Shown here: positions 1 to 64,000 of the stretch, piece by piece | Numbering within the stretch: the first letter of the stretch is position 1 | How the letters are laid out: every line of letters begins with the position of its first letter | From: Sipunculus nudus | Lineage: Eukaryota > Annelida > Sipuncula > Golfingiida > Sipunculidae | Assembly: GCA_026874595.1 (NCBI GenBank) | Contig: CM049313.1 | Coordinates: 28,330,008 to 28,394,007 of the forward strand | Direction: 5' to 3' | DNA: 64,000 bases | The notes under the pieces: model-generated | Told to the model about the DNA's origin: nothing | Seen by the model: the letters and a program-made list of their open reading frames with translations, nothing else | Database searches by the model: none | Position numbers and translations under genes: made by a program

Positions 1-1179
1 GGAAACTAATATGTAGATAGATGGCCCCCATGACCTTGACCTTTGACCTTTTTATCCCCAAATCAATCAGTTTCTTCCCCTATTGGTAGCTCAGCTATAT
101 GTAAAAGATGCAAGGTTTGGGATGAAAAGTTTGGCTGAAAATGCATCCACAATCTTCCTAAATAAGTGGGTACTGTGACCTTGACCTTTGACCCCATGTC
201 CCCAAAATTGGACAGAATCTTCCCCTATTGGCAGGTTTGCGATATCTTGAAGGTGGAAGGTTTGCGATGAAAAGTTTGGTTCAAAAGAATATGCATTCTT
301 TCTAAAGAAATGACTCCTGTGACCTTGACCTTTGACCGTTGGACCCCAAAATTGACACGTTTCTTCCTTTAGTGGTGAGTCATATATAAATTTAGTTTGA
401 AACCAATATGTCAAACTAAACTGGAGTTATCATCTGGAAACTAATTTGTGAACAGATGGCCCCTGTGACCTTGACCTTTGACCATGTGACCCCAAATTCA
501 TTTATGCTCTCCCCATACTGACAAGTCAGCTAAATGCGCAAAATGGAAAGTTTGGGATGAAAAGCTTGGCTTAAAATGCAGCCATAATCTTATTAAATAA
601 GTGAGTCCTGTGACCTTGACCTTTGACCTTGTGACCCCAAAATCATATAGGTTCTTGCTTTAGTGGTTGGCCATACGTCAGTCAAGTTTGAAATCCATGT
701 GTCAATACAACCTGGAGTTATCATCTGGAAACAAATTTGTATGGATGGACAGATGAACAGACAGACAGACAAACAGACAGACAGGGTGATTACTATATGG
801 CATCCACTTTTGATCAATAAACACACCAGGTTTTGGGACACTAGATGTAATTACAGCTGAGAAACTGGCATGGTCAATGTTCAAGGCAAGATTCATGACA
901 ATCCATGCATTAATTATCAAGATATTGAAGGTTTTGTATTATATTTTTGATTATTCTGGGGGGTACTTCAAGCCCCATCGCTCGGAGGTAATAGGTCACA
1001 GTGACCTAATTTCAGGTTTCCAAGGAGATTTTTATTGACCTCCTTGGATGTTCACTTGTTAGTTTCGAGGACCAGCAGTTACGGTTTGTGCCCTGCTTAC
1101 GGACGGCCGGACGACCGGACGGACGACGGACAAAGCGCCATTCCTATACCTCAGTTGACTTACAGTCAGCTGAGCTAAT
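1..1179 (-). mobile_element. Helentron-like interspersed element (HINE) copy H1, cut by window edge
   Basis: Read on the minus strand the copy begins near 1179 with the family start (GCTCAGCTGACTGTAAGTCA), then a GTCC/GTCG-rich stretch, one unit with the CCCCAGAATAAT-type motif, and a tandem array. The array has five units marked by TGACCTTGACCTTTGACC at 31, 176, 320, 466 and 611, a period of 144-146 bp. The 3' palindromic end is outside the window. The small ORFs here are repeat translations without coding meaning. Family assignment to Helentron-associated elements is inferred from the ends seen in other copies. Confidence 0.7.
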
Positions 1180-2310
1180 AAAACGCAAAGAAAGCGATGT
1201 TTAGCCCATAAATTAAAAAAAAAATAATTACATTGTGACGAATGATATTCAGTTCCATCTTTTGGAGCAAACAACCCAAGATTTCATCCGTGTCGGACTC
1301 ACAAGTAATTGTTTAAAAGCGCGTCTGCACCTACACTGGTATATGTGGACTTTCTCTCTCTCTCATATTATCTCGCTAAAAGTCGTATGTAAAGGGCATT
1401 TTGACCTGCTAATCTTATTGATTGTTCATTTGAAAGAATGTCATTTTAAATGAGATAAAAAAAACCGTGCGGCAGAGTTCTTCTAGTTATACCCCGGCTT
1501 GGTGACGATTGACGGTCAGCTGAGCACAAATATATGAGCTGGAGCCCAGTCTCACTGTGGCCTCATTCTCGGGCACGTCAGTCAACTTTGGGGTTCCATC
1601 TGAACGAACGACATACCAAGAGGTTTTAATTCTTTTAATTAATGAATACGCAGTATATAAATATTGACTTCCGTGTGTTCTAATATTTTGTTATATAGAT
1701 AAATCAGCGAGAAGTTGATTTTACAATAATATTTAATTATAAAAAGTATAAAGCATTACTCTGACTTATAATCACTACTGATAAAATCCAAACATGAAAA
1801 GTCCTGTGTAGGCCCTATATACACATGTATCCCTTGTAACCGCTGCCACTGAATGCCTTCAGTTCAGCATCCTTACCCCCTCCCCCCAGCAACCTGAGCG
1901 GACCTCTGACCCCAGGCGTATATTAACACACAGCGGTCTTGGTTACAAGTGACAAAGCAGGCCAGTATAATATTTACATTCAGAGTCACATATCTCTAAT
2001 TTCATAAAATCGCAACCAGTATGTCAGTTCATCGGAGGAGCGAGCGCAGATCACATCGGACCGGGCAGTTTGCCCGGCAGGGCTTATAACAAGGTGTCAT
2101 GATAAGCGGGGAAGCGGAGTACAATAGCCGATCACCGCCGGGGAAATATGACTAGGCAATAAAATTCCAGGGACAGCTTGGCGGACTGTAAGAGTAGACG
2201 TCAGAGTAGACACTCCTTTTCTCAACCCAAAAATGTTCAGACAAGTCAGCCGATATGTTTGTCATTTGTGTCATTGAGCCTATCGCTTGTAAAAGGAATG
2301 CGTACATGTT
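1180..2310. other. Unassigned spacer between two inverted HINE copies
   Basis: I see no recognisable gene. The stretch is moderately AT-rich with a pyrimidine-rich piece near 1880 and a GC-richer piece near 2030-2110. It is the loop of a large inverted repeat whose arms are H1 (minus) and H2 (plus). Confidence 0.5.
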
Positions 2311-3612
2311 TTTTAGCTCAGCTGACTGTAAGTCAACTGAGGTATAGGAATGGCGCTTTGTCCGTTGTCCGTCCGAGCGTCCGGTCGTCCGGCCGTCCGT
2401 TAGCAGGGCACAAACCGTAACTGCTGGTCCTAGAAACTTCTAAGTGAATATCCAGGGAGGTCAATGAAAAATCTCCTTGGAAACCTGAAATGAGGTCACT
2501 GCGACCTATATTCTCCGAGCTTTGGGGCTTGAAAGTACCCCCCAGAATAATCAAAAATTTGATACAAAAACTCCAATATCTTGATAATTAATGCATGGAT
2601 TGTCATGAATCTTACCTTTATTATTGACCATGACTAGTTTTTTCAGTTCCCGAAAATTGGTGGCGCCACCTTTATTTTTTGTTATTTAAACGAACTTTTT
2701 TTTAGTATAAAATGACAACAATCATGTCAGTTTCTCAGCTGTGATTACATCTAGTGTCCCAAAACCTGGTGTGATTATGGATCACAAGCGGATGCCCTAA
2801 AGTAATCACCCTGTCTGTTTGTCTGTTTGTCTAGCTGTCTGTCTGTCCATCCGTCCATCCACACAAATTTTTTTCCAGATGATAACTCCAGGTCAGATAG
2901 TCACATGGATTTCAAACTTGACTTAAATATGGCCAACCGCGAAAGCAGGAACCTGAGGTCAATGGTCAAGGTCACAGGACTCACTTATTTAATAAGATTA
3001 TGGCTGCATTTTAAGCCAAGCTTTTCATCCCAAACTTTCCACCTTACGCATTTAGCTGACTTGCCAGTATGGGGAGAGCATAAATGAATTTGGGGTCACA
3101 AGGTCAAAGGTCACAGGGGCCATCTGTTCACAAATTAGTTTCCAGATGATAACTCCAGTTTAGTTTGACTTATTGGTTTCAAACTTAACTTATATATGGC
3201 TCACCACCAAAGTCCTGTGAGCAAAACTTTTCATCACATACCATCCATCTTCAAGATATTGCTAACCTGCCAACAGGGGAAGATTCTATTCGACTTTGGG
3301 GTCATAGGGTCAAAGGTCAAGGTCACAGGGCCCATCCATTCACAAATTAGTTTATGGATGCTTATTCTGCTTTGGATAGACAGATTGGCTTCAACTTGAT
3401 TTATTATTGACCCACCACTTAAGTAAGTTCATTTTGCTTTTCAGGGTCCAGAGATCAAAGTTGAAGTTCACAGGAGCCACATCTTTAAAAAGATTGTGGA
3501 AGCACTGTAAATCAAACTTTTCATCCCAAACTTTCCATCTTTCACACATGGCTTACTTGCCCAAAGCTTTTTGTCATGTCTGTTCACATATTAATTTTGA
3601 TACAATGCCTGA
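2311..3612 (+). mobile_element. HINE copy H2, 3' end missing
   Basis: Starts with TTTTAGCTCAGCTGACTGTA, followed by the same GTCCGTTGTCC-rich leader as H1, a unit with GGCGCCACC, a CTGT/GTCT-rich stretch and then AGGTCA-rich array units (for example at 2956, 3101 and 3308). The expected end, CAGCTGAGCG..GACCCATGGGTC, is absent; homology fades near 3600. H1 and H2 lie head to head about 1.1 kb apart and could fold back. Confidence 0.7.
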
Positions 3613-4237
3613 CTAGCCACGATTAAACCACGAAAGTTTTAACCCAACGAAAAGTGTTTCAGGTAAAAACAACAAAATTTTAAATCAACAATATTTTCTG
3701 AATCCACAGTATAATTCTGTACAGCAGACCTTCGGGCAATATGAATATTCCATAAAATATTCTATCAATAAACAATGATCGGTCCTTCTTTATCTTTTAG
3801 ACAGTCATATAATATTATTATGCAACCGATCCCTACCACTTATGTGTGTGTGAGATATTTTTAAATATGTCTCAATTTAGCCAATTTATACTATGATTTT
3901 TCAAACTTTTCCAGCGTGTTCCTCTCCCATTACCCCATGTTCCGTCTGCATATGATTAAATATTTTTGAAGACTTTAGTACCCGTGGGTCTTGAGGAAGT
4001 GTCCTACTGAGTACTGCATTCACAAAGCACAGGTTTTGTTCTGCCTGACCACTCGGCTGCTGTGATCAGAAAACGAAAGTCTCCGTCTTAAAATAAAAGA
4101 TGATTTCAGCTCACAGTACGCTAGCACGAATAGGCCAAACACAAAAAATACATGCTCTCAGTAAACGACCAATAATGTTACCACTGATAGACGTGATGCA
4201 CAAGAACGTCCTTTGTATGATATTCAAATACCGTATT

Positions 4238-6120
4238 CAACGTAATAAGCGCCCCCTCCCCCCCCCCCCCCCCCCCCCGGATTTGGGAGATCACTTTATG
4301 AAACTAAAGGATGAGCCATCCTAACCTCACTTTTCTCCCTAGCCAATGTAACACAGGACAACGTTATGCTTTCATTTCTTCCCGCCAAGCTTAAAAGTTA
4401 CCACCAGTTTTTATTCAATCTCCGTTAAGCTTTATCATCTAATATAATAATAATATTAGTTACACATAACAGAATCAGTGGTCAAGTGTACCATAGATAA
4501 CACTGAATGACGGTGTCCGTGAAGGCAGACCCTGCAGGTATTTGCTCGTGTACAGTACGATAAATTTTTTCCTAAAATATTGGCAAAGAAGGGCGGCCGT
4601 CTTATACACTGGTACAAGTTTCTCAGCGTCCTCAGGGTCGCCAAGGATAATTTACGGCAATTTGAATTATTACGTCGGCCAAACTTGACGCCGTGAATAT
4701 CAGTGATCATGTCCCTATGGTGGTAATATACACTCAATAAAGAACATTACAATGCTTTGTTTTTGTTTGAATTTATCGTTTATACATCAGATTTCCATGT
4801 GCACATAGTTAAATAATTGGTAAGAAAAGGTTTGCCCTTGCCGCATTGACACAGGGATTTTAACTGAATCAATATATGAAAGCCCTTCTGACAGTAGAGC
4901 CAGTGAATTTACGCGACCGCGGAAGGAATTGCGAAATTGACAGACCAAAACGGAATTCCCAATCCTGATAATATATAAGTTTTAATGTATTTTTCGCCAA
5001 CAAATATCTTGGCTAAAATTCACTTGAAACATGTACACAGTGTCGATGCCGCTGACAGCGTGCTGGGCTTATCCGTGTACTCAAGATCCCAGTGCCCTTG
5101 GTTAATCTGTGTGTATACAGCGCTCGCGCAAGGGATGCTGGGAACTTGCCTAACCAAGTGCCATCCAGTAGCACGTAATATGCATGTTAAAACAAGGATG
5201 ATTTTTTATATGGTGCCGTATTTACTGCGTAAAATGTTCACGAGTCCAGTTAATGCGGACGCTGTCAGCTGGCTTGCACACTGACATACACGGAGACTCG
5301 CTCATGGCACTTCAATTACAAGACAACCAGTAGCGCATTATAATTATAAATATATGAAGCGGCCTTTCCTCAGGTGACAATGTTTGTCAAGCTTGTATTA
5401 TTGGACTACGTCGAGAAATGAATGTATTATAACGGGTCAACAAAGTTCAAGAAAGGGACCGTGTTTCCGCGGGATATAAATATGATAAATTTCCTAACAA
5501 TTTTAAAACAAAACCCCGGATTTGGTTCGTATACGCACTGAAGTAAATATAATATGCTGGAGTCTGAGGGCCAGTATTTCAGTTTTTTTTTTAATTTTTG
5601 CATGTAATATCAAGCACAATGAAAGACAAAAAAGACAATTATTGTCGATGCCATTCCATGTCATTAATCGGCTCAGCTGTCAAAGGTATTTGCGCAAGGT
5701 GACTGACATAATCGGGGTACCGATGTCCCGTATTATTTTTTTTTCATCATTCAAATAAATACTGTTTTACATATTTTTATATGAACATTTTATATACTCT
5801 GCTACCCTATTAGGCGTTGACTTTTATAAAAGCGTTCATTTATTACCATCCTTATTTTTCCTCTTCATCTGCAAAGGAAATCTCGAACTGTAGTCACTCA
5901 GACAATTCTCTCATGCAACACAAAATAAAATCGTCTGCAAATCAGTATCACTTGGATTACACAACCATTGTTAAATGATCATTGTTTTTTCTGAATTGTC
6001 CTGAATGTGCTGTGAAGTCAAACACGTGTACACAAGCCGCAGTGTTAAACTGGAGGATCGTAATGCACTTTGGAAGTTGGCAGATGTTGGGGGGGGGGGG
6101 GGGGACGCTTATAAGGGTAT
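4238..6120. repeat. Candidate element bounded by oppositely oriented C/G-tract ends
   Basis: At 4238 the sequence AACGTAATAAGCGCCCC leads into a C tract. At 6089 a G tract leads out into ACGCTTATAAGGG. The two ends are roughly inverted copies (AATAAGCG-C-tract against G-tract-ACGCTTAT). They could be the inverted ends of one non-autonomous element or two solitary copies of one short repeat. No target duplication was resolved. Confidence 0.3.
5050..5430 (+). repeat. Dispersed repeat R3, copy 1
   Basis: Shares blocks with 24000-24290 on the other strand. These include TATACAGCGCT, GCCATCCAG, the TTTTACGC-GTAAATA segment, CAGCGTC, TCTCCGTGTAT, and TGGTTGTC followed by TAATTATAAAT. About 380 bp, with small indels between the copies. 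No coding potential or terminal repeats recognised. Confidence 0.5.
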
Positions 6121-7271
6121 AAAAAAATTTGGAAAAATTTAATTTTGAGAGCGTTATAATAAGGGGTGCTTCGAGTAGTGACGCCTGTCATCCGTTAAAC
6201 TGCACTGATATGGCCATCAGTCCTCTTGCACCGACATCACTGTACAGAGCTAGTAATCTTAACATTTAGCTACGAATGAGGAATTAAAAAAAAAGAATAA
6301 ATGTAGATATACAATGTGTATAACTCGCCACAAGAATGTGTAAATTTAACATAAACCAAGAAGCAATACTAGCTGTCAAACTGTTGTTTTTTCCTTGTCT
6401 GGGCATTCACACGATTTGAACATAAACACAATAAATATCATCAATGCATGATGAATATTGCTTAGTGTAAATTGATTAGTGATATCACTTTATCTGACCG
6501 CAACTGATCTTTGAAGGCACCAAATCTTTCGATGTGGTCGTATTCATTTCACTCAGGCAGAAACGACTACTTTAGCTCATAATTTTCACACTGATCAATC
6601 TGTTACCACCAAATAGTGCCAATATTGTTATGACGGCCGATATTAAAATAATCATACTCTATCTGTACAGGGGATAAATGGCAAATTATGTACAAGTTAT
6701 GGCAATTTTGGCAAGTTTTCAAGATGAAGGTAAAATTACATGGCAAATTAAGTGACAAGAATGTTTGAGCAAAGATACAGATGTAAATTCACTATATTTT
6801 CATTATGACTGTATCTTTTATAATGAGCCCAAATGGCGGTCACCGAGGTATTCTCAACGAATTGCTTCTAATGTCATTTTACTATTTGCATGAATCTTAT
6901 GTAATTTTCCCCACTTGTTATGAAAACTAAAGGATCGATATCATAAAACTATTCAGGTATGATATTAAAAAAATATTAAAAAATATATATAAATATGTTC
7001 ATAGTCCTAGGTTTTTGCGTTTTTTAATGGTTTGCTGAAATGTTACACATGTTTGAGGGCTTCGTTTCAAGGATTTGGTTGTGTTCTTATTCCTGTACGA
7101 ATTAAGACTGAATTTTCCTGTGCTTAGTTTATTGGAATGGTCAGCCTATTTCTATATATTTTTAACAATAGAATTTTGGTATGCGTAATCAATCTACCTG
7201 ATCTGCTGAGCAAGGCATTGGGGTTTTAACTATAACGTTTGATAATTTAAATATTTTAACGTTTGTTTCAG

Positions 7272-7320
7272 GCGTCTTGTGCTGAAGGGTTTAAGCATGC
7301 ATGGGATATACATAAACTTG
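7272..7320 (+). CDS. Weak candidate internal exon
   Basis: A good acceptor (pyrimidine-rich GTTTGTTTCAG) precedes 49 nt that are open in one frame (ASCAEGFKHAWDIHKLG), followed by a weak donor G|GTTAGG. The GFKHAWD string resembles a motif of class-I alpha-mannosidases (GH47), but 16 codons cannot establish this. No neighbouring exon of such a gene was seen. It may be chance. Confidence 0.18.
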
Positions 7321-7933
7321 GTTAGGGAACTTATTACAATAAAATGCATGTATTACGTTTCTTCGTATTTTATCTCTGAATTTTAATATTCCTCGACAAA
7401 TTTGGAATAAATCTGATAATATTTAGTACAAAAGGAAAAGGTTAAATCAATGTCCGCTCTTCTTAGGGGAGAAGACAACCAACGTTCCTAATTTAGGGCC
7501 CCGCAATGCCCCATTCCTCAAAATGCCAGCGATGTGGCCATACTGGATATACGATTGGTGCGAAATGCATCACCATTAAAATTCAATATCGCACATCCTT
7601 TCATTCCATAACAACGGACCGCCATAAATAAAACTTGATCTATAATCTTCCGTTCTCGGCTTATCTAAAGAAATACACATAATCGCAATACAATAAAATA
7701 ACATGAGTCATTAACCAAAATAGTTACTAAAATACATAAAATAGTTAGTTATTAAATACTACACGGAAATCTACCTACCAAAGCAATAGAGAAGTACAAT
7801 CATGAAAAGTTTTACCACACATGCAACAAAAATATTCATTAAATCATTAAATGTCCTTCAATAATAAATTCGTCTGCTTCATTCTGGTCCTTGTCTTATT
7901 CTTCCTCCTCCTCCTAGGGGGTCCCATCTTCTT

Positions 7934-9098
7934 TCATCGGGTCCTTGGCGCACTTAAAAAGCTTAATGATGTCTTGCAGCCGTTACACTGGTGAATACCG
8001 CTTGACTGGTTTTGGCTGACGACCACTTCTAGTTCTGACAGGAGGCGTTTCCCCATCATCCGATGAGCTTTCTCCAGTTTCATCAGCAGACGTGACATTG
8101 GCCGACTTTGTTGGAAGGGGAGTTGCCTGTTGTCATACGTGCCATGAAAAGGTTTCATCCTGTCATGATGGACGGTAAATGGTTAACTTCGGGAGTCTTC
8201 TGGATTTCGTATATAAAATCACTGATTAGCCGCAGCACAAGATAAGGGCCGTCTCATCGCTTCTGAAGTTTGGGTGAATATGCTTTGCGATGCCTCAGGT
8301 ACCGAATCATGACTGCTTGACCGGGTTGATAGTCCTCCGTATGTTCCCACTGGTCATAGTACCTTTTCTGTTTCTCACTAGCTGCAATAAGTGTTTCACG
8401 AGCTAATTCATGTATGTGGTGCAGCTTGTTCTGCAGATTGTCCACAAACTGTGATAGACTAAGAGGCTTGTATTCCTTAGGCGGACTGCCAATCATTATA
8501 TCCACCGGAAGAAGTGGTTCCCATCCGAACATAACCATGGACGGTGAGAATCTGAAACTGTCATGCACTGACGTTCGGTAGGCTAACATAAGCAGCTGAA
8601 TATGTTCGTCCCAGTCCCTTTGGTTTTCTGAGACGAATTTAGCTATCATCGAATGCAGAGTAGAGTTGAATCGTTCAACCATTCCGTCACTTTGTGGTCG
8701 ATAGCTTGTGGTCCTGGTCTTCTTTATGCCAAGTTTCTGACACAGTTCCTTGAAAACTTGAGACTCAAATTGACTTCCTTGGTCAGAATGGACATGGAGT
8801 GGCAGGCCCCACAAGCTAACAATTGGTTGATGAAGACATCAACTATCGTGGAAGTTTCCATGTTTAGAATGGCCCAGGCTCCTGTCCACTTTGAGAAATA
8901 GTCGGCTATCACTAATATGTAGCAATTACCAGATCGTGACTCGGGAAATGGTCCCATGAGATCCATGACAATTCTTTCCATTGGCGCTCCAACATTATAT
9001 TTGGTCATCGGTGACCGTTTGGATTTGAGAGGTCCTTTCCGATCTTGGCAAGGCTTGCATTCTCTGCAGTGGCGGCTTACGTCATCATTCATGTTCAC
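7934..9098 (-). pseudogene. Gypsy A integrase and C-terminal tail, frameshifted
   Basis: Minus-strand frames carry the Cys pair of an integrase zinc-binding region (CRECKPC) and the three catalytic acids of the DDE core: D in VMDLMGPFPE, D in HSDQGSQFES and E in DGMVERFNSTLH. A GPY-like part follows (YYDQWEHTEDYQPGQ). The core is split by a frameshift near 8730-8810, where two frames overlap. A further frame at 7934-8158 carries the degraded C-terminal tail. In a working element this protein would insert the cDNA into chromosomes. Here it is inactive. Confidence 0.85.
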
Positions 9099-9136
9099 CC
9101 AAAAATAACTTTGTTTAACCCTAGCTAGCGACCGTT

Positions 9137-9562
9137 TTACACAAGATGGCCTGCTGTGACGTCATCTTGAGATTTCTCAAATATGTCTTTTTGGAGTGCC
9201 TTTGATAATACCAGTAACGGGGGCGTGCCTTTAACAGAACCTGACCAGAGTTGAATTGACCAGAGTTGAACTCTCACTGTTTCCCGCTCTTCCTGTCCTT
9301 CACTGCTTACAAGGAGAGGTAGAAGTGGGCGCCTCGATAAAGCATCTGCATTTTTGTGCTTTGACCCAGCTCTATGTTGAATGTGGAAATCGTAACAACA
9401 AAGTTGTTGAAACCATCTAGCGAGTTGGCCTTCCTGAAATTCAAGAGCCAAGTTAGAGCACCGTGATCGGTTCTCACTAGGAATTTACGACCATACAGGT
9501 AATGATGAAAGTGGCGGACCGCTTTAATTATTGCCAACAGTTCTTTCCTGGTTACACAATAG
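9137..9562 (-). pseudogene. Gypsy A RNase H, 3' part, frameshifted
   Basis: The frame contains VTRKELLAIIKAVRHFHHYL and RTDHGALTWLL, diagnostic of Ty3/gypsy RNase H. A second frame continues with FHIQHRAGSKHKNADALSRR, the usual end of the domain before the integrase linker. Two overlapping frames show a frameshift near 9400. Its upstream coding continues at 14776, on the far side of the HINE block, with the interrupted codons abutting almost exactly. Confidence 0.85.
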
Positions 9563-11220
9563 TTTTTAGCTAAGCTGACTGTTAGTCGACTGAGGTATAG
9601 GAATGGCGCTTTGTCCGTCGTCCGTCTGGGCGTCCGGCAGTCCGGCCGCCGTCAGCAAGGCAAAAATCTTAACTGCTGGACATAGAAACTTCTAAATGAA
9701 ATCCAAGGAGGTCAATAAAAAATCTCCTTGGAAACCCGAAATTAGGTCACTTCGACTTGTATCCTCCTAGCTATGGGGCTTAAAAGTACCCCCCAGAATA
9801 ATAAAAAATATAATACAAAACCTCCAATATCTTGATAATTAATGCATGGATTGTCATGAATCCTGCCTTGATATTGACCATGACTAGTTTTGTCAGTTCC
9901 CGAAAAGTGGTGGCGCCACCTGTATTTTTTTGTTATTTTAACGAATATTTTTTTTTATTTTTTTACTATAAAATTACAACAATCATGTCAGTTTCTCAGC
10001 TGTTATTACATCTTGTGTCCCAAAACCTGGTGTGTTTATTGATCACAAGTGGATGCCATATAGTTATCACCCTGTCTGTCTGTCTGTCCATCCGTCCATC
10101 CACAAATTTGTTTCCAGATGATAACTCCAGGTTGTATTGACACATGGATTTCAAACTTGACTTACATATGGCTCACCACCGAAGCAAGAACCTATATGAT
10201 TTTGGGGTCATGAGGTCAGAGGTCAAGGTCACAGGATTAACTATTTAAAAATGATTATGGCTGCATTTTAAGCCAAGCTTTTAAACCCAAACTTTCCATT
10301 TTGCACATTTAGCTGACTTGTCAGTATGGGAAGAGCATAAATGAATTGGGGTCACATGGTCAAAGGTCAAGGTCACAGGGGCTATCTGTTCACAAATTAG
10401 TTTCCAGATCATGATAACTCCAGTTTAGTTTGACATATTGGTTTCAAAAACTTAACTTATATATGACTCACCACTAAGGTAAGAACCGTGTGGATTTTAG
10501 GTTCCAACGGTCAAAGGTCATGGTCACAGGACTCATTTCTTTAAAAAGAATGCATATGCATTTGAAGCCAGACTTTTCATCCCAAACCTTCCATCCTTAA
10601 GATATTGCTAACCTGCCAATAGGGGAAGATTCTGTTCAATTTTGGGGTCATGAGGTCAAAGGTCAAGGTCACAGTACCCACTTATTAAGACAGATTGTGG
10701 ATGCACTTTAAGCTAAACTTTTCATCCAAAACCTTCCATCTTGCACATATAACTTAGCTGCCAACTGATTGATTTGGGGGTCACAAGGTCAAAGGTCATC
10801 GTCACAGGGGCCCATCTGTCCACCTATTTGTTTCTGGATGATAACTCCAGTTTGGATTGACATATTGGTTTCAATTTTGACTTATATATGACCCACCAAT
10901 AATGTAAAAACCCTTTTTATTTTAGGGGGCATAAGGCCAAAGGTCAAGGTCACAGGACCCACTTCCTCACTTAGCCAAACTTTCTGTCCCAAACATTCTA
11001 TCATCCAGATGTTGCTCACCTGCCAATAGTGGAAGTAACAAGGTCACAAGGTCAAGGTCATGGGGGCCATCCATTCACAAATTAGTTTATGGATGATAAT
11101 CCAGTTTGGGTAGACAGGTTGGCTTCAAACTGATCACAGGACCAATATTTTGGAAAACCTCATAAACATATATATCCTTATAGACAAATGCATCGGAGCA
11201 TCGAGACCCATGGGTCCCTA
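9563..11220 (+). mobile_element. HINE copy H3 with both ends
   Basis: Starts TTTTTAGCTAAGCTGACTG at 9563 and ends with the palindrome GACCCATGGGTC then CCTAG near 11220. Internally it has the GTCC-rich leader, a GGCGCCACC unit, a CTGT-rich stretch and at least six AGGTCA-type array units about 145 bp apart (near 10213, 10357, 10508, 10651, 10786 and 10931). It interrupts gypsy A RNase H. The short ORFs are repeat artefacts. Confidence 0.75.
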
Positions 11221-11221
11221 G

Positions 11222-11611
11222 TTGATATTTCAGATGTTTCCCTTTTATCATGATTATATTCAATGTTTTCAGGAATTTACCCTGGACTGTGATCATATTT
11301 GATGTTTCAGGATTTTCCCATCACCTTATATATATATATATATTTCATGTTTTCAGGAACTACCCATGGACTGATCATGTTTGGTGTTTTCAGGTTTTTT
11401 GCCTTAAAGGTGATAATTTCTGACGTTTCAGGAGTTTCCCCACCACCTTTTATATTTGATGTTTTAGGAATAACCCATGGAGTGATCACGTTTTGATGTT
11501 TTCAGGAGTTTCCTATACTGTGATTATGTTTGATGTTTTCAGGACTATTTTACTTGACTGTAATCATGTTTGATGTTTCAGGAGTTTCCCCATCACCTTA
11601 CATATTTGTCA
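11222..11611 (+). repeat. Minisatellite, about 38-bp unit, 9-10 copies
   Basis: A degenerate tandem array with core GATGTTTTCAGGAGTTTCCC followed by a GACTGTGATCATGTTT-like half. Core positions occur roughly every 37-40 bp (11261, 11299, 11346, 11381, 11421, 11459, 11496 and on). It includes a short TA run near 11327. It lies between HINE H3 and the truncated start of HINE H4. Confidence 0.7.
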
Positions 11612-14600
11612 TCTGAGCTATAGTCGTGGTCCTTTGTCCGTCGGCTGTCCGTCTAGCCGTCCGTCTGTCCGTCCGTCCGTCCGTTAAACTGGCACGTTTT
11701 GACACCGTTGGACCTATCAATCTGAATTCGGCATACCTTTAGATGTCCCGAGTATCTCCTACCATACCGAAAATTGGGTCACAAGGACTTCGTTCGTTCG
11801 AATTATTAAGGAAAACCTCCGTTTTCCATTAAAAATCCATTGTTACACTTCAAGACTGCCTTATATCAAAACCACTGACCTGATATCGATCATTTTTAAA
11901 ATATTAATTCCTCTATATATTTCCAATGTACATACCAGAAATTATTTCTATATTAAAATTCTTGAAATAATGGGCCCGAACATAATGCACCTCGTAAAAA
12001 TTCAGGAAATATATATACTCCCTTAGCTTGAGAATTGCTGATGCTAGAAACTTTTTTTTCAGGTATATAACAATATTTAATCAAGATTCAATTGTATACC
12101 AAAAATATTATATCTGAATTTTTAAAATTTTTAATTCAAGTTTTTAGCATAAATATAAAATCAGTACCTTAAATTTTGCGAAGATTTGACCATGGCACAT
12201 TTTTTTTCCTGTAACTGTTGTGGATTTAATTTTCACAGCATGTTACCATAACCATTTCATCTGTTAACATCTGAAATTTGAAACCAGTTGATCAAAAACT
12301 GTAGATTTTAAACAAGTTTTCAAGCACCATGTAAAGTATTGTTTAGATCAATTATTAAAATATTAAGAAAAAACTTCAGCTTGCAATTAAAAACCCATTG
12401 TTACTCTTCAAGACTGCCTAATATCAAAACCATTTATCCGACTTTGACCATATATAATATACATGTTCTTCTATTCATACTCTATGCACATGCCAGAAAT
12501 GATGTCAGTATTGCGAAATTGTTTAAAGTTATGGGCCAAAAACATAATACACTTTGTAAAAAATCCAGAAATATATTTACTCCCTTAACATGAGAACTGC
12601 TGAAGCCAGAGATTTTTGTCATGGATATATAACATTATTTAATCAAAATTCAATTAAATTCCAAAAAATTAGTTCTGAATTTTTCAAATTTTGCAAGTTA
12701 TTAGCATAAATATAAAATCGGTACCTTAAATTTTGCCTAACTTTGACCGTGGCATGTTTGTTTTCTGTAAGCACTTTTGATATAATTTTCATATCATGCA
12801 AAACAAGGATTTCAGCTTGTTTGTTTTGAAAGTTGAAAGAAATTGGCCAAAAAACTGTAGCTTTTATTATAGTTTTTATGAGATCATGTCAGACCCTAGG
12901 CTCTACCCAGTCCCTCTTCAGTCACCTGTATGTCCTATAGTTGACCTCTGAGGCCAATTATGCACGCTTGAGGCGGGGCATATACTGGCCATAGCTTATG
13001 GCTGGCCTCAGTTGATTCAGGTGTCCAACCGAACTCATCTATTAGTTGTCTAGACCAACAGCATAACAATAAACAATAACTGTAGTCATGTGACTTGAAA
13101 TTTTTAGAGGTCAGAGGCCACGCTCGCACCGGACGTTTTCAGCGAGCGTGGTATCTTAGTTACGTGTAAGGTTTTTATTTGTAATTGTAATTTGTAATTT
13201 CACAGGTATATATATTGGTTCAGACTAGGTAAATGATAAGCTTTCTGGATTGTGTGTATCTAAGAGGGTAAGGCTTGACAATAAAAATTTCAATGTCAAT
13301 GTGACGTAAGTTTGTTAAAAATAAATGTTTATAGGTCTATAATAACAACTTTAAAAAAACCAATAGAAAAGGAATTTGTAGTTGATGAGTAACAGGGAAT
13401 TACCTTGCAATTACTAATGTTTTATGGATTTTGTATGGATGGATGAAAATGTATTCCAAATAACACCATTGAGTCACCTATGGTATTTTTCTTTTCAATT
13501 TTAATAATGAAAAAAAAATTAAATTATATTGTTCTATACTATTAGGGATTATATGAAGGAAATTAATGATAGACAAAGATGCAGTTGATAATATTAATCT
13601 AAATTTCCAGGTCTTTTCCAAGTGTTTCAGCTTGTTAATTTTTATTTATTTCAAAAATAAAAAAAAATTAAATATAACAACATTTAAAAATTTTTTTTAG
13701 ACAAGTCCTGAATAAACATGTCAATATGTTTCACTAATGACATTAAGACACGTGGCCATAACAGCTGTCACAAGACTATGTAAATAATCAAAATTTATAT
13801 TACTGGTTCCTATATTACAGTTATAAAATTAAACTTGCCCATCTCTAGTTTTCTCCTTGTATAATTTATAGGGTATTCTTATCCTTGGGTGATTTTTTAC
13901 ACATGTAATGGTTTTATAGCTGAGATTACTTCAATTTTTTTCTGATACAATTTTTTAAAATAAAAAATATGAATATGATAAAAAATCAAATCTTAGACAA
14001 GTTCTCATTATGATTTCTGTAATGTTAATAATTGTCATAAGACTCTTGCTTTGTCTAGTGTGTAGATTGATGTGAAGGTAGTCCAAAGTGAATATAATAG
14101 TTTTATTTTTTGAATATAAATAAAATTCATTAAACCAGGTACTTATGATCATTATTAAAATTTGTGATATTTGTTATTCTGAATTCTCAAGAACTTTTGT
14201 TTGGCTGAAACTGAATAAATACCAGACATGATGAAGTACTTTACAAATGTATTTAAATGCAAATATGAATATGTACTCCATAATTTTATGCATAAGGATT
14301 GGAATACAGGTAAAAATGAAAGAATTTGAATACAAATGCATTCATGAATATATTCTATAATTATATTTTAATAATCATTTATTTCGATAATATTATTAAA
14401 AAAATCTTTGAAAAAAAGATGATACTGTTACTAAAATTAATTTTAAATTATATTTGACACAATATTTGTTACTAAATTTAATAATTAGTTTAACTTTTCA
14501 AATAATTCTGCTGCAATGTAGGTAAAGTTTTATGGTCAGGTCAAAACCTGTGTGATAATAGCACACCATTTCCAACTATAAATAATATAAATGACATCAG

Positions 14601-14775
14601 TCCTCTTCCCTGTCTCAAAGGGTATTATCAAAATCTTACATAACTTGAGTTAAACACTGTCAACACATAATAGAGCTTATATTACCACACAAAACCAGCC
14701 TTTGCCTAACTCCTCTTCCAAATCATATTTTGTGATCATATATAACAGCTGAGCGCCGTGACCCATGGGTCCCTT
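11612..14775 (+). mobile_element. HINE copy H4, start truncated, with a 559-bp internal duplication
   Basis: Begins inside the family leader (CATCTGAGCTATAG then a GTCCGTCCG tract) and ends at 14775 with CAGCTGAGCG..GACCCATGGGTCCCTT. The body differs from H1-H3. Two long tandem units are aligned by TGTTACACTTCAAGACTGCC at 11841 and its counterpart at 12400, a 559-bp period. An AT-rich stretch (13150-14700) follows. The right flank resumes gypsy A coding sequence. Confidence 0.7.
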
Positions 14776-15800
14776 GTTCTCACTTGCAAACAAGGTCTTG
14801 TTAAAATGGGCGATGACATTCTCGTAACCGTCTTGGACTTGCGATTGTAGAGCACCAATACCTGTATTGCCCGCATTGTGTCGAGAATGAAATCATCGTG
14901 CTAGTGGGGTAAGTAAGTATAGGAGCTGATAATAAGGTATCCTTGAGTTTAGAGAATGCTTCTTGGCAGGCATCATTCCGGTTGAAATGTGTTTGCTGTT
15001 TTAAAACAGTATGCAGAGAACTTGCTATGCCAGCAAAGTTCTTGACAAATCTTCTTTAATAAGAACAGAGTCCTAAGAAGCTCTTTACCTCGGTGACGTT
15101 TCTGGGGATTGGCCAATCCCTCACTGATGCAATTTTCTCAGGATTGGTCGCGATTCCTTCTGCAGAAACAATATGTCCCAGATATTCCACCTTGTTCTTG
15201 AATAAGTGACACTTTTTCGGTTTCAGCTTAAGTCCAGCTTTGCCGATCCTACAGATGACCTCTTGAAGTCTCTCAAGGTGACCGTCGAAACCAGGACTAA
15301 AAACAATGACATCATCTATAAAGAGTAGACAAGTGTGCCATTGTACGCCTGCCAGGCCGCATTCCATCAGGCGTTCAAAGGTTGCTGGTTCATTGCACAG
15401 ACCGAATGGCATTGTTTTAAACTGATACAAGCCTGTGACTGTGGCAAAGGCTGTATTCTGGGCATCTGCAGGTTTCATGCCCACTTGTCAGTACCCACTG
15501 GCAAGATCGAGTGTTGAAAACCACTTGGCTTTACCCAAGGCATCTAGTGAGTCATCAATCCTGGGAAATGGATAACTGTCCTTGAGAGTGACATTATTCA
15601 ATTTCCTGTAGTCAACACAAAAACGTGTTGACCCATCTTTCTTTCTGACCAGCACAATAGGGCTATTCCAAGGACTATTTGAAGGCTTGATGACATTCTG
15701 CTTGAGCATCCGCTGAATTTCCTGTATACACTCCTCTTTCTTAGCTAATGGAGGTCGCCGTGGTGCCTGTTTGATAGGTTGGGCGTCACTAGTGTTGATG
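14776..15800 (-). pseudogene. Gypsy A reverse transcriptase, frameshifted
   Basis: Minus-strand frames show the RT hallmarks in order: NSPWNSPIVLVRKKDGSTRF, VDYRKLNNVT, FSTLDLASGY, then after a frameshift at about 15485 the FKTMPFGLCNEPATFERLM block. The catalytic box is LLFIDDVIVF (FIDD in the YxDD position), followed by KKCHLFKNKVEYLGHIVS. Between 14776 and 15056 only broken remnants of the RT/RNase H connection remain. It would copy element RNA into cDNA in a working element; this copy cannot. Confidence 0.88.
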
Positions 15801-15805
15801 CTGTG

Positions 15806-16804
15806 TTAGATTAAATCAGTTCTACCTAGATCACATTTGTCCTTAGCAAAAACATGTTGAACCTTGCAGAGCATCTGCTGAGCAGCTTGGCGTTGCTCTT
15901 CATCTAGCTCTGATGTACATTCGTCCAAGAGCGTTGTCAGGTGTTCAGGGACCTGCACGAAGGTGTCACTCTCAACAGGTGAGGCATTTTCAGTCTCAGG
16001 TTCAGTTGAAAAAGAAGTCATCTGGGCCACAGGATGTCCATGAGCAACCATGTCGTTTTTCTGAAGTTAAAAAGGTTGGTCGCTGAAATTAGCGAATCGC
16101 AATGGAATGTAGTCTTTGTTGGGGTTTACCACCATCCTGGCTAGGAGAATTCAATCATCGCCTTGGAATCTTTCATTAGGTTCAACGACAGCTGTTGAAG
16201 GCAGCAGCCATTGGTCTTTTTGGGTTTATGTATCCTGCCACAAAGAATTCACTAAAGGCTGGGATGGTCATATTCTAACATAGGGAAAAAGTGAACTCTT
16301 CTCTCTCTTGTTTACATGCAAAGCATGCAATTTCATTGCCCCAAACCGCATACAACCAGTTTGAAAATCAATGCTGAAACCATGCCGTTTTAGAAATTCG
16401 AAGCCTATTACTCCTTCCGCTTCAACTTCTGCAACTATCATTGGATGGGTAAACACATCCTGTGCAATTGCACAGAAAGGTCCACATGACCAAGAGACTC
16501 GACGATTCCACCATCACCATTCTTATTTGGAATTTAGTGTCGTTGAGAGGGGGACGTACTTCTTCTGGCATTTAAAGTATTGTGTAGGATTCACAATACT
16601 GATTGTAGACCCCGAATCCACTAGGCAATCAATCTGTAATCCGTAGATGTGAGTTGTCAAGTATAGTGACTCATTGGGTGCCTGGTGATTCATATAACAG
16701 CATGAAACTATTCCATCGAGAGAGAATGATAGATCCCCTTTTGTTTCAGAGAAGATGGGTCCATTTGCATTATCCGCTGAGACCTGACCCACAGCCTCAG
16801 CCAC
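15806..16804 (-). pseudogene. Gypsy A protease and PR-RT linker, broken
   Basis: The frame at 16523-16804 has DCLVDSGSTISIVNP, the retropepsin active-site D-S-G motif. A second frame at 16268-16456 has GVIGFEFLKRHGFSIDFQTG, the usual flap-distal IxGxxFL segment. An acidic linker at 15806-16051 leads into RT. The stops and frame changes between these pieces show a dead copy. The enzyme would process the Gag-Pol polyprotein. Confidence 0.75.
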
Positions 16805-19042
16805 TAGGAGTTTCCCTTATTATCTTGCTTGTTAACAAGAGTGCTCATATACGTCTCATCGTGATCATTGGTACTGCTGGATGGTAGTCGCCTATCATTT
16901 TCCCTTTGGCCGTCTGCCTCTCTTCTCCTTTCTCGCCTCTGTTTTGCTGGCTGTAACATTCTGAATACAGATGTCCAGTTCTTTGCAAAATGTACATCGT
17001 TTCGGAGATGTTCTGCGATTTGGTGAGTTTTGCTGCCCATTAGAAGATGCTTGGGATGTGGGTTTGGTGAGATGTTTGAGAATCTCATCTAATTTCTCAT
17101 ACATTACACGGAGATTTTTCTCTGAAGTCTCACAATTTCGCTGTAGGTTGACACTTGTCTCTACCTGGGGCATTTATGAGGGTTCCGTGGACTGGAATCG
17201 AACATGGGCTGATTGGACACTTCGTTTTCTTCCGATTCGAAAGGCCTCGAATTCATGTCCGAGCTGGACGGCTTCTTGGAGGTTTTTCGGGTGTCTTTAT
17301 TGGATGGCCCATTCAAGATCATAGCCGTTCAAGGCATCGACAAAGGAGTTTTTAGCCAGAGTATCTTTGAACTCAGCAGTTGCCTCCGGGAATGATTTTC
17401 TCATTTACTTCCTGATTTCCTGGGCAAGTGAGGACAGGCTTTCGCCTTTATTGCGTAGACTGGATCGCAGCTGAGCGCGGTAGACCTCTCGTTGATTAGA
17501 CGGCTCGAAACGTTCAGTGAGTGCCGAGACGAGAGAAGAATAGAGAATGCGCTGGCCTGGTTCTAAGTCGCATAGAAAGCTCTGAGCCTGACCTCGTAGG
17601 CTAGCTGCTAACTGCAGGGCTTTGGTTTGGTCTGACCATCCATTAAGTTGTGCAATAAGTTCAAATTGCACTAGATGATCTTGCCATGCAGAACATCCAA
17701 AATTAGCTGGCTTTGTAGCTGGTGCATGACTTCGTGTTTGATGAGAGAAGTCTGGCAGAGGAGAAGCCTCTTTCATAGAAGTTACCTGCAGATTAACTTG
17801 ATGTACTTTGTTTGTCATGGGTGGATCGCCGTTCTGTGAAGGAGCATCATAAATCTCCCTAGTAACTTGTTGACTCGCCTGGAAGGGATCATATTGTTGA
17901 GGAAGAGCAGCTCTGGTAATCTCATATGGGAACCGAATATGTTGTGCATCAGGAGCAGGCCGTCCGTACTGTCGGTGCTGGCTAGGTGTGGAACTGACGT
18001 ATTTTTGCTGACATGGCGCGTTTACATGGGCTGGTTTCGCACTATCCGCTGCAGGGTAGTTCCATGTCTGCCAATGACGTGGATCGGGTTGACTGACTTT
18101 AGGCGAGCCTTGGGAAGCACAAAATTTAGTCTCAGCTCCGTAAATTTCATTACCGGGGACTGGCCTACCATGCAGCGATTCACGTTGTCCAGGTGAAGAA
18201 TTTATGTTATGATGATAGCTGTCTTGACTAACTCCTAACCCGTTACATTTCACAATTCGGGCTTAAGTAAAACCTAGAGACGGAATGGGTGCATTTATTG
18301 CTTGAATGAAACTTGACCTTGCAGCTTGAGAAGGACCAGCAGTTGTAAAACACGGATGGATGTTTGTTGGAGCTGATACACCAGTCATTCTTCCAACGCC
18401 CACATGCGCTGGAGGTATCTCATCACACTGAGTTTTCTCCCGAAAATGCACTTCATTGTATCTGGTAGGTTTAGGCGGTGAAAATAATTTGACCTCTTCG
18501 GAAGTCGGTCTGGCATTGGAGTCGTTGCACCAAACCTTTTGAGTTTCGGCAATGGTCGCAATTTTCTAATCTGTGAAGATTATAACAATCTGTCAGTCAC
18601 GTTTGCTTGAAATTGACACAAAGGTGATGACGTAGATGGCAATGCAGTGGGCTTAGGTGGGGCCGATTCAGAAGGTATATTGCCTGATAATTTGATGCCA
18701 TTGAGCGTAAAATTGAATCTCTACCTGTTGTTTGTGCTGATTATAAATTTCTTGCATTTGGCGTGATTGCTGATCCATTGAAGCTCGAACATTTTAAAGT
18801 ACTCGCATCATACCGCCTCGGTCAAACGATGTCAGTGAGCGCGGTGGTTGGAGATAAAGATCAGCCCGCAGGGGACCACTCGAGGTAAAGATGGGAACAA
18901 TACCCTCTATATTTGAAGGTAGCTGATGGTAATCCCTGTTCAGTTGCTGCGTTTCGTGATGCTGTTGATTGCTGGCAGTGATGCCTTGATCACTGTCAGT
19001 GGTGAGCAGGGGCGTTAAACTAATTAAACCCGGTTCAGACAT
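16804..19042 (-). pseudogene. Gypsy A gag, with degraded zinc knuckle
   Basis: The 282-codon frame at 17405-18253 holds a retrotransposon-gag domain near its C-terminal end (AWQDHLVQFELIAQLNGWSD, then LAASLRGQAQSFL and LTERFEPSNQREVYRAQLRS). It is preceded by a long, low-complexity N-terminal region that extends in other frames to a likely start at 19042 (MSEPGLISLTPLL). Downstream, two overlapping frames near 16990-17060 together hold the remnants of a CX2C zinc knuckle (CTFCKEL), split by a frameshift. Gag would form the particle. The 5' leader runs from 19043 to 19353. Confidence 0.75.
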
Positions 19043-19340
19043 TCTTGCTGGGACACTTTAAATTACATCTTGTTGTGAACGTTCCCGGTATGTTTTCTGT
19101 AGTAATAATTTATTTGTTTAAAATAAGAGAATTTAATCTAGCAAAAATAATTATATCCAATGTTTTGTACATGCAGAAGTGACACCTGGTGTCACCTAAT
19201 CAAAGTACTGAACAGTCTGCTTAGTTTGCTTGAAAGGCGATTGAAATGTTTCAAGTAGTTAAATACTGCAATTTATTGGGATAAACATGCACTTAAAATA
19301 GTTAGAAAATGTTCTCTTCAAAAGCGTAATAGGATCAAAG

Positions 19341-19351
19341 CGCTGCCACCA
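19341..19351 (-). promoter_or_regulatory. Gypsy A primer-binding site, tRNA-Leu type
   Basis: Two bases inside the 5' LTR end, the minus strand reads TGGTGGCAGCG. This is complementary to CGCUGCCA-CCA, the 3' end that I recall for animal tRNA-Leu(AAG). The position next to an LTR ending ..ACA supports a minus-strand primer site. Confidence 0.6.
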
Positions 19352-19353
19352 TT

Positions 19354-20745
19354 TGTAACGTGACCATGACCTTACAGGTCAAAGGTCATGCCTAAGCGCA
19401 TGCAGAGATAATTAAAACAAGTGACCCATGGGTCATGATGCTCAGCCGACTGATATGTAGACAATAAGTCCTTCCAGTCTTGAAAAAACTGATGTAAAAC
19501 GCATCATGATCAATATCCATGCAAAAAAATCATGGTGATCAATGCATTAGTTGATCAGATACTTGAGCTTTTGTATTAAATTTATCATTATTCTGGGGGT
19601 ACTTCAGAGCCCCATAGCTTGAAGAATATGGGTAACAGAGATCTACTTCCAGGTTTCCAAGGAGACTCTTCATGGATCTCTCAGGATTTAAAAGTAAGAA
19701 GATTCAAGGTCCAGCCGTTACGATTTGTGCCCTGTTAACAGATGACCGCATCTTTTAAAGTCTCAAAAATAGAAAAAAATTGTAAAAATATCGAAAAAAA
19801 TACAGGTGGTACCACAAGTCTGCAGAAACTGATGAAACACTCGCATCTTTTAAGGTCTCAAAAATTGGGGAAAAATCGTTAAAAAAAAAATGCAGGTAGC
19901 GCCACCAGTCTGCAGAAACTGATGAAACACTCCATGATCAATATCCATGCAAAGAATCATGGTGCTCAATGCATTAGTTGTTCAGATACTTGAGCTTCCG
20001 TATCAAATTTTTCATTATTCTGGGGGGTTCTTCGGAGCCTCATAGCTTAAGAGAATATGGGTAACAGAGACCTAATTCCAGGTTTCCAAGGAGACTTTCT
20101 ATGGACCTCTCTGTATGTAAAGTGAGAAGATTACAGGTCCGGCAGTCATGATTTGTGCCCTGTCAACGGACAGACGGCCGGACGGACGACGGACAAAGAG
20201 TGATCGCTATAGTTCAGATGACTAACAGTAACCCGAGCTAAAAAATAAGACGTTCATAAATTTAAAAAACATTTATTTAATTAACAAAATACAATAACAG
20301 TTGCCAAAGATGTAATGAGAAATCCGTAGATTTAGCGGGTTATTCCCAGATAATTACACAGATCAAATGCCGAAAAGAGAAAATGAAACAATACATACAA
20401 TAGCTCTAGCCCCTGTAGTTATTTTTAAAAGAAAAGGCCCTCGCTGATCTCACCAAATGCTGTTAGTTCTACTTCGAGCTGGGCTGTCTAGACGAAATCA
20501 GCTGTTTGTTGTCTGGGCGACGCGCACCCGTTGAGCTCTGGCGACGATCTGACCTAGACATGGCCAGACGCCCCCCTTAAATAGTTTCCCTTCCGGAACC
20601 CCGTTTGACACGCGGAAGGCAGGAAGCCAAGCGGGAGCCCAGTTTACAAGCGGAAAGCCGTATGACAGACGGAAGACCGCTTTACAACCTGAAACATGTC
20701 ACACAGGTCCCTGCCAGCAATACTTGTTTTTCAACCCTCGTTACA
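19354..20745 (-). mobile_element. Gypsy A 5' LTR containing a HINE
   Basis: On the plus strand it begins TGTAACG (19354) and ends CGTTACA (20745), giving the TG..CA ends and short inverted repeat of an LTR. Once the nested HINE H5 (about 19415-20245) is removed the LTR is about 560 bp. The 20746 side is LINE-B sequence. Confidence 0.6.
19415..20245 (-). mobile_element. HINE copy H5 inside the gypsy A LTR
   Basis: Reverse orientation: AACAAGTGACCCATGGGTCA at the 19415 side (3' palindromic end) and CCCGAGCTAAAAAA at the 20245 side (5' end). Two units of the roughly 340-bp type (TCCATGATCAATATCCATGC, CATTATTCTGGGG, TTTCCAAGGAGAC, TTGTGCCCTG) and a shortened repeat between them fill the body. 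Flanking A/T bases fit T-T insertion. Confidence 0.75.
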
Positions 20746-22700
20746 TATCTAAGAAATAGCCATCTTTTAGCGATATTATTGCATTATAAATTTCAGTTAC
20801 AGAGTTCAGAAATATTAAAGCTATCGGATCTTTGGACAGAAGGAACATTTTTGGTTTGGGAGAGATGAAATGCTAGATTTTTGCACACCATACAAAGAAA
20901 TTCATTGAATTGGCCAGGTTAAAATCTGAATGCTCCGTTTGGTTTGTGTTTTTATTGGGTGAAATTTGTTTGAGTGCTGTCCACATTCCTTTTGAGTTAC
21001 CTTTATTTCTGTCTACGTTGGTTTTAAAGTAGGTTAATTTTTCCTTTTTAGCTCAGCTGACTTTCAGTCATGCTGAGTTATAGCGATGGGTCATTGTCCG
21101 TCGTTTTTCCGTCCGGCCGTGTGGCCGTCCGGCAAGGCACAAATCGTAAACGCTGGACTTAGAATCTTCTAACTGGATATGTAGGGAGGTCCATGAAAAA
21201 TCTCCTGGAAAGCCTGAAATTAGGTCTCTGTTACCCATATCCTCCGAGCTATGGGGCTCAGAAGTACCCCTCAGAATATTGTAAAATTTGATACAAAAGT
21301 ATATCTGTATAACTATGGCATTGATTGCCATGGTTCTTTCCATACTTATTGGTCAAATCGTGTTTCATCATTTCCTGAAGACTGGTGGTGCCAGCTGTAT
21401 TTTTTTAATTTTTACACATTTTGTTCTCTATTTTTGAGACCTTCAAAGATGAGGTCATCTGTAAACAGGTCACAAATCGTTATCATTGGACCTAGAAACT
21501 TCTTACTTTACATCCAGGGAGGTCCATGAAAAATCTCCATGGAAACCTGAAATTAGGTCTTTGTTACCCATTTCCTCCGAGCTATGCTCCAGGTGAATTG
21601 GGATACCGCTTACAAAATTGGGTATTCAGATGATAAAATTGCTTTGTTAATGTCTTCCTATATATAGTTTCAAATTTTTACACATTTTCATCTTAACAGG
21701 TGCTGAATCGTGAAAATGTTGCACCTAGTGACCCCTTCTCATCATCTACCTTCACATCTGTATTTAGGTCACCATGACCTCATTTAGATCAAATACAGGT
21801 TTCTGGTCAGTGCCCTTAGGACAACCAGTACCAAACACATAAATGCATTTAGTATCACACTACAACCAATACCAACGAGTCAATCAGCTGAGCGTCACGA
21901 CCAATGGGTCACTTAATTGTTTATTTTATTATTAACCAGGTTTCTTAAAGCTCTATACTTTTTGAACAACTGATGAGGTTTCTTTTTACATGCTTCTACA
22001 TGTATTTTATTGCGTAATCTTATCAGTTTCAAAACACCATCAGTAATCCATATTTTTTTCTTGTTCAAAATGTTATTAATTCGAATTGGAGCATGTTTTG
22101 GCAAATTCTGTTTTCCACCTATTCCATATCGCATAAAGGTTGTCCTTAGTTGACATATCAATACTATTTAAAATTTATGATTGAAGAAGAACCCGGCGAA
22201 AAGATACAAGTCTTTATTTTTTGTTATACCATTTCCTTGTTGTTTTACACGATTTATTTGGTGCTTTGAAGAATATTACTGTAAATGTCATATAATGATC
22301 ACTGATGGTCAGTGGAATGACACCAGATAAAAGTATGATTTTCAGGTATGCTGGTAAATTTTAAATCTATCACGCTAGCCGAGATTACGGAAACTCTGGT
22401 CGGTTTATTTATCAACTGCTGAAGCTGAAAAAGGTTCGACCATTGTTGTGTTAGTGCATTAGATTTGATTAGATCAGATGCATCCATGTTAAAATCTACT
22501 AAGTAATGACAGGAATATTATGTGATAGGGTGACACTGACATAGTTTGAGTAATTTTAAATAATTGGTGTTTGCCGATGGATGGCGATACATTGAAGAAA
22601 TTATCAAATTCCTAATTTTGTAGTCTGAAGGGGCGGAGGAAACTGGGACACCCGTATAACACCATTGACCTGATATTTGCATATAATGCCATCAGAAGGC
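20746..22700 (-). pseudogene. LINE-B ORF2 fragment (endonuclease end to RT start)
   Basis: In the 5' to 3' direction of the minus strand one sees an AP-endonuclease stretch (ISSMYRHPSAN, then VDFNMDAS in the GDFN position, LINKPTRVS, and STDHQ or SDHY in another frame). The EN-RT linker follows (WITDGVLKLIRLRNKIHVEA, KKPHQLFKKYRALRNLVNN). Beyond the HINE H6 it continues as RNKGNSKGMWTALKQISPNK and NSVTEIYNAIISLKDGYFL. It stops where the gypsy A LTR begins. Many stops; a non-LTR retrotransposon remnant of Jockey/CR1-like style. Confidence 0.7.
21045..21914 (+). mobile_element. HINE copy H6 inside LINE-B
   Basis: Starts CTTTTTAGCTCAGCTGACTT at about 21043, ends CAGCTGAGCGTCACGACCAATGGGTCAC in halves near 21887-21914 (the palindrome is decayed to GACCAATGGGTC). 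Contains one and a half units of the 340-bp type. LINE-B coding sequence lies on both sides within a base or two of continuity. Confidence 0.75.
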
Positions 22701-23237
22701 CGCTGAAGGAGCAGGCGATTTCATGTGATTTACTGATTAGAAGGTAAGGTCAAGTATGGCGATGACTGAATGACTGCAGTGGAATTTCGGGAAAGACGTC
22801 AATAATTCCGAAGTCATAGGAAAACACCGTCAGTTCAGCAAGGGGATGACTCGTGGCCCCCGATGTCAATGATACCTGGTGGTTTACCCACAGCTGTGTT
22901 TTTGTTTGAGGAGTTTTACAATCTGCTCCATTTTGCTGCAAATTATACAACTCATTCATCTGCTGAGAACTGTTAATTGAAAGCATATTGACTTGCGCAG
23001 TGTAGTGTTTAGCTATGGACTTATGTCATATTTTATGACCACATACCAGTCTGTAACAATCTGCAGGTCACATTCACTTCCTGATTAGGCCTATAATAAA
23101 GTGCTACACCCAGTATAATAACCCTCCGTTGTCATATAAAAATAACAGTTCATACTATTAGCCTGTATTATCTAAAGTATCTGTTATACATGCTTCATAA
23201 AGCAATATACCAGACATTTATTTCTTTGTTCGAACAG
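22701..23237. other. Unassigned, possibly LINE-B 5' sequence then intron
   Basis: A 79-codon minus-strand frame at 22750-22986 has no family motif that I recognise. It may be degraded 5' LINE-B sequence. From about 23000 to 23237 the DNA looks intronic and ends in the acceptor of the following exon. Confidence 0.35.
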
Positions 23238-23354
23238 AAAGATGATTGGAAACCAGAAGAGAATACCAAAGCCTGGCAAAAGTTCTGGGGAGCCAGGAGA
23301 GAGTAAATCACGTGATCTGGTTCTACCACCTGTAAAGGATACTGACCAAGACAG
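23238..23354 (+). CDS. Candidate host coding exon 1 (start methionine at 23242)
   Basis: A pyrimidine-rich acceptor (ATTTCTTTGTTCGAACAG) precedes the exon and CAG|GTATGG follows it as donor. Inside is an ATG in good context (AAAGATGA) and 37 open codons (MIGNQKRIPKPGKSSGEP..., later RDLVLPPVKDTDQD), leaving two bases for the next exon. The basic, proline-rich N-terminus has no signal peptide and I do not recognise the protein. A 5' untranslated exon should lie upstream. Unlike the surrounding ORFs it resembles no transposon. The exon at 38169 continues it in phase. Confidence 0.5.
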
Positions 23355-24999
23355 GTATGGTTCATCATTAAGGTCTTATGATCGTCAAAAATCGTAAAAT
23401 TGAAATTTTTGTGAAAAACCGGGACCTTATTGTTTTTTGTTATATCTGTCTTGTGTCAAAAACATTTTCCAGTAGTTATATTGTATCCATTGGAAAATTA
23501 AGCATTTTAATGCAGGTGTCAACCCCACCTGGGTTGTATACAGGAACACTTTCAGCTTGGCGAGAACTAACAGGGTATTCAATTGCTTATTGGTTAACTA
23601 TTTACTGGCGGTGCACGGCCCATCTTTGATTGACAGGCGTGCGAAGGCCGCTGGTCATTCAGCCGGGGACTGTGCTTATCTTTGTTAACGGCACTTGATA
23701 ATTAATTGACACTAATTACTGCAAACACTTCCCCTGTGCTCTTACCCCTGATCTATTCTGCAGTTCGTTGAATTTTGTTTAGGTCTGTGTCACTGCCCAA
23801 AAATTACATCAGGGCTATCCTAAACAAACGTCATGGTTGAGCAAGAATATGTCATGAAATATGAAATTGCCGATTAAAATTTCAGTCAACCTTACGTACT
23901 TGCTAGGGCTTATAACTATTTCACCCATGTTATTATCTTGTCTTATTTTATGCTCAATATGCCTATGTATTTTGAATATATTCAAAAGCTGGTTTTAAAA
24001 ATATTTTCGTTTCATGACGTAGCCGAATACTACAAACCGATAAAATATTGCATTGCTTGGCACTCGCCGATACTTATTTATAATTATTACGCTGTACTGG
24101 TTGTCCTGTAAGCGTGCGTGTCTCCGTGTATATCTCTGTGAAAGCCAACTAACAGCGTCAACAATCACTGAAATCGTTCACATTTTACGCGGTAAATAGT
24201 TTCACATTACGTTCTGCTGGATGGCTAATAGCGCTGTATAATATATAAAAGCCAGTTCGGATCTTGTTCGGGAACGCTGTTAATCAACAGCGGGATTGGA
24301 TGATTTATTCTTACATTATAAACTATATTAAAGTCTGGATACAGTTTTTAAAGTATAAAGATATGTCATTTAAAAAGTTTAACAAAAAATATCTTATTTA
24401 ATGCTAAATATGCCTATTCAGTATTCGGTAATCTATAGGTTTCGTCATTCTAGGATGATATCGGTTTAGGCTACTAGCAGTGTTCAAATATGATTGTGAG
24501 CGGGGAATACTTTGGCAGTTCGAATGTTTGCTCATAGGGATTAAGAGTAATCGTTGCTAATCAGTCACTCCACACCTGACGCGGGTCCCGGCGCGGTGGC
24601 CCATGACCTAATTACCGATGACCAGCCACCCGGAGCAGTAAGCTCCGCCAACTTATGTTTGACAGTTCCTAAGATGTCATTTCATGTTAAAATATCGTCT
24701 TTTTCACCATGACAACCTATTTAATTTTCAATTTTGTTTATGGAAACCATTATGTGCAGTCCATTATGTGCAAAACAAATCGTTTTAGGGACTCATTCAT
24801 GCCCAGTGCAGTGCGTTTGTTCAATAAGCATATGTAAAGCATGTTAACATGTTTTCTAGTCGTTAATCATATGCTTTTTTCCATAGTATTATTATTACTT
24901 TTATTATTAAAATTATTATTTTCTTAGTTGTGCCACATATCAGTTGCTTGACACTCAAATTCCGTATTGGCAATAAATGATATCTTATCTTTAATAATT
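23355..24999 (+). other. Probable intron sequence with repeat R3
   Basis: No coding signal except the repeat copy at 24000-24290. A GC-richer patch (24570-24650) has no recognised function. The stretch ends at the 3' boundary of LINE-A. Confidence 0.4.
24000..24290 (-). repeat. Dispersed repeat R3, copy 2
   Basis: Reverse-strand relative of 5050-5430. Shared blocks include TAATTATTACGCTGTACTGG (as its complement), TCTCCGTGTAT, AACAGCGTC, TTTTACGCGGTAAATA, GATGGCTAATAGCGCTGTAT. Similarity is interrupted by a deletion relative to copy 1. Confidence 0.5.
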
Positions 25000-25465
25000 T
25001 TGGTTTAAACAATATTTATTGCAAAATAGCAAGAGGATAAGAAAACAGGACAGGGCCCTATATTAATTCTTTCCCTACATACAATGATCAATTCAGAAGA
25101 TATAATAAGACAAAAATAGAAAAATAAATTATACATGCAAATTACACCTGTGCATATGTACAATAGTAATATCGTACAATACAAAACAGAATACAACAGA
25201 ATACAATAGGACGTGTGTTGATAGTAATATGTAAATTTATACATTTTGTGTTTTGTGTATTAGCGCCTATCGAGCCATCTGGGTGCCCTTAATCAGTTCA
25301 GAATCGATTTGTTGATATTATAAACTCTTGGACATGCATAAATAGGCCAGACTTCTTCTCACAGGATAATTATTCGCTTCCATATAATAAAATGTCTATA
25401 GGTCTTAGTTCCGGACTAATGTTTTCTGAAAAGGTCAAGTCTTTCCTGATTATAAAGATCACAAA

Positions 25466-28400
25466 TTAAAAAGAAATGCTCTGGGGTCTCGATGCCATTG
25501 CCGCATGGACACAAGGGTTTTCAATACAGTGGTTTTTGAACAGATGCGATTTCAGCGAACTACAACCTAGCCTCTTCCTAGTGTGGTAGATCTGAGCTGG
25601 CCTGCTATCCTCAAAATGACTGAAATATAATGGTGGCCTCTGTATATTCGATTCTAACTTTTTCTTAAAACCCAGGACTGTAGGACTGTTTCTTGTTTGT
25701 TCATTTAAAGAATTCCACAGTGACATTGTAGATAATAAGAAGAAATTTTGCCTCTGAGTTGTACGAACTGCTGGAGGTCTCAGATTATTTCCGTTTCGCA
25801 AATTATAACCAGTGCTACCAACTTCATCTGGAATCAAGTCACACAGGTATTTTGGTGCTAATCCATTTATCATTTTAAAAAAGAGGATAAACTTTCGGAT
25901 TTTACGCCTCTCAGATAATGTTTGCCACCCTGTTTCTCTATAGATTAATTCATGGCTGGTCCCTCTTGTGGCACCTGTAACTATTCTAGCAGCATTTAGC
26001 TGGATTGCTTCTATTTGACCTGCCTGCATGGCCTCACTGCACCCATCCCAAAGCTCACAGGCTTACTCTAAATCAGGTCTGATGAATGACTTGTAAAATG
26101 TTTCTAAAGCTTTCCTGCTTAACCTATAGCGAGCGATCTTAATACATCAATTCTCTTACAGGCTTTATCACAGATGTAATTAATATGATCCTTTGAGTTA
26201 CCATGTTCACTAAGTATCACCCCCAAGTGTTTGTGTTGGCTAACTGACAACAGTGGTTGACCAAACATAGCAAGAGGTGGAGCCGTTACATTTCTCCTAC
26301 TAAATATCATACTCTATCTTTTATCTGGATTAAATTTGACTTGCCATTCTACAGCCCATCTTTCAATAGAATTTAAATCATTATTCAGATTCACGGACAT
26401 ACAGTTTAAGTCGCTTACCACTACAAATAGTGACGCATCATCAACAAACAATCTTATATTTGTGTTTACACAATCAACCAACTCATTTATATATACTGGA
26501 AAATTAGTAGAAAAAGCAAGGGCCCTAGTATCGATCCCTGTGGCACTCCCGCCGCTACAGACAAGAACGATGAAGATTTTCCATTTATTACCACTCGTTG
26601 TTTACGGTTTGACAAATAATCAGAAAAACAGTTGAGTAGTGCACCTTTAACACCCATGTTATTTAATTTGTATATTAGACCTTTGTGCCATACCCTGTCA
26701 AATGCGTTTGAGGCATCCAAAGAAACAAAGAGTGTTTCCTTTCCCATATCAATCGCCTTGCAAATCATATCATACATTTCATAGACTTGGTAAATGCATG
26801 AATTATCTGGCATAAAAGCTGCTTGGAAAGAGAGGTTAACCTATGATTTTTACGCATATAATTAAATACATATTTGAACACATTTTTTAAACACTTTGCT
26901 CAAGCATTTTAGCAGCGAGACCGGTCGATAGTTACCGAGTTTTTGCTTACTCCCCTTCTTATATATCGGTATAACATTTGCATGTTTCCATACTTCGGGA
27001 AAGCTCATGCTTTGGAGTAACCAGTTGAATATTATGGTTAAGCTCTTGGTTATAGAATTTGCACAGAGTTTTAACATACGTTGAGTGATTTCGTCTGGAC
27101 CACAAGCCTCATTAACATTAAGAGTAATAAAAGTATCCAATACGTCCTGTTTCAGTATTACAATATCTCCCAGAACCTCATTCACCGTATTTGCATGGGC
27201 AGTGTCACATTATTTGTTTCAAGTGAAGCTTTTTCAACGAAATCCCCAACAATATTGGGTGGAATAGTATTGCCAGAAGCTACTTGTTTTAAATTACTTT
27301 TAATCATTTTCCACCACAAATTTGGAGACATTAAACCCGGAGAGTTTATTTTAGTATCTAGCTTTCTATAGTAATCACTCTTAGCTTTCCTTATTTGATC
27401 TATGACGGCGTTTCGAATCCGTCTGAATAGTGCCCAGTGTTTCGTGCTATTTGTCCGTTTCGCTCTAGCATGATATCGGTTACGTTTCCTAATGTGACAT
27501 CTTTAAGTCACAGGTGAACCATGGTTTATCCGATGGTCGAATAGTAACATCCTTACATGGAATATTCTTACCTATTGCATTGAGGAGGCCATTGGTCCAT
27601 TTGTTTACTGCGCAGTTCAGTCCGACTGTTTCGTCTACTATTAGATTGATCAGGTCTTGTCTTAAAGTCTTGTCTTAAACCTACTGTATATGCACTGTCA
27701 TAGTTGTAAATTTTCCTTTGTTTAACTGTTTTGATTTCAATTTGACCCACACAGGATTGTGGTCACTGCAGAAAGGTGCACACACTCCTGCCTCTTGAAC
27801 GAGGTAAGGAGAGGTTGTAGCTATTAGATCAGTACATGTTCTATTTTCTGTTATTCTCGTAGGCTCATTTATCAAATTTTCAAAATTATATGCTGCGAAA
27901 ATATGTCTAAGGACATTTCCGTTTCCATAACCTGACATATCAACATTAAAGTCTCCCGTAATAAAAATGCGTCCATTTTTTATTCCTTTAGCGAGTTCCA
28001 GCGATGTTTCTAGTCTTGACCAATAATCCACACGCGCATTTGGCGGTCGATAAAAGACCCCTAGTGATATATGAGGAGAACATTTAATCTCTACCCCATA
28101 TGCTCTCAACATCTTTCACCTCAATTATACCCTTCTGCGTATAATTGGTATCTTAGAAGCAGCATATACTGCAACTCCCCCTCCCCTTCCAGTTTCACGA
28201 TCGCATCCAAGAGGTTCCTGAAAGCCATCAAACAATATTTGTTCGCTTGCAATTTTACTGCCTAACCAGGTTTCTGTCAGAACAATTATATCAAATTTTC
28301 TCAACTCCGTCGATACTGAATCAAATTTAGGTGCAAGACTTCTCACATTTACATGAACAATGGATAATGTACTCAATGCACTGATTGTACTGTTGGGACC

Positions 28401-28560
28401 TGGATTTGGGTGAACATCCCCCGAGTTGCATAATCGAAGTGCCGCTAAGTATTACAGGCAGCACAGACGATTTCCATTGGAACTATTATCAATTGTTACA
28501 GTAATAATACCATTTGTGTGGCACCCAAAGGTACTATAGGTTCAATTGTCACCAAAATCT
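25466..28560 (-). pseudogene. LINE-A ORF2: 2A-like motif, endonuclease, reverse transcriptase
   Basis: In order on the minus strand: a 2A-like N-terminus (28395-28418); the endonuclease with IVHVNVRSL, IIVLTETWLG, GRGGGVAVY, GVFYRPPN, FITGDFNVDMSG and FCSDHNPV; and a linker. RT follows with NEACGPDEI, VIPIYKKGSKQKLGNYRPVS, SLDASNAFDRVWHKGL, AAGVPQGSILGPLLF, then the catalytic box RLFVDDASLF (near 26430) in another frame. The C-terminal part has ERRKIRKFILFFKMINGLAP. Frame changes occur near 27190, 26840, 26490 and 26120, and there are stops, so it is dead. It would nick DNA and reverse-transcribe the element RNA. Confidence 0.85.
28395..28449 (-). other. 2A-like ribosome-skipping motif at the ORF2 N-terminus
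   Basis: The minus strand encodes LAALRLCNSGDVHPNPGP directly before the endonuclease frame. The 2A consensus is D-V/I-E-x-N-P-G|P; here the E is H and the rest matches. An in-frame TAA lies just upstream, followed further upstream by codons for SSNGNRLCCL, so the original N-terminus was longer. Related 2A motifs at ORF2 N-termini are known from invertebrate LINEs. Activity of this variant is unknown. Confidence 0.6.
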
Positions 28561-30027
28561 GACTGACTAGTCTCCATTTAAAAGAGTGTTTGTATCCCGT
28601 TCTCCTAGCAAAACGGACCCTTATTGGGCTACAATTGCTTGAACATGTGCCGCTCAGCGTTAGGAATTGTTCATGAACATAATAAACACATCCTCCGTGT
28701 AAACCTAAGTGCTTGTAAAACAACATTCATCATAAAATAAACTAATAATATTAACTGAAGAAAGCACGAAGCTCTCAAGGAAGTAAAGGGGTATCGAACA
28801 GGTAATAATGTGCACTGAACTTCTAACAGTGTTAACATACGAATAAAAAATCTAAGTATCGTAGTAACCCACATGTTGGGGTTCAGTAAATGTAAAACAT
28901 AACAGAAGAATGCCTCTGTCATATAAATCAGTCTGTATGGCTGCCAGCATGTAATTTGTTGTATATATATTATTTAAATCGATCTCAAGTATACTTGTAT
29001 GGTCTGGTCACCTGTTTGCAATGTATTCCACCTGTTTGAAGTACATTGGACATATATTTTAAGATTAACTTTTTAAATCAACCTCAAGATTATTTACATA
29101 TAGTCTGTACCAGTATCCATTATTAACAAGGGTATCAAGTACGCCATTTACATTTACTTTAAACACTCAGATATATTTATCCGAACCTAGTACTGTATTT
29201 TTCTGTGCAATACATATATTTTCAGTACACGTGGATCCATTACCTTTGAGTATCATTTGAATATGAGATATAAATACAGTTATACATTTTTAAATTTGCA
29301 TCTTGCTATGTATCCAAATCACGTAAACTCGATTCTCATTTTACCGTTTCCATTTACACCAGCGAAATGCAATATAACACAATTTCACAATTATTACTGT
29401 ACCCACGTTTTCTATTCCTTTTAGCAGGATCCTCTCTAATGAGACACTATGTATACATCTGAAACCTATACACCCCTGCCATGCATCATATTTAGTGTAC
29501 AATTTACAGTTTACTCATTGCATTTATATATGTCCACTGATTTTACTGCATTTTAGCATTTTTTACACATCTACAGGACAGGTCACGTCTACATCATTTT
29601 GTATTTTACAGCGTACTCCAATTCCATTTTTATTCATTTTATTTTCATTCCAGTATTCAATGCAGTTGATTTAACCTTTACAAAAAATGCCTTACCACGT
29701 TACCATTTACCTCCTCATATTTCATCATTTTTCATTCAAATCAACCTAATAGCGTATTATATGTAAACACTATACAGTATACACATTTATTTTGCATTGT
29801 AGTGTCTCCTAGTCATAGAAAGTGCATAACTCAAATTGTTTCTTTTTTAATATTTGTGTTTTACAAAACACTTAATTGTGATTACTTACACATCTTTTTA
29901 CAGCATTATATTTTTACCTCTTCATAATGGCAGCAGTTTCGTCAATACCTTTAGCCTCTACATTGTCTTAATTTCTGAGTATTCAACTAGTTACAAGTGT
30001 CATGTGTTTACAGACTTCATTATATCT

Positions 30028-30923
30028 TTACAGATTTTGCAGGTCGTTTTCATAACAGATTTCTCTGGTCTGATTGCCCCTGGTTCTTACCAGTACCCGT
30101 CCATCGTATATCCAGTAGTCTTGGTTAGGCGAGTCTTCTGATTTGGCGGCTTTGCGGGTCAGGAACGCGAGCATCGCCCTCATGTCTGTCAGGTCTTCAT
30201 TTATAAAGATTCTTGAACCTTTCAGCTTTTTCTTAGCACTGTAGATGACCGCTCTTGACCTGTAACTGACCATTCTGATTAAGATAGGTCGTGTACCTCT
30301 TCCTGTGGGAGCACCTACTCTGTGGCAGCGCTGGATATCACCGATATTTATGTCTCTCAGATCCAGCTTTCCATGGATAAAGTCTAGAATGACCTTATCA
30401 GTTACTTCTTCTGGTCCTTCAGCTAAACCACATACACGACGCCCATATTGTTCCAAGGCATCCAGTTTTTTCTCTAGTTCATTAATTTCTGCTTGTCTTT
30501 TAGTCAGTTCATTTTCCTTTAATTGGAGCTTTGTATTAATGTCATTCAGGGTTTGTGACAATGTATCCTGGATGCCCATGACTTTTCTTGTAATGACTTC
30601 TTCAAGTTTTTTGTTAATAACCGGCATCAGAGCTTCAATAAACACCTCAATAACCGACGGGGAAGATAGAACAGTCTGTAACGCATTTGCCAGCTGCATA
30701 TTGAGTGTGGGCATACCTGTTGCTGTCGAACTTGCAATACAGAGTTCGGGGTTTCTTGCCTGCACCGTTTTGCCCCTGGGTTTGAAGTATCACTGGACAC
30801 AAAGTCATTCAGCAAACTTGGCGCTGCAGGTTCACCGGCTACTGTGGGATCGCTTGAATAAACTGAGTCGAGAGACCTCCGGATCTCCTCACCCAACGTT
30901 CCTGCCATTGTTAGATAAAACAA
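30028..30923 (-). pseudogene. LINE-A ORF1, L1-type nucleic-acid chaperone, one frameshift
   Basis: Starts at about 30908 (MAGTLGEEIRRSLDSVYSSD). A frameshift near 30755-30785 moves it into the 245-codon frame ending at 30028. That frame holds a coiled coil (LKENELTKRQAEINELEKKL), then an RRM-like part with DIQRCHRVGAPTGRG, RPILIRMVSYRSR and FINEDLTDMRA, and a basic C-terminal part. This order matches ORF1p of L1-like LINEs, an RNA-binding trimer. Apart from the one frameshift the frame is well kept. Confidence 0.8.
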
Positions 30924-32239
30924 AGGTCTTTTGTGGCCTTATGCCATTAATGGCTTGTATTCACACTTCGCTGGCCCCTGTTTCTCCCCACTTGACTGAC
31001 CATGAACTATTCCTGCTTATTTTTCACAGGATTCAGGCCCCATTTGTCTTCACATTTCAGATTGCATAAACATTCTCAAAACGAAAAATCTATATTTCCT
31101 GTCATCCAGTTTCCTTTAGGCATCCCTGATTTACTATATTCCCTGCATTCTACTCGTGTACAGCCCAGTTGTCAACTTAATAACTTCAATTTTTCAGATC
31201 TTGGTTGTCTCGCGTGGCGCACCTGGCGATCATTTTGAAAAATCTTTTTAATTTTTCTTAATTTTTTTGGCGAATTGCGAACGAATGCACACCCCTGACT
31301 TAACGGGGATCACTTAGTGGGAGCCCTTAGTGCTAGAAAAGTGTACTTCTGAATAATTTTTAATATAAAGTTAATATAGACCATAAGGAATAAAACAAAG
31401 GACCCATTGGTCACGGTGCTCAGCTGAAGTTTGAAGAATTTTATCAAATGCAAAATATGCTGATTTCTATTGCAATGTTTTTAATATGTATAAGCACATG
31501 AGAAGCTAAGAGGATATAGCCCTTCTTCTTTGTTATAGTAAAGTTCTAAATATATCATTGCAAAACTAATACTCTGACAAGACTGTCATGAAGAAAAACA
31601 GTAAAACTTTTGAGATACTGTGATGCATATGAAAAATTTACAGATGGACAGGCAAGTGGACTGAATGGACTGATACCTTTATTTCACTTTAAGGGGAATA
31701 ATGCATTCAGGTTTATATTAAAACCCTTTTCAAATAACGTATACACACTGTTGGTTGGATAGGGGACAAACAATATCATTATGCTAATTACTATCTTAAC
31801 TATAATTTATTACTAGAATTAATATTTAATTTCACACCTGGTAAATTGTTTTACTCTTCTAAAGTAATGAATTCCTTATCTGATGAACATCCACACTTTC
31901 ATAGCAATACACCACTTTGTTGACACAATTAAATGTGCACTTTAAACATTGTAACCCTGGAGGTACAATAGATAATCTAAAATTTAGCAAAAGCCTAGAA
32001 TAAGAATGAATCAAATACAGAAAATCATAACATTCATCTAGTTTATGCACAATCCTGGGGGGGGGGGGCAGGGCAGAGGGGAAGCCTGTCAGTAGTGGCC
32101 AAGCAGAGCCAAGGCAAACTGCCTGGAGTAGGTTACATGACACAAGTGGAGGCTTTACTAGGTGGGCTTGATGTAAACAACACTTTACATGGTGTGTGAA
32201 AACTTGAACAAAAGCTACTCTTTGTTACGGATTCTAATA

Positions 32240-33325
32240 TAAACAGATCGCTTATGCTTGGTGAACACAAGTTTTTCTTTAAGCAGTTTCAATGGTCCGC
32301 GAACGGAGTGTCCAAAAACTAGTTCAAAGGGAATGAAACCCCAAAGACTCTTTAAAGGATTCTCTGACAGCAAACAACAATAGGTGGATTCCTTAATCCC
32401 AGTCTTTCTGTGTGTCATAGCAATAAGTTCTGATCATGTTTTTTAATGTCTGGTGAAAACGCTCGAGGGCGCCCTGACCCTCAGGATGGTATGGCGAAGA
32501 GCTGTACTGTTTTATACCTAGCTCGAGCATAACTTGTTGGAATAAGCCAGACATAAAATTAAACCCTTGGTCAGACTGGACGGATTTTGGTAATCCAAAG
32601 GTTGTAAAAAACTTGGTCAGAGCTTTGACAATACATTTGGCATTAATTTTGCGCAATGGTATTGCCTCAGGGAACCTGGTAGATGCGCACATAATTGTCA
32701 GCAAGTAATCATATCCAGATTTTGTTTTGGGCAGTGGTCCAACACAATCAACAATAATCCTACTGAATGGTTCCTCGAAAGCAGGAATAGGCCTAAGTGG
32801 GGCCTTAGGAGGATTCTGATTGGGCTTGCCTACCATCTGGCATGTATGGCATGATTTACAATATTGTACAACATCTTTCCTGAGGTTAGGCCTATAGAAG
32901 TATGTACTAACTTTCTGATAAGTTTTATTTATACCTGAATGGCCAGACAAAGGAGCCTCATATGCCATGCTTAGAACTTCACTGCGAAAGCTTTTGGGCA
33001 TCACTATTTGATGTTTGATGGCCCACTCATCATCAGCGCATACATCAGGTGGTCGCCATTTACGCATAAGCACTCCATTTTTGACATAGAAACAAAATGG
33101 GTTCTGTGACAGCTCATCTTTAGAAACTGCCCTGGGAAACAAACATGAAATATCAGGGTCCTTATACTGTTCCGCGATAGGTTCTGACCTTAAGAATGAT
33201 GCATCCTGTACGGGCGAGTCATTAGACGAGCCACTAGTGACTCCCAGAGTGTTATTATCTGGACCATTATCCTCATGTGTGTTTTTCTTGGCCATAGATC
33301 TAGTTACAGCACATGAAGGATACAA
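32240..33325 (-). pseudogene. Gypsy B integrase, truncated C-terminus
   Basis: A 310-codon frame starts in the usual post-protease linker (CAVTRSMAKK). It then has the zinc-binding HHCC region (HSGINKTYQKVSTYF..CKSCHTCQ) and the DDE core: D in IIVDCVGPLPKT, D in SVQSDQGFNFMS, E in EGQGALERFHQTLK. A second frame (32215-32418) continues with GFIPFELVFGHSVRGPLKLL and then runs into LTR sequence. A frame change near 32400 and the truncation make it non-functional. The catalytic triad itself is intact. Confidence 0.85.
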
Positions 33326-33445
33326 ACCAGGAATTTCCTAACTTTCCGGATCAGTGTCCTGATCAAGTGACGGCTTTTCTGTCACTATTGGTACAGGCTG
33401 TACTTTATCACCTGCAACATCATTACCTAGTAGCAACTGAATTCC

Positions 33446-34400
33446 CTAAAAGGGTAAAGTAGTTCTTATGCCCACAGAAATATTCCCAGAAATCAAATCT
33501 GACTTTAAATGGATACTGTGAAGCGGAACTGAAGTGTGCCTGTCTGAAAACACACCATTAACAAGTGCATGTGCACCTGTAAAGGACCTATTAGAAAATG
33601 GCAAAGTGTTTGCTAACATGAGAGTCTGGCCTGAACCAGTGTCCCTCAAAATTCTAATAGGGGTAGAATATGAATAATCACTTGGAAGTGATACGAAACC
33701 ATCATGTATGAATGGCTCAAATAACTCCATTTCAGAGTCAAGAGAGGAATCTACTACCTCAACTTCGTCAAACAAAGAACTGACATTGAAGGTGTCATTC
33801 ATAAACTCTGTTTCAGAGTCATCTAAGGAATCTACATCCTTACCAAACTCCTCATGCGAGTCAACAGAGGAATTTTCCTCAGCAGAAACAAACTTTTGTT
33901 TGTCATAAGAGGACCTGGCCTCATTTGAAATACTCTCGCAAGAGTCATAAAAGGACTTAGCCTCATTTAGAGAACACTCCTCGCACGAGTCTTGAAAGGA
34001 CCTAGCCTTATTTAATTCCTCGCAGGAATCAACTGAGGTTTTTACCCTGCAATCTGCGGATTCGTCTTTGGATTTAGACGGCACTTGGGCCTCCGTAGCA
34101 TCAAACCCTTTATTTGAGTCAACAAAGGAGTTGTACCCCTTATTTACATGAAAAGAGCCTGGCTCTTGTACTATGATTTGCATAGATTTTGAAACAAAAC
34201 CAGAAGGTTTGCTATTTGGTCTATTCGCAAGTTTCCAGCAGTCAGATATTAGATGCCCTTCCTTCTTGCAGTAATTACAGATTTTCTTTAAAAATGACTG
34301 GTCTTTGTTGGACTTAGACACAGTGGACGTGGACTCCGGTGTACCTATGGGCTTTGCTGAACTATCAGGACTACTAGTACTGGGTGACTGCGCTGTAACC
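33446..34400 (-). pseudogene. Gypsy B gag C-terminus and protease
   Basis: The frame begins with a CCHC zinc knuckle (CNYCKKEGHLISDC), binding RNA in Gag. A long acidic Ser/Glu-rich stretch with short imperfect repeats (DSCEE, SFYDSCE, SSYDKQ, SSVDSHEE) follows, then the aspartic protease motif RDTGSGQTLML and the segment SDLISGNISVGIRTTLPF. A stop at 33446 interrupts it just before the conserved LLGND-like end. The acidic spacer between knuckle and protease is unusually long. Confidence 0.75.
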
Positions 34401-34419
34401 TTCTTTTGACCATATTGTT

Positions 34420-35297
34420 TTACATTCTATTTGTGAATGACTGATTTGATTTGCTAGTAAAGGACATTTTGTGTGTCAATGAATAATCATCAGCTAACTG
34501 AGCAGCAATGTCTAGTGTTTCAGGACTTTTCTCATCGAGAAATGTTTTAACATCTGCATTAATGCAGCGCTTAAATTCTTCAAGCAAAATCAACTGGCGC
34601 AAATTGTCATAATCTTTCATTACATTTTTACAACTACACCAGCGATCAAACAACTGCAATTTTGTCCTAGCAAATTCTACGTAGGTCTGTTCTTTGCGCT
34701 TTTCCCAATTTCTGAATTTCTGGCGGTAAGCCTCTGGAACTAACTCATAACCTTTTAGGATTAACCGTTTTACCAGGTCATAGTCAACAGCAGCTTCTAC
34801 TGAAAGCTCTGTATAAAATGCTCTGGCCTTGCCAGATACAATACACTTTGTAACAGCATAGTCCAATTTTCTTTAGGACATTGTAAATTTTCAGCTACCT
34901 TCACAAAGTGTAAGAAATATTTATCAACCTCTTTTTCTTGAAAAACTGGGACAAGTCTAATGTGTTTAGTAACATCAAAACTTTGAGTTATGGCAGCACT
35001 TAGACTACGTTCTTCTTTAAGTCTTTCTAATACCAGTCGTTTTAACTCAATTTCTTTTTCTTTTTCTAGTCTTTCTCTTTCTATTTCTTTTTCTAATCTT
35101 TCTCTTATTAACCGTTCTTCCCTCTCTTTTACTAATTCTAACTGTTTTAATGCTAGCTCATGTTGCATTTCCAACTGTTTCAATTCTAATTGTATAGCAA
35201 GGCTGTTATTTTTTGATGTTTCAACTTCAGTCTCTTCAATTAAACCTTTGCTAATAAGATCTTGCATGATTTTAGCAATGATATCAGGCTTTCTCAA
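34420..35297 (-). pseudogene. Gypsy B gag N-terminal and capsid-like region
   Basis: The N-terminal frame (34797-35297) starts near 35297 and contains a long charged coiled coil (many ER/EK/LEK repeats), then VPVFQEKEVDKYFLHFVKVA. This last is the SCAN-like capsid start of this gypsy group. A frameshift near 34830 leads to a frame with KGYELVPEAYRQKFRNWEKR and LLEEFKRCINADVKTFLDEK, the rest of the capsid-like domain. The capsid would assemble the particle. The frameshift inactivates it. Confidence 0.75.
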
Positions 35298-35586
35298 AGC
35301 TTTTTTTCACACTTAGCCCTAAGTGTTGTCCCAAACGCAACAACTGTTCTTTTGACAACTGTTCACGTTGATCAGGGTTCGGATCTTCAACAAATGTCTC
35401 AGGTTTGAAATCTGCCATGTTAAGATGTTAAAACAATAACAAAAAACCACTGAGATAAATCCTGTAAACAATGTACTGTAAACAATATGTAATCTTGTAA
35501 ACAATGGATGATAAAACAATGTGTCCAGGTCAAGACCTAATAAATTTGAAAACTATTAAGCATCCCGACAAGAGCCCTCAATTTTA

Positions 35587-36357
35587 TGTTACGAAACCTA
35601 ATATAAACAGATCATGTATGCGTGATGAACACAAATTTTGTAATGGAGATAAAAAAAATCAGATTCTGTAACACTAGGCAGCGGGAAATGTCTAGGGGAA
35701 TGAATAAAGAAGTCAGTGTTTTTTGTTAACAAATAACTATAATTTATTCCTAAAACAATCCTAACAATACAATACACTAAATCAATACAATTATACAGTG
35801 AAACAGCGGTATAGCAACAAGTCAATACGATCACACAGAAAGATAATGGTACAATACCTGAATACCAACAGTGTCACCAAAATACGTCCTTTGAATGTAA
35901 GCTCTCGGAGAATGACAGTCCAGTGGAAAGTTCTTGAAACAACACAGAATGTAAACTGAAGTCCAGTGTATAAAATCCAGGAAAGTTCTTGAAATATTTA
36001 TAACTGCCGCATTCGTCGGATAAGATCATTAGAATCTGACACACGCTTCTGCGTCCGCTGGTATCCGCTCTGCTGTCTGCCCCCTGGTTCTAAAAAACAG
36101 CCCTTTATATACCTTCACACCCTAAGCCGGGAACCTTCTACTTCTCGAACAGTCTACAAAGTACCCTACTCAACAGTAAACATGCGTTTCAAGCATTCTC
36201 CAGAAAGATATCCCTGTGTATGTACATACCAGGCTGATCACGTGACCCACTACCAGGCGTGAAACTCAAGGCCAACATGACAACGAGAGTTCAACCAGTA
36301 CGGAATGCAACAACAACACGAGTTACGCCCGTGTCACATAATAGAGCACCTGTAACA
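35587..36357 (-). mobile_element. Gypsy B 5' LTR
   Basis: 771 bp with ends TGTTAC..GTAACA. On the minus strand it begins TGTTACAGGTGCTC and ends CGTAACA. The end at 35587 is repeated in shortened form at 32223. A TATA box (TATATAAAGGG on the minus strand) lies at 36101-36112. Downstream on the minus strand the leader TAAAATTGAGGGCTC may hold the primer site; the tRNA was not identified. Confidence 0.7.
36101..36112 (-). promoter_or_regulatory. TATA box in gypsy B LTR
   Basis: The minus strand reads GTATATAAAGGG, a strong TATA consensus, about 250 bp inside the LTR from its upstream end. The position suits the U3/R boundary. Confidence 0.5.
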
Positions 36358-36621
36358 CTCTTTTCAATAAATTCCTTTTAAATTTAAGATTTCAAAAATT
36401 AAATCCTTATGTATACATGCAGTGAAAATTAAATCAACAGTTCTTACAGGGAAAATACTTTCTATGGCCAAAATTGGACAAAAATCAAGGTATTGATTTT
36501 TTATTTATGCTAATAACTTAGAAAAAATGCATAATTCTGATCTAATCTTGACCCAATTTTTGGTATGGTAGGAGATTTTGGACATCTAACTGTATGCATA
36601 ATTTTACATTCGTAGGTTTAA

Positions 36622-37016
36622 GCTGTGTTTCCATTCATCCGGAAATCACGTACGTCTCGTACGCAAAAAATCGGATCCCTCTTTTTAAGATGAACTGTTT
36701 CCATATGTACATTTAAACGTGCTCCGCAAACGTATCCGCAAAAACGGACAGCATCGAAACGGATCGGTGAGCGATTCATCCGTTTTACGGATGGCAAAAA
36801 TGCCTACATTTCCTTACAGTGCCCCGGCGCCGGGTGTGATGAGACATATTGATCTTCTTCCTGCCTGTCGTCCTTGCAGTTTAAGAAGAGGCACGTGAAA
36901 GGGTATCCGCAAGAAAAACTTGCGTACTTATGGAAACAGTTTTTGCGGATTGCGCACTATAGAACGTACGTACGTCTTTTGCGGATTCGTTTTTTGCGGA
37001 TACATAGAAACACAGC
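36622..37016. mobile_element. MITE with TTAA target duplication
   Basis: 395 bp flanked by TTAA at 36618-36621 and 37017-37020. Terminal inverted repeats: GCTGTGTTTCCATTCATCCG at the left, and at the right the complement of GCTGTGTTTCTATGTATCCG. No coding capacity. TTAA suggests mobilisation by a piggyBac-type transposase (inference). The HINE sequence AACGGTGTCAAAACGTGCC resumes right after it, giving the empty site by comparison with 11690-11720. Confidence 0.75.
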
Positions 37017-37663
37017 TTAACGGTGTCAAAACGTGCCCTGTTAACGGACGGACGGCCGGCCGAACGAACGACGGACAAAAGACCATGACTATAGCTCAGA
37101 TGACTTATAGTCAGCTGAGCTAAAAATTGATGGAAGCAATTCCGATGATCCCTCTGGCGGCCATTTTGGTTAAATCCAAGATGGCCGCTATCTGAATAGA
37201 GAAAATGCCATATTTCATGGCATCGAAATGGGGGTTTTCAGCATTCTGAGTTGAATGGGGAATACTGTGTCAGGAATACTGTGTCAAGGTCAGCTGTACT
37301 GGGTCAAGGTCGATTACCACCAAAATACACTCAAGTTAACTTTATTCTGAACACAGTTGTATATAAAATTTAAACAGTAAAAATTTTACATGAACATTAT
37401 TTAGCTTTAATACTTAAATAAAAAGAATTGACTAATCCAAGATGGCCACAAACTGCATTTAAAAGCATATTTCTGCATAATATGTGACAAGGATAAAGCG
37501 TGTTTCAGGTTCCTGAGATTATGTACAAAGTTGGGACAATTATTTTGGGACGAGGATCACAATCTTGGGAATTTGTTTATAAAAATAGTTCATGTATAGC
37601 CAAGATCCCAGTGGCCAAAGTATTTAGAGTAATGAGTACGTGAAGTAGATATATAATACCTTT

Positions 37664-37735
37664 ATTTAGACTAGCTGGTGTTGTCACTCTTGACACAAGC
37701 TTTCGTGGGTGCAGCCCCCTTCTTCAGGTGTAAAT
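37664..37735 (-). ncRNA. Candidate hammerhead-like ribozyme
   Basis: On the minus strand in order: ATTTACAC (stem I 5'), CTGAAGA (fits CUGANGA), an imperfect stem II (GGG..CCC), GAAA, GCT (stem III 5'), a loop with internal TGTCA/TGACA pairing, AGC (stem III 3'), TA (the UH of NUH), then GTCTAAAT (stem I 3', 7 of 8 pairs with ATTTACAC). The order is that of a type I hammerhead. Stem II next to the core is weak (A/C and G/A), which may abolish cleavage. Penelope-like retroelements carry hammerheads, but no such ORF is nearby. Confidence 0.35.
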
Positions 37736-37921
37736 GAAGCCTGGTAGTAGTTTCCTGGTGGGTGTTACTGGCTTACAGGATTTGTTCTCTATGTGCTGAA
37801 GTGCTGAGCTTTATTTTAGGGTAAACTTGCTGTTATGTTTTTTCTGCATCATAGAGACGGGGACGGCGGAGACGGGGGGATGGAGGGGTCATGACCCCCC
37901 GAGTGATTAAAGTGTGTGTGT

Positions 37922-37957
37922 GGGGGGGGGGATATAACATATGATATCCCCCCCCCC
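37922..37957. repeat. Perfect hairpin of G and C tracts
   Basis: GGGGGGGGGGATAT, eight bases, then ATATCCCCCCCCCC: 14-bp perfect arms. A 14-bp palindrome GGGGTCATGACCCC lies about 35 bp upstream. Either strand could also form G-quadruplex-like structures. Confidence 0.7.
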
Positions 37958-38168
37958 CCGTTTTTACACCAGGAAATCCAGACTATCCCTATGTTGTATG
38001 TGGGCATGGGGTTGTAGGCCTATTTGCAGGTATCGCTTGTTTTACGGGGTGTGGGGCCATGTCAACCTATAATGAAACTTGTCAAGGCTGTTTGTCTCGT
38101 CAAGTAGACTATACTGTACCCCGCCGTACAAACCCAGCTGAGCGCTCCCTTTTCTAAGAAACCTAAAG

Positions 38169-38280
38169 TGTAAAAAAAATGAATGAAATGAGTATTGTCC
38201 CACGAGCTGATAAAACTGTATTACCTGAACTAAGGGCTACAATGATACAGAAACGCCTGAACAATTGTATGCCACTGCAG
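38169..38280 (+). CDS. Candidate host coding exon 2
   Basis: 112 nt that continue exon 1 (ends with two bases AG) in phase: AG+T, then VKKMNEMSIVPRADKTVLPE, LRATMIQKRLNNCMPLQ, ending in a near-perfect donor CAG|GTAGGT. The acceptor ..CCTAAAG is plausible but its pyrimidine tract (CTCCCTTTTCT) lies about 14 bases upstream. The peptide looks like a real soluble protein and matches no transposon. Product not recognised. The 14.8-kb intron before it holds LINE-A and HINE H7. Confidence 0.5.
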
Positions 38281-38463
38281 GTAGGTACATAACAGTAACA
38301 CTGATGCACTTGACTTGTCGGACATTGCGCTTGAGCTTGTGAATGCTAATTCAGCCAGGGAGAATTTATTTTTGGAACTTTAAGTACCATAGAATCAGGA
38401 TTTAGGCATGGACGCACCAATTATATTTTTTCTATTTTGTTTCATTCATCAATTTTACACCAG

Positions 38464-38547
38464 GTAAAGTAAAGCCTCTTTTTTGCAGTCAAAGACCAAT
38501 CGACAAGTTTGACATGTCCGAGCGTCGACATAAGCATGTTTTACTTG
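38464..38547 (+). CDS. Candidate host exon 3, frame unresolved
   Basis: Good acceptors at 38463 (ATTTTACACCAG) and 38488 (TTTTTTGCAG) and a good donor TTG|GTAATG at 38547 frame an open peptide QRPIDKFDMSERRHKHVLL. This frame does not follow exon 2 if exon 2 ends at CAG|GTAGGT and exon 3 starts at 38489. It does if exon 3 starts at 38464 and exon 2 uses the next donor (G|GTACAT). Either the splice choice differs or an exon is missing. Confidence 0.35.
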
Positions 38548-38618
38548 GTAATGATTTAACTAGAATTGCATGGTGCCATTGGTGGGATATTGAGTTTTAT
38601 ACGACAAAAGCGGAGTAT

Positions 38619-38619
38619 T

Positions 38620-38651
<32 letters not shown>
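38619..38651. repeat. (TA)n microsatellite
   Basis: About 16 TA dinucleotides in a row just downstream of exon 3. The apparent reading frame through it (IYIYIY) is a by-product. Confidence 0.9.
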
Positions 38652-38653
<2 letters not shown>

Positions 38654-38767
38654 TAAACTTAATCAAAGGTTTACATTTGCATGTATGGTACTTGCTGTGC
38701 TCGTTGCACTCACACTCTTCAGTTTCAGATTGTATCCCCCCACACAGCAGGACCTTCCTCCGCCTAT

Positions 38768-39187
38768 GTGCATGACTGCCTTAACCTGCGAAAGCCCATT
38801 TTCATTTTATAATGTTTGATAATAATCTAAGACAGGGAATGTTTGTTTTGCTGTATCAAAGCACAAGCAACATGCAGGCAAAATAGCTGGTACTTGAAAC
38901 AACGTATTCTTTTGTATCAGAATATGTGTAGTTACCCGGTGTACACTATCCGTGCCTTGGTGCAAACTTTTCATTGATTTATTGTGCATGACTGCATTTT
39001 CATTTGATTATGTAAAATAGTTAATAATAGTTACCTAAGACGGGAATGTTTACATGCAAAAGTTTGGGTTTTCAGAGATGCACTCTGAGCAACATTTGTC
39101 TTTGTTTTGGTGAAACATAGCACAAGCAGCAGGTAGACAAAATAACTGGAACCTAGAGAGGAACAATGTCTTCTTGTGTATCATTTA
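38768..39187 (+). repeat. Tandem duplication, about 210 bp, two copies
   Basis: GTGCATGACTGC, an ATTTTCATTT block, GGGAATGTTT, AGCACAAGCA and a CTTGTGTATCA-type end occur once from 38768 and again from 38987. The start of a third copy (CATGACTGCCTTAATC) appears at 45247, beyond the element at 39188-45192, so that element inserted into this array. Confidence 0.6.
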
Positions 39188-39992
39188 AGGCCCTGTCACA
39201 TTAGCACTGCGTGGGCCACACGGGCTCGTTGCGTGCATGAATTTTGTTGCACGCAGGAAAAATTCTGCGGGCAGGCCAAGATTTGGGTAGGTAACGCGTG
39301 GAACTCTCTGTTGGATGCGTTGAATCAGCGTGGGGCTTGCGTGTGCTCCACGTTACATGCGGACCAGGCGCGTGAGAACTTACAGACAGGTCCGTGTTAG
39401 CTCCCGGCCACATACGGGCACTGCGGGTTATCTGCGCTCCAGCTCCGGGCCACATACGGGGGTAGTTGCCTGCAAGGCGCGAGAGTTGTGCTTGCCGGTA
39501 TCGGGACTAAGTGCAGCGGTTAACGGCAAAATACAGAAGAATTGTTCAGATTGTGATAAAAGTACCAAATTTGGTGGAGATGAAGTTTGGATAATATATT
39601 AACACTTTTTTATTAGTTCCACCAAATCTTCTCATTGTAACGGGGCGGATCCTATGTTAAATTTGGGGTACTCAAATTTATATGAAAAATACACGGAAGA
39701 TCATCATACTTACATTACATCATATACATTCCTTATAGATGAGGTAAAATTTTGGAATATTTGGTTCTATTTAATTAACATCATCATGAGAAATGTAAAA
39801 TTACCTTTGTGATCTCATAAATATAAACATTTGTAATTAAAAGATGACTAATTGCCATTCAACGACATGTAGTTAACTAGAGTTAATTTATTGTTAAATA
39901 TGACATAAATCTTCTGTTTTAAAGTAAGGTTTAATCACTATTCTCAATTCACATCTCGTCGATGTCTCCTTTAATGAATATAGGAGACGTTT

Positions 39993-40034
39993 GGGGGGGG
40001 GGGGGGGGGCAATGAGAAGGGGGGGGGGGGGGAT
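39993..40034 (+). repeat. Two G tracts (17 and 14 G)
   Basis: G17, then CAATGAGAA, then G14. They give spurious poly-proline reading frames on the minus strand. Potential G-quadruplex. Confidence 0.85.
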
Positions 40035-40249
40035 TACTACTTACGTAGTATGGGTTCACTTTATAAACATTACTTATTTCATCATACAATGTGTATGTTG
40101 GTCCGTGCTTAAAAATCATGTACAGTGTTATTGTTCTAAGTGCAAAATATCTGTCGTTTGTATGAATGAGCTTATGGACATTTCCATATGAGCACTGAAA
40201 TAAACCCCTGAATTTCCAGGGGGGGGGATCATTTTTAATTATCAGGGGC

Positions 40250-43200
40250 GGATCATATTTAATTATCAGGGTACATTCTTTTAAAATGTGATCGTAAATG
40301 TACAAATAAACAGCGTTTTAAAGTTTTATTTCTACAAACAAATCTTGAAAACCAACAAACTCTATCCATTTGCGTATACTGTCCCTTTTCAATTATCAAA
40401 TCATAACATGAACATCTCAATCTGGCAAGCGCTTGTTTATGCTTGGTATTAGTCACACACAGTAAATATTTCTCCATGAATTGATAGCATGGATTTAAAA
40501 GTACCATATAAATTTAATTTAGTACTTACTTCTACACCACAATACCAGTTTTGTTCTACCATATCAATAATTCTTTCTTTTATTTTAGCCAAAAAATATT
40601 CCAATGTCTCCTACTTTTTGATTCATCCACACATACCCAAAACCTGCGCTGCATATTTTTCTTCTTATATGAGTAACCCATGTTTGTTTTCTATTCATAT
40701 CTAGATATCTATAATAACAATAATGTACTAGTTTTGTCCAGTATTTTACACCTCTTAATAACTGACCGATATACATTGGATGCCTTCCAAACTCTCCCAA
40801 TGATGCTGCGTTCGGAGCTGAAGAGCTAATTTTTATAATGTACTTGCAAAATTTACATTGCAGCTTTTCAATCATTTCACATCTTTCATACCCCCACAGT
40901 TCTGAACCATATACTGATACCGGTGTAACCATACAATCAAATAGATAAAATCGCTGGCTCACCTATAAACAACTATATTTCCTATAAAGTATTTTATTAG
41001 AGTTACTGCTCTTTCAGCCTGCATTGCCTGCACTTTCTTTGTTTTATTCCGTGACAATGTACTTGTAAATATTACTCCTAAGTATCTATAGTCATTTACC
41101 GTTTCAATTTGGGTATTTTTGAAAATGCCATTTCTCTATTCTTTTTAATGAATCCCCGTGTCTAAAAACCATAATTTTTGTTTTTTTTCCTAAATTAACC
41201 TTTAAGCCATAATTGACAGAAAAAACTTGCAACTGGTTTGTTTGTTCTTGGAGACGTCCTACTGTATTCCTGAAGCATACTAAATCATCAGAGTACAGTA
41301 ATGTCATTAATTTGGCAAATATTCATCAATATTTATACCATGACAATCTGTTTCATTAATTTGTTATTAAAATTCATCTATGAATAAAGAAAACAGAAAA
41401 CAGAAAACCTCATGCACCCTGGCCGAGTTCCGTTAATACATTCAAAATAATCTGTTAATCCTTCACCTGTAAGAAGCCATGATTTCATTTGACTATATAT
41501 TGACCTAAGTGTCTGTAAGAGTTTCCCTTTTATCCCAGTTTTAAATTAAACACACCACAATAAATCATGTTGTACACTATCAAAAGCAGTTGAAAGATCA
41601 ATAAAAGTGTAATGAAACCTTCTTTTCTTTTTTGTTAAATATTTCTCCACACACCCCATTAAAGAAGATGTATGGTCTACTGATGTATAACCTTTCCTAT
41701 ATAGCCAGCTTGTGCTTCACATTAGAATCCAGCTTGATCAACATAATTTTGAATTCCGTTTGCCAATATTTTTGTAAATAGTTTACCAACGGTATTAAGT
41801 AATGAAATACCTCTATAATTTTTTAGGATCTGTGGTGGAAGCCTTTTTGTGAATTGGTACAATAAGCGCTTCGCTCCAGGAGACTGGGAAAATCATTTCC
41901 TAATACACTATTAAATAATTGTAATATATGAGACGATATGCATGTGACTATATGTATCTTTCAATATATCTACCGTTATCCCGTCAGGCCCTGTGGCCTT
42001 TCCTCTTTTCCTTCCATTTATGGCTTTCTGTACTTCACATGGTGTTATGAGTCCATCAAGCACTGTATCATTTTTTAAAATATTCCAGTGTATGATTCTT
42101 AAACTCTTGATTAATTTCATGTGTTGATGAATTCAAAAGTTTCTTAAAATGTTTGTACCAACGTACCGGTTCTGTTGTAACAATTTTCTTTTTATTTAAA
42201 GATCTCATGTTTTTCCACATGGAATCAGTGTCTTTTGCACCTATCACCTTATGCACCTCTGAGGCTTAGATGACTGCCTTCTTTTCTTTACATAATTTTT
42301 TAAACCTCTGTTTTGTTTGTTAATAATAAGTAAGTCGCCATCTGATATTGTACATCTATACCTATTCAAAGCTATATATTTTTCATTTTTCCAAAATTCA
42401 CATTCTTTGTCCCACCAATTTGGTTGCTTTAGTTTCATGGTGTCTCGGAAGTTTTGTTTATTTCTGTAGGATATATTTTGATAAATACTAACCAATGCCT
42501 CACTTAATTGCTTTGTCCGGATATGTTTCTAAGGTTTCATTAAATGTGTTGAAAAGTAACGCACATTCTATTTGTTCTAATGATTTTGAAATATTTATTT
42601 TATCTTCATCAGTCTGATAAAATTTTACCCATTTTGTCAGTTCGCATATGTGTTCATTCGAAAGCTTTTCCTTGGTCTGATAATATTAAGTGAACAGCTT
42701 AAAGGAAAGTGATCGGACGGATCATCTGATAATACACAGGATCCATCTACCTTATGAAGTAGACAACTACTGACAATTACATAATCAACTACACTGCTGT
42801 CAAAAGGAGTTAAACACGTAATTAAGTCCTCTGGTATATCTGGTGTATCTGTTATATTTACAGTTCTAGCATTAAAATCACCAAGGAGAATAAAATTAAA
42901 TTCATCAAATTCTGCTGAAGTATCTACCAATACATTTTCCAGCCTGTTGATATCATTTATTTCCTCTTCATCCACATAGAATGAAGAACCTGCAGGTGCA
43001 ATATAGCAGCAAACTATGGCCAAATTTTTATCTTCATTAATTAAGGTACCATCATACCCTTTAATTTCTGTTGCACGTAGACTAAGACCCCTCCTCTCGC
43101 TGTACTCTTCCTGACTATTCCATAACCATAATATACGTGGAATGCATCAGAAAATTCATCAACATGGTTGCCCATGTCTCAATGATACATACAATACTGT

Positions 43201-43320
43201 AATTATTTATCAACTCTTTAACTTCTACTGATTTAATTTTGTTCTTAAGTCCATGTGCATTTCATGTTGCTATTTCTGCATTAGCATTTCTGCTAGTGTT
43301 GGACTAATTTACATAAGGGG
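40250..43320 (-). pseudogene. LINE-C, degraded non-LTR retrotransposon ORF2
   Basis: Minus-strand frames show in order: an endonuclease start (LKNKIKSVEVKELINN, ARGGVLVYVQQKLKG), AIVCCYIAPAGSSF, FILLGDFNARTVN, DDPSDHFPLSC; a linker (KQPNWWDKECEFWKNEKY); RT pieces with RKRGKATGPDGITVDIL, FDSVQHDLLW, GTRPGCM; catalytic LLYSDDLVCF near 41285; VYGSELWGYERCEMIEKLQC; and a Cys-rich C-terminal remnant. Nearly every 200-400 bp there is a frameshift or stop. The same family as LINE-D, in opposite orientation. Both ends are approximate. Confidence 0.8.
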
Positions 43321-43439
43321 GAAAAATTAAGTTAAAGTTGAAAAATATGACAAACAGAAACAGGTTTTTATCCATATGAATGAGGGAAAAAATCCTATTG
43401 GTTCAAATAATATTAAAGAAGATAGGTCTGAAATAATGT

Positions 43440-44100
43440 GTTCAATAGAAAATCACGGACTGTATAGTCTGTTGGCCATATTTGATTTTGAGCAAGTCTG
43501 TATTTCAATAGGTCAGAATACCTCAGAGGCACCAATGATCCCTGTGAATTTGAGAAAGATCAAACATATTGTTGCGAATGAAAAACAACGATAGTGCTCT
43601 GGTGGCCAAATTGGAATTCCGACAGGTCTCCAATTCGATAGAGATGGAGCCCTTATAGGTACCAATCATCTCTGTGTAAAAGAGATAGATCAAGCTTGTT
43701 CTTGTCGAGATATCGTGCTTAAAAGAATATAACAAATTAAGCACTTTGAGCCATATTGGTATTCTGACAGGTCTGTTATTGGAAAGGGATTGAGTCCGCA
43801 TAGGCACCGATGATCCCTGAGCAAATGATAAAGATCAAGCATGTTCTTGTTGAGATATCCGGTGCGAAAGAAGATCTCCCATTATGATCTGGTGGCCATA
43901 TTGGAATTCCGACAAGTCTGTAATTCAATAGGTCTAAAGCCCTCGTATGTACCAATCATCCCTGTGAATTTGGGTGGCTGAAGTATGTTGTTGTTGTTGA
44001 GTTATCACGTGCGAAAGAAAATCAGCGATTGGGCTGTGGTGGCCATATTTGAATTCTGACAGGTCTGTTATTCAACAGGTCTAGAGCCATATGATCAGGA
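43440..44100 (+). repeat. Tandem array, about 145-bp unit, four to five copies
   Basis: GGCCATATTGGAATTCCGAC or close variants start at 43474, 43604, 43750, 43894 and 44041. Each is followed by AGGTCTGTAATTCAATAGGT, an ACCAATGATCCCTGTG block and an AAGATCAAGCATGTTCTTGT block. Copies differ by 10-25 percent as judged by eye. Confidence 0.75.
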
Positions 44101-44396
44101 GAAGTAGGCAGGCAGAGTTCCGAAACATTTTTACTAAATAATTAACTTGCTCTTAAGTAGGCTGATTGACAAACATAAATAGTTATAATTATATCCATGT
44201 AATTATCCATGCTTTTACCATACCCTTTATTTAGTTAATTTTTCAATTAATGGTAAGCCTACATTTGTTATAATTTACATAAAATATGTTAGCGATATAA
44301 ACATGTTAACAAAATTCAAAAGGCTTGCTAAATCGCGTTAGTTCTACACAATACTTGAAAAACTATTACATCCTGCTCCATTAATCTGGTCGCTTG

Positions 44397-44564
44397 TTAA
44401 TCTGAATTAACTTCACTTGAAAGTAAATATTGAGCATCAGCAGACTTCTGTATTCCATGTGCTGCAAAATAAAGGCCTTGATCAAACACTTTTAGATTTA
44501 ATTTATTCATCGGTAAAGTAATTGCAGGATCCACTCCTGAAATACCATGAATATTTCGTGGAAC
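44397..44564 (-). CDS. Possible exon encoding a protein C-terminus
   Basis: 55 open codons before a TAA, preceded by an AG acceptor-like site (AAATAG). The peptide includes VPRNIHGISGVDPAITLPMN, KVFDQGLYFAAHG and SADAQYLLSSEVNSD. Composition is protein-like, with no low complexity. I do not recognise it. It lies inside the 39188-45192 element, so it may be the end of that element's own protein or captured sequence. Confidence 0.25.
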   Translation of the reverse strand, partial: VPRNIHGISGVDPAITLPMNKLNLKVFDQGLYFAAHGIQKSADAQYLLSSEVNSD

Positions 44565-45265
44565 TATTTCTTAAACGAAAGCCAGTGTACAAAACTACAA
44601 CTGTACCAAAATTGGTACTTTTATCACAATTTGAACAATTTTTCCATTAGCCGCCGCACTAACTATTTATACGGCTGAGGTAGTCGCAGAACGCCAGCAA
44701 CTTGCCGCAGCAGGCCCTCAGATTACCAGCAGGTAGACAGTAACTGGCCCTCAACATGCCCCACGTTCCTCGTATACCTCGCTCCATGCCCACAGAAATG
44801 ACAGGATACACACGCAGGTCAGCAGTATACCGACACCGTTTCTTGTCAGCAAAACGCACGCTCCATGCCCGCATCTGACACGTGCTTGCGCGATATTGTC
44901 ACAGGACCACGGCCAACATACTTTCGTCAAGCGGGATAACAGCCTGTGACTTGCGGCCGCTATGGGCCTCCTGCTGGTGTTCTGCGTGGACAGAACTTCC
45001 GCAGCTAACCCGGACCAAGTTTTGAGCATGTTCAAAACTTGCCTGCGGGCAATTTGGACTTCCATGCACACCTGCGGCAAGTCCGGAGAAGATACGGGCG
45101 AGATACTGCCAGATCCGTGCCAACTGCGGGGAGCTGCGGGCAGCAAAAATTGTCAACCGTAAGTTGCACGCAGTGCTAATCTGACAGGGGCTTTAGGGTG
45201 CAATAAGCCAATGTCTTGGGGACAAACTTCCCTTTGAATTTTTCTACATGACTGCCTTAATCTAT

Positions 45266-46775
45266 AACAAGTGACCCAGGGGTCATGACGCTCAGCTGTC
45301 CAGAAAGACATTCACAAAAAGAATTTTATCATCTTAATGCCAAATTTTGTAGGTGGTATCCCAGTTCAACTGAAGCATAGCTCAAAGGATATGGGTAACA
45401 GAGAACTAAGTTCAGGTTTCCATAGAGATACGTCATGGACCTTCCTGGATGCCAAGTTAAATGTAAAATAAAAGTTAAAAGAAAATGCGTAAAAATTTGA
45501 AACAAGTCCTACAGGCCTAATGCGAACCTGTGCAATAATTTATACACCAGGTATAATGCTTCAGTGCTGGGCCATTACTTTTCAAGTGGGCCTACATAAC
45601 TTGTATACGACGAAGGTATCAGAAATATACACTCATGCCCCATTTCAGGCTGATATCCCCTCCTGAGAAGCAGGAACATACACTGTGCAAAAATTAATGT
45701 AGGTGGCGCCACAAGTCTTCTATACGACATAGGTTTATGATATGTATAAATTTGCCCAATTTCAGGCTGATATATCAAATTCCTCTGGAAAAATAAGCAG
45801 GCACATGCACTGTGCAAAAGTCATTGTAGGTTGCGCCACCTGTCAATGTGAACGAGAAAGCCATCAAAGACCCAGGGACAGGTCAAAATATCATCCCAAT
45901 ACATAAAACTTATCGAGTTTGATGCACTGGGTTGACCAGGCTTGGGTGAGAAAGGCAGTTGCCCCGAGTGAACTGTGACAAATTGCTGGCTCAAGCTACT
46001 GCACTGAGTGAACTCTTGACCTGCGCTTGGCTAGACTGAGTGAACTTTTGACCTGTATTGGCTGCACTGAGTGAACTCTTGACCTGTTGCATAATCTAAC
46101 ACAGTTGGCAGTTTGCCAAAGCTATAAATAGATCCAGGCTGACCTTTGGCTCCAAATCTGATAGAGAGGGCAGTCTACCAAAGCTATAAATAGAATGCAG
46201 CTACTGCTCTGAGTGAACTCTTGACCTATACCTGGCTGCATTGAGTGAACTCTTGACCTGTTGCCTAATCTGATACAGTTGCCAGTCTGCAAAAGCTATA
46301 AATAAATCCAGGCTGACTTTTGGCCTGAAAAAATCTGAAATAGTTGGCAGTCTGCCAAGCTATTTAACAACTTAGCTAAAATGAGCTGTTATGGCATATG
46401 ACTAAATTCAGCTTCCCATAACATAGCCAAAGGTCACTAAACAGAGACCAAATGAACAAACTTCAGTACAAAAAAGGCCGATGCAGGTGGCGAGATTATT
46501 TCTGTGAAATATTGAACAATTCGGCTGGACCGTTTCTAAGGAGAAGAATTTAAAAGGTTTAATTAGCTTTTTCTCTATAAAATCTAAGAAAATGCAGTTA
46601 GCCAAAAATAAGCAAAATAGAGTTTTTCAGATGGCTATTTTTTTTGCCAAAAAGTTGTGATGCTAGCGCCTGTAGTTTTCAAGATAGTATGGGTTAACGT
46701 ACAGACGACGGCGACGGACTCCCGGACGACGGACGCTGGACGACGCCACACCATTGCATTAGCTCACAGTTTCGC
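45266..46775 (-). mobile_element. HINE-like copy H8a with divergent 5' end
   Basis: Begins (reverse) with AACAAGTGACCCAGGGGTCA, then TGACGCTCAGCTG, and ends near 46775 with an alternative start (complement: TTTAGCGAAACTGTGAGCTA, then a GTCC/GTCG-rich leader). Inside: two units of about 117 bp near 45600 and 45716 (TATACGACGAAGGT / TATACGACATAGGT, both followed by TTTCAGGCTGATAT) and a short-repeat zone at 45950-46370. Confidence 0.55.
45950..46370 (+). repeat. Short-unit repeat zone with recurring CTATAAATA boxes
   Basis: CTGCACTGAGTGAACTCTTG and close variants recur five or more times, interleaved with GGCAGTCTGCCAAAGCTATA plus AATAGATCCAGGCTGAC blocks. CTATAAATAG or CTATAAATAA appears near 46122, 46186 and 46297. 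CTATAAATAG matches both a TATA box and the MEF2 consensus YTAWWWWTAR. Confidence 0.65.
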
Positions 46776-47749
46776 TAAAAATCCAGGTGCTGCCACCAGT
46801 CTGCAGGAACTAATGAAACAGTCAATGATAAATATGCATGCAAAGATTAATGGTGATCAATGCATTAGTTGTTCAGACACTGGAGCTTTTGTATCAAATT
46901 TTAATTATTCTGGGGGGGGGGGGGGTTACTTCTGAGCCCCGTAGCTCGCCGGATTTGGGTAACAGAGACCTTATGTCAAGTTTCAAAGGAGATTCTTCAT
47001 GGACCTCCCAGGATGTCAAGTTAGAAGTTTCTAGGTCCAATAGTTACGATTGGTGTCTTGTTAACTGACAACCACATCTTTAAAGGTCTCAAAAATAGAG
47101 AAAAAAATGTGTGAAAATTTAAAAAATCCAGGTTGCGCAACCATTCCGCAGGAACTGTTGAAACACTCCAAAATGAATATGCATGCAAAGAATCATGCTG
47201 ACCAATGCATTAGTTGTTCAGATACTTGAGCTTTTGTATCAAATTTTCAATTATTCTTGTAGGTACTTCTGAGCCCCTTAGCTCGGAGGATGTGGGTGAC
47301 TGAGACCTAATTTCAGGTTTCCAAGGAGACTTTTCATGGACCTTCCTGGATGTCGAGTTAGAAGATTACAGGTCTAATGGTTACAATTTGTGCCCTGTTA
47401 ACAGACGATAGCATCTTAGGTCTAAAAAATGAAAAAATGTGTAAAAATCCGAAAAAAAAATCCAGATGGCACCACCAGTCTGCAGGAACTGTTGAAACAC
47501 TCCATGATGAATAAACATGCAAAGAATCATGTTGATCAATGCATAAGTTGTTCAGATACTTGTGCTTTTGTATCAAATTTTCCATTATTCTGTGATGTCC
47601 TTAGGAGCCCCATAGCTTGAAGGATATGGGTAACAGAGAACTAATTTCAGGTTTCCAAGGAGACTTTTAATGGGCCTCCCGGCATGTCAAGATAGAAGAT
47701 TCGAGGTCCAGTCGTTGCGATTTGTGCCCTTTAAACAAACGACCCCATG
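46776..47749 (-). repeat. HINE 340-bp-type units (H8b), three units
   Basis: Three successive units, each with TCTGCAGGAACT, ATGCATGCAAAGA.T, ATGCATTAGTTGTTCAGA, a CAAATTTT.ATTATTCT block, GAGCCCC.TAGCT, TTTCCAAGGAGA and TTGTGCCCTGTTAAC. They run from 46780, 47140 and 47470. The reading frames through them are shared repeat translations, not genes. Confidence 0.7.
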
Positions 47750-48815
47750 TTTATAGGTCATGGGCCATGACGCTCAGCTGTATTCAAGGAGCCTTGAACA
47801 ATGGGCAAAAAGAGTCAAAATCATGTATTTTGCCAATAGCCCTTAGATATAGGTTAAAGTGACCTTAATCTACATGCAGCTGCTACCGTTTATGCCCTCC
47901 TGACTAATTTAGTGTTCAAATCAAGTTCTTTCACACAGCTTGTAGAAAATGGGTCAGAGTGAAACCCTTATCAGGTTTCCAAGGAGATTTTAAGGGGCCT
48001 CCCTGAAAGTCATGTATGAGGATTTTAGGTCAAATGGATACAATTTGTGCCCCACCTGACTCACTTGGTGCTCATGTTTTCTCCCCTAATTTACAAAATA
48101 TAGTTAACCATGACCTAATTTCAATTTTTCAAGGATATTTTGCATGGAACTCTAAGGATATCAGTTAAAAGATTCTAGGTCCAACACTCATGATTTGTAC
48201 CCTGTTAATGGACAACTGCTTCATTGGAAGTTCTCAAAAATAGACATAAAAATGTGTAAAAAAAGTCGAAACAAGAATGGCTCTGTTTTTGCAGTGCGAA
48301 ACAGATATATGTCTCCCCCCTATGATTCTTCCCGAAACATAACGGGTAAAATATGCAATATCTCATAACATTGAATCTAGATCTCAGCAGATTAGACTTT
48401 GAAGGTCAAGGTCAATGCTTTCCGAACTCTGATGACATTTTGGCAGAAAAACTGGTGTGTCAAATTTGAAGAAACATCTTCAGTGTCTACAAAGTTATTG
48501 GGGTTACAATAAGCCTAGAATTGCATATGTTTTGACCTTGAAGATCAAGGTTCAAGGTCACAGGATTTTTATCACGTCCAAGATTTTGGTAGGAACAATG
48601 AGTGTTTCAAATTTTGGAGGAAAATATGCAGCCCTTCAAAAGTTATCTCATCCACAAGACAATAACTATAATTCCACTGATTTGACCTTGAAGATCCTGG
48701 TCAAGGTCACCAGGTTTCAAACTCTTCTGAGAGCTTGGTAGTAACAATTGTTGTTCCAAATTTGAGGACAAAATTGGAAATACTACAAAAGTTATTGGGT
48801 TCATAAAAATGTTAC

Positions 48816-50255
48816 TATTCTATATACTTCATAAATATGGCATTAGAGGAAAAATATTTAATATCCTCAAGTCAATGTACTCGAAATTACAGTCTTGGGT
48901 CTTAACAAATGAAGGAATAACTAGTTATTTTAAATGCAATGTTGGCACAAGACAAGGATGTATGATCAGTCCTTTACTTTTTACTTTTTTTCATGAACGA
49001 ATTTTATCTTACTATACATTCTGAGGAAGACAGTATTTAAATATAGGTCCAGAATTATCTTAACTTTTAATGCTGATGTTTGCTGATGATGTGGTCTGCT
49101 TTGCAGACACAGCAGGCAGATTACAATCCAAGATTATTAAATTAGAAGTATTTTGTAATAATTATGGAATGAAAGTCAATGTCGAAAAAACTAAAATAGT
49201 TGTGTTTAGAAATGGGGCAACTTTGAGAAAATATGAAAAATGGTTTTATAAAGGTAAACGCTTAGAAGTTGTCAACAATTATAAATACCTGGGAGGCACA
49301 TTTACAAGTTTACTTAATTGGTCCAAAATGAAGCAGAATCTAATTTGTCAAGCAAACAAAGCTTTAATAATAATCAAACAATTTATCTCAAACTACAGGC
49401 AACTATCTATTTGTAAATTCTTCTTTCTTTTTGATAGGATGGTCCTTCCAATTCTGTGCTATGGTAGTGAACTTTGGGGTTTTGAAACATGTGACAATAT
49501 TGAAAGTGTACATACCAAGTTCTGTAAATATATTCTCCAAGTTAATATGAATACACCAGTTGCTGCAGTACTAGGAGAATGTGGGCGGTTGCCCTTGAAG
49601 ATTCATTATATAATAAGAGCTATAACTTATTGGACTAAATTGATAAATATGACAAATAATAGATCACCAAAGCAATTGTATAATAAATTAAATCGCTTAG
49701 ATGAAGCAGGAAAACAGAACTGGGTAACTAATATAAAGAAAATATTATTTTCGCAAGGATTTGGCTATGTTTGGATTGAACAAGATGTAGGGGATGTTAA
49801 ATTATTTATCTCAGTATTGAAACAGAGATTAAATGATTCTTTATTGCAGGATTGGACGAGTAGTATATCTAAAAATCGTCGATTAAACACATACTCAACT
49901 TTTAAATTAACTTTAAGCACCGAAAAATATTTAACAGTTCCACAGAATGTTAACTATAGGAAAAGTCTGTTCATCACATAATTTAGAAGTAGAAAAAGGA
50001 AGGCATAGTAATACTCCATGGGATGAAAGGTTTTGTAAATATTGTCTAAGATATGGGGAAGCTGTTGTGGAAGATGAGCATCATTTTATCATGAAATGCC
50101 TATTGTATACAGACTTGAGAATCTAGTATATTGATGATTTAAGTACATTTACATCTCTGATGGCAGATAATAATGCCCATACAATAAAACAATTAGCAAC
50201 CTATGTACACTATGCCTTTATTAGGAGAGCTGATGAATTGAAAGCTATCATCTAA
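48816..50255 (+). pseudogene. LINE-D ORF2 C-terminal part (RT to zinc finger)
   Basis: Begins with LHKYGIRGKIFNILKSMYSK, then VGTRQGCMISPLLF. A stop near 49021 interrupts it. The long 303-codon frame (49070-49981) holds the catalytic box LMFADDVVCFADT, NNYGMKVNVEKTKIVVFRNG, NNYKYLGGTFTSLLNW, CYGSELWGFETCDNIESVHT and GFGYVWIEQDVGDVKLFI. A frame change at about 49980 leads to a C-terminal zinc-finger-like end (FCKYCLRYGEAVVEDEHHFI followed by MKC). Better preserved than LINE-C of the same family. Confidence 0.88.
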
Positions 50256-50649
50256 GTAATCTATTTATTTCACTTACTTATTCATCTGCCAATTAAGAAA
50301 TAGATAAACTGTTTTCCATATATGCATTGTACTACTGTTTGTTTTATATGTTCACTTATTTATTATTATTATTATTATAATTGGTATTATTATTGTTATT
50401 ATTCATGACCTCTAAATGATATGAAACATGTGATTACAAAATTTCTGCTTGTGTTTAGATATTGCAAACATGGGGTTTTCATACAACATTTTCATACAAG
50501 ATTGTGTTTTAATGCATGTTTTGTTAGTTCATGTTATGCAGTTACATTTTGTTATTGTTGAATTTTTATGATTCTTAACACATGCTCTTTGTGGAACCAT
50601 GGACCTGAGGCCTTTTATTTCAGAATAAATTTTTATTCATTCATTAAAA
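48816..50649 (+). mobile_element. LINE-D, 5'-truncated insertion with 11-bp target duplication
   Basis: AAAAATGTTAC flanks it at 48805-48815 and 50650-50660. Starts abruptly inside RT and ends with AATAAATTTTTATTCATTCA followed by an A tract. The 3' UTR (50256-50630) has an ATT-repeat run. The HINE array sequence before and after is continuous, so the pre-insertion site is clear. A typical 5'-truncated target-primed product. Confidence 0.9.
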
Positions 50650-51462
50650 AAAAATGTTACATTTCAGGAATTTTTACATTGAAGAGAAAGGTCAAGGTCA
50701 CCTGGTTTTGAACTTGTCCGAGAACATGGTAGGAACAATTAGTGTACCAAACGTTTTGGCAGATTTGACCTTGAAGATGATGGTCAAGGTCACCGGTTTT
50801 CTAAATTTTCCAAGAACATGGTAGGAACAATATGTGTACCAAATTTGAGGGGAAAATGTGGAATACTTCAAAAGTTATGGGGTTCACTAAAATTTCCCAT
50901 TTCGGCAGATTTTACCTTGAATATGAAGGCCAAAGTCACTGGTTTTCAAACTCCTCCGTATGAACAATTGGGTGTTTCAAATTGTGGCGGAAAATATGCA
51001 GATCTTGAAAAAGTTAACGCATTAACAAGATATCCTACAGATGAGGACGACAATGACAGAAGATGACAATGAAAACACATAACATGTCTCAATGGGAGGT
51101 GGGGGGATGGGTGGTTAGCCACCAGTCTACAGGAACTGATGAAGCACTCCATGATCCAAAAGCATGCAAAGAATCATAGCAATCAATGTATTAGTTATTC
51201 AAATACAGAAGCTGTTGAATCTTATTTATAATTATTCTGGGGGTACTTACGAGCCCCATTGCTCAGAGGATATGGGTAACAGAGACCTAATTTAAGGTTT
51301 CCATGAAGACTTGTCATGGGCCTCCCTGGTTGTCAAGTAAGAAGATTTTTAGGTCAAACAGTGAAAATTTGTGCCTTATAACCAGATGACTGCTTCATTT
51401 GAAGGTCTCAAAAATATAAAAAAAAAATGCGTGAAAATTCGAAAAAAATACAAAATTGCTGC

Positions 51463-52490
51463 TTGATCAGTTGACCGGGCTTTTTCTGCTTCAAAAGTGT
51501 TCTTAATTCACTTGTCATGGCACAGTCGGCTGCATATAGGGAAGAGTTAAAAGTTGTATATCCATAAAATGAACTTAAAGATATGTCGATCTGAAGACTA
51601 TTCACTCTACAAGTTGTAAACTTGTCAACGGCAGAGTTTCGTCTCCCAGGAAAACCAAGGTGTGGAGAGGGAACCGCTTGATATTAGCAATGTTGATTAT
51701 TCCTATAAACCTCAACTGCCGAGCTCTTATACCATTGTACCGCCTTCAGAGCTTGATACAAATGCTGATATGAGTCTCAAGAAGACAGATAAGCCAGGCA
51801 GGCCTGGCAAAGACAAGGTCAGTGATGCAGTTATGAAGGATGAAGCCTTGATAGCTCATGCATCTAACCTAATTGTAAGGAAAATATTTATATTGACAAT
51901 GGAGATACAATAACATGGGGAGGTTTCGCCTCTGTTCTGATCGATGAAGCGAGCATCAAACCCAATACAGTAACGGGCGTACTCCCGCTTTTCCGGAAAA
52001 GGCAGCTTCTGTATCCATGGTTAAACATGCCATGAATAAGAAAAAGGGAAGCATTTGTCATTCCAGGGCAAACACCAGTTCTTGGCATACACTTACGTAT
52101 ATATGCCATTAGGAAGCTTATCCAGTGGAAATAGCCCGACACCGATTTTAGTGTAGACAAATATGTACTTATACCTGGAGCCCTTCACATTGAGTTTGTT
52201 AGCCAAGCTATAGATGGAAAGCTTACAGAAGGATCTGGTATGGTAGCTATGGCCTGCAAAGCCGGAATTCTCACCAGCGGGCGGGCTAAGTCATTTCCCT
52301 CAAAACCTGACCATTACCTTAAACGGACAAGATACACACACCAGGTTTTCCTCATTACCCTAACCATTCTAACAAAATGAAGCATACAATGCTCATCAGG
52401 CTAAGGAAGACTCTTGCAGTAAAATACAGTGAACAAAGACACGATTGAGATGTCAAAGATGTTTGCTTATCGGTCCATGGGGATGGACGT
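51463..52490 (+). pseudogene. Multicopy invertebrate gene family, piece 1 of 3
   Basis: Broken plus-strand frames: VMAQSAAYREELKVVYP near 51510; VPPSELDTNADMSLKK near 51740; NGDTITWGGFASVLIDEASI near 51900; and after frame changes pieces with GALHIEFVSQAIDGKL, SGRAKSF and ALKYSEQ-like text. They end RSMGMDV where the BEL/Pao element begins. From memory these resemble a large family of uncharacterised proteins repeated in cnidarian and mollusc genomes. Function unknown. Stops and frameshifts throughout; not expressed as a whole protein. Confidence 0.55.
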
Positions 52491-52735
52491 TGTTGGGGAC
52501 CACTCTCATAAGCCCAACTTGGCGAGTTTAATCCAGGTCCATATGGAACACGGAGCCAACTACGACTTAGAAAATTCAACAGTGTTTATTCTGACTTCAT
52601 TACAGGAGAGTATAACAGAGAAATCATAACAGAATCAAAAAGGAAAAGTCACACCGTACCCGCGACGATAGTCACACCGTACCCGTGAAAAAAACCAAAG
52701 TAAATTACAGCTGTATATAACAGTCATCGCCAACA
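52491..52735 (-). mobile_element. BEL/Pao 3' LTR
   Basis: 245 bp, TGTTGG..CCAACA. On the minus strand it has AATAAA at 52585-52590 (polyadenylation). A direct repeat of GTCACACCGTACCCG occurs twice about 26 bp apart. Identical to the other LTR. Confidence 0.93.
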
Positions 52736-53114
52736 TTCCTCCCACCTGTTGGAGTGTACTCCAACACCTTTGTTTCAAATTAATCTAAACTTAAGTACAC
52801 AATAGTTCGCAAAGTACCTAGTCCTTATATACTTCTAAGAGCAGATCTAACAATGAAATATACCTTATTAGATAATGTCTGATATCTTGATACTCAGAAA
52901 ATTACATGAAAATGAACTTTTTATTATAACATCATATTCAGCGGATTTAAATTTCTAGTATAACCAATTAAAAAGTATTCATACTTTAGTAATACGTTAG
53001 TTGTACATCTTGTAGATGCAAACAGCTCTACAATATTGTAGGTCTAATAAATACTCCAATACTAATGACAAGTTAAACAAAAGTCAAGTATATCCAAGAA
53101 TTAAAGCATGAACC

Positions 53115-54047
53115 TTACAAATCCAACCTGTTTACAGGTTTAACAACGCGTCCAGCACGCGTGACCTGAACTTCACCAGTTTTGTTAGATTTCTGGTTAT
53201 TACCGTCTCTGATATCCGGAACATTACCAGTGTTCGAGTTTACATTCTCTGGGCTAACGGCATCCGAAGCACCACTCTGATAGTTTACTTCCAAGTCATG
53301 CAGCCTTTGAATAGGACGAGTGAAAAGTCCTTTAGCTGTTTTGAGCTCAGCACTACGGATCACCCCGTCCCTGCCGCGGAAAACCTGAGTTACCAACCCC
53401 AAAGGCCATTTCATTCGAGGAACATTGTCTTCCCTAATCAAGACGATACAACCCTTCCTTATATCGCCTTTGGCGACAAACTTGTTGACTGTTGGTGGGA
53501 GATTTCTTATATAATCCTTACTCCAAAGGGACCAAAATAAATTGAGCCGCTTTTGACGGTTGGATTCCCTGAGAGTAAGGTCCCGCTGAGTCACTGCCTC
53601 TTCTAGTTCAGAGATTGTGGCCTGGAACCCTGCTCTCTTTCCTATTAAGAAATGGGACGGAGACAGAGGGGAGACACTTTCCACTTCGTCTCCAACAAAG
53701 GTTAAGGGTCTAGAATTAATACAGGCTTCTATTTCCTGCAGTGTAGTGTCTAGCTCCACTTTAGTAAGGCAGCGCGTGCCCAATGACTTCTTCAATGCAC
53801 TCTTCACCGAGCGCACCAACCGCTCCCACCATCCTCCCCACCATGGAGACCTTGGGATAATGAATTTCCACTTAGGACTATTTGGCCCGAAACATTTCAG
53901 CATATGAGTCTCCGCACACTTGAAGGTCTTTGCATTGTCGGAGTATATGACACTAGGTAATCCCCTTCTGGCTGAAAACCGCCTCAGGGCTAACATAAAG
54001 TCAGATAGATTCAAAGAATCTGTCAACTCGAGGTGCACAGACCTCAC
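53115..54047 (-). pseudogene. BEL/Pao integrase core and C-terminal domain
   Basis: 310-codon frame that continues the polyprotein after a frame break. It starts within the DDE core (RSVHLELTDSLNLSDFMLAL), has the second Asp in VIYSDNAKTFKCAE, the catalytic Glu in WWGGWWERLVRSVKSALKK, then the BEL-type C-terminal domain (DUF5641-like) with SPLSPSHFLIGKR, LNLFWSLWSKDYIRNLPP, KGCIVLIREDNVPRMKWPLG and VQVTRAGRVVKPVNRLDL. The first Asp should lie just upstream at the break and is missing. Confidence 0.9.
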
Positions 54048-57000
54048 TACGGCACAAGTGAACAGCAGAATATATAATTTCTTCTTTGGAAGGTCTGAAC
54101 AGTAGAGAGGACCTGCGTACCGTAAAGGGTGGAGCCTGCTGAACCCTTAAATCAGGGAGGGGAGCTACGGGTTGGTTGCTTGCTTGAGCGTCTATCCTTT
54201 GACAGTGGATACACTCACGTTTGACAGTCTTTGCTAGGCGCCTCAATCCGACAATCCAGTAATTGTCCCTGAGGGTTGATATAACTGTATCCACACCGGC
54301 ATGCTTCAGCTGTTCATGCTGGTGCCGTATTATTAGTTTTGCCAGGTGGCCTTTCGGTATAATGATGGGATGTCTTTCTTCATAAGTCAATTTGGACTGT
54401 TGCAACCTACCCTTTACTCGTAGCAACCCGTCTTCCGCTAAAAACGGATTTAGTCTGGCCAACCCAGACCCTTTGTGAACCGCTTTACTCTTTCTACGGT
54501 TCTCAATTTCCGCAATATAAGCTTGTTCCTGTGTGTATTTGAACAAGAGATTCTTGGCCCCTGAAATCTCGCTATGGCCAAGATCTCCCTTATAAACATC
54601 TGACGGATGTCTTAAATTATGAACAAACCTCAAAACCCATCCAACAACCCGGATGGCCTTGCTAAATCTGCCCCACCTACTGATCTCAAACGCATTATGA
54701 GATTTAGTGTCTGTAATCAACGATAGCGAAGGCAATCGCTCTTGGAGACAATCTTCCACCTGATCATCATCAAGGTGACTTGTGATCGGCTGGACTAACC
54801 AAGATGGACCATTCATCCACAAATCTGAGGATATCAAGCTTTCTGCAGAAATGCCTCTGGTCACAAGGTCTGCTGGATTGTCTTTTCCTGGGCAATGCGC
54901 CCAACAAGTAGGGTCAGTGAGCTCCTGAATTTCAGCGACCCTGTTCGCTACGAAAGGTTTCCACCTACTAGGGTTACCTTTAACCCAGCCCAAAGCTACT
55001 GAAGAATCTGTCCAACATTTGTAAACGACCTGTTGGAGTTGGAGTGCATTGAGAACAAATCTCAACAATCGTGCGGTCAACAGAGCTCCTAAGAGTTCAA
55101 GTCTTGGTAGGGATATTCTCTTTATGGGTGAAACTCTGGCCCTCGATATGACTAAAGAGACCTCGAATGTACCATCCACCTTGGGAATGCGGATGTAAAG
55201 TGCAGCACCATATCCCCTTTCCGAAGCATCTCCAAAACAGTGCAGTTCTATGCCCATCTGATCTGACCAAGGTAAGGTTGTATAACATCTGTGGATTCTC
55301 CATGCTCGAATGAGCTCCAAACCTTGAATCCACTGGGAAAACACCACATGTATAGCGGGAGGAACTTCCTTATCCCAGCTAAGACCCAACTGCCATATGT
55401 CCTGCATCAAGACCTTTGCCACCATGATAAAAGGGGTGAGAAATCCCAAGGGATCATACAATCTAGCCAAGAAACTAAGAACTACCCGCTTGGTAGTTAC
55501 CAAATCTGGTGGAATTGTGACTCCATCAAATGCAAAGTCATCAGTTGCAGTTAACCATTTCAATCCGAGAATCTTGACAGAATCAGAAACCAGATGCTTT
55601 GCACCAAATTCCTTGAAAAACATCTCCTTGACTATTTTGTTGTTTGATGTGCATTTTGCCAGGGGCATGCTAGCATCTAAAAGGACCCGGCTGGCTTCTT
55701 GAAACAATGCACAAGCTTCATCATCAGTGTTCGCCCCAGAAAGCCAATCATCTACATACAGATTCTGTTGAAGTTCCTCTATGGCTCTAGAAGGCGGATA
55801 TCTAACAAGGTGGTATCTAACGGTGGCATTCAACAAGAATGGACTACTCTTATTGCCAAAAGGTACCCTGGTGAACCTCATGGATTTCACTTCACCATGG
55901 TGGTTCCAAAGAAACCGATGAACATCTTGGTCTTCCCTGCGTACCTTGATTTGCAGGAATGCTTTGGTTATGTCTGCGGTCAAGCCTACCTTCCAACGTC
56001 GAAAGCGCAAGAGAATTTCAACCAAACTAGGAATGAGGGATGGACCTGCCTCCAAACAATCATTTAATGAAACACCATTAAATCCGGTAGACGATGCATC
56101 AAATACCGGCCTGACTTTTGTGGTAAGACTAGACTCTCTTATAACCGGGTGATGAGGCATATAGTACACAGGGTTTGAAACTACCTTTTCCTCTGTAGGT
56201 ATCTCTTCAATGATGCCCTGATCCTGCATCTCGACTAACACCTCATCATAGCTGCTCTGTAACTCAGGATTCTTAGCTAATTTCCTAGATAGATTATTCA
56301 GCCGAATTTCAGCAAGCTTTTCATTGTTCTGAAGTCTTGCTGACCCCAATGGCACCTTCCATGGAAGGGCAACCTCATAACGTCCGTGAGTAAAACGGAC
56401 AGTATCCCTAAATTGGGTCAAGACTGGATCTTCAGGACCAGAGTCCTGTGACTTTACAGAATCTATTCCGATTGATTCAAGATCCCAGAAATTCCTTAAA
56501 CTGCTGTCCTGAATATCCGTTAAACACAACAACTGAGGTGAAACGGAGAGGCTATGAGCGTGACTCACCTGATCAATTTTACCCGATACTACCCATCCAA
56601 AAGCAGTATCTTGGACTACAAGACCTTCTGAGAGTTTAATTATATCCTGCCTGACCAAGTCCCAGTATGAATCAAGGCCAACCAAGATATCTATAGACAT
56701 CTCCTTACCTTCAAATTGATCTGCCAACATCAGTTTGTCCATTGACTGTAGCACATCAGGTGGTATCTGAGGCCGATACATGGGAGCGCTGATCGTCTCA
56801 ATTTCAACTGCATGAATAACTTCCATGGCCCCCTGTTTATTCTGCAGCTTAAGCTCATACACGTCATGGGATGAATTTGACCTTGGTTTCTTATCCCCAA
56901 AAGCTGCATAGGACACATATTTCCCAGATACCCACCTTGGTCCTACTTTATGCACAAGAGAACTAGATACATAAGTAGTATCTGACCCAGTATCGAACAT

Positions 57001-58410
57001 CAGTGTGGCCCTTACAGTGCCCTTAGCCCCATGTACCAAAACATTAGTGGTTTGAAGTACTGTACTTCTATGTGCAGCACACGATACACGAACATGTGAA
57101 ACAGAACCTTCCTGTGTTTGTTCTACCTCTGGTACCTGACATTCAACTGTATTCTTAGAAATATCTCGTGTTTTGACATTATCATTTGTGATACCTTTGC
57201 ATAACAATTCATGGTGCCTACCTCGACACTTGGCACATCTAGCAATACAACCCTTGGCCAAGTGCCCTTTACCTAAACACCTGAAACAGAGTCCCAAATT
57301 TTGCAGCTTCTGGTGACGCTCAATGATGGACAGTCTCCAGATCTCTCGGCATCTCTCAGAGCTATGACCTTTCCCACAAAAGGCACAACTGTATTTGGCC
57401 GAACCTGTGGCTGTTTGGAGTGCAGAGGCAGTAGCTATACGTGGTTGTACAGCTCTTTTCTCTTCCGCCTTGATCTTGTCATCACCACTCCGTGTCATTC
57501 CCTTAAACACCTCTGAGCGTTCTCTCCTGTCAATCTCCGTCTTAAGAAAAGAGAGCAACCACTCTAAGTCTCTCTCTTTGCCCTCTCCATTGCGGGCCCA
57601 TTCCATGCGAATGTCATTGGGCAATCTTGACAATATCAGCGGTGTCATGAAAACACCATACTCTTCGCCACGTACTCCTAATGCTTCAAGGCTTCTCACA
57701 TGTTTCATAAGTTCATCTAGTAATTTCCATAACAAACTGACATTTGAGCCTTTGGTCTGATTTGGTATGGATACATTCAATAGCCCCTGTATGTGAGCAA
57801 AAACAATACGTTCTTTACGGCCGTATCTCTCTTCTAATATCTTGCATGCAACGGGATAATTCTCTACTGTAGTGGATAACCCACCTATGACTGTCTTAGC
57901 CTCACAATCTAGGAGCGACTGTAAGTATGAGAACTTACTAATAACTGGCAGGTCTGTATCATCCACTAGCGCAATGAAGCGGTCCCAAAACGGCTGCCAT
58001 TCAGTCAACACGCCTGTGAATTTAGGTAATTCCAAACGCGGCAGCTTTACATCAGTAACACTTGCCGTCTTACTGGACTCAGAGTCCGTGTCCTTTAACA
58101 AACTGGCCAAGCATTTTGCCGCTTGTATCCTCGGCTTCCTAATATTCTGCCTGAATTGTTCAGCTTCCTCAATATTGCTCTCAAGTTCATCTGGGTCTAT
58201 TTCTATTTCAAGTTCTGACTGTGCCTCGTCAACAGCTGCTAACCGCTTATCTAATTCGTCAACAGCGTCCTGTAACACAATGCGATCAACCGGAGTCACC
58301 GCCAAAACATCTGTTAACGCCCGTGCGGCTCGAGTAGCCCAGCCTCTGGCTGCGGCCCTTACTTTCCTAAGTCGCTTCAAATTATCCGTGTTGCTCATAG
58401 CTGCGTACAC
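54001..58410 (-). CDS. BEL/Pao Gag-Pol polyprotein to integrase N-terminus
   Basis: 1469 open codons. Approximate residues: gag-like DUF1759 region 120-280 (LPKFTGVLTEWQPFWDRFIA); zinc knuckles 343-400 (CAFCGKGHSSERC, CFRCLGKGHLAKGC); retropepsin near 470 (FDTGSDTTYVSSS); RT 720-960 with VGLTADITKAFLQIKV, RVPFGNKSSPFLLNATV and catalytic YVDD near 887; RNase H near 1057 (CFGDASERGYGAAL, then PRLELLGALL and WTDSSVALGWV); integrase zinc-binding domain 1346-1405 (HPIIIP, HAGVDTVISTLRDNYWI, CIHCQR). All but the integrase core reads cleanly. The frame ends by running into a wrong phase after a short deletion. Confidence 0.93.
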   Translation of the reverse strand: MYAAMSNTDNLKRLRKVRAAARGWATRAARALTDVLAVTPVDRIVLQDAVDELDKRLAAVDEAQSELEIEIDPDELESNIEEAEQFRQNIRKPRIQAAKCLASLLKDTDSESSKTASVTDVKLPRLELPKFTGVLTEWQPFWDRFIALVDDTDLPVISKFSYLQSLLDCEAKTVIGGLSTTVENYPVACKILEERYGRKERIVFAHIQGLLNVSIPNQTKGSNVSLLWKLLDELMKHVRSLEALGVRGEEYGVFMTPLILSRLPNDIRMEWARNGEGKERDLEWLLSFLKTEIDRRERSEVFKGMTRSGDDKIKAEEKRAVQPRIATASALQTATGSAKYSCAFCGKGHSSERCREIWRLSIIERHQKLQNLGLCFRCLGKGHLAKGCIARCAKCRGRHHELLCKGITNDNVKTRDISKNTVECQVPEVEQTQEGSVSHVRVSCAAHRSTVLQTTNVLVHGAKGTVRATLMFDTGSDTTYVSSSLVHKVGPRWVSGKYVSYAAFGDKKPRSNSSHDVYELKLQNKQGAMEVIHAVEIETISAPMYRPQIPPDVLQSMDKLMLADQFEGKEMSIDILVGLDSYWDLVRQDIIKLSEGLVVQDTAFGWVVSGKIDQVSHAHSLSVSPQLLCLTDIQDSSLRNFWDLESIGIDSVKSQDSGPEDPVLTQFRDTVRFTHGRYEVALPWKVPLGSARLQNNEKLAEIRLNNLSRKLAKNPELQSSYDEVLVEMQDQGIIEEIPTEEKVVSNPVYYMPHHPVIRESSLTTKVRPVFDASSTGFNGVSLNDCLEAGPSLIPSLVEILLRFRRWKVGLTADITKAFLQIKVRREDQDVHRFLWNHHGEVKSMRFTRVPFGNKSSPFLLNATVRYHLVRYPPSRAIEELQQNLYVDDWLSGANTDDEACALFQEASRVLLDASMPLAKCTSNNKIVKEMFFKEFGAKHLVSDSVKILGLKWLTATDDFAFDGVTIPPDLVTTKRVVLSFLARLYDPLGFLTPFIMVAKVLMQDIWQLGLSWDKEVPPAIHVVFSQWIQGLELIRAWRIHRCYTTLPWSDQMGIELHCFGDASERGYGAALYIRIPKVDGTFEVSLVISRARVSPIKRISLPRLELLGALLTARLLRFVLNALQLQQVVYKCWTDSSVALGWVKGNPSRWKPFVANRVAEIQELTDPTCWAHCPGKDNPADLVTRGISAESLISSDLWMNGPSWLVQPITSHLDDDQVEDCLQERLPSLSLITDTKSHNAFEISRWGRFSKAIRVVGWVLRFVHNLRHPSDVYKGDLGHSEISGAKNLLFKYTQEQAYIAEIENRRKSKAVHKGSGLARLNPFLAEDGLLRVKGRLQQSKLTYEERHPIIIPKGHLAKLIIRHQHEQLKHAGVDTVISTLRDNYWIVGLRRLAKTVKRECIHCQRIDAQASNQPVAPLPDLRVQQAPPFTVRRSSLLFRPSKEEIIYSAVHLCRSEVCAPRVDRFFESI

Positions 58411-58468
58411 TCAAACTCACCACACGACGATAACACAGGATATTTTCCCGGGTCTGACAGGCACCAAA

Positions 58469-58713
58469 TGTTGGGGACCACTCTCATAAGCCCAACTTGG
58501 CGAGTTTAATCCAGGTCCATATGGAACACGGAGCCAACTACGACTTAGAAAATTCAACAGTGTTTATTCTGACTTCATTACAGGAGAGTATAACAGAGAA
58601 ATCATAACAGAATCAAAAAGGAAAAGTCACACCGTACCCGCGACGATAGTCACACCGTACCCGTGAAAAAAACCAAAGTAAATTACAGCTGTATATAACA
58701 GTCATCGCCAACA
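58469..58713 (-). mobile_element. BEL/Pao 5' LTR
   Basis: Identical to the 3' LTR. On the minus strand the primer site region just inside reads TTTGGTGCCTGTCAGACC; the primer tRNA was not assigned. Confidence 0.93.
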
Positions 58714-60288
58714 GACGTACAGTTCCTCTACTACCATTGTGGACGCTCCCGCCGTGAGTTTGATTTCACCCTTTACGTACAAGTGATTGATGAGGTGTGT
58801 GACTATACATTCATGTGTAATCAAACACATTACTTAAGATGGCTCCAAATCCATTTAAAGGATATGGTGGAACTTCAATGGAAGCACCCAGAAATATACC
58901 AGGAATTCATGAAAGGCAATTTGTCGTACATAACAGTTGAAAAATAAATCGCTGATAGCCAAGGACCACAGTCATGAGCAGACCATAAAGGTTATGAAAA
59001 GTGAGGGAGGGATTTCCAATATCAATGTAATCCTGACACGTTAGATGAACATGTCTTGGCCTTACCTGAAAAAGTATGAGCCATAGATTTCAAGGAGGCA
59101 GCAGAAATTGTATTTGCACTACCTGGGACATAATGAAGAGTCTGAGAGTCTTCAACATCATCTTGCCAAAGATGTTTTGTCACTCCTCGAAGTTATGAGG
59201 GCTTCAGGAAACCCCTTCTTGAAAGAAAGTGGTCCTGATCTCATCTCCTTGGACAAAAGGAAGTTATGAATCAGGAATCTGCAGAGGCTTTCATCAGTGG
59301 CCTTGAGAGAGGAAGAGAACTGCACAGTACTTATGTAAGAGACCGTCTTACCAATCGCACTGTTACTGATACTATTAAGAGGAACAGTGTTCCTACCTTT
59401 GCAAAAACAGTTTAGTCAAAAAGCAGAATCAGCAAAGTTTCTATGCTGAAACGTGATACATCTCTGGTGACTCAACTATTTCTCTCAATGCAGTCAAGGC
59501 CAGATGCGGACCTTGACGAGTTCTTTAGTTATGAAAACAAAAAGGCGCCCCCGCATGTCTGATCACGGAACGTTGAGATTAGGAAAAAGGTGGCAGGGCC
59601 ATCAATTGTCACAGTTAAGGTGCTCGATAGAGCAGTCATAGTACCCATGATGCAGCCCACAAAGCTACCAATTTTGATGAATATGTAACAAATCATTCCA
59701 TGCCTTTCATAGCTTCTACCATTCAGAATGGCATTCAGCGGCTGGACATTGTGTGGGATACCTACCTAGAACAAAGCCTGAAACTACAGGCTCAAGAAAA
59801 GCGAGGACCTGACGCCTTTATAGCTCGCACTGTCGTCAAGGGAACACCTCCAATACCCACCAGCTGGAAACTGTTTCTAAAAATCATAACAAAGTTGATC
59901 TCTTTCGTTTTCCAAGTAAAGCTGTGGTTGACGCATCAGCCAACATTTACCCTGTGGTCCTCTACTCCACGAAAGATGATATTGTGATCGTCAATGAAAG
60001 CATGGTATATCCAAAAGCGATATCAAGAATATCTCCCCGTGTAACCACGAGGAAGCTGATGGAAGAATGTGCCTTCACCTTGCTGATGCTTCACAACCAG
60101 TGGATTCGAAGGCAATGGTTCGAAGTGTTGACAGAAGTTGTCATTGGTATTAGTATGTATGAACACCTGGAGCTTCAGGAACTGTGGATAGATTTTGGCA
60201 CAGGAAAATCTCATCGTTACATAAAAGTACATAAAGTTGTTGATTGATTATTTTTGGCCAGAAAATTGTTATGTGATGCCACTGTTTT
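58714..60288 (+). pseudogene. Multicopy invertebrate gene family, piece 2 of 3
   Basis: Resumes right after the GACGT duplication with VQFLYYHCGRSRREFDFTLY, then THYLRWLQIHLKDMVELQWK. Frame changes lead through PFLKESGPDLISLDKRK, AEAFISGLERGRELHS, QSRPDADLDEFFSYENKKAP, RLDIVWDTYLEQSLKLQAQE and IPTSWKLFLK. An acidic cluster (CNHEEADGRMCLHLADASQP, then MVRSVDR) and LQELWIDFGTGKSHRYIKVH follow. The E-E-A-D and later Asp spacing recalls XPG/FEN1-like (PIN) nucleases, but that link is my inference. Interrupted by HINE H9 at about 60289. Confidence 0.6.
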
Positions 60289-62434
60289 TTTTAGCTCAGC
60301 TGACTGTAAGTCATCTGAGCTATAGCGATCACCCTTTGTCCGTCGTCCGTCCGGCCGTCTGTCCGTTAACAGGGCACAAATCGTAACCGCTGGACCTGGA
60401 ATCTTCTTACTTGACATCCAGGGAGGTCCATGAAAATTCTCCTTGAAAACCTGGAATTATGGCTTTGTTACCCATATTCTTTGAGCTATGGGGCTCCGAA
60501 GTAACCCCCCCCCCCGAATAATGGAAAATTTGATACAAAAGCTCAATTATTTGAACAACTAATGCATTGATCACACTGATTCTTTGCATAGATATTGATC
60601 ATGGAGCGTTTCATCAGTTTCTGCAGATTGGTGGCGCTACCTGTATTTTTTTTATTTTTAACGATTTTTTTATCTATTTTTGAGACCTTAAAAGATGCGG
60701 TTATCTGTTAACAGGGCACAAATCATAACGACTCGACCTAGAATCTTCTGTCTTAATATGCAGGGAGGTCAATGAAAAGTCTTCTTGGAAACCTAAATTT
60801 AGGTCTCTGTTGCCCATATTCTTCGAGCTATGGGGTTCCGAAGTACCCCCCCCCCCCGAATAATGGAAAATTTGATACAAAAGCTCCAGTATCTGAACAA
60901 CTAATGCATTGATAACCATGATTTTTTTGTATGGATATTGGTCATGGAATGTTTCATCACTTTCTGCAGACTGGTGGCGCCACCTGTATTTTTTTCGATT
61001 TTTTACGAATTTTTTTCTCTGTTTTTGAGACCTCTTAAGATGCGGTCATCTGTTAACAGGGCACAAATCCTAAGGACTGGACCTAGAATCTTCTCTCTTG
61101 ACATGCAGGAAGGCCCATGAAAATTCTCTGTGGAAACCTGGAATAAGGTCTCTGTTACCCATATTTTTCGAGCTATGGGGCTCTAAATACACCCCAGAAT
61201 AATGGAAAATTTGGCCTATTAAAAGTCTCCTTGGAAACCTGGAATTAGGTCTCTGTTACCTATAATCTTCGAGCTATAGTGCTTTGAAGTACCCCCAAGA
61301 ACAACTAAAAAGTTGATACAAAATCTCTAGTATCTCAACAAATGGTTCATTGATTGCCATGATTCTCTGCATGCATATTCATCATGAAGTGTTTCATCAA
61401 TTCCTGCTGACTGGTGGCGCCACCTCTATTTTTTCGATTTTTTATGTTTTCTATTTTTGAGACTTTAAAGATGCAGTCATCTGTTAACAGGGCACAAAAA
61501 GTAACCATTGGACCTAGAATCTTCTTTCTTGTCATGCTGGGAGGTCAATAAAAATATCTCAGTGGAAACCTGAAATTAGGTCTCTGTTACCAATATGCTC
61601 TGAGCTATGGGGCTCAGTAGACCCCCAAGAATAAATTGAAATTTGATACAAAAGCTCTAGTATCTCAACAAATTGTGCAATGATTGCCATGTTTTTTTTT
61701 GCATGCATATTCTTCATAGAGTGTTTCATCAATTCTTGCAGACTGATGGCGCCACCTGGATTCTTTCCAATTTTTATGCATTTTCTCACTATTTTTGATA
61801 CCACCAAAGATGCGGTCGTCTGTTTACAGGGCAGGGAGGTCAATGAAAAATATCCTTGGAAACCTGAAATTAGGTCTCTGTTACTCATATTCTCTGAGCT
61901 ATGGGGCTTATAAGCACCCCTAGCATAATTGAAAATTTGATACCAAAGCAGGGCACAAATTATAATCAGTGGACCTTGAATCTTCTAATTTAAAATCCAG
62001 GGAGGTCCATGAAAAGTCTCCTTTGAAACATGAAATCAGGTCCCTGTTACCAATATTCTATGAGCAATGGGGCTTATAAGCACATCCCATAATATTTGAA
62101 AATTTGATACCAAAGTAGGGCACAAATCATAACAATTGGACCAAGAATCTTCTCACTTGGCATCCTGAGAGTTCCTCAAAAGTTCTCCCATCAAAACCTG
62201 AAATTGGGTCACTGTGACCTATATTCTCATAGTTTGTTTGAGCATCCCAGAAGTAATGAAAAATACACCAGATTGCCAGGTTCCACAGGAAAGGCTGGTT
62301 GGATTGTCATCAAATTTGGTGTGCTAATGGGTCTTGATGAACTTAAGCTACCTTTATTATCTTAATTAGTTTCCTGTGCAAGGACATATTGTCAACATGT
62401 CAGTCGGCTGAGCCTCATGACCCATGGGTCACTT
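60289..62434 (+). mobile_element. HINE copy H9 with both ends
   Basis: Starts TTTTAGCTCAGCTGACTGTA and ends GGCTGAGCCTCATGACCC plus ATGGGTCACTT at 62434. Internal 340-bp-type units are marked by GGGCACAAAT or GGGCACAAA at 60372, 60714, 61059 and 61490, with shorter remnants to 62120. It lies inside the multicopy-family gene at a T-rich site (CTGTTT | TTCATT). Poly-C runs at 60507 and 60847. Confidence 0.8.
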
Positions 62435-62436
62435 AT

Positions 62437-62880
62437 TTCATTCACAGATTGCGACACCACATCTTCCTTCCTAGGGATTGGCAAAAGGACTGCTTAGGCA
62501 ATATGGAAGGAATTCCCGACTTGATGAGACGTAAAAGACCCTCCTGAATAATCCAGAGGAGATGACATTGGATAGCGTCCACATGCAGTGCTTCGAGAAA
62601 GTCATCGTTATGATGTACTTGTTATTCTCTCATGGAATGTACCTGATGCCTCAGTTTGTGGTTGGGTCAAGGTAGAGCAAAGTGACAAGAGCAAATTTGT
62701 GGGTCTCCCTTCTGGACTTCCATGCTAGTTGCCGGCAAAGCTTGTTCCTTGCTGTTTCACTGTGGTTGCTTGAAGGCACACAGGAGCAAAATTTTGTATA
62801 TGTTCCAAGGCAAGTCTGCGCGGCACACTTCTCTCACTGTCGATGCCAGGGCGGTTGTGTCAATAATTACACCATTTAAT
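62437..62880 (+). pseudogene. Multicopy invertebrate gene family, piece 3 of 3
   Basis: Starts with SFTDCDTTSSFLGIGKRTA, the family segment expected after the break in piece 2. Broken frames then run to a cysteine-rich end near 62830 with the pattern CxCSKAxLRxTLL and CQGGCVNN, resembling a CXC-type (tesmin-like) cysteine tail. Frameshifts in between. Ends at a TAA near 62878. Confidence 0.55.
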
Positions 62881-63060
62881 TAAGATATTCCACTTAAGTT
62901 TCTTGAATTTTAGACTTGCCGGCATGTGTTTAAGCTAGTGTTAGTATAAAGCATATTAAGCAATGCACGTGTTATGCTTTCAAAATTAAAGATAATGAAA
63001 AAATGTTATCCAACTTAAAAAAAATGTTAGTGTTGATACTTCTACAGGCCTTTACCAAAC
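62881..63060. other. Short unassigned spacer
   Basis: AT-rich, no motif recognised. Probably 3' flank of the pseudogene and 5' sequence of the following LINE. Confidence 0.4.
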
Positions 63061-63800
63061 TGATATGGACGGTACCCTAAACTTTATTAAGAAAAGATTA
63101 TCAGAGACTTTACCAAAACTATTATCAAGAGTTTTGAAAAATTAGAAAAGAAATTTGATGAGAAGGTTACAGTGACAGAGACTGAAATCAGAGAGCTCAC
63201 AGCGGAAAATAAAAACACAAGTCAAAAGGTAGAAGGTATGGTGACCAGTTTAGAATACACTCTCGGAAGTATAGAGGATATTGAACAAAAACTGAAATCT
63301 ACCGTTTCAGAAAAACAAGTGTTGAAGCAAAAACTTGAAACAATGAGTCTGGAAAATTCAAATCTGTTGAAAAAAATTACAATCACTGGAGCAAATAACC
63401 AAAGAAAAGATAAAAGAACTAGAAAGACACTCAAGAGAATTCAATATAAGAGTAAGTGGACTTATAGAGGAAAACGGGGAAAACTGTAAGAAAATGGTGG
63501 CAAACATATTTGAGAAGGGAAAGTTAATTGGAGAAACCACAACAGAAGAAATCGAGAAAATGCTAGAAAATGTACACCGCACAGGGCCGAAAAGAAACAC
63601 GGTACACAGACACATTATTGCGCGGTTATACAGCAGGCCAATACGTAACACCCTGATAAAGACTGCAAATGCCACCATGAATAGAGGCCCAGTAAAATAT
63701 TTGAAGACCTAACCGAAACAGATTTTCAGCTGAAAAGACAGGCCAAAACACAAATAGCTGAAGCTTTAAGGGCAGAGAAAAAGTCTCGCTTCTGATGCGG
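63060..63800 (+). pseudogene. LINE-E ORF1, L1-type, frameshifted
   Basis: A coiled coil (TETEIRELTAENKNTSQKVE to LKQKLETMSLENSNLLKK) is followed, after a frameshift near 63385, by the RRM-like domain: RHSREFNIRVSGLIEENGEN, IEKMLENVHRTGPKRNTVHR and IIARLYSRPIRNTLIK. After a further frame change the C-terminal part TETDFQLKRQAKTQIAEALR and TIIEGKLVPIQTLTKTPK follows. Same architecture as LINE-A ORF1 but a different family. ORF2 would follow beyond the window. Confidence 0.75.
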
Positions 63801-64000
63801 CAAACTATCATTGAAGGCAAATTGGTCCCAATTCAAACGTTGACAAAGACGCCTAAATGAGTCTGACGACCTAATGCAGCTGACCATAACGCCTTATACT
63901 GGGATTGTACTAGAAAATAATCCACATTCTTGGCAAGTTAACCAGCCATAGACGCTGTCTAAAGTAATACCAACACCACGCAGCAGGTGGCAGAACCATA
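63801..64000 (+). other. Probable LINE-E inter-ORF start
   Basis: No motif seen in the last 200 bases; stops in all plus-strand frames. Confidence 0.3.

What the first reader, a model, noticed from the sequence alone, without database searches (positions are those of the whole stretch)
1..62434. A Helentron-like non-autonomous family dominates the window
About ten copies share a start TTTTAGCTCAGCTGAC, a subterminal repeat GCTCAGCTGACTG near both ends in inverted orientation, a 12-bp palindrome GACCCATGGGTC close to the 3' end only, and internal tandem arrays of at least three types (145 bp, 340 bp, 559 bp). Asymmetric subterminal repeats, a 3' hairpin and T-T insertion without duplication are the published signs of Helentron-associated interspersed elements. 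That one set of ends carries quite different arrays suggests capture or exchange of array cores.
Basis: partly seen in the sequence, partly recalled or inferred. Interest (0 to 1): 0.75.

Follow-up and report, generated by a model that had tools for sequence, protein, structure and literature searches.

The report
Rolling-circle transposon family and its engine
The repeats in this stretch are gene-less hitchhikers of a rolling-circle jumping gene (a Helentron); the same genome holds the complete, protein-coding version with the same two ends and the same repeat array, a partner that two published oyster studies had looked for and not found.

Summary
The window holds about ten copies or remnants of a non-autonomous Helentron family (HINE): 5' subterminal repeat, its inverted partner, GTCC microsatellite, tandem core (337, 145 or 557 bp), 3' subterminal repeat and palindrome, the plan published for oyster Cg_HINEs. 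The genome holds at least 37,236 such 5' ends and 12,237 3' ends. Empty sites of two window copies show insertion into T-runs with no duplication other than Ts. Five of five Helentron copies examined upstream start at this 5' end and carry the same 337-bp array; seven of ten examined downstream end at this 3' end, 0.5-1.0 kb after an ORF encoding Rep, PIF1 helicase and endonuclease. One 14.9-kb copy has its own empty site. So the 337-bp array is native to the autonomous element, not captured; only the 145- and 557-bp cores, absent from the pieces examined, may be acquired. Two otherwise unrelated arrays share a 15-bp motif holding GGTGGCGCCACC, a word present 111,729 times; its role is unknown.

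The parts
1..1178 (-). HINE with 337-bp monomer (862-1099) then 145-bp array (14-673); 5' end at 1178; runs off the window
2312..3536 (+). HINE: 5' end 2312, 337-bp monomer 2399-2702, 145-bp array 2948-3536; no 3' end found
9565..11223 (+). HINE with both ends: 5' end 9565, 337-bp monomer 9652-9963, 145-bp array 10165-11096, 3' end 11196-11223 with palindrome
11608..14778 (+). HINE of the 557-bp subfamily: partial 5' end at 11608, two 557-bp units, 3' end 14746-14778
19416..20242 (-). HINE with both ends and parts of three units of the 337-bp array
21047..21915 (+). HINE with both ends and about 1.5 units of the 337-bp array; paralogous empty sites found, which put its 3' end about 4 bp further on
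31401..37124 (-). 5' end (37124) and 3' end (31401-31427), 557-bp subfamily by similarity to the copy at 11608; the interval holds LTR-retrotransposon-like ORFs, so one interrupted copy or two remnants
45266..47734 (-). HINE remnant: three 337-bp units (46777-47734), 280-bp-type fragment 45679-45869, 3' end 45266-45298; no 5' end
47759..51379 (-). HINE remnant: 337-bp units at 51117-51379 and 47934-48208, partial 3' end 47759-47780; interrupted by a region with a LINE-like ORF (by eye) and other repeats
60290..62437 (+). Best-preserved HINE: 5' subTIR and inverted repeat 60290-60325, GTCC-type microsatellite, 337-bp array 60365-62263, 3' subTIR and palindrome 62401-62437; paralogous empty sites found

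Best explanation
The window's repeats are HINEs: non-autonomous copies of a Helentron (endonuclease-encoding rolling-circle transposon) that is present in full in the same genome. The autonomous element is about 12.9-16.3 kb in the three copies with both ends read: 5' end (TTTAGCTCAGCTGACTG with its inverted partner), GTCC microsatellite, a 337-bp tandem array, in some copies a 280-bp array, one long ORF (Herpes_teg_N-like domain, Rep, PIF1 helicase, AP-type endonuclease), then 0.5-1.0 kb to the 3' subTIR, palindrome and CTTGTT or CTAGTT. The HINEs keep the ends and the array and lack the ORF. Inferred mechanism: the Rep nicks at the 5' end, the helicase peels off a single strand, the 3' palindrome marks the end, and the strand joins a T-rich target between Ts with no target duplication; HINEs are moved in trans because they keep the ends. 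Shown: shared ends, shared array, homology breaks at both ends, empty sites, ORF domains. Inferred: the rolling-circle steps, mobilisation in trans, and that the HINEs arose by loss of the ORF.
For: 5' end: in 5 of 5 autonomous copies examined upstream a HINE 5' end scores 59-72 bits (profile made of non-autonomous copies only), and in the four pairs of copies compared similarity starts 3-15 bp before it. 3' end: 7 of 10 copies have the HINE 3' end (28-39 bits) at a fixed distance after the ORF: about 1.0 kb in four copies whose 1,070 bp are 98-99% identical and stop at the 3' end, and 0.5-0.6 kb in three of a second subfamily. The 337-bp array begins 80-103 bp after the 5' end on the same strand in 5 of 5, as in the HINEs, and is 82% identical over 941 bp to window element 60290 in the one copy tabulated. 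ORF: Helitron_like_N 6e-25, PIF1 2e-23, Exo_endo_phos_2 7e-8, with the Helentron-type GSPHIH at Rep motif 2 (signature from PMC4067079). Empty sites: two window HINEs (6 and 8 paralogous sites aligned) and one autonomous copy, 90% identical. 15 of 65 exact 5' ends on contig C1 have an exact same-strand 3' end within 6 kb downstream; the three control arrangements give 1, 1 and 0 of 65.
Against: For 2 of 10 autonomous copies (C13 and C3:75.3 Mb, a 96% identical pair) no 3' end was found in the fetched DNA; their similarity runs to the end of the piece, so their end was not reached. In a third (L042) a 29-bit match lies 2.0 kb after the ORF with no sister copy to confirm it. With the first, shorter upstream pieces (about 4.4-5.7 kb) only 1 of 5 showed the 5' end; the other four appeared after extension by 3.5-4 kb. 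HINE ends are so common (one 5' end per about 38 kb) that single ends near a Rep gene could be chance; the case rests on constant position and on homology breaks. The shared 3' part is only about 35 bp in the seven copies. Three of the five (C13, D, L048) hold a second, internal 5' end. No transposition was observed.
Confidence: 0.92

Rival explanations
1. The Helentron genes merely sit among HINE insertions: the ends found next to them belong to nested HINEs, and the HINEs are driven by some other family.
For: HINE ends are very dense; some autonomous copies do have extra HINE ends (internal 5' ends in C13, D and L048; a second 3' end just after the first in L040).
Against: The ends sit at constant distances from the ORF in independent copies, similarity between copies stops at them and the flanks differ, and the C17 copy has an empty site at exactly these ends.
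Confidence: 0.04
2. A TIR transposon (MITE-like) family with short inverted repeats.
For: The subterminal repeats are inverted relative to each other, and such elements were earlier annotated as MITEs (PMC4067079, section read).
Against: The outermost bases are not inverted repeats (TTTTAGC... against ...CACTTGTT), the 3' palindrome lies at one end only, and empty sites show no duplication except Ts.
Confidence: 0.02
3. Array cores are captured host satellites, swapped between common ends.
For: The 145-bp and 557-bp cores are absent from the autonomous pieces examined (5 upstream, 10 downstream); in four copies (three in the window, and L009) the 145-bp array follows a 337-bp stretch.
Against: The 337-bp array is in 5 of 5 autonomous copies and the 280-bp array in 2 of 5; the 145-, 557- and 337-bp groups carry their own diagnostic bases next to the 5' end, so ends and cores seem to have diverged together.
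Confidence: 0.35

Closest known systems
Cg_HINE elements of Crassostrea gigas (Vojvoda Zeljko et al. 2020, PMC7492417)
   Same: Same plan: 5' subTIR + complementary IR + GTCC-type microsatellite + satellite-like tandem core + 3' subTIR + palindrome; T-rich target, no duplication; related ends with unrelated cores (their group 2).
   Different: Their monomers are 138-181 bp; here about 337, 280, 145 and 557 bp. They could not relate any autonomous Helentron to the HINEs; here one is found with both ends and the array. Sequence relatedness between the two was not tested (no oyster sequence at hand).
Helentron / HINE pairs of mite, mosquito and Drosophila incl. DINE-1 (Thomas et al. 2014, PMC4067079)
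   Same: Rep-helicase-endonuclease ORF with GSPHxH motif; non-autonomous partners share the ends and lack the ORF; T-rich targets without duplication; some HINE copies hold tandem repeats.
   Different: Here a long native tandem array lies between the 5' end and the ORF of the autonomous element (I saw no such array described for the autonomous elements in the sections read), and the ORF has an N-terminal Herpes_teg_N-like domain; an RPA ORF was not looked for.
Pearl elements of oyster and blood ark (cited in PMC7492417)
   Same: Elements classed as HINE with short arrays of up to six core repeats.
   Different: Core about 160 bp; known here only through the citing paper.

Membership tests
HINE (Helentron-associated interspersed element) | 5' and 3' subterminal inverted repeats (11-15 bp) | tested here: met
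   GCTCAGCTGACTG at the 5' end, CAGTC(A/G)GCTGAGC at the 3' end
HINE (Helentron-associated interspersed element) | 5' inverted repeat complementary to the subTIR, then microsatellite (Cg_HINE type) | tested here: met
   ...CTGACTGTAAGTCATCTGAGC..., then GTCCGTCC-type repeats, by eye in 10 of 10 genome loci chosen by the 36-bp end pattern (the inverted repeat is part of that pattern) and in window copies
HINE (Helentron-associated interspersed element) | Palindrome near the 3' end only | tested here: met
   GACCCATGGGTC, perfect in 4 of 8 window 3' ends; 12,237 3' ends genome-wide at <=3 mismatches, reversed control 0
HINE (Helentron-associated interspersed element) | Insertion in T-rich sites without target duplication | tested here: met
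   Empty sites for two window copies and one autonomous copy; a hidden duplication of Ts alone cannot be excluded
HINE (Helentron-associated interspersed element) | Autonomous Helentron partner with shared ends | tested here: met
   5 of 5 copies share the 5' end, 7 of 10 the 3' end, an eighth unconfirmed, two not reached
Helentron (autonomous partner) | Rep + PIF1 helicase + C-terminal AP endonuclease in one ORF | tested here: met
   P0002: PF14214, PF05970, PF14529
Helentron (autonomous partner) | S between G and P at Rep motif 2 (GSPHxH) | tested here: met
   VEFQQRGSPHIH in P0002; signature from PMC4067079
Helentron (autonomous partner) | RPA ORF | not tested
   Reported for mite Helentrons in PMC4067079; not searched here
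Canonical Helitron | 5' TC, 3' CTRR with hairpin, A-T target (recalled definition) | tested here: not met
   Ends are TTTTAGC... and ...CACTTGTT, target a T-run
TIR transposon / MITE | Terminal inverted repeats and target duplication | tested here: not met

The most novel reading that the evidence does not exclude
The arrays are not junk cargo but tandem binding platforms for host DNA-binding proteins that lie in the promoter position of the autonomous Helentron (between the 5' end and the ORF), as tandem promoter monomers do in some retrotransposons (recalled). Two otherwise unrelated arrays (337 and 280 bp) share little beyond GGTGGCGCCACCTGT, which holds a palindrome that recalls the core of the insulator protein CTCF's site (recalled, not tested); the 145-bp array best conserves AGGTCAAAGGTCAAGGTCA, which recalls nuclear-receptor direct repeats (recalled, not tested). 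If so, these transposons have spread much of some 110,000 copies of the first motif and 22,000 of the second through one animal genome.
Probability: 0.2. Interest if true: 0.75.

Novelty: new member of a known kind. Interest (0 to 1): 0.48.

Why it matters
HINEs with satellite-like cores are thought to seed and spread satellite DNA in bivalves, but what moves them was unidentified: PMC7492417 could not link any autonomous Helentron to Cg_HINEs, and PMC7992393 found no autonomous element in the oyster and took the copies as likely inactive remnants. Here the enzyme-bearing element is found with both ends and the same array, with an open frame free of stops in at least two copies and 98-99% identical 3' regions in four, so the family may be, or recently was, active. 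It also changes the order of events: the main array belongs to the autonomous element, so capture by the non-autonomous copy is not needed for it.

Tried and rejected
Autonomous candidate family A/B (OTU-domain type, L019-L022; open ORFs of 2250 and 2229 aa) had no HINE 5' end better than E = 4.6 and no 3' end row in 16.0 and 15.5 kb, but its own ends were not reached; set aside. The degenerate 3'-end match after the C13 ORF, which I first took for its end, is not one: similarity to L041 runs on past it.

Head-to-tail junctions as a sign of rolling-circle concatemers: only 16 exact ones genome-wide, too few to argue from; self-insertion into the terminal Ts would explain them too.

Motif as the most conserved part of the arrays: true for AGGTCAAAGGTCAA in the 145-bp unit (0.97 against median 0.79, 22 units); for the palindrome nearly so in one half of the 280-bp unit (rank 7 of 269 windows; rank 46 in the other half, 61 matches) but not in the 337-bp unit (rank 82 of 322, 127 matches; second among CpG-holding windows there, behind an overlapping one), so selection on it is not shown.

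A paper search for the palindrome core GGTGGCGCC gave 102 papers; none of the 15 titles listed concerns such repeats. A search on CTCF in molluscs and transposable elements was seen as a listing only.

The species was not determined; 'bivalve' rests on resemblance to published elements only.
Full report
Where it lies.

Check of the observation. The three motifs are far above chance. A profile scan built from genome and window copies (7 window 5' ends and 3 window 3' ends among them, which match by construction) gave 21 rows; after setting aside 5 reverse readings of the near-palindromic 5' end, 8 five-prime ends (7 full, 1 partial) and 8 three-prime ends (1 partial) remain, making about ten elements or remnants. 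Four stretches have both ends within 2.2 kb: 9565-11223, 20242-19416, 21047-21915 and 60290-62437. The cores are a 337-bp unit (in all but the two copies of the 557-bp group), followed in the copies at 1178, 2312 and 9565 by a 145-bp array, and a 557-bp two-copy repeat, 76% identical, in the copy at 11608. My hand-drawn extents cover 26% of the window. The rest includes LTR-retrotransposon-like and LINE-like ORFs (by eye).

Scale. A 36-bp 5'-end pattern with up to 3 mismatches occurs 37,236 times in the genome and its reversed control 0 times; a 37-bp 3'-end pattern 12,237 times, control 0. The threefold difference is not explained; the 3' pattern may fit fewer subfamilies, and solo 5' ends may be more common. 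The tool lists the first 100 places of each. From these I took the 65 five-prime and 99 three-prime places on C1 up to 33.3 Mb, all exact: 15 of 65 five-prime ends have a three-prime end on the same strand within 6 kb downstream (0.8-5.2 kb); opposite strand downstream 1, same strand upstream 1, opposite upstream 0.

Insertion sites. For the copies at 60290 and 21047 I joined the two flanks and searched the genome. One search gave 10 rows: 2 are the flanks themselves, 8 lie elsewhere; I fetched 6 of these 8. One search gave 24 rows: 2 are the flanks, 22 lie elsewhere; I fetched 8 of these 22. All 14 aligned sites run through the joint and have a T-run there. In the copy at 21047 four bases at the joint are missing from the empty sites, so its 3' end lies about 4 bp further than I had set it. 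No duplication other than Ts is seen; a duplication of Ts alone cannot be told from the element's own Ts, as PMC4067079 also says (section read).

The autonomous partner. The genome holds at least 143 matches to the Helitron Rep domain (150 of 195 candidates scored). One family, typed by protein P0002 (C13:9106153-9113400), has Rep, PIF1 helicase and a C-terminal endonuclease in one open frame, an N-terminal Herpes_teg_N-like domain, and GSPHIH at Rep motif 2. A search with it gave 42 matched pieces at 17 loci including itself, with only 20 of 14,699 candidates scored, so the family may be larger. I fetched the DNA after the ORF of 10 copies and before the ORF of 5. After the ORF, the HINE 3' end was found in 7 of 10 at 28-39 bits; in an eighth, L042, a 29-bit match lies 2.0 kb away and is unconfirmed. 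In four copies (D = C17, L040, L043, L047) 1,070 bp are 98-99% identical and the similarity stops at the 3' end; in three (L044-L046) the similarity (78-81%) stops at a variant 3' end ...GGCCCATGGGCCACTAGTT (L045 and L046 share one more 71% stretch further on at different distances, a separate repeat). The two misses, C13 and L041, are 96% identical to each other to the end of the fetched piece, so their end was not reached. Before the ORF, the first pieces (about 4.4-5.7 kb) showed the 5' end in 1 of 5 copies; after extending the other four by 3.5-4 kb, 5 of 5 have it at 59-72 bits, and in the four pairs compared similarity starts 3 to 15 bp before it. Three of the five (C13, D, L048) also hold a second 5' end further in. 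Both ends are thus known for three copies: C17 about 14.9 kb, C9 about 16.3 kb, C1 about 12.9 kb (coordinates derived). The C17 copy has an empty site, 90% identical to its joined flanks, about 100 kb away, again a T-run. In family A/B, a different Helitron-like family, no such end was found in the DNA fetched, whose ends were not reached.

The arrays. The 337-bp array begins 80-103 bp after the 5' end, on the same strand, in 5 of 5 autonomous copies, and 75-129 bp after it in 8 of the 10 five-prime-end HINE loci L009-L018 and in L028 and L032; the other two, L010 and L012, match the 557-bp unit. Window element 60290 and the autonomous copy on C1 share 941 aligned positions at 82% identity from the 5' end on. 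A tree of the first 380 bp of 19 sequences mixes autonomous and HINE copies: autonomous C13 is 93% and 91% identical to HINEs L028 and L016, window 60290 is 90% identical to autonomous L048; the split that holds C13 and six HINEs has support 99, while the finer groupings of C13 with L028 and L016 stay below 90. This fits repeated loss of the ORF from several autonomous lineages, but the sample is small. The 280-bp array lies inside D and L048; C13's upstream piece has a single fragment, and the match in L049 lies before its 5' end. The 145- and 557-bp units gave no match in the 5 upstream and 10 downstream autonomous pieces, none of which spans a whole element.

Shared motifs. GGTGGCGCCACC occurs at 111,729 sites, its reversed form at 14; a comparison word from the same 337-bp unit, GGTCTCTGTTAC, 49,016 times, reversed 154. 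How many of these sites lie in transposon copies was not counted. The 337- and 280-bp units share GGTGGCGCCACCTGT and otherwise only matches of 9 bp or less at E 1.1 or worse. Its conservation is high in one half of the 280-bp unit, less in the other, and ordinary in the 337-bp unit except among CpG-holding words. AGGTCAAAGGTCAAGGTCA occurs 22,468 times, reversed 0, and lies in the best conserved stretch of the 145-bp unit (22 units). Resemblances to CTCF and nuclear-receptor sites are recalled, not tested.

Literature. PMC7492417 (Results, and Discussion part 1 of 2, read) describes the same architecture in C. gigas and says that none of ten autonomous Helentrons could be related to the HINEs. 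PMC4067079: Results part 1 of 3 and one further section read. PMC7992393 (passages) found no autonomous element in the oyster. PMC8268682, PMC11136912, PMC12628747 and PMC10294476 (passages) discuss the satellite link or bivalve transposons; the passages shown name no partner. Searches (listings) showed no title or abstract start that reports an autonomous partner of a bivalve HINE; the library holds only open-licence papers.

Verdict. An ordinary kind of element in an extraordinary number, with the added value that its autonomous partner is identified and carries the array itself.

Noticed in passing
window 52491-58713: Two 245-bp direct repeats, 100% identical, flank a 1469-aa open frame on the minus strand: looks like a recently inserted LTR retrotransposon, described only.
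   Followed up: no
G000, e.g. window 60973-60984; L048, L053: The perfect palindrome GGTGGCGCCACC occurs at 111,729 sites (reversed word: 14) and lies in two otherwise unrelated tandem arrays.
   Followed up: partly
window 14-673, 2948-3536, 10165-11096; L009: The 145-bp units best conserve AGGTCAAAGGTCAAGGTCA, 22,468 exact copies genome-wide.
   Followed up: partly
L023 (protein P0002, residues 27-172): The autonomous Helentron protein starts with a domain matching Herpes_teg_N (E 1e-11).
   Followed up: no
L019-L022: A second Rep/helicase family with an OTU protease-like domain and tandem arrays after the ORF; its ends were not reached.
   Followed up: partly
L040, about C10:71595527-71595570 (minus strand): An autonomous 3' end is followed at once by a 44-bp stretch identical to the 3' end of the 557-bp subfamily (window 14735-14778): probably one element inserted at the tail of another.
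   Followed up: no
window 43596-44088: A separate 145-bp tandem array (3.4 units) that does not match this family's 145-bp unit.
   Followed up: no
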